Below are positions 1-64,000 of a stretch of 64,000 nucleotides of DNA, piece by piece. Position numbers and translations under genes: made by a program. The DNA is taken from contig JAVTLE010000017.1 of NCBI GenBank assembly GCA_033439295.1, forward strand, positions 1,240,001-1,304,000, read 5' to 3'. The notes under the pieces are model-generated. The model searched no databases. It had not been told where the DNA came from and worked only from the letters and a program-made list of their open reading frames with translations. Every line of letters begins with the position of its first letter. Position 1 is the first letter of the stretch. This DNA comes from Deuterostichococcus epilithicus (Eukaryota > Chlorophyta > Trebouxiophyceae > Prasiolales > Stichococcaceae).

Positions 1-524
1 TCAGATGGAGGGCGAACACAGCAGAATGCTTGTGCTTGTGTTTGCTCCGGTGCTGAATGCAGTATTCTGGTCCCACTGCATCTTTCGCACACTGGTCAGA
101 GGGCCCTGCGGCAGCTCCATGCAATGGCTCTGCGCTTTCCCGAGCGATTGCAGGTTTCGTGCTGAGCATGAAGCCTGCCCTCGTCCGAGATGGGTGCAGT
201 CAGAGTTCTTCAGGTGTTAATGCCGCACACATGGCAAGCAGGGCGGAGTGCAATATGTTGGCATTGTCATGTACACGGGCGCAACAAGGAAATCAGGCAG
301 TGCAGTAAGCAGAGGGAAGTACTTGCCTCCTTTCAGATTCGCAAAACTCTACGCAAGGGACGCAGATGTTGCCACGGCGGGCGCTGGACCGGACCGGGCT
401 GCAGGCCGGCACGCTTCTTGCTGGTTGCCACATGGTCGCTGTGGGCCCATTGCAATAGACATTTGGCAAGCAAGCAGAAGCATGTGGCAAACAAGCAGAC
501 ATCCTAAACCTGATTGATGCGCAG
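1..524 (+). other. Intron of the BRO1-like gene at window edge
   Basis: This stretch ends in an acceptor (gcag at 521-524) feeding the first recognisable BRO1 exon. I see no BRO1-family motif, RNA gene or clear repeat in it. It is read as the 3' part of an intron whose donor lies outside the window. Confidence 0.6.
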
Positions 525-3500
525 GTGGCGGAGATGTACCGCGGCATCACGGCAATGAACCTATCGGACACCCTGAAGCGGGAGCTGGGAAAGCCCATGG
601 CGGCACACCTGGGCATCAAGGCGGGCCTGTTCACGGGGCTGACGTTGCGGCATCAGGCGGAGGTGTTTATAGAGGACGATGAGTGCGGCCAGCAGATCGC
701 GTGCCTGCAGGCGCGTGTTTGTGTTTGGCCCCACCCTGTGTGAGTGCTGCCTGCATCTCGCTGATCCACCGTTCGCAAGAGGAATGGATAGTAAATTCCA
801 CTTTCCCCTTGCCAGGGAATGGGAGCATCAGCTCCTGCTGTCCTTGCCGTGCGCCGGAGGCGCAGCGGGTGCTTATGGTGGCGCGGCTTGTGACTTTAGG
901 TCTCCAGGCTTGACGCCCTAAACCCCAAACGTCCCGCTGCATGCACCCTCCGCAGGAGGCGCAGCGGGTGCTGGAGGCGGCGCGGCGCGAGGGCACCGGC
1001 TGGGTCAAGGTCGACCGGGAGCTCATCGCCAAGGTGGACGAGGCGTTGGCCGGCATCGGCGGTGCGCTCACCAAGGCGGAGCGCGAGAACAGCAGCCTCT
1101 ATTTCCAGGTGCCTTCCCGTGACCTCGAGCAGGCTTTGCTCTGCTTGGCTTTAGGAGGCTTGGGAGTGCATCTCGGAGGGGGAATGAACATGGGGACGAG
1201 ATCCTGAACGGGATTGTGCCGACCCTCAAAAAGTCAGAAGGCAGGAACGACAGCCTCCACAGCATTGGCTGCCAGCACAGGCGACAAAACGCAATTGCAA
1301 CTGGAAAAGGATTAGCCGCAGTGGTGCGAGCGTGTCAGAATTCATCCTTTCGGGTGATAAGCAATATATCATGGGGAATGGATGCAAATGTGGAGTAGGC
1401 CGCTGCCACACCACAGCTGCTGGTACCGTGTGCACTGCAACTTTCCTGGCACCATGCGCTGAATGTCTGTTCAACTCTGCGGTTGGGCGGTGCCATGCCA
1501 TTGCAGTGCGCCGCAGCATTGCCCGCCGCCACCTCGGAGTTCACTGGCGGTCCAGTTTGCATCGTTTCAGGACATGTAATACACTCTGAGGCACATTGGA
1601 GCATCCGCAGAGCCCACTGCCAAGGCTCTCGGCTTTGTAGCAGAATATTCAGTCTGCCGCCCAGCAGTCTGCAGCGCTCATCCTGTCCTGAGGCAATCCC
1701 AGGCTGCGCCGCCGTGTGCGGCGCATGCTGCCGGCTTTGCATTTGGCGCCACCACCGGCCACCGCTCGTTGTGTCTGTGAATTCCACATTGGGCATGCGA
1801 TTCCAGGAACAGCGAAGCATTCTGGAAAGTTGCACTTGTTGCGCTGCCAGATTGCAGTGCGTGACGCTGGCTTCGGTCCTGTGAGTGGCGCCGCCGGCGC
1901 CCGCCTCACTGATGGATCCTGTGCAGCCACTGGAACTGTCAATGGTGGCACTGATTCTCATCATGCGCCCTGCCTCTGTTTGCAGCGCGTGCCGCCGGCG
2001 TCGGACCTGGCGCCGCCGGCACCCGCCTCGCTGGTTGCGCCGGTGCCGCCGCCGGAAGACCTGGAGGCAGTGGACGACCGCTGGTTTGGCTTCCTGCAGA
2101 ACGGTGAGGCGTTGCTGCTGCGATCTCTCATCCCTGCTTGACCATCCCGCAAGGCGGGGCAGGTTCTGGGTTCAATGGTGCCCGCTCGTTACTCTGCCCT
2201 GTCCGCCTGCACGCCCCTTGTGCGGGGCCGCTGCAAGCATCTCCGGTGCACCCGGTGGGGTCCAATCTGCAGGACGACATGTGGTGCGCAAAATCACGCT
2301 CCAGTCGCTGAAAGCCTGTGGTGGCAGGAAGCGGGTGCTTTCAAGGGCGGCCTAGGCCTTGAAGCCTGGGTGCCGTTCATAAAGCTGAGCTTCCTGCCAC
2401 TTTCAGCCATGAAGGAAAAAAATAGAAGTGGGGAACTTTCCAATTATTCGGCTTCGCATGTTTTCTGGCCGCTCGCCTGAGCCACAGGACGATGACCGGC
2501 TACATGCAGTCAACCTGCTTGGGGCAGGGTGAGCAGTTCAACGCGCTTGGACGCAATTTCAATCGTCTCGTGTGCCCTGTGCACAGCCGGCGCCATCGCG
2601 CAGGACGACCGCAACCGCAACGCACGGTCAGCCTACATGGGGCAGGGCGACGCACGGCCGCAGGCGGCGCCGCAGCCCACCCCGGCGCAACAGCAGGCGG
2701 GCGGCGGCAGCGGCGTTGGCGGCTCCCTTGGCAGGTGTTTCCTCGACACCACACTGTTCAGAACCAGTCGCCCGAGTGCATTCTGTGGGCTGGGTGGCAG
2801 GACGTGCATGCTTGACAGCTGGGAAGAAGGGGGCGTGGACTGCCAGTCTGGTCCCTCTAGCCGGAGCCACAGCAGCGCTGCCGCTGCTTGAAGTGTCCAG
2901 GCGTACCACGGTCGTGCACAACAGCCCTGCGGGCAGGTCTGCTTCCTTGTGGAGAGGCAACAATTGTGGCAGTGCGTCACCAGCAAGACCGGGTGTCGGG
3001 CAGGCTGCATACGAGTGCATGACTCGGTCAGCTTGCCGTGGACGCAGTCGGGCTAAGTTCGGTCGTCAGTCCACGCTGAGGAGGCGTGCATGCAGCACAC
3101 ATTGTTCCTGCACGATCGTACCAGTTGCCTGCATAGCTGTCTGTGCACTCGCTGCTCCATCAATGCTCCCCGGCTGCCGCAAAATGTGTTGGCATCGGCA
3201 GCGCTTGCTGCTGTGTGCTCCTCCTTTTTCGGTGGCAGAGGTTTCAGCCCCGCGGGAGCGGAAGGGCGCAATGCAATCTCATGGAAAGGCGGTTTCTCAA
3301 TGCAAAAAACCCAGCAGATGGCTTACACCAATCGAAGTCTTTGCGTTCTGTGCCGGTCGCCATTGGCGTCACACAATGCTCTCCCTGGGCTCGGCCAGAC
3401 CATTGACTGCACTGCATCGACTTGCGTGCTGCGGCGGCAGTCGGTGCGCAGTTCAGGTCGAATGCGATTGCGAATCCTGGGATTTCTGGTATCAATCTGA

Positions 3501-6500
3501 CCCTGTGCTCGGCCTACCTGCTGTTGGCACGGTGTTGTATTTGGGGCCATATCGTCCATCGCTGCGGGAAAACCCACCACACTCTACTCCTTGCCGCCGC
3601 CGCCAGGGTTGTGTCCGATGCAACGGCCTCCATGACCAGGGCTGTGGACGCTGCTCGGCCTCATTTCTTTGACACAAACATGCTGACGCAGCTTATCTCC
3701 ATGTGCCACCAGGTTCGCATTTGGTGCCGCCAAGGGCGTCGCGGGCTGGGCCTTCAACCAGGCTGTGGACGCCATTGCGGACGGCGGCGGCCCCCGCGGC
3801 GGCGGCGGCGCTGCCGGCCGCGGCGGGGCAGATGCCAAGTCGCGCAACATTGCCGCGATGTACGACGCCCCGCAGACGGTGTCCATTGGCGACCTGTTCT
3901 CGTCGTCGGCTGCCGCGCCCGCATACAGCAGGTATCGCTTCAAATACATCCAAGCTCTCTGACGAGGACTTCAGGTGAAGGCATGGGCAGTTTGAGCATG
4001 AAAATCCGCAGCAGTGGTGTCCATTTGCGACCTGTCTTCGTTTTCGTCTGCTGCCACTGCGCACGGCAGGCCGGTCTTTGACTCCAACCGCTGTAGTCTC
4101 TGTCACAAGGGGTTTCGGAGTCCTCTAACGTCTATCTTTGACGATGTCAGAGGTCGCAGGCTCATATGTATGAGCGAACTCGATGCCACTACTCTGGAGC
4201 ACATGCAGCTGCCTGACATGCTAAAGCCTTTCTGCACGTGTACAGCCGAAACGTCTGAGGTTTCCTGTTAGTGTGACCAGCAGGCATGAGGCCAACGACG
4301 AGCAGCAACTGGCCGCATAGAGCTGGTGTGACTCTTTCAACCAGGCTATCAACCGAATCGCAATGTCGAAGCAATGTGTCATCAAACTTGTAGGCGTGAC
4401 AGCGGCGGCAAGGACCAGCGTGTGGACGCCGGGAAGTATGTGCAGCGGGTGCGGGACCTGATCAACCAGTCCATAGACCGCATCGCCTCGGCGGACCGGG
4501 AGCGGGAGTCCGTTCTGGAGCGCCTGCGCCTGCCCGAAGCCCTGGGGGTGCGCCGCTTGCTGGACCTTTGTTTCAGTCTTATACATCTTATTGTTGGTTA
4601 ATATCCAAAACAAACCTAGGCATGACAATCGGCGGACAGGGGGGGTGGGAGCCCGTGCTGCAGCGGCTGTGCCGCCCGAGACGCTGGACTTTGGTGTAAG
4701 TGTCAAGAGATGTGTGTTAAGTTGTTACGCTGTTGCTCCGAGAGCAGGAGTCTGCTCTTATCAATTGGAGGCCCGCTTTGGGCAAGAGTGTGAGCTGCAG
4801 TGGCTGCGCCTGCCCAAGGCCGTGGGCGCGTGCCACCTGCTCTCTGCTGGACGTTGGACGATCCCTGTGAGCATTACTTGCCCTCTTGCTTCGTTGCCTG
4901 GAGCTTTGCCAAGCTTCAAGGAACTGTTCGCCGGCACAATATTACTTGCGGTGTGTTCGAAACCATTAGCTACCGTCAGCACGCCAGAACCAGGGTGCGC
5001 TGAGCTCGTACAACACATAGCGACACGTTGTGACCGTCTCGCATCCAATGGCAGATGCACTCTGTGCTGCACATGATGCATGAGGCTTCTGACTAGGTCT
5101 CAAGCTCAGGATGCTGCGGCATCTCATTGTTGTGGCCTCACGAATGACGGCCTGGTGCATGTTGGCCTTGTGCATCTTGGGACGCGCAATGTGCATCTGC
5201 CATTGGGTGGCAGAGGGTCACAAAGACAGCGCTGTGTGGTGTAGCTCAGCGCACCCTGGGTTTTGGGGTGCTGACCGCAGCAGCTCGCGACGTTCAGCAC
5301 CTTGTCGGCGCAATGGTGGACAGCAGGTGCCGGACGAGCTGGGCCCAGAGATGGCAGTCCCGCGATTTTGCGCAGAAGCAGGTGGACCTGGATTGGAGTG
5401 TGACCAATCATATCAAAACTGCCTCGCATTCAACACACACCAGACTGATGATCGCTCATCCCGCAGGCAACTGGACGGCCGGGTGCCAGGGCGGCGTTGC
5501 CACACGATGTGCAAACCCCTGCGGACGCCCACCAACCCTGGTTGAAAGCTGAACCCTGCACTACTTGCCATGCCGCTGGTTGTGACGATTCTCTGTGCGA
5601 CACAGGCACTGGACGAGTCGGGGGCTGCTGCGGCGCTGCCGCAGGACGTACAGAAGCAGGTGGATGCGCACCGGCGCGATGGCGGCGTGCAGCATCTGGT
5701 GCAGCTGCTGCGGGAGATTTCGGTGCGTTCCTCTGATGTGTGGTCTTCCAAACTATTTTCCTATGATCCATGAGCTCGGTGGTGTCACCGTCGATCGCGA
5801 TCTCACTTAGCTGCCACTCGACAGGTTTGGTGATGGGGCGGTTGGAACAGCGCAATGGCGGTGTGCAGCGCCTGGTGCAGGTGCTGCAGGACACATCGTA
5901 AGTTTGTTGACGTGCAAGACCTGGTTGTAGGTTCCGCCGCGGCGTGAGCCTGTGGGAACCAGACGTGGGCGTGCCTAAGTTCAGGGTTTGACGCTAACGG
6001 CTTATAGTGCAGCCGTGAGGCATGTGAAGGTTCCAGTTGCTGTAGCAGTACCCGCTGCATTGGGAGCGCACTCGGCAACATTGTCGAATCCCTACCAGTC
6101 TGCAGCATTCACACATGCTTCTCCACCACTCTCGGATGACATGACGGTCAATGCCTCTGGCAACTGACACTGACGGCAGCAGGCTCTGTTAGCTCTGGCA
6201 GCTTGGTCTGCTTCACATGGTCACAGTCATTGGTGTCATTGGCCACGTGCGCATCCGACAGCGGAATGGATGGACGTTGGGACGCATGCCTGTATGCACC
6301 AGTGGTCTGTCCTGGTACGCAGGGGGCTCGAAGGCTCCAGCCCACAATTGCTGCAATGCAGTGCATTTGAGCGCATACATGGCCTCGTCGGTCCATGGTT
6401 GAACAGTCGGCAAGAGGTGCGGCGAGAGACCACACAAACCCTGGAGCCTGTAGCTTCGTAAGAGCAGAAGGCGGGTTATGTTGGAGCTGCAGACGGCTTT

Positions 6501-9500
6501 GCTGCTGTCCTAAGGGTCGCTGCCCTCTAAGTTTCCTTCGTCCATTGCAGTTTCTGAGGTTGTGGGAGGGCGTCGCGCGGGGCCTGGAGTGCTTGGATGT
6601 GTAGCTGGACACGACCAGTCAATCAGAAGAGCAAGCACTGATACTAAGTGCTCACTGTTAATGTCCTGAATCGCGGTTCATAGAATTCGACAGGGACATG
6701 TGTGGATCCTGGTGCGAGTTGTGGCGCCGCCAGGCGCCGAAGCCAAGGCGGACCAGGCCGGTGACATATCAGTGGTCCTCCGCCATTTTCTCACCTCTTC
6801 ACAGGAGATGCGGGAGGGAGCCGTGCAGAACCTGGAGCGCGTCGTCGCGCAGCCGCACACGCTCGACCGCAGGCATGCTTGCAGCGTCTCATGTCCCTTT
6901 CCGGTGGATTCCACAGGAGGTGCGGGAGGGGGTCGTGCGGCAGCTGGAGCGTGTCGAGGCTCAGCTCGACGCAGAGGCACAGGAGGACGAGGCCGCGCGG
7001 CGGCACTACGGCGGCGGCGCCTGGCCGCTGCAGGACGCCAGCATTGTGACGGCCAACCTTCGGGACCGCATCGCCGGCTACAAGTGAGACATATGGGGTT
7101 TAGGCTGGGCTGGGCCGGAGTCGTCTGAGCCGTGGGACTCGAGTGCGGACGTATGAGGGTGCTGAGCTGCAGGCGCAGGGTCACCACTGTCAGAGCAAAG
7201 CATATGAATCTTTGAGGTGGATTCGTGCAGTGCGACTGCGTTACAGCGGTGAAACTGTGCGGGTATGGATGGCTAACCATACCCGCACAGGGCCATTCAT
7301 GCCCGCAGGTTCAGCGGTGGTAATGCAGTCGTACAGTGACCGCAAGCTGCAGACGCTGGTGGCGACACTGCAAACCCGATGCTGCAATGCAAGATCATTC
7401 CTGACTCACGCTTTGCGTCTGTCCCTGGCTGTGCAGGCAGAACCTGCAGGAGGCGGACAGCAGCGACCGCAAGCTGCAGGCGCTGGTGGACGACAATGCA
7501 GAGCAGTTTGCGGCGCTGGGCCTGGGCACGCTGCCTGGGCGCTCTGGCGGGCAGAAGGTGCGAAAACATAAACAAACGAAACTCTAGAGGCCTCAGCTGT
7601 CTGGTGACGTGTGTGTGCTATGTCGGAGCAGTCAGCGGCTCACTCGGCTTCGGCATGCTATTGGAGCGCCGCCAGCCAGAAGGTGCGGCAAGGTGTGTAC
7701 TGCTGTCACCAGATATGCTAGATGAGCAATGCGGCAGTTGGTTGGGGACCCCTCAAGTATGCACCATGTGCACACATCGCGGCATAATCAGCATTGCACA
7801 CTCAACATCGATGAAGACGCCTGCATTGACTTTGCGGGGGGTGATTCTCCACTGTATCACTCTAGTGTGGGAGCAACTTGACTGCACCTCCGACCTCACA
7901 GCACCATCTGTGTGGCGGTCATCCGTGCTGATCGCCCAGTCAGCCAGGTGCTGGCACCTGTTGGACAGCAAAGCGATCTTGATTGCGGTTGCCATGCAGT
8001 TGGTGTTGTAGCAGGTCAGGAGGGTGTTGCTGCGTACAGGGTGCGTCAGTCCATCTCAGCTGCTGTGTCGCGGAGCATACCTGGGGCGAGGCAGGCACTG
8101 ATAGAGTATTTATATCCTAATCACCCACCAGCTGGATTCGATGGGCGAGGACTTGGTGCATTGGTAGTGCTGCGCAGAGCTGCACGGGCAGCTGGGGCCG
8201 GCGGCGGTGGCAGATTACATAACGGCAGAGCGGCCTCAGTCTTGATGTCTCCGGGCCGATCCTAAGATAGGGTGCAGAGACGCAGGGCGGTGTGCGCTTG
8301 ACCGCGGCAAGGTAGACACTGACCAGCATTCTGGAAGCCGCTCAGATCTGGGGGCCCTCAGTGTTGCAGAGACATGGAAGCGGCGGCGTGGTGGCTGCCG
8401 TGGCATGCGCGCGCTTTGAACCTGGGGAGTCGGCTCTGCTTTCAACACGATGAATGCAAAATAAACCACTGGGGCCGATCTTCAAAGGCACTTCGATTGT
8501 TCCGTAGAGTCGCGGCGGCGACGTCGTGGCTGCTACGGCAGGCGTGCGCTCAGACCTCGGCGAGGCGGACGCCCTTGCGGACGAGCGGCGGCGCCTGCAC
8601 GACGCCTTCAAGCAGCTCTGGAACGAGGACCAGATCGTGCAGGTGGGGTCGTGTGTCGCCGCCGCCTGTGCGACTCTCTTTAGCTTGTGTCCAGAGGCAC
8701 CCTGCAGTGCACCTGTTCCCAGGCCATTGGCCGGCCAATGGGCTTGGGTAGCTGTATTGCACGATGCCTCAAAGTAGCTTTGGAACGAGGCCCACGTCAT
8801 GCAGGCGCGCAGGCTCTGGCCACCATCAGCAACATGTCATCTTTGCACTGTGAACGCGCTTCCCTGCAGAGCAGCTCGAAGTTCGCATGCCCTCACATCG
8901 GCCGCTTGTCACAGTTGCCGGAGGTAGCACAACAGCTAAGAGTGCAGCCCCGATCACTGATCTGGCGTCGCATCTTTCCAACCTGTGCAGAGTGAGCGGC
9001 ATTGGCAGCTTGCTCAATTGCAAATAGCCATTGCAAATAGCCATTCGATTGCCCTGCAACCTCACGGACAAAGGCTTGCTACTCTGGAGTCGACACGAAC
9101 GACAAACGCATGTCCTCTTCCAGTGTGCTCCGCGGCAGCGCATGCAGTGGGAGCTGGACCAAAGCTGCCACAAGAACTTCCACACTTACATTCAGGCGAC
9201 TCCCCGTTCCTTTCCTGAGCACTTCATCCCTTTGTGAACCTGCAGCGCGGCAGCGCGCGGGCGCAGTGGGAGCTGGACCAGGGCTTCCACAAGTTCGAGG
9301 ACCTGGCAGCAGCCCTGGAGCGAAATGCCTCAGCGCAGTCCCAGGCAAGCCCGTCGCCGTTGCTCTTCCATTTGGGGTTGTAACAAGAATTGTCAGGGAC
9401 AAGGGCACCCTGCCATGACAAGCCGCTGTCAGTGACGGCTTGCCACCCAGCTTCCGCGGCATGCTTGGTTCGGCTGCTGCTGGGCAAAATGCATTGCGAA

Positions 9501-11565
9501 ATGCATTGCAACACCAGGCTGTGCAGCCATGGCCAGCACGCTGTTGCATCGACGGCTTCTTCAGGTGGCACTGCAGCGCAGTGCCGCTTGAACGGCTGGC
9601 GGACAGGTCCAGAGTGTATGTGAGGCCGACTCTGTGTCAATTATGAAATTCTTCATGGTGCAGGCGCTGCAGCGGCTGGAGGCAGACATGCGGCAGTTTG
9701 GCGACCTGCTAGCCAGCCGCCGCCAGAGCGCCCAGGTCCGTGCTCTGTTGCAGTACAGTGCTCGCACATTCTCTCGCAGACTTTTTGTGGTTTGTTTCGT
9801 GCAAACGTCCCTCCCGCACATCCCTGGTGCGAGCCGGCACGCAGGCAGCTGGGTTGCGTGCGGGGCTTGATGTTGAACCGGCGCCGGCCTGCTCAGCTGA
9901 GCTGAGCTGAGCTGGCTTTGTGCCAAGGTGGGCCTCCTTCGGAAGCCTGGGTGGCCTCCAGTGGGCCGCGACTCGAAAGGTCGCAAGGAGCTGGCTCTGC
10001 TGACCGATGCAGATGCGTGCAAGCAAACATGTAACCCGATGCAAGGGCTATGTGTTCTTGCATGGCAACAGGCAACGCTGTGGAGCTGGCCAGTCGGTTC
10101 AGCGACGTGGCGCAGTTGCTCTAGAACTTTGTGCCTATGCTGGCCATTGGAACTAGTGCCAATGCTTTCTCGTGTCGCTGCATGCAGGAGCAGGCGCAGG
10201 ACGCCACAAAAACGGTGAAGCGATTCGGCAATGTGGAGCAGAGCCTGCGCGGCGGCATGCAGTTTTACACCGACCTCCAGGTAGCCTCCTTGCTGTTCAT
10301 GGCACAGTACTTGCTTCAACGTTTCGACGCACCGTTGTGACTGGATGTTCCCATGAGTAGATCGAAACAGTGCATTCTTGAAAGCCTTGTGCAGAAGACA
10401 CATGCCAGCACATGTTGGTTGGGTGTCGCATTTGCAACAGCCCTGCGGATTCATGCAAGCTTGGCAGGGTGCTTGTCGCTACGAGGTTGCCGTTGCGCTG
10501 GCCACCGTGCACCTGACTGTTTTGTGGCCAGCTATCCGGTCCAATGCATGATAACAGTCTGTGGCAGCGTTAGAGGCTTGTTTCACATCGCTAGATCAGC
10601 ACTGGAAAGGGTGCTGATAGGGTTGTCCTCAAGTGGAGCCCCTACTGCAGGCGCAACCACATGTCATTTGGCAACGCTGCGGCAGCCTGCTACTCTTCTT
10701 TCTGCTCTTTCTGACTCTGTCGTCCGTTCTGCCTCCCACGGCAGAGGCTCCTTGAAGCCAGCAGGCAAACAACGGACTGCAGCAGTGCCCGCTCACAGCT
10801 GCTCGGCCTGTGCCTCCCTGGCACGCCTCTAACAACCTTGTCCCTGCGCTCACAGACATTTTACCACTTTCCCGGAGCATGTGGCCAACGAAATCCTTGA
10901 GCAGTACTACGAGTACGAGGGTGCAGAAAATCCCTTTTTCTCACACCGCAACTCGCACCTAATGGTGCGCTGCAGAACTATATCACCTCCCTGGAGCGGG
11001 AGACCAACGACTACCTGGAGCAGCGGTATGCAGAGGGCCGCGACGCGGTCGCGCTGCTGGAGCGCACCAACTCGCAGCAGCCCAACTGGGACACCGGCAG
11101 CAGCGGCGGCGGCGGCGGGAAGCAGGACGGCGGCGGCTGGCTCTTTGGCGGCGGCGGCGGCAAGAAGAAGTCTAACAGGTGTGCGTGCGATTCCTTTGCT
11201 GTAGCTCATATTGGAGCAGATTGCGCCGGTGAGGATACACTCTTCCTCCCGGCTGCGTCCCCGCTGTTGGGACCGAGCCAATGTCGCAGTTTGCAGTGTA
11301 GCGATGCCTTCACGAGTTACCTGTCTTTGAACCCGCTGACTGGACATCATACTGACTCTATGTGGTGCTACATTTTCAACACAGGTGGTTCGCAGAGCCG
11401 CAGCAACCGCTGCAGGGTGGCCACTCCCGCGTCCTACCGGCGCGACCGAGGCCGGCGCGCTTTGGCCAGTCGACACCTGTGCCACTGCGCCCGCGCTGCA
11501 CTGCCGCGGCGGTTGTGGCTCGCCGTCAGGTGCTGGCGAGGACTGCCGGCTGCATTGGTCTTTGA
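525..11565 (+). CDS. BRO1: BRO1/ALIX-like ESCRT-associated protein, 5' partial
   Basis: BRO1/ALIX proteins bind ESCRT-III and ubiquitinated cargo during endosomal sorting and membrane scission. Fifteen exons join in one frame (721 codons): 525-710, 956-1108, 1986-2103, 2587-2734, 3713-3931, 4394-4547, 5606-5722, 6917-7083, 7437-7557, 8508-8642, 9246-9344, 9664-9735, 10188-10280, 10976-11178, 11385-11565. Exons 1-3 match the end of the BRO1 domain (helices ending in SLYFQ, then RVPPASDL). Exons 4-5 add a Gly/Ala/Pro-rich linker. Exons 6-14 match the coiled V domain, including LPQDVQKQV, YGGGAWPL and FYTDLQNY. The C-terminus is Gly-rich, then Arg/Pro-rich. Donors after exons 1 and 11 are GC. 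The start and most of the BRO1 domain lie upstream of the window. Family call is strong; the linker and tail are less certain. Confidence 0.9.
846..905 (+). repeat. Exon echo of BRO1-like exon 2
   Basis: A decayed direct copy of the start of exon 2 (956-1108). Both contain ggaggcgcagcgggtgct and then diverge. It lies in the preceding intron and has lost its reading frame. Confidence 0.75.
1868..1946 (+). repeat. Exon echo of BRO1-like exon 3
   Basis: A direct copy of the first half of exon 3 (1986-2103), sharing the ggcgccgccggc-cccgcctc core. It lies about 40 bp upstream of the real acceptor and contains stops. Confidence 0.75.
2481..2540 (+). repeat. Exon echo of BRO1-like exon 4
   Basis: Copies the part of exon 4 beginning at caggacgac (about 2610) through ggggcagggcga, in direct orientation, with indels. 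Confidence 0.65.
4796..4860 (+). repeat. Exon echo downstream of BRO1-like exon 6
   Basis: Copies the end of exon 6 and its donor region (about 4520-4566). Both carry ctgcgcctgccc followed by a similar gtgggcgcg/gggggtgcg stretch. This is a donor-side echo, so it lies 3' of its exon. Confidence 0.75.
5268..5535 (+). repeat. Exon echoes upstream of BRO1-like exon 7
   Basis: Two or more partial copies of exon 7 (5606-5722). The clearest, 5461-5535, begins with an acceptor-like ccgcaggcaactgga matching the real acacaggcactgga. An earlier one contains gcgcagaagcaggtggac. Confidence 0.7.
5838..5906 (+). repeat. Exon echo downstream of BRO1-like exon 7
   Basis: A copy of the last half of exon 7, sharing ggcg-tgcag-gcctggtgcag and ending in tcgtaagt, a donor-like end comparable to the real tcggtgcgt. 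Confidence 0.75.
6541..6612 (+). repeat. Older exon echo of BRO1-like exon 8
   Basis: A diverged copy of the exon 8 start (6917 onward), including an acceptor-like attgcag and a gagggcgtcgcgcggggcctggag stretch corresponding to the real gagggggtcgtgcggcagctggag region. It has an in-frame stop. Confidence 0.7.
6798..6875 (+). repeat. Younger exon echo of BRO1-like exon 8
   Basis: A close copy of the acceptor and first 70 bp of exon 8: ttcacaggagatgcggg here, ttccacaggaggtgcggg at the exon. This is one of the best-preserved acceptor-side echoes, so it could act as a cryptic acceptor. Confidence 0.85.
7305..7380 (+). repeat. Exon echo upstream of BRO1-like exon 9
   Basis: A copy of the acceptor and first half of exon 9 (7437-7557), sharing gaccgcaagctgcag and ctggtgg. 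The frame is broken at its start. Confidence 0.8.
7641..7695 (+). repeat. Exon echo downstream of BRO1-like exon 9
   Basis: A copy of the end of exon 9 with its donor; both end in ccagaaggtgcg or gcagaaggtgcg. Confidence 0.75.
8366..8440 (+). repeat. Exon echo upstream of BRO1-like exon 10
   Basis: A copy of the start of exon 10 (8508-8642), sharing gcggcggcg-cgtggtggctgc. A second, donor-side echo of the same exon lies at about 8771-8820 (gctttggaacgaggccca against gctctggaacgaggacca). Confidence 0.75.
9125..9200 (+). repeat. Exon echo upstream of BRO1-like exon 11
   Basis: Shares gcagtgggagctggacca with exon 11 (9246-9344), in direct orientation about 110 bp upstream. Confidence 0.8.
9895..9912 (+). 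repeat. Short tandem repeat
   Basis: Consecutive gctga/gagct units inside an intron of the BRO1-like gene. Confidence 0.6.
10058..10125 (+). repeat. Weak exon echo upstream of BRO1-like exon 13
   Basis: A diverged copy of exon 13 (10188-10280) around gcatggcaacaggca and cggttcagcgacgtggcgcag. Similarity is modest. Confidence 0.5.
10857..10925 (+). repeat. Exon echo upstream of BRO1-like exon 14
   Basis: A diverged copy of the exon 14 start (10976-11178), sharing ccaacga-ctgagcag-tac spacing. In translation it resembles the EILEQYYE/DYLEQRYAE helix. Confidence 0.65.
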
Positions 11566-12037
11566 GGCCGCTGCAGCAGATTCGTGCAGCCCACGCAGGC
11601 TGCAGACCATTTGAGACCAGCAAATGGCGGCAGCGATGATGCATGTCAACATTCGGTAGGGCTGGGCCTGCGGTGAGCTTGATTTGTTTTGAAAAAGTAT
11701 GCATTCGCTTTCTGGAAATGGCGAGCACAATCAGGCAGAATCGCAGTTCGCAGCACCGCAGGAGCAGACGGTTGAAGACGTTATCTGTCGCTACAGGATT
11801 CAGTCAGATGTGGACGAACCCCAACACTTTTGGCCTGTGCCGTCCCTGAAGCGCCATCCCCGGAAATCTCCCTGCCTGAGTATCCCGGCTGTTTGTGCCT
11901 CTCGTAACGATGTTCTGCACTCGTCCAGGCAGCATGGATATCTTGCTGGTGCACCCTAGGACAGCTGTGGCGGTGTGCTGCCGGACCTCCTCCTTTAAAC
12001 CTGCCCTTCCTCACCGTCGCATGTAGCTACTATAGTG

Positions 12038-12042
12038 TGTAA
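12038..12042 (+). terminator. Polyadenylation signal, BRO1-like gene
   Basis: TGTAA, the common chlorophyte poly(A) signal, 473 bp downstream of the BRO1-like stop and followed by an A/T-rich stretch. It is inferred from motif and position. Confidence 0.5.
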
Positions 12043-12225
12043 CATAAAATATACTTGTCACGTGGGGCACAGTCGAAGGCACAAGTAGCATATGGAGAGC
12101 ACTGGAGTATGGTGGACTAGCTGATGGAGGGTGAGGCGGCGAACGATGCACCTACGAATGACCCAACGGAACAACGCATAGCTTTCCCGACATGACTGAG
12201 AAGAAGAGCCGAATGTCTCAAATCG

Positions 12226-12230
12226 TTACA
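12226..12230 (-). terminator. Polyadenylation signal, GPI-protein gene
   Basis: TGTAA on the minus strand (ttaca on plus), about 440 bp past the stop of the minus-strand gene and under 200 bp from the opposing signal. The two transcripts probably end almost back to back. Confidence 0.5.
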
Positions 12231-12667
12231 ACCAAGCTTACGAGCAACAGGCCGCAAAACCAAATCATATACATGAGCTGCAGGGGTCGGGCGCTGCCAT
12301 TCAGAAACCTTCTGCGGCGGGCAAACAATCGCATTTGGTAAACAGACATGCAATGGGTCATATCAAAAATTATTCACAGTAGAAGGACACACCAAAATTG
12401 ACAGCAGGCTTAGCCGCCAGGCAGGCACATGCGCGTCATGTGCATGATCCGCCGCTGACTTGCCGCTTCAGTCTTCGTCCCAAAAATTCGGCCCTCGTTC
12501 GAGACCTCGCATGGGGCCGCAAAAGCCTGCAGCTGGCTCACTGGCAGAACACAAAGGAAACAAAACTCGGCCTGCTCGGTAAGCAGACGAAGCAATGCAT
12601 TTGCAGCTGAATGCCAGACCTGCAGGTAGGCTGGACCCAGCTGTACATATGTCATTTTTTCGAGAGC

Positions 12668-15600
12668 TCAAGCCACCAGCGTCAGCAGGGCAGCAGCCAG
12701 GGCAGCGAGCGCTCCGACAGGCGCCATAGCGCTAGCCTGCGGGACACACAGGGCCGCACTGTTCATACGATCGTCAATACCAAGGCAAGCGCATGGTTGG
12801 TCGGCAACACATAGCTGCTGCAACGTCTAGCCGCTGCAAATTGCCGACGGAGAGGCTGGGCCCATCTGCCAACGGACGCCACCGCGCACATCCCCACGCC
12901 AGCGGTCTCACTCACCATGCGAGACGCCGCCTGAGGCGCGGGCGCCGGCGTGGGTGTGTTGGTGGCGGTGGGCACTGGGGTGGAGTCTTCGGCTGATGAG
13001 GTGGAGCCGTCGCCTGGGACTGGGATGACGCCTATGGTGCCCACGGGCTCAGGAGTGGGGGCAGCGATGGGGGGGAACTGAGTGGCGGGGGCTTCGGTGA
13101 AGGGGGCGAGCGTCATCAGCGGGGCGCCCGCATCGGAGGGAGACTCGGCAGGGCTGCGTGCGCATGAAGGGTTGGCCATTTCTCAGCACACAACCGCAAT
13201 GATGTCATGACCTGATGCGCCCGCCTAGCAGCAGGGACAGCTCGGTCATCGTCCAACACAACCTGAGTTTGTTGGCTAATTCTGGATCTTGGGGGCATTG
13301 CGGTACAAGCGGCATGACACATACAGGTTCATCAGGTAGCGAACGAATATGCATAACACAGCGCCCAGGCAAGGGCACAGCCCAGCTGCCCAGCGCAGCA
13401 TCAATCGATGGATGCAATGGCCTGCGCCGTGCCGCTGCCAGGGCTGTCGCTGCGCCAGCATACGTACTGGCATGGATTGCACACCTGGAGACAGATTCGT
13501 CATCGCTGGGCTCCTCCGTGTTGGAGGGTGCGGAGGCGGGGCTCACAGGCTCCTCCGCGATGCTTGGGGCGGAGGTGGGGCTGTTCGTGCTGTTGCTGCG
13601 GTGCCACGCACACAAGATGGCATGCCTAGGACATTTGGCAATGCTTCACTTGGGGCACCTGCACAGCAAAGCAACTGCACCTGCAAAGGCGGCAGCCGCA
13701 GCCCCATGCTGCTTGGGTCCCAAATAGTAGAAAGTGTCGCATCAGTGCAGACAGGGTTTGGCAGGCAGTCCCGGCCACGATGGAGATGTGCGCCTCGATC
13801 GGTGTGGACTTCGTCGAGAACGTTAAGCGATATTTCAGTTTTTGGTGGCCCTTTACCCATATGCATGCGCCACCTTCCCATACCCCTCACCTGATGGAGG
13901 ATACATCATACGGCACGTCGCAGGCATTGAAGATCAGCCGGCTGCGTTGGGACACACGATGACTTCAGCAACCAGCAGCAAATTCAATGCGCAACATCTA
14001 CGGAGTCACAAGCCAGCGCTGATCCACGGATGCCGCAGCATCAGGGCGGTGCGAGAGCCGCCGAATACTAGGGAGCATTGTGCGCAGCACTCACTAGACT
14101 GAGCCAAACGTGTTGCTGCTGGCGATGGTGTTGATACAGTCCGGGGTCACCTGCAGGCACAATAAAGCAATGCTTGGTTTGACAGCCATCCGAACAAAGG
14201 TGCCAGCCGCAAGTGTCAGCGCGGGCGGCGCTGCAACGCCACAAGCCGCACTGCCAACCCTTCCCTTGCACATGCAGTCCTCTACTTTTTAAGGTGCTGC
14301 ACTGCTGCTCACCAAGTCGCGGCCTACGACCGCCTACGACCGCTAAGGACTGTGATGCCGTCAAGGTGCCCGGAAGTGCGAGCACCGTCAGGTGCGCAGG
14401 CAGAGATGTTGACAAGGGGTACTGCGCTGAGGTGCACATTGTGCACGTGGGTGCATATCACAACCGTGTGAACAGCGACGCACTTCCTGAAGGGCGGTTG
14501 CGCATTGCACAGGGCAGTCCAGGGAGACGCCTATGTCGGAGCCCGGGTCCGCCTTTGCCATGAGGGGGGAGCAGTAGTGCAGGAAGTCCAGCCCCGCGTC
14601 AAAGTTCTCCGACGTCGTCAGGCACTCAAAATCTGCAGACGGGGGCAAGAAGCGTTGCAGGAGACGGTTAGCACGACCGCTAAAAACAGGCGCGTTTGCA
14701 TGGTGCAACCGAGCATGCCGATCCGCTGCCCATTTTCGGCAGGCACAGGCACGGCGCAGCGCAGTGCAGTGCTGTGTGTGGAGGGTATCAGCTCCGGGGT
14801 GCGACAGGGTCGCCAAAGATTGCTGGATGGTGCTGGTCTGTGAGCGCAACAGAGCGGCAAGAAAGACACAAGAGCATGAACAAACTTTGAGCTAGCCATA
14901 GGTCCGCCGAAGCAAGGGCCCTGCCTCACCAGAGGCGTCGATGACGCCTGCAGAGGACGGCGCCGTTGTCGCCACAGTGGACGAGTTGGAGGGCGTTGGT
15001 GCAGAGGAGGAACTCCCAGAAACAGTGTAGTCGACATGGCAAGCATCAAAGATGAAGCGGCTGCGGGCAAGAGCACACTGTTTGGGTGCCTCTACTTCCT
15101 CTGCAGGAAGAGACTTGAACGAGCCCACATGGACTCATACTGCATCGCACGTTCGTGGGACTGGTTCATGGGACTGATAGGACATCAAGCTCAAACATGC
15201 GGGCACCAGGCATTCGTGCGCGAATGCAGTATGCTGCATGTCGCAACATGACGGAATAACAAGCCTGCAGAAGCGTACTAGCTGGTGCCGAGAGTGTTGC
15301 TCGAAGCCACGGCATCCCGGCAGCTTCGAGAGAGCTGTGCGCAAGCAGATCCACTCTCAGTAGTGAAGCAGCTACTCGTGTGCATAGCTGTACGTTCTTT
15401 GACCTGGGACTTCATCATTGGTCAGTGCTGGAAGAAGTGCGCTTAGGCACAGGTCCAATGATGGCGCACCTCGTTGAAGGCGTCGCCACAGGCGCTGGGG
15501 CAGTCGAACCTGACGTCGGTGCCCGAGGCGGTGAAGGAGTTTGCCAGGTTGCTGCAGTCGCGTCCAATCTGCTGTGCGGCAGCCTGGTTGTCCGAATCGG

Positions 15601-16961
15601 CAAAGCAGGCCACCGCGCCGGCAAAGCCCGCCAGGCCTGCACAGCAGCTGGTGCTCAGCATCATGAGCAGCCAGCATTCGGAAAGGCTGGCGAACTCCCA
15701 GTGGCGCGCTGCATGCTGTGCCGCTTGCCGCATGTCTCACCCGGCAGCTGCTGCGGAGCATGGCATACCAGCAGTGCCTAACGCGTCTGTAGTTGTTCGT
15801 GCACGACATCAGGTGTTGCTCGTCCTACTCAGCACTAGAGAGCAAGCTGATGCATGCGCACCGGGCGGTGGCAGTACCCAAAGACCTTGCCAGCTTGGCT
15901 GCCATATTTGCTGACCCCCAATACATCCCTCGACACACACAGAGAGAGAGAGAGTGAACGACGAGGCGTTTACAGCTGGTGTGTATGTTCGAAGGCTCTC
16001 GATCACCACTCAACTAATACTTGTGAGCGTTTCGAACTCTGAGCAGACAACGTCCCATCTTATGACTGCAGTCCTGCGCGGCACACTTCAGTGCTGTGCA
16101 ATGGGAAAGAGGCTGACCCGCAGGTTGTATTGAAACTGCAACCTGGACGACCCAACAGTGTCCCAGTTTTGCAGTGGCCGTCACGGATGTGCAGCACAAG
16201 TGCTGCTGTCGGTAGCATTGTGTCAAAATGATTCTTGCTGCAGCATATATGTTGGATTGCTGGTTTTGTTTGCAGCTGACTCAGCTCGAGGTCTCCGGAA
16301 CGAGTACATGACAGGTACGACACATGTTGCTCGTACGCGATGTGTATGTGTTGCTGGCGCGCAATAGGGTCTACGCTGGTTGTGCAGTGTAGACAAGTGT
16401 AGAAATCTCAGCTATTGCGCGTCTGGCTGGAGAGAATCGACCTCCTGACTCAGGCAAGGCAATTGACCCAGCGCCTTCGCTCGAACGAAGTGCCTTCGTC
16501 ACTCAGCCAGAGACGACTTCGGGTACTGACAGGATTCCAGCCTGCTGAGCGATGACTGGTAGGTGTCGTCGTCACGATATCAGATACGCAACCGCCGTCG
16601 ACATCGACCCTACCAAGCTTGGTTGTAGGTACGTGCAGAGGCTGCCGCAGCCTTGATTTAATTTGTGCCCTTCCACACAGGCCTGGAAATAAGGTCAGCA
16701 AGCAGCTGCGCTCGCGACCGGCGAGCTTCCGGCAGCGTCACCACGGAGTGAATCCATTGAATGAAAACATGGTGGCTGCGCTATCGAGGAGGTGCATGGC
16801 ACGCTCGCGGATTGGGTCACTCTGTCCGCATGTCAGTGGCAGACTGGAGGTCATGCAAGGAGGTGGGACTCACCGCTGCTGGACTGCGCAGCGGCCGCGC
16901 CGAGCAGCGTGACCACCAGCACCAGCACCAAAATCAGCACCAGCAGCGGTCGGGACGCCAT
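12668..16961 (-). CDS. Secreted GPI-anchored protein with duplicated cysteine-rich module
   Basis: Ten exons join in frame (371 aa): 16961-16874, 15636-15470, 15334-15279, 15060-14930, 14632-14484, 14150-14095, 13941-13891, 13595-13485, 13153-12916, 12736-12668. Exon 1 encodes a signal peptide (MASRPLL, a Leu/Val-rich core, GAAAAQ). A six-cysteine module follows twice. Each copy has a DCPxxC motif, then xxC...IASSNT or AVASSNT, then IFxAC-V-Y. The module is spread over three exons in each copy (167+56+131 and 149+56+51 bp) with identical phases, so it arose by exon-triplet duplication. Residues from about 245 on are rich in Pro, Ser, Thr and Ala. The last exon is a hydrophobic Ala/Leu tail ending at the stop, typical of GPI attachment. 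I do not recognise the family; a cell-surface role is inferred. Confidence 0.8.
15940..15955. repeat. AG dinucleotide microsatellite
   Basis: An acacagagagagagagag run in the first intron of the GPI-protein gene. Confidence 0.7.
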
Positions 16962-18398
16962 GTTGTGTGTGTCAAGCGTGCGTGCAGACCGATTCAAGCG
17001 GCGATCATAGCAGATCTCACATGCAGCTGCGACGCTGCTGTTGACATGCTGCAGGGCAAAGTCGACGAGGCACGATTTGTTATCAATCCCCCATCATCGC
17101 ACGTTCGCACCCCTCCGTCGCGCTCTCGTTCCCGGCTGAATGTTCCTCATGAGAATCCGGCAATGACTAATGCTGTTCAGCGCTGATGTTATTCCACCGG
17201 CCGACCTGTATCCTCTGACCAGCCAGGTAGTCATGCATGGGCAGGCGTGCAGGCCTTGCAGAGACCTTGCCTGCTGCTCTGAGCAAGGACTATTGAAGAC
17301 TTCTGCCCCTTGTGTCGAGGATTCCGGCTGTTGTTTCCCCCCGTATGTATCAAGGGCGCTGACGAATCATGCAGCTCACGCCATGCCTGACAGGAGCGCA
17401 GGCTGTCCCAGAAGTTGAACGCGCACACCCATCGCTTGGAAAGTCCAGCACACCACCAACGTTGGCCTCGAGCAATCGTTGCAAGCGACGAGGAGGCAGC
17501 TAGCACCTGTGAGTGGCAGCACACAGCTTGCTTGTGCGTTGCATGGATGTAGCATTTTGGCATACATGCGTTAGTACTATCAGAATTGGCATCGCCGGTA
17601 ACCATGTGGCGACTAGGTTCCACGGAATGCCGCCATGGACGCCTGCGGCAGTCGAACACAGCTGCTGCTTCGGCAGCGGAGCGGACTGCAGGACGGCACC
17701 ACGAATGTATACCTTGCGTCGCCGGCGAAGCGCGTAGCAGTGCCGGGTCGGGCTTTGAGAACGGTCAATCTTAGACTGCAGACGGAATTTGGGCCTGTGA
17801 CTACATGCCGCACAAGCCGAGCAAGACACCTTTTGAAGCACGATCATGCGATCAGCGAGGAATGAGTTGCCTTTTTTGCAAGCAGGTGGGCAGCACGGCA
17901 CGGAATTGGATGCCAGCACAGTCGCGGCGGGGAGAGCTTGAAGTGGCGTCATAGCAGGCGGCGGATATCTGGCACAGGCGCAGTACTGCACGTCGGTCGT
18001 CACATGGAGCAGCAGCAGCACCTCAGGCGGCACTGGAAGTGCCAGCCTCGGCCGCCACGCTGGCGAAAGGCCCGTGGAACCGCCCGGCTGGAAGCCTGAT
18101 TGCGTCAGCATCCTCACAAAGCGTGTCGGCGTCAGCAATGCAGATGCCGCCGTCTGGCTTGCCAAGGCAGCGATGCAGATGCCGTCGTCTGGCTTCCAAG
18201 GCAGGGGCGAGCTGGCAGCAAACAGGCAGCCGCCTGATGCTGCGTCGCAGCGAGCGAGCGGACCAGCGTGCAACAGCTGCTCGACGTCCTCAGCTCGGCA
18301 TGCAGGCGGCCAGCATGGCCGCAGCACCTGCTGCGGGCGTGGTCACGCTGCCTGGCCTGCGACCCAGCACAGCCGCGTGACGCCGCTGCCTGCCACAG
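16962..18398. other. Intergenic region upstream of the GPI-protein gene
   Basis: It should contain the minus-strand promoter. A 275-codon minus-strand ORF (17500-18327) has no recognisable motif and I treat it as chance. At 18137-18210 there are two imperfect ~35-bp tandem units built on gcagatgccg-cgtctggctt, which on plus read GVSNADAAVWLAK and could be a further decayed mTERF repeat. Confidence 0.5.
18137..18210. repeat. Imperfect 35-bp tandem repeat
   Basis: Two adjacent units each contain atgcagatgccg, cgtctggctt and ccaaggcag, with a few differences. Confidence 0.7.
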
Positions 18399-19047
18399 GA
18401 GGCGGGCTTGTCCACCGCCAAGGCTGCATCCCTGCTGCTGATGTGGCTATTGGTGCTGGGCAGGGAGGTGGCCGTCCTGCAGCTGCAATGGGATGCGCTG
18501 CAGAACAGGCTTGGGCTAGAGTGACTTCCAGCTAGCACGTGTGCTGTCTCAGCCGATGCTGTTGAAGCTGAAGGCCAGCAGCATCGAGCAGCATGCATCA
18601 GCATTACTGATGTGGCGCCGCCGCCTCGGCTGGATGCCAGAGGACGTCGCCAAGATGGTGTTCCGACAGCCGCTTATCCTGGCAAACGACACGGCATGGC
18701 AGACCAACTTTGACAGGCTGATGGCGGCGTGCAGCCTCCGTCGGCAGCAGGCCGCTGCCCTGTGCCGCCGTCAGCCGATCATGCTGGTTATCAACATGAC
18801 GACACCCAAGGCGCTGCGCAAGCTGGAGTTTTGGCAGATAGTCAGTGGGCGGCCGGCGGCGGCCCTTGCGCAGTCTCCGACGTACATAACCCTCTCTCTG
18901 CCGCACCGCACCGCGCCGTGCACCGACTTCATGTGGGCATGCGGCAGGGCGCTCAGCTCGAGCTTTGCTTCAGCGTCTCATGCCTCGCTGAGCCCAGAAA
19001 TGAGATGCCATGCAAATCAACATGTCACTGCCCGCCACCCCGATTGA
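18399..19047 (+). pseudogene. mTERF-like sequence with a single-base frameshift
   Basis: mTERF proteins are helical-repeat organelle nucleic-acid-binding proteins. From a possible acceptor at 18397-18398 the frame reads GLSTAKAASLL and QNRLGLE, then meets TGA at 18522-18524. The next frame carries on the family pattern: DFQLARVLSQPMLL, then LGWMPEDVAKMVFRQPLIL and ALAQSPTYITLSL. Removing the T at 18522 would join the two at the expected mTERF spacing. No start, upstream exon or intron is evident, unlike its intron-dense neighbours. An alternative is a short intron ending at the acceptor before 18532 (CTA GCA), which keeps frame but removes half a repeat. Pseudogene or retro-derived fragment is favoured; a sequencing indel is possible. 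Confidence 0.6.
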
Positions 19048-19303
19048 ATCAGCAGGGGCGCTGGCAGATCCACGGTGCCACTGCGCGGCGCATAGCCGGC
19101 GTTTTCTCTTTTGCACCTCGACGTTGGCTCTCTAGCTGTTATTCAGAGCTGCACTTTGTGTTTTCTCCCTCGATGTCGATATGGGACGCATCGAGAATGC
19201 CGTTGCGTCGATGTCGATGCACGATTTGATTATCTCGTCAAAGAGACACTTACGCTCTACTTTTCTTGCTAATCCACAACTTCGAGCTGAGCGTGAACGA
19301 GTT

Positions 19304-19304
<1 letters not shown>

Positions 19305-19346
<42 letters not shown>
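19305..19346 (+). repeat. (AGC)14 trinucleotide repeat
   Basis: Fourteen perfect AGC units about 100 bp upstream of the BTB-like start. If translated with the ATG at 19350 it would give a Ser run; that frame stops 28 codons after the ATG, so it is probably 5' leader. On minus it yields a spurious poly-Leu ORF. Confidence 0.9.
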
Positions 19347-19347
<1 letters not shown>

Positions 19348-19443
19348 CCATGCTGGATGAAGCCATCAAAGCCGAGCTGGCTGCAGTCAAACGGGCCATA
19401 ATCAGCAACTTTGGCCGAATCTGGCCAGCGGGCTGACGAGCGC

Positions 19444-20334
19444 ATGCCCGCTTTTGATAAGTTCTCGGTTGGACTAAGTGATACAGCACGAAAGAAGCTG
19501 CAGCTGCCGGCCCAGTTGTCTGACCTGGTGTTGGAAATGGCGGACAGCCACTTCTACCCTGTGCACAAGCTGCGGCTCAGCGAGCACAGCTCGGTTCTGA
19601 GGCAAGTATATGTTTTCTATCTTTTGCCTGCGAGTAACAGTGACCAGTCACCTGAAATCCGCCACCCTGGAAATCAAGCGTGAAAGCGCCATGCACCACT
19701 CTGCGCTGAAGCGGGAATATGCATGTGATGTCAGCGTGAGTGGACGCAGGCAGCCAGTAAATTTCCGTTGCATTAATGCTGGTCATTATGAATGCTGCAG
19801 GCATAGGCATATTTCGATTTGCCAGACATGGATGCAGTCAGGGTCGAGGAAGACAGTGGTGTGCGCCGTTTCTGGACTTCATGTATGCTGCGTGGGAAGT
19901 ACATGGAGCTGCTTGGAGCGCCATTCAGAGACATCATTGGGCCTGTGCCGCCGGCTACTGATCATTGTAGTGAAGTACGACGTGCTGGAGCTGCTGGAGC
20001 GCTGCGAAGAAGAGCTTGCACGGCTGGTACTCACGCCTACCAACCTGGCGGAGGCGCATTCCCTGGCGCTGGAGTGCTGCGGTACCGGCCTGTTGGCATC
20101 ATGCAAGAGATACGTCATGACGAATCTCGACGATGTCACAGGTAAATTTTCGGGCTCTGCAAGGGCCTCAACATCGCTGTGACTCTGTATCTGATGTGCT
20201 CTTTTCCTGCATGGCGTTTGATGCCTGATGGGCATGGTTGACGCCTGGTCCTGATTAATACTGATGCCAGAAGTTTCCTGCCTGCAGTCATTAAGGAATT
20301 GAAATGCTCATCAATTTGTCTTCGGCTGCTGTGA
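19444..20334 (+). CDS. BTB/POZ-like protein, possibly degenerate
   Basis: BTB domains mediate dimerisation and often recruit substrates to Cullin-3. Exons 19444-19605, 19807-19858, 19971-20141 and 20288-20334 join in phase (143 aa). Exon 1 has the BTB core LSDLVLEMADSHFYPVHKL. Exon 2 gives FDLPDMDAV. Exon 3 has KYDVLELLERCEEEL and a BACK-like helix. The usual middle strand-helix is missing: the intron at 19859-19970 contains FLDFMYAAW in another frame, about one base out in a T run. In the last exon a better BACK continuation (NLSSAAVMDLLL) is also in another frame, running to a stop near 20411. So either this is a truncated product or a pseudogene with at least two frame breaks. ATG 19444 is chosen as first in frame after TAA at 19399. 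Confidence 0.5.
19893..19935 (+). repeat. Exon echo of BTB-like exon 3
   Basis: gggaagtacatggagctgcttggagcg resembles the exon 3 start gtgaagtacgacgtgctggagctgctggagcg at 19970-20001, in direct orientation. Confidence 0.6.
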
Positions 20335-20411
20335 TGGATCTGCTGCTGGGTCCAGCCGTTCACACCGCGAAGTATATCAACAAACTTCCAAACCTGCTAC
20401 TGTGGGGATGA

Positions 20412-20781
20412 GAAGGGAAGAGTCTGACTACCGTGCAATAGTGACTATTGCAAATTGCCGCCTGGCGGGAGTTACCAAACTGTCAATAGGGTGGGTTGAT
20501 GCGCCGTAGTTGCGTTGCTGTAGTGCTGACGATACTGATGCAGTATTCGAAAAGGAAATCCCAGACTTTAGGCGTGGCTGGCGGAGGTCAAGATGCACAG
20601 TGACTGCACAGTCCGCAAATGAGAACAGAAACCTATGCGTGGAGCGCGCCTCAGAAGCCCTGCTGACCACAAGGGCATGTGGAACGTCTGTCTAAAGCAC
20701 AATGCCACGCGCTGCCTCAGCCTGCGCCTGCGCCGCTTCGACACGGTTGCCGCACGGCATGTAGCGCTGCATAGCACCGCT
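20412..20781. other. Convergent intergenic gap
   Basis: About 370 bp between the BTB-like end and the TTC27 stop on the opposite strand. I found no gene and no clear TGTAA signal on either strand. Confidence 0.5.
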
Positions 20782-23700
20782 TCACTGCGCCGCCACAGCT
20801 TGCGCCCGTGCCGCCTCAACACGCTCCAGGGTGGCTACGAGGCGCGCGTGCGCCGCCGTGGCCCCAAAGCGCTCCTCTGTCTGCTTGATGATGCCGCGCA
20901 GCTGCATGCGCCCCGATGAAAGGTCCCTACACATTGGAGGCATGAGAATTTACGCTTAAAGGAGTCCAACAAACCACCAAAACGCCTTTGCACCTGCCGC
21001 ACAGCTGCATGCACCCAAGTCACAGGTCTCTGCACGCACGCATAGAGTCGTGAACACAGCAGCGCTGCCATACCGGACAACAGGCATCAGCTCTGTAAAT
21101 GACCCTGTTTGAAAGGCTGTTCGCTGTTCTCACAGCTCTCATCCTGACGGCCCGCACCCGCAGCCTGTCTCGCCTCACACCCAAGCACGGCTAGCAGGGG
21201 CCGCTGCAGCACAGGGGCGCGTTGGCGGCCCTGCGGTGAGATTGCTTGCGGCGCCTTGCTTGGCTAGCTGCGCCCACCAGGATGAGCGCAGGAGTTGTGG
21301 GGAGCGTCCGCAGTTATCAATGCATGCTTGCCGACCCACATCGTAACCATTCAGGCCTCCCGACAGCGCGCAAGTCCTGAACACACGTTGCAGGAGTGTG
21401 GCAGCACTGTCTGGGCGAGCACTCAGGGCATGCGCATCAGTGGGGTCGGAAAGCATTCCTATTGGACATGCGCCACGCCGTTCAGCAGCACTCGCCAGGC
21501 CTCCGACCAGGCTAGCAGTGCTGCAACAACAAATGTTGCGCAGCTGCCGCAGATGGTCCTTTGCTGCACAAGCCTTGATTCTACTGGAACTCATGTCCCC
21601 CTCTACGCACTCTAAGTTGAAAGTAGCCTCTGCGAGGCGGCGCCGCCGTCGCCGCCGCCAGCAATGCTCTTTACTTGCTGCAGATTGAGCAGTCCAGGGC
21701 GCAAGACTCACTGGGGGGAAACGTCGCCACCATCGGCGGCATCCAGGAACAGGCCGCACAGACGCAGGGTTGCATCGGCATAGGCGTTGAATGCAGCCGC
21801 TTCCTGCTTCCAGGGCGTCGCCGCCAGCCCGCGGCTCCACTTGATGAGCGCCTCCCGCGCGGCCCCTACTTCGCCATTGGCCCTGCAAATTGCAGGAACA
21901 GGCGCATGCCAGGGTTCACTGACTTGGACTTACGCATCCATACAGCATATCCTGGAAACCATCAGAAACACAAGATGGTTCCAGGCCATCCCTCTGTTTT
22001 CAAGGAGCTGCTTTGGAGTAGCTGCTGCTTCCGTCTTGAAGCTCCTGTAAGCACGAGATTCAGATAGCCGCAGCCGCCGAGGGCTGTCCAGTGTGGAGGT
22101 GTGGCGGTGCGTGTGCCCTGGAAGGTCGCCATGCAAAGGGGCGGGAGAAGTAGTCCGACTCCGGGGGATCAGCACCGCTGCACACATGGAAAGGCAGCCC
22201 ACAGCCGCGTGTTCGCGCCAGCCGCAGCCAACACATGGCTTGGAGACAGACAGACAGAGCCTTACTGCACAACGTGCCTCGAACGTGCGGCGCGGAGCGG
22301 ATCACGTACCTCTGTCGCTTCCTATCTACAAGCTCAGCAAAGACGTGTCGAAATCATGGCGTTGCAGGAGTGGAGTTTTCAAAGGGGCGCACATGCGGAA
22401 CTTGGCGATCAGCCCCCACAGTGCGCTGTCCCCGGATGCGGTGTTGGCGGCGGCACTCAGCACCTAAGGTGAAATGGGTTTGTTTGTGATCAAGGTTGTC
22501 CGCATAGTAGTGCTGAGCTCGGACTACTGATGGCACACGGCTGTGCTAGGGCATGCAATTGCTTGGCAGATAAATTGTGCAGGCGGCATGTGGCACAGGG
22601 AGCCTTGAACGCCACACAAGCGCCAGACACAGCAAAGCTCGCTTGATATACGACAGACGCTTCGAAGACGCCGATTGAGGAAAGTGTAAAGCACCTGCGT
22701 CAGGCCGGCACGCAGCTGCGTGATGTCATGCTCTGTCAGCGGCGTCAGCACCGCTTCCGCCACTTCCTGCTGCTCGTCGTCTGCTTCCTGCAACGCCGCG
22801 TCGCTCGAGCTGCCTGCAGAGCGTGGTTGCGTTGATGACAGCCAAAAAGCGCAGAAGAACGAAGGGTGTGCATATGCCTGACGCTGTTGGTGTAGACGCG
22901 CATGGCAGAGCAGGGATGCAGCGTTATGAGTGAGGTTGTTGGCAGCTCCCAACGACGATTGTGTGCCAATGCGGCATCCTCATCTGTGATGAGCTCCTTG
23001 GTCGTGCACCAGCAGCTACTGTGCCAGCCATCATGCGCCTCACCGGGTCAATGACATGCCCTCAGTGGGTCACGCGGCAGTGCAGCGCATGGCATGTGTC
23101 GAGCAGAGCAGAAGGGCAGCTCCACACGATGTCTCTACACCACAGAGCATGAGGTATAGTGCTGTTGCTTCAGTTTGCAAGTGGGGTTCCAATTCGAAGC
23201 TTCACGCACTCGCGTTGGGCGCTGGGTCAGACGCCGTGGTGGCCTCGCTGCTTTCCGACGCCCGGCCGGCTGCCGTGGTGCCCGGCTGCTGCTCGCTGCC
23301 GCCGCCGGGTTTGCTGCCCGGGCTGGTGGCCGCTTTGGCGTCCGCGTTGCCAGCCGCCGCCTCAAATGACATTGCGCCAGGGAACCGCCCGATGAGCGAC
23401 TCCAGCACCTCGACTTCCAGCTTCTGGCCCTGTGTCAGCTTGAGCACCTGGTAAGCAGAAATAATGGATTCAGATTGGATACACATTGCATTCACGATGC
23501 AGAAATCAAGCACAGGGGCGGAGCGCAACTCCAGCGCCTCGAATTGCAGCTTCTGGCATTATGCCAGCTTCAGCACCTGGGTAAAGGGACAAAGAAGTTA
23601 TGATGTATCATCACAGCGGCACGGCTTCCAGCCCCTGGAGTCGGCTCCTGCATGTGGTGCACCAAAAGGCTGAAGAATGTCAAGATGATTGGTTTCAGCA

Positions 23701-26700
23701 CCTGGTCAAAAACCATGCTTTGCATCTCTGGACGCCTGCTGCACAAATCTGGAGGACAGGACAGACTCTGCAGCACCAACGCTGTGGTCGGCATGGCATA
23801 GCATCATCACAGGAAGTGGCGCTGCAGGGTCAGTGCAATGGTTCCCTGCGGCCTGCTGTAGCTGTCAAGAAAAGGGGAATGTGTGTGCAGGTCCCGCACT
23901 TGAACCAGTTTAAAATGAGGTTGTGGAAGCGCATGGCAGACAAGTGCGGGAAGCCGTGGGTTGATCTGCGGGAAGCCGTGGTGTGACCTACGGCACAGCC
24001 TTGAGACAATGACGAGGGCTTCAAATTAAAGCGGACTATGTCTCGAAACTGTCAGCCTAATCGACACTGCCACCGGCTTTGCATCCGGACGACAGCATGG
24101 GTTGTTGTGCTTCGGATCCATGCTCGACTGCTAGCCTATATTTGCCTGCCCTGCTTGCGTGTGGTGAACGCCCATGTGTTTCCACTCTCAGGCGCCAAGA
24201 AAGGCTGCGGGCGCCATCTGCCCTTGGCCGCCACATTGGCGAGTCTCGTCCTGGCCATGCAGGCTGCCTGCTGCCTGGTCTGCAAAAGCTTGACAGCCAG
24301 CGCTTGCTACTGTCGGCCTGCATGCTTTCAGCTCCAGCCGTTTGCATGCTTTCGCGGCCCTTCCTTGCGCAAAGCCTCTGCATCTTCTGCACGCCAGCTC
24401 TAGTAACTCTCCTGAGGACCTCGAGATGGTTTGCGCTGTCGAACCTAAGAGGGGGGAATCAACAAACTCGCCTGCTGCGCGCCGCGCAGAGCCTGCAGAG
24501 GGTGGCCGGCTCGCGCCCCCGCCAGCGCGTAGTTGCTCCACACCTGCCAGGCCTCCCGCTTGTGCTTCACTGCCTGCGTTACAGCACAGCCAGCCTGTAA
24601 ACCAAGGCGTGCACTCTTGAAAGCTTGGACTGCCAGCGTGAGCCTCCTCCACACCTGCCAAGCCTCAGCCTGGGCGCTTGACCGCCTGCATGGCAGGACA
24701 GCTAGAAATTTGAAGTCAGGGAGACGTTTGTGCAGAGCCGCACAATATTGGGGAGAATATATTGTGCAGCTGCCACAGCCTAGCTGCTCCGCATTTGCCA
24801 GGCTTCCCGCTTGTGCTTGACATCCTGCACGATGTCAACCACTAGAGTCAATGCCGCACTCGTGCAACACAGTGTGTATGTGCTTCACACCCGCCAGGCG
24901 TCCTTGACCACCACCTGTACCATTACAGCCAGGAAGTCTGGCTTGATGCAGCGCTCGTGAGCAGCAGTCGCGAGGCACTGCTTGGGCTGCCTGCGCGCAG
25001 TCGCTCTGCACCGTTCTGGGCCCTCCATCGAGTGTCCGTGACCGCCTACGCAGCAAGCCATCTGGCGCCATTCCGACTCAAGAGATGGCTCTGCAGAAGA
25101 CCGCAGTCATGGTGGGGGCCTGTTGCGCTCTGCAGCCCGGTGTTTGTGGATTATGATGTCTTGACAGACTGTCGCGACCCGGTGCCCGGTGCCACCACTA
25201 GATGGACTGCCCGACTTGCCACCAGAGCCCGTGAGCGAGGTCCTCCGCATGCACGCATGCAATGCGATGCGTGAGAGCATCCGGCACTGCAGCGCTGCAA
25301 GATGCAGGAACAGTCCTCTGGCGCGGGTGGCGAGGACGTTGCCAGCGGGCAGCATCACCAGATGCTGCTGTCGGGCTCACCAGGACGGACAGCCTAGTAG
25401 CAGTCCACAGGGACGGCGTTCACCCCAGGGCACCACGTGAGTCATGCATGCCGGTTTGGGGGTGCCAGCCCTGAGCGGCGTTACCATGTGGACGGCTACG
25501 CACACGTCCATGCGGTGGTGCAGCCCCGTCCTAGACCGGAAAGGTATGTGAAAGCGGCAGCCACTGCCGCAAATCTTAGAGGCGCACACCTCGGCGGCCG
25601 CGGCGAAGGCGGGTGCCCAGCGGCGGGCCTGCAGGTGCACCGCCGCGATGTTGGCCCAGGCGTCGCCGTTGTCGGGCTCCTGTTGCACCGTGCGCGTGAA
25701 TGCCTGCGGCATCAAGTGCGGAGGGGAGGCATCAGCATATTGACGCCAGAAGAACATGTTGATGCCATTGGAAGGGGCCGCAATGTAGACCTGGGCGCCA
25801 CCTTGCCTGGCGCCTGCTGCACTGTGTGTGGGCACACCAGTGGGATGGGGGAAAATTGCGCCCCGGGAACCTCAGGCAATTGGAAGGATGACGACTGCAG
25901 ACTGTGGGCAATGCAATCAGGATGCGAGTGCCTGGGATGGCAGGTGCAGCCATAACGCGGGAATGCGTCATATGCACAGGGCACATGGGGCGACTCATGC
26001 CCTTCAGACCGTCCACAGACGAGGCTGCTATGCCGCAGAACGAGCTGCTTGACGGAGTTCCGCAAGCGGCCTGTACGAGAGTATCTGCGTTCCGGGGAGC
26101 CGGTTGCTGGGACCTGCTATGTGAACTACCCTTGCAGCACATACAGAGAGCATGTGGGTCCAGCAAGTTTTGACATGGTTTTCTTGAGACTAGTGCATGG
26201 CACAAAACCGTGATTGATGACGACTCACCTGCACAGCGCGCGGAAAGTCGCCGGCCTTGAGGCACGTGAAACCAAGCGCAAACCAGCCATCCGGGTGCAG
26301 CGGGTTGAGCGCCAGCGCCGCCTCCCAGTGCGCTGAAGCGCCGGGGTAATCCTTCTTCCGCATGCAGCTGCAGCGCCACCAACGAAACTTCATGACACAC
26401 ACTCAATTCACGAGAACTGCCGGCGCAGCAGCTGTGAAGCCACTGCCTGGCCTTTCAGAGCTCTGACGTGGCGGCGCGACGCAACAGAAGACTGTCATTT
26501 CATAGATGCTTCACAAGAAGGAAGCAGCCAACGAGCTTCTGCAATGCAGCGGGAAGGTCACTGCTGCTTGCCTGCCCTGCTGCACCGGCAACATGCGTGC
26601 TTGAAAGATTCACCACTGCCACCAGCGGACGCCTGCTGATGGATGAGCACGGGCGGACTTGAGGCACTCTGACAGGCTCCCAAGTAGCAGCAGAGGCCGT

Positions 26701-29700
26701 CTGCTGTGCAGCTGTGCAAGCCTTGCGCTGCAAGTGCAGCTCCTCTGCACCAGCTGTACTGGGAAGAACAGCACCAGACACCCAGGCTGGCTGGCTGGTG
26801 AAAGCTTTAGTCTAGACATCATGCCAGAGGGGCGCCGAAACAAGTTCTGGAGATCAGAACAGCATGCATGAACCCCGATTTGGGGCAAGATCTCATACGA
26901 GGAACGGAAAGGAACCGGAAAGGACAGGAAGTAAGCAACCACCTGCGCGCGAGCGAGCGCTGGGCTCGGGCGGAGCGCCGCCCGGACCGCTCCCAGGCGG
27001 CCTCGTAGCAGGAGTCGTCCATCCGCAGGTCGCCCAGCGCACACCACAGCCGCGGCTCCTCGGGTGTCGCCTCCAGCCTTGCCCGGATGAGCGCCTCCGC
27101 CTGACCATGCAACAGGGCATACATTCATAGAGGGCAGACAAGGCTTTGCAGAGACGAGCTGCGCCACATCCGCAGCTCCTTGGGGGCGCTGCCTCCGACT
27201 GCGCCTGGAGCAGCCTCCGCCTGAGAACTTCCAGGAAACACGGACGTCAGGTGCAGCCAGTCGAGAGTGCAAACACAGTCGCGGCTCTGGCGCTGCCTCC
27301 GGCCGAGGCTGGATCAAAGTGTCCGCTATACCAGCGCAGAAGACAAGAATGTGACAGCACGTCTGTCATGGACACATGGCTAACTCGTGGCCGAAAGACT
27401 GCAGTGGCACGCAGCAGACCAGAGGCTTGCTGAGCCGCATATGAGCGACGCAGCGTGCCACGATGACGTCTGCAGCTGTGCACAGGCTGTGCACACTACA
27501 AAATATCTTGTGCTATGTCCAATTGGGACAGCGCAATTGAGACCTTCTACCTGAGGCGCAAGGCCGAGCATCTGGTAGCACAGGACAAGTGAGGTCCACA
27601 GCTGCGCGGGCGTGCAGGCGTCGTGCGACTTGTTTGCGGGCTGTGCAGGGGGCATAGAGCATCATCGCACCTGGGGTGCCTTGCCCAGCATCTGATAGCA
27701 CAGGATGAGGCTGTCCCACAGCTCCAGCTCCTCGAACATCGGCAGCGCCGAGCCTGCGGTGCAGGGTTCTAGTCACATTCGAAACACGTGTTAAACGGAC
27801 CGACGCCCGCCTCTGCGGTGTGTGCTCAACCGAGTCTGCGCCAACACTTCCGGGCTGGGAACTTTAGTTTCACTAAAGGACCGTGACAGCTCCTGCAGCA
27901 CAGGGGAGCAAACGACCCAGAGCTCCAGGCCTTCAAACATCGGCATTATGCCGAGCCTGCAGGCGGGAACTTGATCGAGGCATCGCCCCCTGCCAACGGC
28001 AACAGCGATATCACAGCTTCGAGCAATACATGTACGGCGCCCCTCGGAGGAGCATCCACCCGGCACTCAAGCTGCATCCTCATTGGATTCAATGTACAGA
28101 TATGTCCCTGCAAGACGAGCTGAATTTTCCTTGCGGCGCTGCATTGCGGCGTTCCGCAAGCTGACCACCACAGCCGAGTGCCATCACTGCCGAACTCTTT
28201 GCTGTGGGGCATGCCGGCCGTGCTGCACACAGATCCGAGTAGGCTGCAAGGCTGCGCTTCACAGGCGAGGTTATGCTCAGGACACGAGCCCCTACAATGC
28301 CTGTTAATGCCGAGCAAACGCAGATTTAGCAGTGCAGAAGGTGCGCATTCAAGCCGGAAACAGCTAGAGAGGCTGACGCAGCTGTGGTCTCTGGAACGGC
28401 GTGTCTGCTGACGTCCAGAGCAAAAGTCGGTACGAGACTCGAGATATCGGAAGAATGTCACTCCCCAGCCGAGGCCCAGGGCCACGAGTCCCTCGCCCAG
28501 CTGCGTCCTCAGTGTCACGCCCAGCGCATGCACGACTGCACTCGGAGCCAGAGGAGGAAACAGCCAGACTCCAGGACACACGCACCGACGCGGGCCGTGG
28601 CGAAGAGTCCATCCCCCATTTTGTTTCTGACGGTCACAGCTTCGCAGGTGCGCGACGGTGATTGAAGCCAGACTTGAACAAGAGTTTGACCCAGAAACAC
28701 ACTCACCGATGAGGCCCATGGCGATGAGGCCCTCGCCCAGCTCCTTCCTCAGGGTGACGCCCAGCGGGTGCGCAACCGCAAAGGCCAGGCGCAGCCTCGC
28801 CGCCGGCGGTGGCGCCTCGAAGCCCAGCGCGTCCGCCAGGCGCTGCAGCGTCAGCAGCGCACGCTCCCGCGTGCGGGGCCTCCCCCGCTCGTGGCGCGCC
28901 CTGAAATCATGATGATCAAGGAAGGTTTCAGTTTGACAGCAGATTGACGCACGGTTTTGTCAGGCGCCAGCTGCGGCGCAAGCTGACATGCAGGATGGGC
29001 CTTGCACAAGGAGGGCGACTCCAAAGGTCGCTGAGTGTCGCGAGCTGTGAGGACGGCAGCATGGCTCCCGCATGCACCGCCGCCCTGCATTTAGCATTGA
29101 TAACAAAGACGAAATGGGTCACCTGAAACACTGTACATGAGAGGAGGAATGGAATGATGATGACAGCCTCGTGACGCGGCACTACTGCACAGTGGTTCTT
29201 CGGGACCCTGCTGGAGGACTTTTGGAAGCAACAGCAAAGCGCCGCCGCCGCCGCCAGATGCGGTCCAGCTGACAACCACAAAACACAGAGAGCAGTGGCG
29301 CCATGCGCTAGCCTCTGCCCAAGCGAGGCAGCGGCCGCCAACCAGTGGCAAACAGCTCACGCGCCAGCCTTGCCAAGGCCATGATGCCTCCCAAACATCT
29401 CCAGAGAACTGGCGCAGCGCCTAGCCAACATGGAAGCCTGCCACAGTGCCATAAAAGTGCAGATTTCGTGCACTGTTAGTTTTGTATCCCCAATTTGTGT
29501 CGTGCTGCAGGGCACGCACTTGAGCAGCAGCGCCGATGCGCGCAGCAGCGGCCGCGAGCGTGTCTGCTGCAGAACCGCCTCGGCAAATGGCGCCGCTTCC
29601 CAACCCGCCAGCTCATCCACAGCCCGGCCCTAGCAGCAGAAATATTTCAGGTCAGTAAGCTCGGAGGACAAAAGCATTTGCAAGTGTTCGGAACACAAAT

Positions 29701-32700
29701 CATGTGTGCGACAGGCGCCGCCTTCCAGCGCGTCAACTCATCTGCGGTGCGGCACTGCAAGCAACAGGACTTGCGTCAAACTCTCAAAAGCCTGTGTGTT
29801 TGCTTCAAAATAAACAGCAGAAGCTGCCGAAACTGATCCCAAGAAAGACACAATTTCTGAGGAAGAGGGCGCTGCACTCCAGCGCGCCAGCTTGTGGAGA
29901 ATTTAGGGGTGCTTTGGGTTTAAAATTCCAACTTGCAGCAGAACGCATCGCCACGAAGCCCGCTGGCCCACGATCTGTTGTCTTGTTCGTTTTCCCGGAT
30001 CTGCCAACTTCCCGCCTGCGAGCTGGCACAGCTTGCACCCCTCCCGCTTTGCCTGCAAGCAAATTTTGCAGGCGAGCTGGAATAAGCAGATCGGCAGCCG
30101 TCAGACCAGGCAGCACCTTTTTGACCTGTGCCGATCGCGCCAGCAGCAGCGCCTGCGCCAGCGAGCCCAGCGCCGCCGGCCGCTCCTCCTCCCCGCTCCC
30201 GCCGCCGCCGTCGCTCGGCGCAGCCACGATGCGCGGCGCCACAAGGACGTCCACGTCCTCTGCCAGGCCCTGTAGCGATGGACTGAATAGGGTTCATATG
30301 GTCGCTTCGTGCTGCACGTCATCTCGGTCGTCTGCCGTCAGGGAGGGAGCTCGCAGACCTGGTGCTGCATGTGGACCCGCCAGGCAGATCAACCGCATAT
30401 GGCTTCGGTGCAGTGATTACGGCACTCAGCATGCTGCGGTTGGGTCGGCCAGGCAGATGCCGCCAGTCGCTCACCAGCCCCGGGGGGGGGTCCTAATCAC
30501 CTGTGACCTCTCGCTGCATGCGGCATGGGAAGGCACTTCCTACCCATAGTCAGAGAGAGGATGTACACGTTGACGTTCCTCGCAGATCGGTGCTAGTCTA
30601 ACATGTATCATCAGTCGGCCCAGCAGGCAGTTACCTCCCATTCCGCATGCAGCGAGAGCTCACAGGTGAAGAGAAACCCCTTCCGGCGCTGGCGCACCGC
30701 CCAGCATAGCATCGGCCTGGCCGCCCGAACACGGAACCGTGACAAATTGCGAGGCACCGTGTCACACCAGACAGGCCAGGGAATGGGTGCAGGCAGCTGG
30801 CTTTCACACGCAGTGCTTTGTGTGGTGCATTGAACAACCTGCCGAGACGATCTGTCCGCAAAGCTGCCTGGCGCCTTGTCAGCGTCACACAGCAATGGGA
30901 ATGGAGTCGCAGCAACCAAGACACATCATTCGAGTGAGCTTTCGTGGGACAGTCCCTATAAGTGTATGGCCATGCCTTTGCATCCATCTGCACACTCTTT
31001 TTGGGATCCATCCGCACACAACAAAGAGTCAGAACCTGAAAGTGGACAAGATGCAACATACCTTGACGGAGTCTGCTGCGCAGCTCTGTAGAGCCGCGAC
31101 AGTACTCAAGCAAATCACAAACTAAGATATAACATCCTTTCGACAAAGCCAACCTTCAGGTCGGAGTCTGCCGCGCCGCCCTGCAGCGCCGCGTCCAGCG
31201 CCGCCGCCTCGTCACCGCTGCCGTAGTCTTCTCCCTCCGAGAGGGCGGCTGCGCCGGCGGCAGAGGAAGCAGAGGAAGCGGAGGAAGGCGCCGCCACCCG
31301 CACCAGCAGCTGCGCCTTTGCGTCCGCCTGGTGGACCGTGCGCATGCCCATGGCGCCTGCAACCGAGAAGCAATAAAATCACGTTGTAATGTTGCTGAAT
31401 TGGCAGCCGGCGGGTGGCGCATGCCTGTGACGCCTGCAAAATGTCAGACCGGAAGTTGTTCACCCAAGAACCAAGAGTCGCAGTTCTCAGGCAGGAAGTA
31501 ACCACATCATGCACCAGGCGCGCCCTGCACCAGGGGTCGAATCAGTGTGGTCTGCTGTGTTGGGGTTCATCGACCAGAATGGGACTGCCGCGGCTGCTGC
31601 GCACTGCTCCAAGCACACTTATTGCGCGCTCACCTGCCGTCTGCTCAGGAATGACCAGGTTTTCCCCACGACAGATCGAGAGCGTTGGCTACTGGATGCT
31701 GTGCGCCTGCACGAGGCTGCCATGTGCACGTGCGGCATCTCTGCGACGCTGCATGTGGACAGACGAGGTCCACCATGACCCGATCGAACAAGACAGCAAG
31801 CGCGCATAGCACAGCACAGCGCAGGCAACCAAGCCAGCAGGCGTGTCCTGGCGTGCAAAGGGCCGCTTGAAAGCCGTCCCGGGCGGATTTGGCTGCAGGC
31901 TGGCCCGTCCGGCAGCACGCAGCTGCTGCAGTCACATTGTAGGGCAACGCCAGGCCTTCATGGCCTCCAGGCTTGCGACTGCCCTGAGAGCCCGGACTGC
32001 GCCTGCCATGGCGTGGCCGCTACACTCTGAGCTTGCACTTTCGTGGCACGGTTGTAGGAAGGTACAGGAAGCAGCATCGTTTCGTTGCTCAGGTTGAGGC
32101 CCAGCCCAGCTTCCGCCGCCGCAGACGGCCCTCTGCCGCCACGACGGCATCTCAAATCTACTCCAGGGTGGCGGCGAGAGGTTCAGCAACGTGGATGTGT
32201 CCCGAGTTGTGGTGCATGGCGTTTAGAGACACGTATAGACGCAACATAATCACCTGTCAGCTCCATCTCCAGGCCCAGCGTGGCGTCTGCCGCCCGCAGG
32301 TGGCCCCTCTATCGCTCTACAGCGCCGCAGCTTTGCCCAAGGGTGTCCGCTTACGAAACTTGCCCTTGTGAGAAGCCATCTGCGACCGCAAGAGGGGTAA
32401 AGTGCCTGCCTGTCAGCTCCACTTGCAGGCCCAGCGCCGCCTCCGCGGCTTGCAGGTGGCCCTCTGCGGCCGCGACGGCGCCGTAGGTCTGCTCCACAGT
32501 AGCCGCCTCCAGCCGAGCCAGCACCGTCAGGCGCCTTGTCAGTGCTGCGTCGCCGCCGGCGAGCACGGCTGCGCAGTTGGCGCCGTCAGGTCCGCCCACG
32601 ACCTGTGGGCAACGGGGCGTGAGGATGGTGATCAGCGCTGCAGCAGCATCCGAGGAAGTGGCTGTGAGAAAACATGAGCGCCTTGAAGGTTCCAGACGTG

Positions 32701-35338
32701 TGCACTCCCGGTACTCACTTACCTACGACTGCTTACAAAAGAGCGCTGTTCTGCGCCCGCAGAGCATGGCGCTTCTCAGCAGTGACAGAGCCCAAATTCC
32801 AGGCCTTCTGCAGGCCGTCTGAGAATTCGCGCAGCAAGACTGCGGTGCTGGCACCACTGTGCGGCCTGCGCGCTATGACTATGACCAGACTTAGACGCGC
32901 CGTGGCGCCGGCCATGCAAGACTCTATCTTGCAGCCCACTTGCCAAACCTGGACGCACCAATGCAGCCTGAGCAACCCTGGCGATCCCCTTGCACAGGCT
33001 GCATTGTGTACTCAGGGTTCGTATGCCTGCAGGGCCCCTGGCAGCGATGCTCGCTGTCACATCCGATGCATCAGTGCGGATCAGCGGCCACTGTCATGCA
33101 TGTTGCATCCTGCAAACCCTCGACAGCAGCTGCAGCAGTGGAGTTTCCATAGCACATTTCGCCCCCTGGCAGAGCTGCCGGTCTGCACCCGGCGCGCCTC
33201 TTGCCATGCACGAGGTCTGGGGTCCAAAGTTGAAATGCCAAGTGACTGCAGGAAGACGCGGTGGAGAGGTTCCCCGACACCTGCTGCAGCAGCGTCAGCA
33301 GTGGCGCCCGCAGCGCCGCCGCCCGGCCCGCCAGCACCCGCTGCTGGCTCGACAGCGCGCGCACCGCCCACCACGCCCAGCTGGCCGGCAGCCCTGTAGC
33401 TGCAAGCGGCCCGGCGGCTGGCGCGGCCTCCTCTGCGCCCTGCTGATGGCCTACCGCCACTGGCCCCGGAATACCTGCGACGCAGGGAACTCGTCAGTGG
33501 GCGGTCAGAGTCAGACGATGCATCATGCGTGTGTTCGCGTGCCAGTCGTGTTCCACCTAGGATTGCCGCGCTGTGTGAGCCAGCACGAGGTTTGACTCGC
33601 TTGAGCAGCACCTGTCTGCTGGCAGCCGAATCACGGGGCAACCTTTGGTCCAACGATCAGCACCCTCGTTTCAGCGGATGCTGGCAGCCCGCAAAAGGTG
33701 AGCAGGCCAGAGGCGAGCAGCAGGTGTTGAAGCATCACATGCTGCTACAGCCTGTCGTCTGATATTGCCAATTGCCCAGCATTCGTTTGCCGGTCATGTT
33801 GCTAGACCGCAGCTGATCTGCTAATCTGAAGCCAGATGGTTGCAGGGGATCACCGGACAATCGCCCAGCGGCGGCAGCAGGGCGACCAGCGTCTGGCCAG
33901 TTAAATCGAGGATAGCGCCACTTAAACGCATGTGAGCTCTTACGGATCCAGGTGCATGCTGAAAGGAGCAGCATCTTTGGGGCAGTATTTTGCCGAAACA
34001 ACCACTTGTTCCCCCGACCCAGCGGCAGCAGCTGGATGGTCAGGACCGGAAGCAGGTGCTGCAGCAGTGTCAGGTTTTGAAAATCGCATTTTCGGCAAAC
34101 AATTGCAGCCTGTCTTGAACTGGGAACAAGAATCTGTCCGGCAGCAGGATGGCCAACGCCAGCAGCAGGCACAACAGCAGCACTAGCCACACGCTTTGGG
34201 AGGTCATGGAATATCACCCAGCGGCGGGAGCAGGATGGCCAGCGCCAGGAGCAGGTACTGCGGCAGCGCCAGCCGCCCGACCGCTTCCTCGCCGCTCGCC
34301 GCCAGCTGCGCCACCGCCCACCGGTCGCCCGGCGAGGCAGCGCTGCGGCCGATGCCGGCGCCGCGACCAGGGGTGCCTGCCGTCTCCGCACCCTCGGCAC
34401 CAGCTTCTACCAGCTGCAGCAGCTCCAGCGGACTGTGCGGCAGCCCCGCTGGTGGCGGCCTGCAATAGGAGTGGAATGGCATGAGATCTGGTGGTACATG
34501 TGCTTGCTGCGGCAGCAGAACGTTGGGGACCAGCATGCTCCTCGTCTCGAGCTTGCCGCTGGTAAACCTAGGTCACCATTCGTGCCACACTCACCCTGAT
34601 TACAGCCCCGGTCCCCTGATGATGCGGAGGTCGCAGAGGTAGTTCGTAAGATGGCAGTCAGTGCTGCACCCAAGATGGCCACTTGCAACTTATCCTTTTA
34701 CACGTGCTCCAGCGGCTGTGCTGAAAGCGCACCCAGTCAGGTTGGCCTGCAGGAAGGCGTACAGCGCCGCGGCCGCCGTCAGGAGCAGCGCCAGCGGCAC
34801 CGCCTTGGCAGAGTCACTGCTCTCGCAGGCGCACACCGCGGCAGAGCGAGACTGGACCGCCAGGAAGTAGCTGCTTAAATTCTCTCTGCCGGAGCCGCCG
34901 CCGTCACTCGATGCAAGGGCTGCATCTGATGCTGAATGACCCGGCGCCTGCGGCAAAACACCTTGCTGCACCGCCCGGCGCAGTGCCGATGCGTAGTCCC
35001 CGGCTGCCACGGCGGCAAGCAGCCCAGCCGTCACGTCTGGGGACGCATCTGCACACCCACGAAACGAGACAGGCCATTGGCCTTGGAGGCGAATCGGACA
35101 AGCAAACATTGTTGTATTTGCAATCCTCTTCACCACAAGCAAGCTTGCGCACACCCACATGAAGTGAGCGGTAGCTGCACTCGGTTGGCATGCTTGCAGT
35201 GCAGGCTATACATCCCTGCAACAGATCCGTTGCGACCACCAGACCTGATAGTGAAATGTATGATCTATCTCTATCAGAGGAACGCAGCTCCGTCAAAGAC
35301 GTCAGCAGCAGTTGCACTTCAGCGCGAGCTGAAGCCAT
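20782..35338 (-). CDS. TTC27: Tetratricopeptide repeat protein 27 (TTC27/Emw1-like)
   Basis: TTC27/Emw1 is a conserved, in yeast essential, TPR protein of poorly defined cytoplasmic/nuclear role. Nineteen exons join in frame from ATG 35338-35336 to TGA at 20782 (1012 aa, longer than human TTC27 at about 840). Diagnostic segments in order: LALLLTAAAALYAFLQANLTG (about residues 115-136), LQVELTGAMGMRT (about 340-352), SALPMFEELELWDSLILCYQML (about 567-588), the signature RLWCALGDLRMDDSCYEAAWE with RSARAQRSLA (about 610-646), then TPR units NPLHPDGWFALGF, EPDNGDAWANIA and REAWQVWSNYALAG. Gly/Ser/Ala-rich inserts lie in exons 3, 7 and 15. Donors after exons 5 and 14 are GC. The gene is divergent with the aldehyde oxidase gene. 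Confidence 0.93.
23513..23590 (-). repeat. Echo of TTC27 exon 15 start
   Basis: It shares ctccagc-cctcga-tt-cagcttctggc and cagcacctggtaa/cagcacctgggtaa with exon 15 (23447-23210), about 65 bp upstream. Confidence 0.85.
24638..24935 (-). repeat. Three echoes of TTC27 exon 14 start
   Basis: Direct copies at 24695-24638, 24835-24779 and 24935-24881 of the acceptor plus first ~50 bp of exon 14 (24573-24472). The middle one matches gccaggc-tcccgcttgtgcttga almost exactly. Confidence 0.85.
27164..27330 (-). repeat. Two echoes of TTC27 exon 11 start
   Basis: Copies at 27235-27164 and 27330-27276 of the first ~70 bp of exon 11 (27100-26943), sharing the minus-strand equivalents of gcctccgcctga and ggcgctgcctcc blocks. 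Confidence 0.75.
27543..27620 (-). repeat. Downstream echo of TTC27 exon 10
   Basis: It keeps the exon end nearly intact: LVLCYQMLGLAPQ against LILCYQMLGKAPQ, followed by a canonical GTAGAA donor. With the upstream copy, exon 10 has an echo on each side. Confidence 0.88.
27893..27968 (-). repeat. Upstream echo of TTC27 exon 10
   Basis: It keeps an acceptor (CTGCAG) and translates as PMFEGLELW against the real PMFEELELWD. A stop-free start then diverges. Confidence 0.85.
28449..28535 (-). repeat. Echo of TTC27 exon 9 end
   Basis: A copy of the donor-side ~80 bp of exon 9 (28900-28707). On minus it still translates as HALGVTLRTQLGEGLVALGL against the real HPLGVTLRKELGEGLIAMGL. It is open in frame, so it is a good candidate for an alternative or recently duplicated exon end. 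Confidence 0.85.
29705..29772 (-). repeat. Echo of TTC27 exon 8 start
   Basis: On minus it repeats the acceptor, GATGAG-TG-CG and GGCGGCGCC blocks of exon 8 (29629-29520), about 80 bp upstream of it. Confidence 0.75.
31396..31444 (-). repeat. Echo of TTC27 exon 6 start
   Basis: On minus, TTTTGCAGGCGTCACAGGCATGCGC parallels the real acceptor and exon start TTGCAGGCGCCATGGGCATGCGC at about 31362. Confidence 0.8.
32094..32320 (-). repeat. Two echoes of TTC27 exon 5 end
   Basis: Copies at 32320-32251 and 32180-32094 (minus). The first retains GCGCTGGGCCTG and GGAGCTGACAG followed by gtgatt, a canonical GT donor, whereas the inferred real exon uses GC. The second retains CAGAGGGCC and an AGCTGGGCTGGGCCTCAAC end. 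Confidence 0.85.
33833..34197 (-). repeat. Three successive echoes of TTC27 exon 3 end
   Basis: Three direct copies of the last ~60 bp of exon 3 (34459-34218) with its donor region follow one another in the next intron: 34197-34136, 34075-34008 and 33906-33833. All keep a CTGCTnCCGCCGCTGGGnGA-type core or its CTGGCGTTGGCCATCCTGCT part. They are diverged to different degrees, as expected of serial events. Confidence 0.85.
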
Positions 35339-35766
35339 GTCGAGTATTACGCAAATAAGCTTGATGGCGCAGTGGCGTGCGGCTTGATGGCGAGCAGATC
35401 CAGCGTTCTTCCTACTAGATCACAACACGTCATCTGGCAACACCTGCAGCAATGACGCCGGCCGAAATGAACGCCGACAGTCACGTGCGCATGTCGGCAT
35501 TCAGGGGTCGTTTTGTAATGGTTTCGACGCCACCTTGTCGTTGCCCCTTGCCCTTGTTTATCTGCTGTCGTGGGTGCGAGGTGCGCAGATTGCTGGTTGC
35601 GCGCGGTTGGTCGCCGTTTACGTTGCTCTCTGATGGCTGTGTAACACTCAGTGGATGGCTGGAAGATTTCACGTGCTGTAATTTCAACAGCATTTAGTCA
35701 TCCAAAGGCAACGAGGCTGAAGCACTCTGGGGTGCGATTGGAAGGTCTGACGCGCTTCAAATCATC
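35339..35766. promoter_or_regulatory. Shared divergent upstream region of TTC27 and aldehyde oxidase
   Basis: 428 bp separate the two inferred start codons, which point away from each other. Both promoters and 5' leaders must lie here unless non-coding first exons extend elsewhere. I see no clear TATA box or repeated operator. Bidirectional promoter function is inferred only from layout. Confidence 0.5.
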
Positions 35767-37464
35767 ATGGGTGCTGGCGGCGTCATCCTGGCCGTGAACG
35801 GCGAGAAGGTGGCCGTGCCGGAGCGCGTCAACCTGAACACCAGCCTCGCGGACTTTATCCGCACCGAGACGCGCTACAAGGTGAGACACTTCAGCTACAA
35901 GATGGCCATATTGGTTCTGCTGCAATAGGTAGGAGTTGCATGATGGTAGCGCGCCACGAAGCGTACAGCTCCTTTGCGCTGTATCTGATATTCAGCATGC
36001 AAAACCGCCCCAAGGCGCGGCTGTCCCGAGCGTGCACGGCAAGCGCCTTCCCTCATAGCCTGGGCTCGGTATCTAGTCGTCGAGCAAGCGTCTTTGCTGC
36101 GTTTGCACGGTGTCGGAAGGCTCACGTGTCGTCCCGTGCAGCATGCACTGATTCGTCGCTTTGTCGATGCGCCAGGGCACCAAGATCGCGTGCGGTGAGG
36201 GCGGATGTGGCGCCTGTGCGGTGGAGGTGTCGACAGTGGACCCGATCACCGGTGCGCGTCACTTACTGCATGCTCCGCCATGTGGTTGGCGCATAGTTGT
36301 CTGCATAGTTGCTCGCGGGCCTCTCGTGCTCTGCACTGCTCGGATGGCTGCTTCCAGTCACATTTCAATATTGCATCAGTGCCATCCGCATGTTGTCAAC
36401 GTTCTGCATGGCGAGGGGGAGCAGTTGACACTATGTCTGATCTTATGCGCTGCACCCCACTCCTGGCCTGAGTGACGCCATGGACTCCCGTCACTGCACC
36501 ATAGCGATCGAGTGGAACTCCAGGGGGTAGTCGAAGGATTGCTGCGCACACGAAGCATCAGACGTGCCGGTATGGGACAGATGCTGCCCGTCTGGCTTGG
36601 CCCCCTCCCCCTTGGGCCGCGTTGGTAAGCCCTCCTGAGCCTGCACTCGCAGGCGAGGTGCAGACGCGCAGCATCAACTCGTGCCTGGCGCCCGTTGGCG
36701 GTCTCGACGGCGCCGCGGTTACAACCGTCGAGGGCATCGGCAACTCAGAGTCTGGCTTCCACCCCATACAAGGTGACTCGAGGGCAGGGGCCAGAAGGTG
36801 CAGCCGGCAAGGGCCTAGAACCACGGTTGCACTGGTGACGAGGCAAAGTCGCGAATTGCAAGGTTGCAACCACGACAAGGTGGCACACTTGTGGGCACAT
36901 CTGCAGCATCAATGACGGTGGTGCTGCCAATCTTTGCCACCGCTGCCCTTCAATGGGCAGGGGCATCCACACGTGTGACACAGCATCGGCAAGTTGGAAC
37001 GCATCCAACGAAAACACTATGCACCTGTGCAGTACCTCTATAAAACAGGTCATGTCGGCGGTGCTGACATTTCTTGCTGCCAATCGTTTCATCCTGTGTT
37101 CAGCTGATCAGTATCTTGGCATCGGCAACAGCCTTCAGGGCACTGCCTGTGCTTGGTTGTAGCAAGTCTGGCAGAGGAACGGCGAGTGGCCTCCTCATGA
37201 CAATGCATATGCGCAGACCGTCAGTGCCTCGGACATATCACACAAGACACGATTTGGCACCTGCCCTGCAACGCAGAGCGGTTTGCGGGCTTCCATGCGA
37301 GCCAGTGCGGCTTCTGCACGCCCGGCTTCGTGGTGGCGGCGCATGGGGTGCTGCGGAAGGCGGAAGCTGCCGGGCGGCCTGCCACCGCCGACGATTTCCA
37401 GTCGGGCCTGGACGGGAATCTGTGCCGCTGCACGGGCTACCGCCCCATCATCGACGCCTGCAAG
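35767..37464 (+). other. AO: Aldehyde oxidase exons 1-4 (two 2Fe-2S domains)
   Basis: Exons 35767-35880, 36176-36251, 36653-36772, 37277-37464; phases 0, 1, 1, 0. The plant-like ferredoxin fold starts LAVNGEKV. All four cluster I cysteines (three in exon 2, one in exon 3) and all four cluster II cysteines (exon 4) are present. VEGIGNSESGFHPIQERFAG is a very good match to plant AO. Confidence 0.93.
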
Positions 37465-40400
37465 GTAAGTTCATTCCAATGTCCATTAGTGTGTGAACAA
37501 CCGACTTCTCCCCTGGGTGTTGCTGAACGTCCGTACCAGGATGAAGAACTGATTTCTCCCGTGGGTATTGCTTAACGTTTGCACCAGGAAACAGGCGGAC
37601 AAACGTTTGCCGCTGTGTGTGTTCACCACACCAGGACTGGCCTGCAAGCTCCTGCTTCCAGAAGCCGCAGCCTTCCTCGGCTGGCACTGGACAGTCTGGT
37701 GCTGGCGCGCTTGCATGCCGTGCCTTCAATGCCCATAAGTGTGGCACACTGTGCATTCATGACCCGCCCCAGGCTCTGCGCTCGAGATCAAACACCGACT
37801 CACGGGAATGCCTGCGAACCCAGCTGGGTCATCCTGACAGCCGTTTGCTGCGGTTGTCTGGGCGCACACTTGCTCAGATCCTCCAGGTTGGCGCAATCTG
37901 TTAGGCTCTGCCCCTTGCAGAAACATGCGGGCTCTCGCCGCGTGCAGCTGCGCCAAACTGAAGGACAGCATCAGATGCGCGCCTGCGTGCGTGCACCTCG
38001 GTGGCAGTCATGGTTCCGTGAACAGGGTTGCAGGCCTTTTCAGAGCCTGTGTGTAGGCGACCGCAGAGCCTGGCAGGCTGCATCGATCTGGAGGACCTCG
38101 GAATCTGTGCGCCCTGCGGCCCGCACTTGGCGGCAGGCATGATCCTGCAAGCAGGCGGTCTGTGTGCCTCTTCATTAACTCTGTTTGCGCCGCAAGCGCA
38201 GAGCCTGACGGGCTGTGCCGATCTGGAGGACCTGGGCATCTGCGCCCCTGGGTGCCAGCACTCGGCGGCGGCGCCCGCCGACACCGCCTTCCCTGCCTTC
38301 CTGCGCGAACGGCCCGCGGTGGGGTGTCTCTTGTTATTCGATTTCTCAAAGACTGTCCAGTGAACACGCAGCAGCAGCGGCGCTGGTGCAGTGGCCTTGG
38401 AAAGCATTGCAGCACTGCTCCGGCGCGGGTCGCAGCTTGCGTTTGAACGCTAGCAAGGTCCTTTCGTAGTTTGAGCCCACCCACAGTAGACTCAAGCAGT
38501 CGACTCAGATTCGTGATTGTGTGGCCGTCAAGTTGACGCCTGTTTGTTTGTTGGGGCTGTAACCAGGCTGACATCAGCCGGGACGGCGGCACGATGTGGC
38601 GGCGGCCGAAGTCGCTGGCCGAGCTGGCTGCCGCCGTGGAGGGCGTTGAGCCCGGGGACCTGCGAGTGCTGGCAGGTACACTGCTCTTAGGCAGCCACAC
38701 TCTTAGACAGACCTTCATGGCCATGTCGTGCACGTGCACGTTTGCAGAGGCGGCACGCAGCAATCCTGCCTGCCACAGCCGCCACAGCCGTGACGCCTTC
38801 CACGGCAACGTGTTTCTCGTCCGATGCCGCGATGAGCGTGCTGTCCCAGCCGCCGCCTCACATGGCAGATTCCACTGCAGTGCGTACAGAACAGACCCAC
38901 TGTTGCGTGTGCTGTTCTTGTGTCGACACCGGCGGTGGCATCTGCAAGGAGACCCGGCCAAGGAAGTCTGTTTTATTAAAACATAATACTCCAAATGAAG
39001 GCCAGATAGATATGAAGTACCTGATCGCGGTGTGCCGCCATCCTTCAGGCAACACCGGTGCCGGCATCTACAAGGAGACCTGGCCAAACGAGGCCGTCGT
39101 CGTGGATGTGCGCAGCATCTCGGAGCTCAACTATGTCCGTCGCAGCCAGGTGTGTCCATGTGCCACAGCAGTTCACCCCCAAGACAACTTCATGGAGGAT
39201 TCTCTTGCGTGTTGTGGGCATGGTCCATGCAGTACATGCCTTGCGCGGGGGCTTGCTAGGACAAGCTGAATTGCCGGGTTCCGCAACATCGGGTATACTT
39301 AAGCAGTAGCGTCAGCAAGCAGCTGCAATGGGGCGCCGAGGATCAAACTGGTCCACCATCTGACGTGTTGCAAATCGTGCTATAGAGAGCGCTGGAGGTG
39401 GGCGCGGCAGTCACGCTGTCGGGCCTCATCGAAGAACTGCAGCGCGGCGATGTATCCGAGGGCGGCGCGTGGCGTCACATGGCGGCCCACCTGCTGCGCA
39501 TCGCCGGTGCGATTGTCGTCGTGAATGCTGACTTTTGTTTCCAAATATTAAGAACTCATATGGTTTCTTTGCCCCTTGGATCTGCTCACACAACACGACA
39601 CCCTACCGACACCCGACACCCTATGAGCCAGTCGCTCAGCAAGCATTGCAGTATGTGCCAGATCTTGCCTGCAGACGGCCGCATTGAGTGTGTCAGATAC
39701 GCGGCAGTCTGCAACTTGCGCCAGGGCGCAGGGTCGGTCTTTTGTCTTGCGTGTGTTGTGCATGCACCGACAGGCATGTTTGTGCGGCGGCTAGCTTCAA
39801 GACTGTCTGGCTGGCCCCCGCCAGACGTAGTGGTGTCACCCTCGTCTGGAGAACATCCAGCGGCCTGTGTTGAAGTGGCGCACAAACTATGCTGCGAGTA
39901 CCACTGCTTGTCTGACCCAGGCCTTAACAGTCCCGCTCTGTGATTCGCTTTTAGTGCATTGGCACTTGCAGGCAGGCACATGCGCAAATTGCACTGGCAC
40001 TGGCATTTCGTCCTGTCAGATCGCTGCACATCATCTCACAGCTCACAACACATGACAGCATCGCCTCCCATGACAGCACTGCCTCCCATTGCAGGCAAGC
40101 ATGTGCCCGATGCTGCCATCGATGGCGGCACCCTCGCCCTGGCGCAGCAGCGGCGCCTGACTTTCTGATAGCCCCAACTTTTCTGCTTCCGTACGATGAC
40201 TCTGCTTGCGCAGGCACGCACGTGCGCAATGCCGCGACCATTGGCGGCAATCTGACGCTGGCGCGGAGCCGGGGACTGGAGTCAGACTTGGCAACCGTGC
40301 TCATGGGCGCTGGAGCAACTGTCAATTTTTCGGAGCTGGCGGCGTCAACGGACGGCCATGACACCAGGTGTGACGGTGAAACGGCAGCAGAGTTACCATG

Positions 40401-43400
40401 AGAGCCTCACAGCCGCGGTGGCTCGGCCGCCATGCTGATGGGCACTGAAGTGAGTTTGCAGTATGTGAAGCTGACGGCCTGAAGACTTAGGATAGCTCTG
40501 CATCAGACGAATGCAAACTTCAAGCTTCAAGCGAATGGCGCCACTGGCTGAGGGAATCGAGGGGTAACACCCTGCAGCTGCCGAGGCGGACCCTCGTGAG
40601 GGCATCAGACGCCCCTTGAGACACCTCGACAAACACCTTGGGACACTGCTCTCAATACCCTGCTGCCGCGGTCGTATACAGGACCGCATCCGTTGGGGAA
40701 TTCGTGTGCCGCTGGAGGATTGTTCTGTGCCTCCAAGGGGATTCACTGCACCTGGTGACCTTCTGCGCGGATGGAGCACCAGCGCCAAACACTGTCATAG
40801 CGTCCTGTTGTCGTGATTGACGCAGGACTGCATCGGTGGAGGACTTCCTGAGCACCGAAGGCGAATCGCTGCTCCTGGTGACCGGCGTCAGCGTGCCTTC
40901 GTTCGAGGCTGACGCAGTCTTCCGATCGCACAAGGTGCTGGCGGTCTATCGCATCTGATGAGATTTGACGGCGCTCCACCCTCTGCGCTTTGCGGCACAC
41001 TCGAAACAGGGCAGGACCAAAGGAGGAGCACGGGGTTGTCGCATGGTCTGGTTGCAGCCCATGCATCTCCACTCGTGGCTGCCCTGCTCATGGCTGCAGC
41101 TCAAACAAACAGCCACCGGCAAACTTGCTCCTTCCAGTGGTGCTGTTTGGGACCCGTAGGTGGCGCGGCGCCTCGTCAGCTCGCGCAGGTTTGCTGCTGT
41201 CTGAGAAACAACCTGGCCTCAAGGTGTGACACCGGGCTCGCAGGTGGCGCAACGCTTCTTCAACTCCCACGCCATCGTCAATGGTGCCGTGAGCTTCCGG
41301 CGGCGGCGCGACGGCGCCCTGGCTGACGTGCGGGTCGTCATCGGCCACTTTGACACGCCTGACGTTGGTAAGCTGCTTTGATATCCTACTCTAGGTCAAT
41401 CTGAATCTGGGTGGGTGGCTGACGTGCGGGTGGTCGCCGGCCACTTCGAAAAACCAGTCGTTGATGCGCAACTTGGTAGCATGCTTCATGTTGCAGCAAG
41501 GTCTGTGGTGGCCGTCATCCCCCACCTCCGCACGCCCCACATTGGTGTGGCTCTGCTTACTTCATGTCTTTGCCTTGCCTGAGAAGGGTCCGCCCCAGAC
41601 CAGTGCCAACGATGGCTGCATCGGCAGGAGGTGTATGCAGCCTTGTGAGAGATGCGTCCAGGAACGAGCTACAGCATGGGTGCACTGCGTGTGGCGCTGC
41701 CGCCAATCACAAAAGTCTGACAGAGGGGCAGCGCCTAGCTCCTGCGCATGGACTGGGCCGCTCGAATTCCTGTTGCACACTGCTAAAATTTCGGATATAA
41801 CAGAGGGGCAGGCCTGCGCGAGATCCTGCTGACCTTTGGTGCCGTGCTCCGACTGTTGGCCGTCAAGGCGACACCCTTTCGTTGCGCCTCATCCTCAGGT
41901 CAGGGCACCTGGCACGTTGGGCGGCACGCCGCGGCAGAGGCGGCGCTGGCAGGCGCGCCGCTGACACCGCGCTCGCTCGTGGCGGCGCTGCGGGCGGCGC
42001 GGCAGGGTGTGGGCGCCGCCGGCGTGCACCCGCTGATGTGCCAGCTGGCGGAGGCCATCCTGCTGACATCCCTGGCAACACTGGTCGACAAGGTTCTTTC
42101 GGTTTTCCAAACCCTTTAAAAATATGTGTACAACCCTACAGGAATGGTCGGCGACCTGCTCTGTGTGTAAGCCACAAGTGGCCACTGCACTGCCAAAGGA
42201 GCACATACTGTGTTGCGAGTGTCAGCAGGCTGCAGAGCGTGGCAAGTAGCCGACTCACCGTGACCAGGCGGCGGCTACAGGCCACGAAGTTCATGCTCTG
42301 CAGCTGCGCGGCTGTGACATGTCGAGCCATTGGAGGCTGAGCCTCGCCTCCCTTGGCAGGCCACATGCATGCTGCAGGACCATCTACAACCGTCTGGGTT
42401 CGAGATTGGCTGATTTGAGACAGGAAGACACCTGGAGACACACCATTCACATATTCCCTAGCTGCTAGACTGCTGAGTCTGGCGTGCTGGATTGACATTA
42501 CAAGGAGCTCGCACGACTGATGGGCGGCCGCTGTCATGAATCCTGTCACCTGATAGGATCTGATGTTCTCACTCACTTCGATGTGGGAGGGCCACATTTC
42601 GCAGCTGGCGCGACTGCTGGGCACAGAGGAGATGTGGCCGCTCTGATATATGTAGCTGTCAACTCAAGGCCCAGCCAGTGTTGAACACTTGAGATTCCAT
42701 CGCAGGACGGCCAGAACGAGCAGCTGGCGAGGCTGTTGGGTGCGGCTGCGATGCAGCCGCCGGGCGCCGGCGCCGGGCGGCAGTCGTGGCCGGACTATGG
42801 AGGAGAGGCGCCGCCGGTGCACCTGCCTGTGGAGAAGGACGCTGTGCGGCTGCAGGTGGGGGTGTTGTTCGTCAGTCAAACCTCGGATTCTACAGTCTCG
42901 ATTTCCCATCAGGCATCAGCCGCTGGTGAACCTGCCGGTAGAGAAGCATGCTGTGCGTCTGCAGGCGAGGCGCTTCTCAAGCGCCTCAAGTGGCAGTAGT
43001 GCAGTAAAGCCAACGTGCAACGTTAAGCATGGTGGCAGTACCCGCGCCAGGCACAGTGATTAGTCTTCAAAGTAGGTTGAGCAACATCGTGTTGTCCGGC
43101 TGCAAACTGATACCCATGGGCTTTCGGCATTTGTGGATGAGTGGGACAAATGACTCCTGTGATGAGGGAAAGCTCTCGGTGAAGATGCAGCCCAGTACTC
43201 ATATGCCACTCCTATGCCATGGATTGGCTCAGCGAAATGCTGCTGCGCCCACAGCATCTGCAGTCTGGAGCAGCAGCCACCGCTGCCAGAATGCGCGAGG
43301 GCACAGGTCGACGGTCGTGGAAGCGCAGAAATGTTTACTGCAAGCACTTGCAGCTGCATCTCGGTTTTGTCACATGAGGCGTCCACTGTGGACCGGCGTG

Positions 43401-46400
43401 GCACCCTAGAGGACTTGTCCTGTGGTCCCTACTAGGGCTCTGTGAATTCAGTAGGATGTCGAAATAGTAGCAGTCATGGGAGCTAGATGGATCAGGTGCC
43501 AACCGGTGTAGCTTTCTTGTGGGAAAGCTGGGAAGGTGCTGTTGTAAGTCGAACATCGCCTGCTGCCCGAGCCGAGCGAAGTTGTGCAACTGTGTGGCAT
43601 CAGGATATCCTCACCTGCTTATGACCCCTGCGGCTGCATGTTGCCCGCAGGCGAGCGGCGAGGCGTTGTACACATCGGACATCGGCGTCGGCAGCAATCA
43701 GCTGTTTGCCGCGACGGTGGCGACGACGCAGGCGGCCGCCCGCATCGAGTCCGTGGACACCTCAGCAGCGGCAAAGGTGTGGCCAAATTGACAGGAGATC
43801 CACTTTGCGCTAGCACTTGCTGAATCATGCACTGTCCTGCAGCCGGCGTGTACCCCCTCCTACCTGCGGTAAAACCCTGATGCGTTGCAGTATAGCACCC
43901 ATGATCTGGCACGAGGCGTCTCGAACAGTCTGTGCACAGCTTGGACGATCGATTGTGACCTCTATCACATGTGCAGATGCCGGGCTACGTGGCGTTCATC
44001 GGCGCAAAGGACGTCCCGAAGCGCGGCCGGGACAAGGTGTTTGGCGATGCGCTGTTTGCCACAGACTGCGCTGATTACGCCGGCCAGCGCATCGGCCTGA
44101 TCGTGGCAGCCTCCCAGGCATGGATCTGTTGCAGTCTCAATGAACCTGTTACTTGTTTCAGTTCTCAATCTGTTGCCTCTGCGGGTGATTTCCGCACTGC
44201 AGCGACTGCGCCACGTGTCTGGAATACAGGTGTCTGCTGGCGCCTGCGCAGGCGCTGGTCATGTCGAGTGCACGTCCATCCATGGTTTGGCAAGTACTGC
44301 ATTGCACACAGGCCGGCTGAGTCTTGGTGTTGCGCTGATCCCGCAGCGCGAGGCAGAGGACGCTGCCGCAGCCGTGGTGGTGACGTACAGCCGCAAAGAT
44401 GCGCAGGTGCAAAATCGAACCTTTGCGTCAAATGTCTGCCTGCAAATGTGTCAGCCAAGGTTCGCACTGCTGCAGAAGCTGTCTGCCATTCACACGCACC
44501 CAGACTCCCACAGCCCATATGCCTTTACAGGGCAACAACATGGCGGCGCCAATCCTGACTATCGCTGACGCCGCGGCAGCCGACTCCTTCTACGACATGC
44601 CAAGTGCGTACGATGTTTTCTTTCTTTGGCAGGGCGAATGTCTATGGTGTTCGGATTGATGCCTGCAGGCATCTCGCTTATCACTGGCAAGTCACGTCAC
44701 ACCGCAGCGCAGGTTCTGTCTAGTTTGCGATCTGCTGGCACTGGACATGCCTGCTGGCCAAATCGCTGTCCCAGCGGTGCGTACTGAGCACAAAACCCTC
44801 CACGAGATGGTCCGAAGCCTTGCAAGCCTGCAGAGGAGGCTCCCGAGCTCAGAGCAGCTGGGTGTCAGCTGGCGATGCTCAGCCTCAGCTGGGCAGGAAG
44901 ACACCAAACACATGTTTGTTCCTTGGCCGTCAGGCCTGGCGGACGAGGACCCGCATGTGGCGCGCCGCCGCTGTGGAGTTGTGCTGCTCGACGTTTTTGA
45001 AATCTCACAACTCCTTATGAAATATTGGTCTGCCGGCAGGCATCCAGGAGGACCTAGCGGCTGCAGCGCGCACCGCTAGCGAAGTAGACGCTGTCCTGGC
45101 TAACTTAGGTCAACCTACCTACCTTGAGACTGCCATGACTACGTCAACCCGGCGGCAATGCGTGCACTCAGCCTGTAGGTCCTCCAGGACGCCTGCCAAA
45201 TCTGGTTATCTGGGCCCTCTCATTCTCTGCTGGACAGGCCGGACAGAAGAGAACCCTGAGGCCGCAGCCTGCAATGCCGTCAACGTGAACTTTTTTGATA
45301 TCTGCTGGCAGGCCTGCGGGACAGAAAGCCCAGGGTCGCAGCGTGCAACGCAGCCATGGGCTGTCGAGCCGGCAACTGCACAACCGAACAGACGCGGTGT
45401 CGACATTATGTTCCTCTGCCTCTGCGACAGGTCTGGCAGAGGAGGACCCGGAAGCCGCGGCGCGCAACGCGGACAAAGTGGATGCTGCTCTGGCCGCCGC
45501 ACCGCGCACCATCACCGGCGCCAAATATACCATTGGCTCGCAGCAGCACTTCTACATGGAGCCACAGGCGCGGAGGCAGGGTCTAGTTCGCTGACATAGA
45601 TGCAGCAGCGGATGCGCCTTTGACTTTGACTTCGTGCTCACCCGTGCATCGTGGCTGCCCACTGGCCCGGGAGTACACTTTCGAGGGGTGACTTGCAGAG
45701 ACTCTTCAATGGATGTTAGGGGGTGCACCTGTCTCGTATGTCCAAATGTGCCCCGTCAGCCTCGCGGTCGGCGGTGGCGGTGCTGGAAGAGGGCGGCGCC
45801 ATGTGCGACGGACGTTGCACTCTGCAACTTTTCTCACGTTTCTCAAGTTTCTCTAGCGACCGAATCCTGAATGGCTTTGCAGCAGCCGGCGATGCCAGAC
45901 GAGGGCAGCACGGGTCTCAGTATCAGAGTCCCATCCAGGAATCCTGCAACAACTGTTCGAATGTTTGAAAAACAATCACTGCAGGCTGCAGTGGCGGTGC
46001 CGGACGAGGGCGGGAGCATCACGGTGCACTCCGCAACGCAGAGCGTCGATGCGGTGCAGCGGGTCGTGGCCTCCACCCTCGGCATCCCCTTCCACCAGGT
46101 GCTCCGCTCCATTGTCGGGGGTTTGGTGGGACATGCAATTTCAATCTTGCACGAGCTGTAGAGCAGAGTTTTCTTGAGCAGAGAGTGGTAGCCTCCACCC
46201 TCGGTGTACCTGGGTGTACCATCCACAGGCGGGCAGGGCCTCGGGAAGCTCAGACCAGCTTCGTAGGTTTACTGTGACTTCGCTCTGCTGTCAGAGGGTA
46301 CCCATGCCATGCCAGCAATTCCCTTGGCGGTCTACATTGCCAGTGGATGACTTAGTAACGAACGATGTCCATATGTGCAAACCGTGCAAAGCAACCTTTG

Positions 46401-49400
46401 CACGCGAGAGCTGGGCGCCCCATCGGCTTTGGCAGGGCGGTGAGCAGTGTTTGGATTTCCCTGCTTATTGCCTTGTATCCGATTGGCTGTCCCTTTCCCA
46501 TTTTACAAACACGCAGCTTGTGTTTCCTTCATTGGGGGAACAGCTTGGCGTTCGGTTGTCCCAATGCGCTGTCGGCGGTGCTCATCAGCAGACGTTTAGA
46601 GCCTGTCTGAGCCCCTGCAGTCAGCGCTACTAGTCAATGCAGAGGCGTGCAGCTGGCCACAGCGCTCTTTCTTCCTGCTCCAACGCCCTCGTCTGCCTGC
46701 ACTGATCTCTCATACTAGTATTGGCTCTTTTGTTCTCGCAACAAAAAAAATCAATCGTTGAAAGATCCGTCTTACTGGGCTCCCAGGTCAAGGTCGTGTG
46801 CCGCCGCCTGGGCGGCGCCTTCGGCGGCAAGAGCTCGCGTTGCCTGCCGCCCGCCGCCGCGGCGGCGGTGGCGGCGACCGCACTCAAGAGGCCCGTCCGC
46901 TACGTGCTCAACCGCAACGACGACATGCGCCAGAACGCGGGTGCGCATTCTGGGCTTTGTCGTCTCGTCCTCAGGTCAGTTGCATTGAATTCTCTCGGCT
47001 TTTGAGGGAACAACAGAAGCCGTACTGCCTCCCCCGCAGGCAGATGCCCCGTTGCATGTGGAGTCGTGAGCAAGCATTCATGCTGTGTGGTGGACCTTGT
47101 CTTTGCCAATTGGTCGAGGTTCCGCATTGGAGACCTCGTGCCCGTCTCGCACATGTCTGCAGGCACATGCTCCTCCTGTCATCGACCGCTGCGCAGACCT
47201 TCCTAGGGCCTGATTTGGCCTCAGCCTCGGAGTGGCGAGCCACTGCCTTTGTGTCGTGCAGGCCGCTGCACCACGGAGATCACCTACGATGTCGGCTTCG
47301 ACGATGACGGCCGCATCAAGGCGCTGCGGATCGACGGCGCCATGCTGGCGGGTGCAGTGCAGGACCTCGCAGGCGACGACCTTGCACTTCTGAAATCAGG
47401 CGCAGACATGGTAAGTGCTTGGGCGTTTCTGTTATCTGCCAGTTTAATACAAGTTGAACCTCCACAAGAGATAAACTTGTGAGGTGCTATGTTGGCGGAC
47501 GTGGTGGATGATATGGCCGGCAACGGAGTCTCGCTTTTTCGGATCTCGCACTAGCCTATGGCGCCATTCGGTGCACGGTCCAGCTTCATTAATGCAAGTT
47601 TCAGCTTTAGGAAGCTCGTTTGATGAGACAACCGCTCTCAATCTGGGCGAGCGCATTCCAGGATCCGGCAGACGATGTAGAGGTTCCGGGTCTAGCCTGA
47701 GGCGTGTGAGCTTGGTGTCTGTGAGTCACAGCTTTCTGAGCTTGCCAGGGCCTTCAAGTGGAAAATGTCTCGGGGCTCTGCTTATATGCAGCGGCCTAGT
47801 GATTGCCGCAATGCAATGGGGTCTGATCCACCGCCAAGCAGGCCGGCTGGGCTCTCTGCAGGATGTCGAGCTAACACCAGCGGTTCAAAGTCTGCCCTGT
47901 ACGTTGCGGGCAGGCTTCGAACTGGCTGATTTCTGCTCCACTCCTGCTGGCAGATGCTGTGATGCGCTCCCAATACAATCTCGATCCAACTGCAAGCCGC
48001 TTGCAAGTTCAAGCAGCGAATTGAGGTCACCGACATACCTGGCGGAGCCTGGTCGCTGGCCTGGGACACTTCGTGCGTGTGAAACCCTGTCCGCGAGGCC
48101 TGCGCAGAAGCAGCCACCAATGAAACAGTCCGACCTGCCGCTGCTTCGCAGCGCGCCAGAGTGTGCGATAAAATATACGTCCATAAACTGGTGTTTTTCT
48201 GGATGTGCAGCTCGGAAGCTGCGACTGGCGTGCACAGACTTGTGACACTGAAAGGCCAACCATCCGGGTGACTAAAACATCTCTGGGCTAGAACCGAGAG
48301 CATGTCCATTCGTGTTGTCTGCCAGGCGCATGCGGCTCCAACGCAGTTGAGGGGATGGTGGAGCTGGCGCACTCGGGTTTTGCTGCTGCCCTGACTGCCA
48401 TCCATCCCAACAAAATGAAGCTGGCGTGTGCACACCTGCGTGCGCTCAACCGCGCATTCGGCTTCACTGATACATGATCGTGCACTTATGCAGGCGCACG
48501 CGATTTCGGCTCTGAAATTCATGCTGAAGTAGCGCCCGCCGACACGCCGCCATGCACCTTCACAGTCGCAGTGTCAGCCGCCAATTTAGACCTCTCAAAA
48601 CCCTGGCTGCAGGCGTATGCGATCCCGGCGCTGGAAGTCAAGCTGAAGCTGGCGCGGGCGGACCTGCCGCCGCACACCATCATGCGAGGCCCGGGATACC
48701 TGCAGGCCGTCATGGTCATCGAACAGGCACGTTTCTGTGTTCGTTGAAACGAGGAAATAATGCACTGAACGTTTGTACTGCTGAGGCCGCACACCATCAT
48801 GCAAGGAGCTACCTACAGGCTGCCATGGTCCTCGAACTGGTCGATTTTGATTTTTGTTATCTACGTTAGGACATGTCGCATTCTGCGGACTGAGGCTTTG
48901 CTGATAATGCTGCCGAGGCAGCTGCTGAGGCGCCTCTCCAGGCAGCTTCGCAGCGCTGCACTCAGGCAGCTGCGCTATGGTGCTGAAAGATGGTGTTTCC
49001 GTAAAGGCCCGGTTTGAATGAGAGTCTTGAAACTTGCGCTGCGCCCCCCACTGGCACAGCTGCTGATACTCACTGGCATCTTTGCTGGAGGATGGTTTGG
49101 TGCAGGACATGTGGTAGTGGAGGGCAGCAAGCAATCTGTAGCAATCGCGAACCCCCTGTCGATGTTGCATATGTACATGGCCGCGTCGCATGGCCTTGCT
49201 GCAACTCACTCGCTGGCTGGCTTCGGAGGGAATCGAGATACCATTTTCCCCCTAAGCTGGCGCTGTGACTCGACAGGGCCTGAGCGCACATGTTGAAGTC
49301 CTGACCCCAGCTCCAAAATTGCCATTGCGAGCTCCATTGAGCAGACCTGGGTGGTGGATCTGCCCACTCCTCACGAAGGCAGAACTGCTGTGGCCCAGCC

Positions 49401-52400
49401 ATGAAGCAGGGATGCAGGCATGCTGCCGGACACAGCTCTCGAGCGTCGCTGCTCGTAGTGACACGACCCACTTGCTGCAGATCCTAGAGCGTGTGGCGGG
49501 GGAGGTGGGACTGGGATCTTGGGCTCGTGAGCAACCACTGCTACTACTGCACCCTGTGCTCGTGAGTAAGCACCACAACCGTTATTCGCTGAACAGCTTC
49601 GCTAGCATTCCTGATGTTCACTCCGTGCACAGATTCTGGAGCATGTGGCGGCAGAGGCGGGTCTGGACCCTGCGCTCGTGAAGCAGCGCAATTTCATCTC
49701 CGCGCCCGAGCAGTGCCAGCCGGACCTTTTTGCGGACTCGGCGGCGCCGAGCAGTTGCAGCGGCGCCCCGGCGGCCGGCGGCGGACCCGAGTCGGACGAA
49801 TCGGCAGGCGGCGGCGCCGCCTGCTTCCCGGTCTTCAGTGTCGCGGCGGACGGCACGCCGGAGGCGGTTCCTGCAGCGGCAGCAGGCGCGGCGCCGGCAG
49901 ACGAGGCGGGCGCGGGGGACGCACGCGGCGCTGTGGCCCGGCGGCCGTGCTTCGCCGGGCCGGCAGCCGGACTGGCTGAGGGCGAGCAGGTCAGGCACAA
50001 AAGCAGAAGCATTAGGTTGCCTTGCCTGTCGCTGTCGTGCTGCACAGGCGGCGGTCGTGATGCCCGGCTCTGGAAGATCGCATCGCTAACCTCACGGCAA
50101 TCGCCTCCAGAGTGAGGCCAGTTCACTCAGAAGAATCGCGCTGTCTTGAGTCGTGCCTGATCATTGCGGTGCGGATCGCATCGAGTCGATGCGTATTGTT
50201 GTGGCATTGTATCCTAAACCCTGACGGGGTGCTGGTGCCGGCCTTGCACAGGTGCTGCGCACGGCCCAGGGCAAGTGCTTCAAGGCGTCGCTGTTCACGC
50301 TGCCCCGCATCTGGTCGCAGATCCAGGTGTGCTCTGCAGACAACCTGTTGACATCAGAATTCATCTACGAGGCGAACAGGCAGCCCTAGCCTTGCGCCAA
50401 GGTCACATCGACCTGTGCCGCTGCAAGGCATTGCGCAGCTGCGAGCGCCGTTCTACGCGACCACTCCGCAAGGCTGGCTGGGGCGTCGGGCACTGCCGGC
50501 TGATTGCTTTAATGTGTTTGGCGTCATGTGGAACTTGTCCTGCTGCTGCAGGAGCAGTCGGACTTTGCAAGGCGGCAGCAAGCGGTGAAGGACTTTAATG
50601 CAAAGAACGCCTGGCGCAAGCGCGGCATCGCCATTACGCCCTGCAGGTATATTTGACTCAGTCATAAAAGCAGCAACAGCAACAGCAACAGCAGCAGTCC
50701 TTGCTGAAGAGATATGGGCAGGTTGCCCTCTTGCGGCCGCCGCAGAGCGTCCTCATGAGCGTACTCTTGCGCACATCTGCAAACATGTGACATCTCGCAG
50801 ATGCATCAGCAACAGTGCGACGATCAGAACCGTCCTTTTGTGGCCTCGATAACATCAGCCGTTCTCGCCGTCTGTGCTGTGCGCCAGATGCACGCAGGTT
50901 CTGCTGCAGTTTGCCGGCCGTCGTGGGCAGCGTGCCATGAGTCGGCCAATCACCAAACTGCCGTGCACGGCAGCGTGCCAACAATTTGCCATTCACCTGC
51001 TGAGCATCTCACTCAGTGCTGTAGCCGGCCAATGCTTGAAGGTTCCACTGCCGGCCATGTCGAGCAGCGTACAATGAACTTCAGTTTTTCAGTGACTGCT
51101 AGGTCATCACTCATCACTGTCCATTTTCCTTATGCATGTAGGTTCGACTGCAACCCGCCGGCAATGTCGGGCAGCGTGCACGTGTACGCTGATGGCTCCG
51201 TGCTGGTCGCGTCCGGTGGTCTGGAGATGGGGCAGGGCCTCTACACCAAGGTCAAGCAGGTGAGAAGTCAGCACAGATCGATATTCATCAGGTTGTCCTG
51301 CATTACATATGACTCTGTGCTGGGCGTATCTGATGGGCTAGAGATGGGCATTGCCTCTGCACTGAGGTTCAACAACTGCACTTGATAAATAAACTTCGTT
51401 ACGAAGGTCTGTTGCATTTCTTGTGTTTGACGCCACAAATTTTACCTACTGTCTCTGGATGAGAACGGCACCCTGTCACTGGCGGCAATTCGAAAGGCAC
51501 GCCATTGTCAGCACCGCCTGCATCTCCACAGCCAGTCGCAGCTAACCGAGACAACCGCAATGGCCTAAGGGTTTACGCTCGTAGACTCCATCTAGCCTAG
51601 CACAGCGAGCCTACTTTACAGCCGGTGGCAGGTACAAGCACTCCAAGAGAAACACTGCTGCCGTGGCGCTATAAAGTCAAACAGTGTGCAGTTTGCCGCC
51701 ACCGCCAACCATGGCCCGACCTACATGGGTCTCTTCACGGGTCTCGGGTCGTGAGCTGGTTCTGTCTCTTCCAGGTGGCGGCGCACGTTCTGGGCGGGGC
51801 GATTCCAGGCGGCGGGCCGCTGCCGCTGGCGCGCATTAAAGTGGGCGACACCGGCAGCGATGGCCACCCTGGATGCGGAGCCACCTGGTCGTCCACCGGC
51901 TCCGAGGGCGCCTGCCAGGTGAGCCGTCTTTGCTGAACACTTTGGCACAGATACACTAATGTCGTATATGACCATCTCGGCTGCGGCGCGGCGTGCAATC
52001 TTGCAGGTCAGTTTTTCCGGTCCATGTAGTGGGAACAAGCAGAAGAAAATCCTCAACAGCAGTGGCCGGCTGCGGCGCAACTTGGTCACCCACCGGCTCC
52101 ACGGCAGTCTAGCGTCCCTGCAATCGTCGTTGCCGCTGTTGCAGCCACGGTTGTGCCTTGACCGCCCGGTGATGCGTCGCTGCTGCAGTTTCGACAATGC
52201 AAAAAGCCTGCTGGATTGCTTGCCAGCACTGGCAGGCCAGGAGAATTTCCCCTGGCTATGGCGCCGCCTGGTGCTACGTGATTCGCTGGAATAGCACAAA
52301 GTTCCCACAAACGGAAAGGCTATCCTCGATGCTGACCCCATTGGCGGTCGTTATGATGGTGCTTCGGCTGCTCTGCGGATCTCGTAGCTCTTCTGTGCAT

Positions 52401-55400
52401 AGGTTGCCGAAGCACAATGACTTCGTGGTCCTGTAAAGCTTGTGCCGGGCCGGGGTCGCAGCTGATAATTTGGGCAAAGTGGCCTCATAGTCGTCTGCTT
52501 CAGGACTGGCTACCTCCTGCTTCGCGCAGTCCAGACGGCTGAGATGCTGCAACATATGTGACGGCTATGGTTCGATCTGCTGCGCATGGCGCGTCGGTAT
52601 ATCCAGTCCTGAAGCAGCGGTCACTTGCTGAAGCATTACCGATGGCAAACAATAGTGGGCCTATGCTGCTATGGCGCACTGCCAGACGCAGGCTCGAAAA
52701 GTGACAAGTCTTGGCCGCTCCCTAGCCAGCTGTGCTAATGGCAAATTTGATGGCCGTGATGGCCATGAAGCAGGCACAGTGCGGCGTGTCATGCGCGCCG
52801 CTTGATGGCTCTCCTGCGGCTGCAACAAAAGTGTGACGACACGTGTGCGCTTTCATCAAGTCTGAGCTCAATGTCCTCTTATGCAGGCGGTGCGGCTGGC
52901 ATGCGAGAAGGTTGTGGGGAGCCTGGATCTGGTCTGTCAGACTGCGAGTATTGGTACCGTCTTCAGACATGAACTCGTACATCCTCCATGGCTCGCAGGC
53001 AGTGCGGCTGGCGTGCGAGAAGGTGGTCAAGAGCCTGGCGCCGGTCGTGAAGGACGCAGAGCCGGGCGCGAGCTGGAACGACATCATTGAGGCGGCGCAG
53101 GGCGACGGCGATGGCTTCACGCCCACCAAGGTAATCTAACTTCCTCCGATACCGAAACAGACACCGAATGTTCGGCCTTGCAGAAAGCTGTGCAACACAT
53201 CTTGGAGCCGAGGCGGCGCAGGGCGATGGCGACGGCTTTGCGGTAACAGAGGTTTGCGCTGCGGCCGGCTCGTGGCCTGACAGATGGGCATGCCTTTGTT
53301 GGCGAAGGCCCCAACACCATGCTGACAGGTTGAGGCAGGCTCCGCAGAGAGCAGTTGGCTTGGCATCATAAAGAGGGATAAGAAGCTCCTGGCTGAACTT
53401 GTTGTCGTACACAATCGTCAAAGTCCCGCGGCATGGGACAACACATCCTGCTTCCGTCCCTGTACTCCGTCTTCGACTGCAGCACCAATTTCTACGGTCG
53501 AATACTATCGTAAACCCAACAGAAGCAGTTTATATCCTACCCTGAAAATGCTCTAGATCCGCAACCCGCGTTTTAATTTACCGAAGACTGCAACATCCTC
53601 AGCAGCATCATCACAGCTGTTCCTGTAAACCCACTTCATATCGAGCTCAATGAGCAGAGTCGTGCATATGTTCATGCTGACCCAGATTTGCCGTGCAGGT
53701 GTGCTCGAGCATGCCGGTGTGGTGGTCAGCTTGCCAGGCGTCAGCAACGCTGCCAGAATGCACCACAACACATGGGCTCGACTCAAGGCCTGTCTAGGGT
53801 TCTGGTGGCTGCGCTGTTCATTCATGGCTCCGCTGAGGGTTTTATCTGCCTCAGGTTTGCAGGAGCGCGCTAGCATGGTGGAACGGGGTGACGTTCGGCG
53901 GCAAGGATGCCGCCATAGAGAACCTGTCCCATGTGGCCTTTGGCGCACGATTCCTTGAACTTGTCCATTCACATATAGGTTTCATCATTGTGCAGGGGCG
54001 CCTGAGCACGCAGTCGTCGGCAAGCAGCTGTCCTGGGTGGCATTCTGGGAATCAAATGAGAGAAGTTCTGGGCTACAAGTCTGTTGTCAGAATTCGTTTC
54101 TTCTTATTGTCCGGCAGGTCTGCATGAGCGCGCTGGCGTGGTGGGACGGCTCCGCGGTCGGCGGCGATCAAGCTGGCAAGGAGCAGCTGTCCTACGTCGC
54201 CTTTGGCGCAGCCGTCTCCGAGGTCGAGGTCGACGTGCTGACGGGCGAGAAGCTGCTGCTGCGCACCGACATCCTGTTCGACTGCGGGCACAGCCTCAAC
54301 CCGGGCATCGACATCGGGCAGGCGCGCCTCGCCTGGCGTAAATCTGACTTCAAACGTGCACCGTGTCTACAGCCGCTCGACGGTTAGGGTTGTTGCCTGT
54401 GCGTTGCTGAGTGGAGCAGGAGCAGGCGGCCTGCCGCGCTTGTGTTGCGTGACCCCTGGAAATGAAAACCCGAAGGCCCAAATGCAAAAAGGAAAGGTAG
54501 GGCATCTCTATTGCACATGCATGGTACTCTGAATAGCCAGCGAACTTTTGCTGTATGCTGTCGCCTGTGCTGGCTGTGCGAGCAGGAGTGCTTGACATGC
54601 ACCCCGGCACCGCTGGCGCCGGAGACAGGTACCAGCCCATGAGCATGGTCCCGAACGCGCCCCGATGGGCCGGTCCACAAATGCTCTACCGCTTTCATGC
54701 ATGACATTCATCTGCACGAACGTCCGAATCCACCGACTGTAATCTGCAGTGCAGATCGAAGGCACCCTTGCTCCTTCGTGCGGGCTGGGCATGCGAGGCA
54801 CTGGAGCAGGGGCCCCTTGCCGCCCGACGGCTGCGTCCAAATAGAATCGATTTAAATCTCTTTTACACCTTGTTTCATCTGGTTTCCTTTTTCGCAGGTG
54901 GAGGGCGCCTTTGTGCAGGGCCTGGGCATCCAGACCCTGGAGCAGGTGGTGGTCGCGCCTGATGGCCGCCTGGTGACGGAGGGCACCTGGCTGTACAAGA
55001 TCCCGACGCCCGCGGACGTGCCACGACAGCTGAACGTGACGTTCCTGGCGGTAGGTTTTACCGTACTTTTTTTGTCTGAGTATTACATCGTGACGGAGGG
55101 CACCTGGCCGTACAAGGTCTGGACGCCCGCGGACATGCCGCGGCAGCTGAACGTGACGTTCCTGACGGTGAGATCTGGAGAGTAGTCCTGCTTCCTTTGC
55201 AGACTCTCCTCATCTTAGTGTGGCATTGTGACGGAGCGCGCCTTCAGATTCAAGATGCCGAGGTCCGCAGACGCCGATGTCAGGGCACTTAGCCAGCGAC
55301 GTGTGTTGTATGTCTCGAGCAGTCGAGCAGGGCGCCCCTCCCGCCCGCGCTTGTAGGAAACGGCTGCCAATGATGGGTGCAGATGGCGCGGCGCAGTCCG

Positions 55401-56458
55401 GGCCCACTGGGCTGCCGCTGCGCTCGCTGGCTGCTCTCCTCGGCTAGGGCTAAGCCTGCCTGACACATCGCGAACCGGTCCACCTGACACATCGCGAACC
55501 GGTCCACCTGCGAAGATTGCAGAAAGTAGAATGGGCCAAACCAAGTTCACCCTTAAGGCGATGCTGCGTGCGGAACCGCCGCATGCGCACCCGCACCCGA
55601 CTGCGCCAGGCCGGGTACCGAATTTTGTTTGTTTCTACCTTTGCACGACTCGCCCAACCCCGCGCGGGGGGGAGGGGTTCCGCCGCGAGAGGGGGGGCAT
55701 GGGAGCAGGGCTGCCAGCGAGCCGTGCCTCGTGCTATCCACCAGTGTGACGGGCACTAAACCCTATCTGATTTGCGCCGCGCAGAACTCGCCCAACCCGA
55801 AGGGCGTCATGAGCAGCAAGGCGTCCGGCGAGCCGTGCCTCATGCTGTCCACCGGCGTGCTGACGGCGCTGCAGAACGCGGCCGCGGCGGCGCGCGCAGA
55901 GTTCCCGGGCTGCACCGGCAGCGGCGGCGGCGGCGGCGGTGCAACACAGGTGCAACCGCAGCATCGCTGTTGCTGTCAACGTTACAATCCGGAAGTCGAT
56001 TGACTGAGAGCATCCTTTTGCGCGGCCCCCACATACTGTCGGCAGCTGTGTGCCTGCTTGGCCACTCCACAGAGCTCGTGGATAGCTTCACGCCCTGTGC
56101 TCTGCCTGTTCGAGCCGGCTGCCACAATGCTAGGTCACCCGGCCTGCATCACGGCACCGGGACTGCGGGCGACGGCAGGCCCAGGTCCAGCGGTGCTTGA
56201 AGCATTGCTTGACCAATAGCACTGGCACACACCTGCTGGCTTCCACCGATCGTCCTGCCTGCCTTGACGCCCCAGGGTGCCTGGCGGGCTCTGACGGCGC
56301 CGGCGACGACTGTCAAGCTGCGCCAAGCAGCTGGCGACTTTTGCGTTGCCGATGTCCTGGAGGCGGCGCTGGATGGTGGCGGCGCCGGTAGCGGTCAGCA
56401 GGGCAGCGACAGCCCGGCGGCAGGGGCCTCCAGCGACGGCAGCTGGGAGGTACTGTGA
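35767..56458 (+). CDS. AO: Plant-type molybdenum-cofactor aldehyde oxidase
   Basis: Aldehyde oxidases oxidise aldehydes to acids (in plants abscisic and indole aldehydes) through Mo-cofactor, two 2Fe-2S clusters and FAD, passing electrons to O2. Thirty-two exons join in one frame over 20.7 kb (1456 aa; plant enzymes about 1350). Order: CGEGGCGAC and NSC (cluster I), QCGFCTPG and LCRCTGYRPI (cluster II), LAGNTGAG and ATIGGNLTLA (FAD), ASGEALYTSDI, SQQHFYMEPQ, LGGAFGGKSS, RGPGYLQ, GGLEMGQG, LFDCGHSLNP, VEGAFVQGLG and ASGEP with the catalytic Glu. Serine follows GGAFGGK where xanthine dehydrogenase has Glu, and the linkers match plant AO, so this is AO rather than XDH. Exon 23 has a ~90-residue Ala/Gly insert. 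Four donors are GC. Substrate unknown. Confidence 0.95.
37465..37745 (+). repeat. Intron-only duplications in aldehyde oxidase intron 4
   Basis: Two tandem ~50-bp units (about 37502-37598) share ttctccc-tgggt-ttgct-aacgt and accagga. The intron's first ~25 bp (ccaatgtccattagtgtg) recurs near 37726. These copies contain no known exon sequence, so the duplication process is not limited to exons. Confidence 0.7.
38061..38145 (+). repeat. Echo of aldehyde oxidase exon 5
   Basis: It keeps an acceptor-like cgcagagcctg-c-ggctg and then gatctggaggacct against the real exon at 38202-38318; about 80 percent identical by eye. Confidence 0.85.
38925..38985 (+). repeat. Echo of aldehyde oxidase exon 7
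   Basis: acaccggcggtggcatctgcaaggagaccc copies acaccggtgccggcatctacaaggagacct at 39052, in direct orientation. Confidence 0.82.
39957..40170 (+). repeat. Two echoes of aldehyde oxidase exon 9
   Basis: Copies at 39957-40035 and 40080-40170. The second parallels the real exon for ~75 bp (gcaggcaagcatgtgc against gcaggcacgcacgtgc, then atcgatggcggca). It keeps an acceptor but breaks frame. Confidence 0.85.
40668..40800 (+). repeat. Long echo of aldehyde oxidase exon 10
   Basis: About 130 bp parallels nearly the whole of exon 10 (40826-40934). It begins acaggaccgcatccgt against gcaggactgcatcggt and includes gaccttctgcg against gaccggcgtcag. It has an open frame for much of its length. Confidence 0.78.
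41148..41480 (+). repeat. Echoes on both sides of aldehyde oxidase exon 11
   Basis: Acceptor-side copy at 41148-41215 (gtaggtggcgcggcgc against gcaggtggcgcaacgc). Donor-side copy at 41402-41480 (tggctgacgtgcgggt and ggccacttcga, then ttggtagcatgc against ttggtaagctgc). The real exon is 41244-41367. Confidence 0.87.
42481..42650 (+). repeat. Two echoes upstream of aldehyde oxidase exon 13
   Basis: Copies at 42481-42545 and 42588-42650 of the cagctggcgaggctgttggg region (42720-42739). The second begins with cgcagctggcgcgactgctggg. Confidence 0.75.
42898..42990 (+). repeat. Echo downstream of aldehyde oxidase exon 13
   Basis: It keeps ctgccggtagagaagcatgctgtgcgtctgcag against ctgcctgtggagaaggacgctgtgcggctgcag and stays open in frame (LPVEKHAVRLQ against LPVEKDAVRLQ). 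Confidence 0.9.
44933..45370 (+). repeat. Four successive echoes of aldehyde oxidase exon 18 start
   Basis: Four direct copies of the first 45-75 bp of exon 18 (45431-45567) with their acceptor side lie one after another: about 44933-45000, 45034-45110, 45232-45300 and 45308-45370. All keep a gacagaa/ggcggac-gag-accc-g motif in different states of decay. This is the densest echo array in the window. Confidence 0.85.
45750..45935 (+). repeat. Two echoes upstream of aldehyde oxidase exon 19
   Basis: Copies near 45750-45805 (ggtggcggtgctggaagagggcgg) and 45879-45935 (ttgcagcagccggcgatgccagacgagggc) of the exon start gcaggctgcagtggcggtgccggacgagggcgg. A donor-side echo follows the exon at 46182-46230. 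Confidence 0.82.
47478..47565 (+). repeat. Echo downstream of aldehyde oxidase exon 21
   Basis: gtgctatgttggcgg and ccggcaacgga...ctcgc parallel the exon end gcgccatgctggcggg...caggcgacgacctt; moderate similarity. Confidence 0.6.
48488..48845 (+). repeat. Echoes on both sides of aldehyde oxidase exon 22
   Basis: Upstream copy 48488-48565 keeps tgcaggcgcacgcgat and gctgaag. Downstream copy 48780-48845 keeps ccgcacaccatcatgc and gctgccatggtc. The real exon is 48613-48726. Confidence 0.88.
49478..49535 (+). repeat. Echo upstream of aldehyde oxidase exon 23
   Basis: gcagatcctagagcgtgtggcgg copies acagattctggagcatgtggcgg at 49630, including the acceptor and first 14 codons. Confidence 0.85.
50668..50697. 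repeat. CAACAG-type microsatellite
   Basis: Runs of agcaac/agcagc units just inside aldehyde oxidase intron 25. Confidence 0.8.
50891..51078 (+). repeat. Echoes upstream of aldehyde oxidase exon 26
   Basis: Copies at 50891-50945 and 51033-51078 of aggttcgactgcaacccgccggcaatgtcgggcagcgtgca. A donor-side copy follows the exon at 51300-51365, keeping gctgggcgtatctgatggg and gagatgggca. Confidence 0.88.
52052..52115 (+). repeat. Echo downstream of aldehyde oxidase exon 27
   Basis: It keeps tggtc-cccaccggctcc-cggc near the exon end tggtcgtccaccggctccgagggc. Confidence 0.65.
52874..52965 (+). repeat. Upstream echo of aldehyde oxidase exon 28
   Basis: An acceptor plus AVRLACEKVVGSL against the real AVRLACEKVVKSL. 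A donor-side echo lies at 53191-53255 (gaggcggcgcagggcgatggcgacggctt). Confidence 0.9.
53688..54060 (+). repeat. Three echoes upstream of aldehyde oxidase exon 29
   Basis: Copies at 53688-53750, 53868-53972 and 53994-54060. The middle one covers ~100 bp and still reads ...LSHVAFGA against the real LSYVAFGA. Confidence 0.85.
54764..54835 (+). repeat. Echo upstream of aldehyde oxidase exon 30
   Basis: It parallels ggcgcctttgtgcagggcctgggcatcc and ctggagcagg at 54903 onward; moderate similarity with a lost frame. Confidence 0.7.
55078..55180 (+). repeat. Near-intact second copy of aldehyde oxidase exon 30 end
   Basis: About 90 percent identical to 54972-55056. It translates VTEGTWPYKVWTPADMPRQ against VTEGTWLYKIPTPADVPRQ, with its own donor (gacggtgaga). 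The 27 bp between the two copies is open in the same frame. A third, weaker copy follows at 55216-55290. Confidence 0.93.
55459..55506. repeat. Perfect 24-bp tandem duplication
   Basis: Two exact adjacent copies of a unit beginning cctgacacatcgcgaaccgg in aldehyde oxidase intron 30. It looks like a very recent event. Confidence 0.9.
55640..55748 (+). repeat. Echo upstream of aldehyde oxidase exon 31
   Basis: It contains actcgcccaacccc and gcgagccgtgcctcgtgct-tccac, corresponding to the exon's actcgcccaacccg and gcgagccgtgcctcatgctgtccac, with G-run insertions between. Confidence 0.88.
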
Positions 56459-57641
56459 TAGTCGTCCGATACTGTGGTGGGACGGGATGGGAGCGCACAC
56501 CGACGGTCGGCGGCGCTATGGCACTGACCTTCGTATGGGGTGTTGTCGTGTGGGGGCCGGGGAGCAAATCCCTGCAATTCAATGTGTTGTTTTGTATTAC
56601 CATTGCTGTGTGACCAGTGTCCGAGAAGAATAGAGCAAGGGCTCCAGACGCTCGAGAATCACGACAGAGCTGTGAATGGAACTATGCTTGTTGCCAGGCT
56701 ATTGTTGAGAGTGTGCAGCTGCAGCGGCCATCCTGTGCAGTGCAACAACAAACGTCTTGTGCAGCACCGCACTGCTCGCGCCACGGAGGCCTGGGGCGTG
56801 GAACTTGTACTCGCCAATTTTCGATGGCCGCCGCCCATCGAGCGTCCGTTGCCAACCGCCCATGCTGGGCGGTAAACGAGCGCCGGGTTTCTTTGCTACT
56901 CACGACATGACATCCCAGCAGGTTTGTACTAATAAAGCGTGGGGAAGTAGTGAGCAAATTACTTTGAAAGTTTGGTAGCAGCGAAGCCGAGCAACCGGAC
57001 TGAAGACCACCGGGACATCATGATGGTAATGCCCAGAGCAATCGCGACCGCAGGGCGGCGGTCACGCGGTCACGCAATCTGTCTGCCTCGGCACTGTTGA
57101 GCGTTATGGGCGGGGGGTAGCACATCGAACAACAGCCCATAGAGAGCGCGGCTGCCCTGCGGCACGCCGCTGCGTCGTATCCAATTATTTGCTTTTCACG
57201 GCGTGCCTTTTTAGGCTCAGCGAAAGCATGAGCAACTCATAGTGTTCAGCAATGAAGCTGAGGTAGCGAGGGTGCGGCAGCAAGCGGAGGAACCCTGTTT
57301 ACTGAGGGTCAAAGCTGGTCGCAGTGTGCGAAAGGCGCTGCATGCGGACTCATGACCATGAGCATTAGCCATGTTTGGCGTCACGCCAGGGCAGCGGTGC
57401 CTGGCGGGCGGCGGGATATCCATGACGGACAGCGAGCACCGCCGCTCCCGCGAGGCGAGCGGCGGGCCGGGCTTGACAGAGTCCGCGCAGCGAGGGTTTA
57501 GCCCTTCGATCTTGGCACGTTGCCAGTTCCGCTAATTACATTTATAGCAAATTTGGGGATGAGATCAATCGAATTTGCGAAAATTCATGTGCGTTCCATG
57601 CGTAGGAACCGCCAACTACGTTGGCACGCTCGCAAGAGTAC
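56459..57641. other. 3' flank of aldehyde oxidase and intergenic region
   Basis: It contains the aldehyde oxidase 3' untranslated region. I found no TGTAA; an aataaa-containing stretch lies near 56930. The rest (to 57641) shows no supported gene. Confidence 0.5.
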
Positions 57642-57715
57642 GTTCGGATGGTCTAGTTGGTTATGACGTCAGTCTAACACACTGAAGGTCCGGGGATCGA
57701 AACCCTGTCCGAATA
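57642..57715 (+). tRNA. tRNA-Val (AAC)
   Basis: 74 nt fold as a cloverleaf: acceptor GTTCGGA with TCCGAAT (one G-U), D stem GTC/GAC, anticodon stem TCAGT/ACTGA around loop CTAACAC (anticodon AAC), and T stem CGGGG/CCCTG. The T loop is ATCGAAA, with A at position 54 as in some eukaryotic tRNAs. The A-box-like TGGTCTAGTTGG is present. A six-T terminator follows. Only the unusual T loop leaves some doubt about function. Confidence 0.85.
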
Positions 57716-58066
57716 CGCACTTTTTTCACATCAGTGAGCAGGTGCAAGGCAACTTGTCATGAGTCACCTGCTGCCGGGCATGTTGTGTGTTGTGAGTTTA
57801 CGTACCGGGAAAGCATCACACGGTGCTGCAGCGACAATAATGCTGCGGCAAAGTCGACACAGTTGGAATGGATTGCTGTATATAACAGATCGACAAGTCG
57901 ATCCAGAAATCTTGGCAGCCTGCCCTCGCTGGGCATCGGCTACTCGCTCTGGTTGAACAAAACCGAGCAGCCCCAGCTGATGACAACAAAGTCTCGGCAA
58001 ATTCGAGCACCCCTTGCATACACACCTTACTTCTTCGTTGCCACATCCATCCTCGTCGTCAGCACC
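57716..58066. other. Spacer with no supported gene
   Basis: Apart from the tRNA terminator, open frames on both strands here have no recognisable motif. Confidence 0.4.
57721..57726 (+). terminator. RNA polymerase III terminator of tRNA-Val(AAC)
   Basis: TTTTTT starting six bases after the tRNA discriminator base. Confidence 0.8.
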
Positions 58067-58654
58067 ATGGCCTCGCTGAAGGACGGCGGCTGCTGTGGCG
58101 GCAGTCCTGCTTCTACTCGTGGTTACGGCGTCGGCGAGAGTGCTGAGGGAGACACGTAAGCGCATGGCGGTCCTCCCACCACAAACCATCAGATGCACGA
58201 GTCTTGGCAGGCAGAAGACACAGTAAGGTTGCAGCTTTACCATCCAGAGATCATGCACAAGCGACTCGAAGGCTGATCGGACGCCAATTAGCAATACGTA
58301 GATAAGCTGTCTCGCACTAAATTCCGTTGCGGCCTGCATCTCGTGCCGCTGTTGACGTCCTAGAAATCGTTTGTGCTAGCATTACTTGATACTGTCCAAC
58401 ATTGTGCTTCTGACATATCATCATGCACCTATAGAGTGGCAGGTTCTTTGCGGTTGTCGAATTCATGCCGGCTCAACAGATCTGCGTCCAACGCTCTGAT
58501 CGATATATCTTTTACGAAATATTTTGACGGAATATTTTGACAGATCGTATACAGTGCATGGACCTCGAAGACCAGTCAGCTTGAAGAACTTCTTCCTTTC
58601 CAACATGAGTGCACAGTTTGACAAGGACCAGGAAAGCAGGCCGCCTCACAGTGT
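58067..58654 (+). CDS. Candidate small protein gene, exons 1-2 (unrecognised)
   Basis: An ATG in a strong context (caccATGGcc) opens 58067-58155 (MASLKDGGCCGGSP...), ending in a good donor (acac, gtaagc) at phase 2. A polypyrimidine-poor but usable acceptor (tttgacag) at 58543 restores phase and continues YTVHGPRRPVSLKNFF from 58544. The second exon runs into the inverted-repeat element at 58654. I do not recognise the protein. Right after the element comes gtaagcc, which could be the displaced donor of exon 2. This is splice-site inference only. Confidence 0.35.
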
Positions 58655-59173
58655 TGTTTCAAAAGGCGGGCGTGATTCGCTGGGCCTGCAACTGCGTATG
58701 ATACGCAGCAGGGTTGCACCGCACGTCACTTTGCACTGACGTGCGGCCGTGCGCACGCGTGCGCACCGCGTGCGCACCGCGCACGGCAGGGAACGGCACT
58801 TTCGCACGGCTGCCTTTGTTAATCCCCCAGGGGAATGAAGAAACAGGCTGCGCTGGGCCATAACAGGCTGAACAATGCATACAACCTCACTGTACATATA
58901 TTTTATGCGTTGAGATGATGTATGCAGCATGTTACACGGCCGCGATGTGCAGTTGCGTCACATTTGCAGCCGCAATAGCAGGCCGGCAGCTGTTGTCTAG
59001 CTGGATTACATCACTGTCTGACAGCGTCTGACAACGTGCGCACGGCAGTGCTCACAGCCGTGCGGCCGTGCGCACGCGTGCGGAACGCGTGCGCGTGCGC
59101 ACGCGTGCGCCGTGCGGTGCAACCCTGATACGCAGTTGCAGGCCCAGCGAATCACGCCCGCCTTTTGAAACAA
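58654..59173. mobile_element. 520-bp element with long terminal inverted repeats
   Basis: The left end starts ttgtttcaaaaggcgggc; the right end is its inverse complement gcccgccttttgaaacaa. The inverted match continues about 60 bp nearly perfectly, apart from a ~10-bp gatacgcag insertion in the left arm, then less exactly into GC-rich subterminal cgtgcgcacgcgtgcgc arrays on both sides. There is no coding capacity, so it is either a non-autonomous DNA transposon (MITE-like) or a large foldback. I see no clear target-site duplication. Confidence 0.8.
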
Positions 59174-59508
59174 GTAAGCCGGCCCTGTCTCCAACCCCCT
59201 CCACTGCCTAAATGCAGTATCACGACAGCCGCCTGTCATGCACATGCTGCCGGGTTTGCATCACCGATGCCGCTCTCATCAATGACGTGCTGCGGCCGCG
59301 AAAAGTGCATAACGACATTTCCATCTGCACAGAGATGTATCTGGATGGACCTATGGCGGAACCTGGAATCCACTGTCACAGGCTGTGTTCGGTGAGCGAA
59401 CTGCAGACCAGTGGGACACGAAGCCCAAATCGCGGATTAAGCCGTAGAACAAGTGCGTACGCGGCAAATTGCGGCTCAGTTAAGCCAGAATTTGAGAAAT
59501 GATCGTCT
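59174..59508. other. Spacer between the inverted-repeat element and the second tRNA
   Basis: It starts with gtaagcc and contains an open frame from an acceptor at about 59216 (YHDSRLSCTCCRVC...) that could be a further exon of the candidate gene at 58067. There is no family match. Confidence 0.3.
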
Positions 59509-59582
59509 GTTCGGATGGTCTAGCTGGTTATGACGTTCGCCTCACACGCGAAAGGTCGCGAGTTCGAACCTCGCTCCGAATA
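59509..59582 (+). tRNA. tRNA-Val (CAC)
   Basis: 74 nt cloverleaf: acceptor GTTCGGA/TCCGAAT, anticodon stem TTCGC/GCGAA around CTCACAC (anticodon CAC), T stem GCGAG/CTCGC with TTCGAAC loop. A box TGGTCTAGCTGG and a canonical B box are present. The acceptor and D arms are almost identical to the AAC tRNA 1.8 kb upstream, so the two are paralogues that differ in the anticodon and T arms. Confidence 0.93.
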
Positions 59583-59587
59583 CAAAA

Positions 59588-59593
59588 TTTTTT
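59588..59593 (+). terminator. RNA polymerase III terminator of tRNA-Val(CAC)
   Basis: TTTTTT six bases after the tRNA. Confidence 0.8.
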
Positions 59594-60436
59594 GCAAAAA
59601 TGCACATACTCATAGGCGCTGCGCAATGCCGGCGAAGAGCAGCTTGGCTCACGTTTGCTCACTCTGGTTTTGGCTCTCACTTGCACGCTCTCACTCGATT
59701 GCACTACACACTCTCGCACAACAACTGTGGCAACCATCGGCTATGGGTTTGCGTGTGTCAGTCCACTGCGTTTGGTAGCGATGGATCGACACAGGAGCTG
59801 CAAGTCGCTGGTCTCATTGAACAAATTGAACTGGGTCCCCTACAAGCTTCCCGAAGCCAGCCAGAAGCCTGGGCCACGTGCATGCCGGAGATTTGCGTTG
59901 AGATTTGTCCTCGAAAGCTCCGAAACATTATTGTAGAGAGCATAGACACTATCAATCGATCTCGCCCCTGAGCTGTCACTCGGTCATATCTAGCTGTGCA
60001 TCCTCCACTTGGTCGAGCGCGACAGGTGTCACGGCCCCTTCAGAAGTGCAGTACGATCGCAGCACACTTTCGGCGTGCAGCTGCTGTCCTGGCCCACTCC
60101 GTCCTGGCACTTGAGTGAATTCATCTACCAGGCTGCTGAATCGATCATCATCGCAAGCGCACCCATTACTGCCTGCCGACCACACACCCCTCCCAGTTGT
60201 CAGCTCCTTGCAGCGCCAACTCCACTGCGCTGACGCTGGACAGCCTCTTCCATCGAAATTTGCAAGTGACTTCTCACCTCCATTGCCTTGCAAATTTGAC
60301 TTGCGGCTTGCTCGCTTCCTGCCCCATGTCGCCACCACGACGGCTGCAGCCATCACAAGCCTGCAGCGAGTTTGAGACAGGACCACTGAACACCACTGGT
60401 CTCATGTCACGCAGCTGATTCAGCTGACTGCACGAC
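59594..60436. other. Region without a supported gene
   Basis: Several open frames of 60-135 codons overlap on both strands. None has motifs, a signal peptide or consistent splice sites. Confidence 0.4.
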
Positions 60437-60578
60437 ATGATGGCGCACCGCAAGGTTCCTGCTGTGGTGGTGGTGGTGCTGCTTCTCGTTTGCGTCGCGC
60501 ACTGCCAGCGCAAGACGCCTTCGGCTGGTGGCATGGACTCGCCTTCCGTACCTGAGTCGGGAGTCGATTCCTGCGACC
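60437..60578 (+). CDS. Signal-peptide exon of a small secreted protein
   Basis: ATG opens MMAHRKVPAVVVVVLLLVCVAHCQ, a typical signal peptide, then a short Ser/Pro/Asp segment with one Cys. A good donor (gacc, gtgagc) ends it at phase 1. The acceptor at 60801-60803 is in phase and continues LGNGEPCADGSPGVRCRGNPC, a cysteine motif seen in several secreted proteins. Downstream the motif breaks frame (next entry), so the gene may be dead. Confidence 0.5.
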
Positions 60579-60803
60579 GTGAGCATTTTGCACCGGCATT
60601 CTGCTGCTGTCTGCTGCGAAGTAGCCTGCAGCAATGCCCGCTCATGCATGCAATGTCTGCAAACCAATAGTCATCGGACGTCAGCAGCACGCATGCAACT
60701 ATTTGCCTGGTTCTGTTCTGGCATGCACAACTGAGGCCTGCCATCAACTCCAGCTCTAACTTTTTTTGCGCCTCCTGCGAACCTGTCCTGCCTCTGCACG
60801 CAG

Positions 60804-60970
60804 TGGGCAATGGCGAGCCGTGCGCCGATGGGTCTCCTGGCGTTCGCTGTCGTGGCAACCCTTGCGACACTCGTGCGAGGCCCATCCCAATGCGTCGTGT
60901 GCGCCTTTTATCTGTCCGGTGAGGCTTCCTGCGGGTGTCGATGCTGCATGGACTTGAATGAAACCACATT
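60804..60970 (+). pseudogene. Cysteine-rich secreted motif spread over three frames
   Basis: Frame 1 gives GSPGVRCRGNPCDT. Frame 2 gives CEAHPNASCAPFIC straight after it. Frame 3 then gives CGCRCCMDLNET. Read in order they make one plausible Cys-rich domain (C..DGSP-V-C..NPC...C-HPNA-C...C). Two small indels separate them. This is either a pseudogene or an exon echo whose intact original is not in the window. Confidence 0.5.
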
Positions 60971-61125
60971 CTGCTTGTCTGTGGCACAGCGAGCCAGTGA
61001 TCAGATGGATGCACAGAGTGGCAGACGATTCGGACTATTTGATAACCACGGAATGGATCTGAGCTGCGACACAGCTCATCACATCCTCATACTGACTTGT
61101 CATTGCACAAAATCCTGGAGCGCAG

Positions 61126-61223
61126 GGCAAGGTCGTGTACCGGGGGCGCACCATCGGCGGACCTTGCACGGTGCGGGATGCCTCATCTCATATCGCACAT
61201 GTTGCGAAGAAGGTCCTGGGCGT
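61126..61223 (+). other. Candidate exon, unrecognised
   Basis: After an acceptor (gcgcag at 61120-61125), a frame reads GKVVYRGRTIGGPCTVRDAS and continues to KKVLGVHVG, then stop. The composition looks coding, but I know no family and cannot connect its phase to the exon at 60804. Confidence 0.3.
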
Positions 61224-62514
61224 GCACGTCGGTTGAACTAACATGCACATTTCTGAATGTTGTAGCGCTGGCCCAGCCCCTCGCGCGCTCCCCAGCTGCA
61301 TCTGTTCACGTATGTCCACTATCACTACCGTGACGTCGACATTGGAGTCAAAGATTCCGCTGCGAGCACGTGTCGTCCTATTGATGCAGGTGGCATTCTT
61401 CAGTCCGGACACTTGCAACCTGGTGAGCTGCCGCACCGGCAATAGCTCCGCCAGCGCTACGCCAGGCTTCAGAGCATGATGTGAGATGGTCGGCGTCCAT
61501 CGGTGTACTACTACTGCAGCATAGCACTTATAGCAAAGTATGCCGTTATCCCTAGCTCCCAACTCTTGAATCATCGCGAGACATCTGTGGCGACTGCAAG
61601 TCCTTCTTTTGCTATTTTTGGATCTCACTCATCATCCGCTCTGGTGTTTCGCTTGAACTCAACGAGTAGCATCGTGCTGGCGCCGCACGCCATGCAGTCT
61701 CCGATTCTGGCATGCGGCAATCAAAGTGCTCGTGCAGTGTGTGATGTATGCCGCATACTGGGTGGAAGGCATTGTCCAGCATGTGTGAGCCCTCTTCGAT
61801 GCGGCGCTCTCTCAGCACGCATGCATTTCGCACCGGCGCAGCAGCTCTCTGGGTGCCAAGCTCTCCAAGCAATCTTTGTCGTCCTTCACCTGCTGGCAAT
61901 TGAATGTTCGCCAGCCCATCAAATCGCAGCATTGAGGCTAGTCGGTGCAAACCAACATCCTCTGGTTGCTCAGGGAGTTAGCATCATGTCACTCAACATG
62001 CGAGATCATCATGGCCAGCATGACCTTGACAAAGGGCGGTCAAGCCAGCAAGAATCGTTCAGGCTGCAGTTGGCGCAGCAGTCAGCCGCAAGGTCAGCCG
62101 GACCTGCTGGCCAGACGTCGGACCTGCGGCCAGCAGGACATCTTGCCGCACGGCGGCACTTGGCGACGCCTGCAGGAGGGCTTGGCGCAACATTCGCAGC
62201 AGCACACCATGTCGCATGGAGGGCAAACACCAGTGGGACAGAGGCAGGCGGCGTGAGCGCAGGAGGCGCTGACAAGAGCGCTATTTGTAGGCATGCGCGA
62301 CGGTCACAGCCGTACAGCAATGGAAAGCGGCGCGCACGCAGCCGAGCTTCGGCAACGTTTTCCAAACCATCCCATGGCCAATCGGCTGTGCACTGCAGCA
62401 TTAACCCTTCGAGCTGATAACCGGAGCCGCCGCCGCGCTTGCAGCCATATGGCATCAGGGCAGGCGCAGGCGGCGACATGGCCCGCCTCGGGATCGTGAT
62501 GCACTACCAGGATC
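61224..62514. other. Region without a supported gene
   Basis: It includes a 304-codon plus-strand open frame (61503-62417) without an ATG at its start, without domains and with mixed low-complexity content. Frames of similar length occur inside proven introns here, so length alone is not evidence. Confidence 0.4.
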
Positions 62515-62626
62515 GAGGTGCGCAGCGGCAGGCACGGCAGGCTGTTCTGGAGCAGCTGTGCCCGGTAGTAGTGCCCAACCCACACTAGACCCAACCCACA
62601 CAGCGCCAACACCGCGAGCCGCCGCT
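62515..62626 (-). other. Candidate membrane-anchor exon
   Basis: On minus, an acceptor (gcgcag) is followed by RRLAVLALCGLGLVWVGHYY, a basic-then-hydrophobic segment like a type II membrane anchor, then QNSLPCLPLRTSIL and a gtagtg donor. The function is unknown and no partner exon is established. Confidence 0.3.
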
Positions 62627-63860
62627 GCGCGCTGCTGGGATGGCTGCTACCTGTGGGCTTGGTGCGAGCGGAGGCCTCTGTTGTGCACTGGCACTGTCAA
62701 CCAGCAGGCACTGCAGAGACAGCTTCGCGTCACGGTGGCCCGATGAAACTACCTGCTGACACTGGGTTGCAACGGCGACTGTGGCCGGATACTTGGCTCT
62801 ATCTGGCGTGACGTCACAGGCATGCATGGCGGGAGAGCCGCCCCACACCAGCAATGAGGAGTCGAGGATGAGTTCACCTAGCTGACTTTTCAGGCTTCAA
62901 CTTTCCAGGCTGTTGGAGAAAGATGTCACGTGCATCTTGAAGAATGTCGATCGTGATTCCGGAACAGTGTCTCTGGGATACGCTGATGCGGCGACAAATC
63001 ACGGCCAGCCCCCACGCCCCTCCCCAGAGACTCTGCAGGCAGAGTCGATCTGCAATAGGCTCGGGCGCTTGGACACTCTTGTTCTTGCAGCATCTCGGAC
63101 AGCGTAACAAAGCGCTGCACCCCGGTGGACTCGTGCACGGGCGTCCAAGAGCGGCATTAACATTGTACGGCAAGAGGGCCACTACTCTTCATAGGGGCCG
63201 AGGTGCGCCCTGCAATCGATGAAGCCCTCCATCAACTCGCCGCGTGAATCTGCCTAGGTTCATGTTGACCCGAGGCGGCCAGTCCGACATACAGGCGCAG
63301 ATAGACAAATCATGTCGCGCTGCCGATCGAAGTCTCCATTCGGAAAGGCTCGGAAAGGCAAGGGCGATCCTTAAGTCCAGGGCAGATTGACCGCCCGCCT
63401 GCCGCAACGCCAGCTACACAGCGTCGCATTCACTTCCGCTGTGGTCACGAAGCAGCAACTCAATTTCGTCTCGCATGTTTGGTCATCTTCCGATGCCTGA
63501 TTAGAGCTGACTTTTGAGCAGACGCTTGTCGCTGTTGTCGTTCGGTTGCCTGCAGAAAATTCAAGCTTAGTATCCGCGATTTGCCCTGTCGAACGATGGG
63601 ACGCAAAGTAGGGGCTGGTACTTTGGATTGGTTGCACGCACTGCAGCCCAGATAGATGAGTAGGGAAACGATGCAGGCTCCGCCATATCTAGTTCCTGCT
63701 TCAGCTAGCTGAGAGGGCATTCCGCCTTCGGAATTTATTCTCACGCTCCAGATTGTGGAGGTCTGCATGCCAGCTGTGGAGTGACGGGGCACGTCTGTCA
63801 AGGCTGGCCAAAATCATTGCGTGTGCAAGCGTGTCTGCAGCCCTGTGATGAGCCCTCAAC
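62627..63860. other. Region without a supported gene
   Basis: I see open frames on both strands but no motif, RNA structure or repeat that I can defend. Confidence 0.4.
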
Positions 63861-63946
63861 CGCGGTAAACCTCAGCTTGAGCCGGTCACAGTGCCTCTGC
63901 ACCTGTCCCTTCTCTCGGGGGTAGTGCAGGTACCTCATCCAGGACA
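63861..63946 (-). other. Candidate exon at right window edge
   Basis: On minus, an acceptor (acctgcag) is followed at phase 1 by SWMRYLHYPREKGQVQRHCD and RLKLRFTA, then a gttgag donor at phase 0. It is compositionally coding-like. Its gene would continue from outside the window. The family is not recognised. Confidence 0.3.
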
Positions 63947-64000
63947 CTGCAGGTACGAGCTCGCATATTTGTGAAGTCGAAACCTCCTAGGTAGAGCAAT

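Follow-up and report, generated by a model that had tools for sequence, protein, structure and literature searches.

Decaying copies of exon edges within the adjoining introns of three genes of the green alga Deuterostichococcus epilithicus

Explanations of how introns lengthen have relied mostly on transposons and on isolated, rare occurrences. Duplication of exonic AGGT in tandem as a route to intron gain was reportedly described by Hellsten 2011 and by Gao and Lynch 2009, and paired-nick and rice work reportedly also revealed small tandem duplications at DNA breaks. The nearest relative of the mechanism proposed here is the potato RdRp case (passages of PMC4974935), in which a tandem unit likewise spans the border between intron and exon and one copy has become partly intronic; it is, however, a single case in which a new intron was made and part of the upstream copy stays exonic, whereas at the present locus the outer copy would have been absorbed whole by the old intron, many times and with a preferred unit length. 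Passages of one review (PMC3443670) list tandem duplication as an intron-gain mechanism with 188 events, and the AGGT duplications treated there share with the present case the concealment of one copy by splicing, but they turn the unit itself into a new intron, whereas here existing introns would have grown. Novel intron positions in Drosophila, ascribed to sliding or tandem duplication (passages of PMC2891723), also involve duplicated exonic sequence of which one copy is intronised, but they concern new positions in few cases, and serial arrays are not mentioned in those passages. Introner elements, which passages of PMC9860276 place chiefly in fast-evolving lineages, green algae among them, similarly produce large changes in intron content, but resemble one another, whereas the copies described here match their own exon only and have unlike spacers; no introner-type family common to several of the scored introns was found. 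A mutational source of short tandem units, with insertions below 100 bp, is provided by staggered-break small tandem duplications, which are shown in mouse and human cells in passages of PMC8355091 that do not link them to exon borders. No earlier account in which introns lengthen through serial copies of exon edges was found among the best-ranked entries of the openly licensed literature, and the passages of the Coccomyxa genome paper (PMC3446292) that deal with introns, exons, tandem sequence and repeats make no mention of exon-edge copies.

The DNA analysed, hereafter the window, is a stretch of 64,000 nucleotides (positions 1,240,001-1,304,000 of its contig) from a genome of 46.8 Mb in 21 contigs. 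An rbcL gene on contig C21 of this genome finds its best matches, along its entire length, in the solved Rubisco large chains 8q04 and 1gk8, from Chlorella and Chlamydomonas respectively, which most likely marks the genome as that of a green alga. Gene models were produced by a purpose-written splice-aware gene finder, self-trained on this sequence, over a sample of 281 kb made up of the window, a 40-kb block, 17 further loci of 10 kb each and two short ones; the models contain 48 genes with at least two exons, 513 exons (predicted median 123 nt) and 465 introns (predicted median 273 nt, 168,885 bases in total). Lenient first models without an exon penalty were dropped for penalised ones. The predicted borders agree with those of the original prediction (first exon at 525; last exon ending at 56458, or at 56449 after retraining), and the models do err, with three doubtful exons past 56449 in the oxidase gene and at least four window copies retained as exon. 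GC replaces GT at approximately 13.8% of predicted donors in the 281 kb (13.4% in earlier models), which seems high for a eukaryote. Copies of an exon start in the upstream intron are termed UP echoes and copies of an exon end in the downstream intron DN echoes. Exons were compared with their own introns in a first set of 363 introns at a score of at least 32, with length-matched non-flanking introns as controls, and in the larger set of 465 introns by an edge test at score 30; a loosely scored exon-intron alignment, in which own introns and controls barely differed, was replaced.

Copies of exon edges exist in the adjoining introns, as had been claimed from a first reading of the window, and two of the checks suggested at that stage agree. 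Chunked self-comparison of the window yielded 57 direct pairs of at least 28 bits, whereas three block-shuffled versions contained 0, 1 and 1; inverted pairs in the window numbered 35. Within the 363 introns, the upstream exon produced 25 matches and the downstream exon 38, against an expectation from non-flanking introns of approximately 0.3 per side (approximately 0.6 in all against 63), and reverse-complemented exons matched their own introns once and twice on the two sides, which bears out the claim that the copies follow the orientation of the gene on both strands. The edge test detected 80 same-strand echoes (50 upstream and 30 downstream) in 60 of the 465 predicted introns, one or two of which would be due to chance by arithmetic from a score-30 control of 0.65 per side of 363 introns. 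All 43 window echoes passing this test lie in the 67 predicted introns of the three genes named in the original prediction, with none at score 30 in the nine introns of the other two window genes; four more window copies were treated as exon by the gene finder, and the remaining 37 echoes fall in 389 introns outside the window. Among 114 pairs less than 500 bp apart in the window and the 17 loci, 82 were exon-intron, 21 exon-exon, 8 intron-intron, 2 intergenic and 1 exon-intergenic, compared with 36, 7.5, 44, 21 and 4 in the same order when the annotation was shifted.

Weaker echoes lie below the detection threshold. Among the 321 upstream edges without a detected echo, 10.9% exceeded the 5% mark set by permuted exons (p =.02), and the downstream signal was significant at lags of 90-145 (p =.0001) and 145-200 (p =.0014) but at no other lag range in the permuted-exon test. 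By estimate, such hidden echoes would be approximately as numerous again in the window as the 43 detected, and the figure of about 66 copies first proposed for the three genes is therefore plausible with hidden echoes included, although not each copy is demonstrable. As to the claim of up to four copies per exon, exon 24472-24573 has four further family members (80, 77, 74 and 69% over 35 nt), two of which pass the edge test. The echoes and genes of the window are listed in Table 1.

Table 1. Predicted genes with echoes and individual echoes in the window. UP, copy of an exon start in the upstream intron; DN, copy of an exon end in the downstream intron.
Feature	Positions	Strand	Distance (bp)	Identity (%)	Remarks
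BRO1/ALIX-like gene	525..11175	+			14 predicted exons, starts before window; 11 echoes in 13 introns
UP, exon 956-1108	857..887	+	99	87	
UP, exon 1986-2103	1859..1935	+	128	80	
DN, exon 3713-3931	4016..4055	+	138	89	
DN, exon 4394-4547	4629..4687	+	141	81	
DN, exon 4394-4547	4795..4826	+	280	81	second echo
DN, exon 5606-5722	5850..5891	+	176	86	
UP, exon 6917-7083	6805..6853	+	112	80	
UP, exon 7437-7557	7334..7372	+	127	92	
UP, exon 8508-8642	8380..8433	+	135	74	
DN, exon 8508-8642	8758..8804	+	162	81	
UP, exon 9246-9344	9131..9174	+	115	89	
TPR gene (TTC27-like in the original prediction)	20782..34482	-			19 predicted exons; 12 echoes in 18 introns
UP, exon 20782-20926	20995..21016	-	103	91	over 22 nt
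UP, exon 23210-23447	23525..23576	-	129	83	
UP, exon 24472-24573	24647..24666	-	111	95	over 20 nt
UP, exon 24472-24573	24772..24821	-	251	82	second echo
Weaker family members, exon 24472-24573	24868-24902 and 24989-25023	-			from self-comparison
UP, exon 25590-25703	25777..25826	-	134	76	
DN, exon 27671-27753	27563..27603	-	120	78	
UP, exon 27671-27753	27916..27945	-	201	83	
DN, exon 28707-28900	28471..28540	-	240	81	
DN, exon 31154-31356	31067..31098	-	95	84	
DN, exon 32410-32602	32253..32306	-	156	81	probable; modelled as 33-nt exon
DN, exon 34218-34482	33865..33891	-	353	85	third echo
DN, exon 34218-34482	34019..34073	-	199	78	second echo
DN, exon 34218-34482	34139..34188	-	86	82	
Xanthine dehydrogenase/aldehyde oxidase gene	35767..56458	+			20 echoes in 36 predicted introns, last three (past 56449) doubtful
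UP, exon 38202-38318	37947..38005	+	265	82	second echo
UP, exon 38202-38318	38067..38134	+	135	84	
UP, exon 39049-39149	38926..38961	+	126	86	
UP, exon 40214-40367	40095..40145	+	119	73	
UP, exon 40826-40934	40710..40760	+	124	78	
DN, exon 41244-41367	41416..41463	+	96	81	
DN, exon 42706-42855	42919..42964	+	109	85	
UP, exon 45431-45567	45046..45100	+	394	73	
UP, exon 45431-45567	45244..45287	+	193	75	
UP, exon 45985-46098	45771..45796	+	217	88	
DN, exon 45985-46098	46178..46204	+	122	85	
UP, exon 48613-48726	48494..48562	+	119	74	
DN, exon 48613-48726	48786..48837	+	117	87	
UP, exon 49633-49989	49478..49530	+	152	79	probable; part modelled as 24-nt exon
UP, exon 51142-51259	51050..51073	+	107	88	
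DN, exon 51142-51259	51309..51368	+	117	77	
DN, exon 51775-51918	52068..52100	+	197	82	
UP, exon 52999-53130	52887..52934	+	112	81	
DN, exon 52999-53130	53210..53253	+	121		probable; part modelled as 30-nt exon
UP, exon 54118-54321	53855..53947	+	263	74	
UP, exon 54898-	54770..54810	+	135	85	
DN, exon ending probably near 55050	55090..55169	+	117	90	over 80 nt; modelled as exon
UP, exon 55785-55949	55689..55748	+	110	80	

Most UP copies begin at the acceptor or slightly ahead of it, most DN copies end at the donor or slightly beyond it, and the copies stand at a preferred distance from the exon. Of the 49 UP echoes of the first set, 42 have their start no more than 15 nt from the acceptor, and of its 35 DN echoes, 29 have their end no more than 15 nt from the donor; the copies contain only approximately 5 nt of recognisable intron sequence. 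The distance to the exon is 95-140 bp in 43 of the 80 echoes, and a second group lies at approximately 200-290 bp, near double; the typical unit is approximately 117 bp (the mean of 54 near pairs) and the median is 119 bp for the 53 echoes closer than 160 bp. On the upstream side, 36 of 50 echoes lie at 99-157 bp, none occur from there until 193 bp, 12 lie at 193-289 bp and 2 beyond, while 20 of the 30 downstream echoes lie at 83-176 bp. The same peak appeared in a scan over all lags with real exons but not with permuted ones. As in tandem duplication, the copies are directly oriented and their short spacing is nearly constant.

The copies decay neutrally and carried the old splice site along, as indicated by frameshifts, differences across codon positions and a decayed acceptor context. 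Exon and copy differ at.170,.161 and.252 of codon positions 1, 2 and 3 (84 pairs), the length of 38 out of 42 gaps is not divisible by three, 7 stops occur in 1192 codons, and 390 of 587 changed codons are non-synonymous; distances modulo 3 show no clear preference for multiples (32, 19 and 31 of 82 ungapped pairs with remainders 0, 1 and 2). The 41 nt before upstream echoes have an acceptor-context score of 0.27 (n = 33), between 1.04 for real acceptors and -1.17 for random intron positions (p = 7e-7 against random). Identity does not fall significantly overall with distance from the exon (rho -.13, p.24). Only 8 of the 80 copies are at least 90% identical to their exon, compared with approximately 42% when ages were simulated as uniform and large indels were left out, and the rate of duplication was therefore probably higher in the past.

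The preferred explanation, to which a probability of roughly 0.7 is assigned, is serial tandem duplication of units of approximately 117 bp across exon-intron borders, with one copy absorbed into the intron. Short stretches of DNA (main range 95-140 bp) would duplicate in tandem, and a unit spanning a border would leave the gene with two copies of an intron end plus exon start, or of an exon end plus intron start. Splicing would stay on the site that keeps the coding sequence unchanged, whereby the outer copy would turn intronic, add one unit to the intron and then decay neutrally, and repeated events at one edge would build arrays at one, two and three unit lengths. The exon part would remain recognisable longest, with the exon under selection and the intron part decaying on both sides. 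We infer such duplication events, such a choice by splicing and their time course; this mechanism, which the original prediction had also put forward, fits the distances and their multiples as well as the neutral decay, the intron lengths and the old splice context, but the detectable units cover only part of the intron length and no new intron was found. If so, the copies would preserve the course of intron growth in visible form: the exon is a preserved reference for counting the outer copies along a gene, measuring their spacing and roughly dating them, such that unit length, rate, a possible past burst and differences between genes could be measured in a single genome and tested in related strains, and many decaying decoy splice sites are predicted near the real ones.

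The intron part of the unit is where this explanation is most exposed to an alternative. In an unlikely scheme, copying would be specific to exon edges, the copy stopping at the junction with approximately 5 nt of splice site, and approximately 66 nt of new spacer bringing its own splice site, which would need a splicing-linked or RNA-guided step; slightly less likely again is its particular form in which the junction is recognised, for example via spliced or partly spliced RNA, with a fresh splice site per event and introns growing outward in steps of approximately 117 bp. Such copying would suit the collapse of the diagonal match, which in the pairs that end near the junction (38 of 49 UP, 28 of 35 DN) drops to approximately.25-.28 over the first 10-20 nt from it, and the abrupt ends of well-preserved copies, among them 55090-55169 and approximately 7353-7407 of locus L013, which are 85-90% alike with intron parts nearly unrecognisable. 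It would also suit the scarcity of independent pairs away from exon edges. Although 11 intron-intron pairs occur at lags of 70-170, compared with 0 at control lags, most are off the unit lag or part of exon-edge events, and on our reading some two remain that are independent and lie at the unit lag (in locus L017 and the TPR gene), and 40 kb of intergenic DNA held no pair at the unit lag and one at lag 35. By arithmetic, random unit placement predicts 5-27 intron-intron pairs, according to age (0.2-0.25) and indel rate; exon edges may thus be favoured as targets, or better surviving, the numbers being small. However, when anchored at the junction the flanking intron parts are faintly but significantly homologous, with a mean tail score upstream of 24.8 (permuted tails 11.8; p =.0096) and downstream of 18.4 (permuted tails 10.5; p =.0018), and against shuffled or reversed spacers the anchored comparison gave p <=.009 on both sides and the unanchored one p.01 to.14. 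The shared intron part is clear in 4 of 41 UP and 0 of 22 DN echoes, and a tandem unit including it is still visible in a few cases, such as approximately 9177-9336/9310-9469 of L013 and 3771-3869/3878-3970 of L015. Further, the spacers are unlike one another and have no clear source in the exon interior, other intron parts or the reverse strand, with only a weak excess of similarity (p.03-.08) to the remainder of the intron, to the old tail and to a few more sequences; nor is the outer flank the neighbouring exon (p.22 and.26, not significant), which removes mRNA as a source of the copies.

Simple tandem duplication was also simulated. Without large indels, tails were visible in approximately 80% of cases, whereas approximately 0.2-0.25 substitutions per site with indels of approximately 9 nt at 2-4% per base gave an identity of.82-.85, a length of 43-49 and mean tail scores of 30-45, against the observed.829, 44.2 and 24.6/18.7; identity and copy length were similar to those observed, and the tails were much weaker than in the run lacking large indels. 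Tails passing score 47 made up 19-42% in these simulations, the settings of which were picked post hoc, compared with the observed 4 of 41 and 0 of 22. An early reading of the spacer as purely unrelated sequence was weakened by the faint anchored homology and by the indel simulation. Simple duplication with neutral decay is accordingly nearly adequate, short of proof, with well-preserved copies such as 55090-55169 remaining awkward for it. A refreshment of the exon-derived part of old tandem duplications by conversion from the living exon would make that part look younger than its intron flanks, and by eye the exon-end copies of locus L002 are 95% alike with flanking tails only about half alike, and copy 7334-7372 has a worn first stretch and a well-preserved second; but mismatches are spread as by chance (dispersion 1.01 in 48 copies) and a homology of 40-80 nt is short for conversion, which make this improbable. 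Selection on the copies as functional decoys or alternative exons, to which the regular spacing and the retained splice-like context might point, is more improbable still, given the frameshifts, the like differences at codon positions 1 and 2 and the predominance of non-synonymous changes; no coding constraint as for alternative or duplicated exons was found, and the solved xanthine dehydrogenase/oxidase chain offers no place for the residues of the 55090-55169 copy. Least probable of all is a dispersed repeat family, introner elements or chance similarity, in favour of which no point was found. The excess of own-intron matches and the dissimilarity of the spacers speak against it, and the scored stretches of the window matched elsewhere in the genome in predicted exons only. 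No intron-borne dispersed family, named in the original prediction as a finding that would overturn it, was seen for the scored introns in these genome-wide searches, which leave out very common words, one of the three scored searches being weaker in that the window's own location was missing from its matches.

The detectable units account for only part of intron length. Median intron length rises from 255 in 405 introns with no echo to 494 in 43 with one and 705 in 15 with two (a single intron contains three echoes and another four), a link to be read with the greater room for matches in longer introns and with the controls being length-matched. The detectable units amount to approximately 6% of predicted intron DNA (80 x 117 of 168,885 bases), which would become approximately 14% after a 2.5-fold correction for hidden units derived from simulated detection rates. 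The proposal that echoing is the main mode of intron growth is not supported, with echoes detected in 60 of 465 introns and concentrated in some genes. Clustering by gene gave a chi-square of 171, whereas simulated values averaged 46.5 and did not exceed 94.4, and weighting by intron length reduced it to 97.7 (mean 47.4, maximum 124.1), such that part of the clustering is due to intron length. Echoes are uneven in the individual genes as well, none being present in the 20 introns of the L004 gene or the 15 of an L007 gene, as against 43 in the 67 introns of the three window genes. The signature of new introns of the AGGT type, a match at a lag equal to intron length, was found in 0 of 465 introns, compared with 2 at control lags. 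Nine matches in short introns (6 of 24 and 3 of 54) were considered as de novo intron gain and rejected, being three self-overlaps, one CGG run and five at other lags (113-188), of which three were window echoes modelled as tiny exons.

Of the three genes with echoes, the first matches Pfam BRO1 and ALIX_LYPXL_bnd, while for the second Pfam gives TPR repeats only, TTC27 being the name used in the original prediction. An 890-residue part of the predicted oxidase aligns collinearly with a solved xanthine dehydrogenase/oxidase chain, presumably bovine, with two exceptions, namely a long insert near 49633-49989 and the residues contributed by the echo that the models retain within exon 54898-55167. 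The insert in exon 49633-49989 is rich in Ala, Gly and Ser and has no counterpart in the aligned chain. An intron of the BRO1-like gene contains a long imperfect hairpin, approximately 313 nt at 4969-5281 matching their own reverse complement at 69%. A CAG repeat at 19304-19358 forms a glutamine run in a small predicted two-exon gene. Two tRNA-Val genes, with AAC and CAC anticodons, lie on one strand at 57642-57716 and 59509-59583, 1.9 kb apart, and between them is a direct repeat rich in CGTGCG/CGCACG (58720-58785 and 59039-59103, 319 bp apart).
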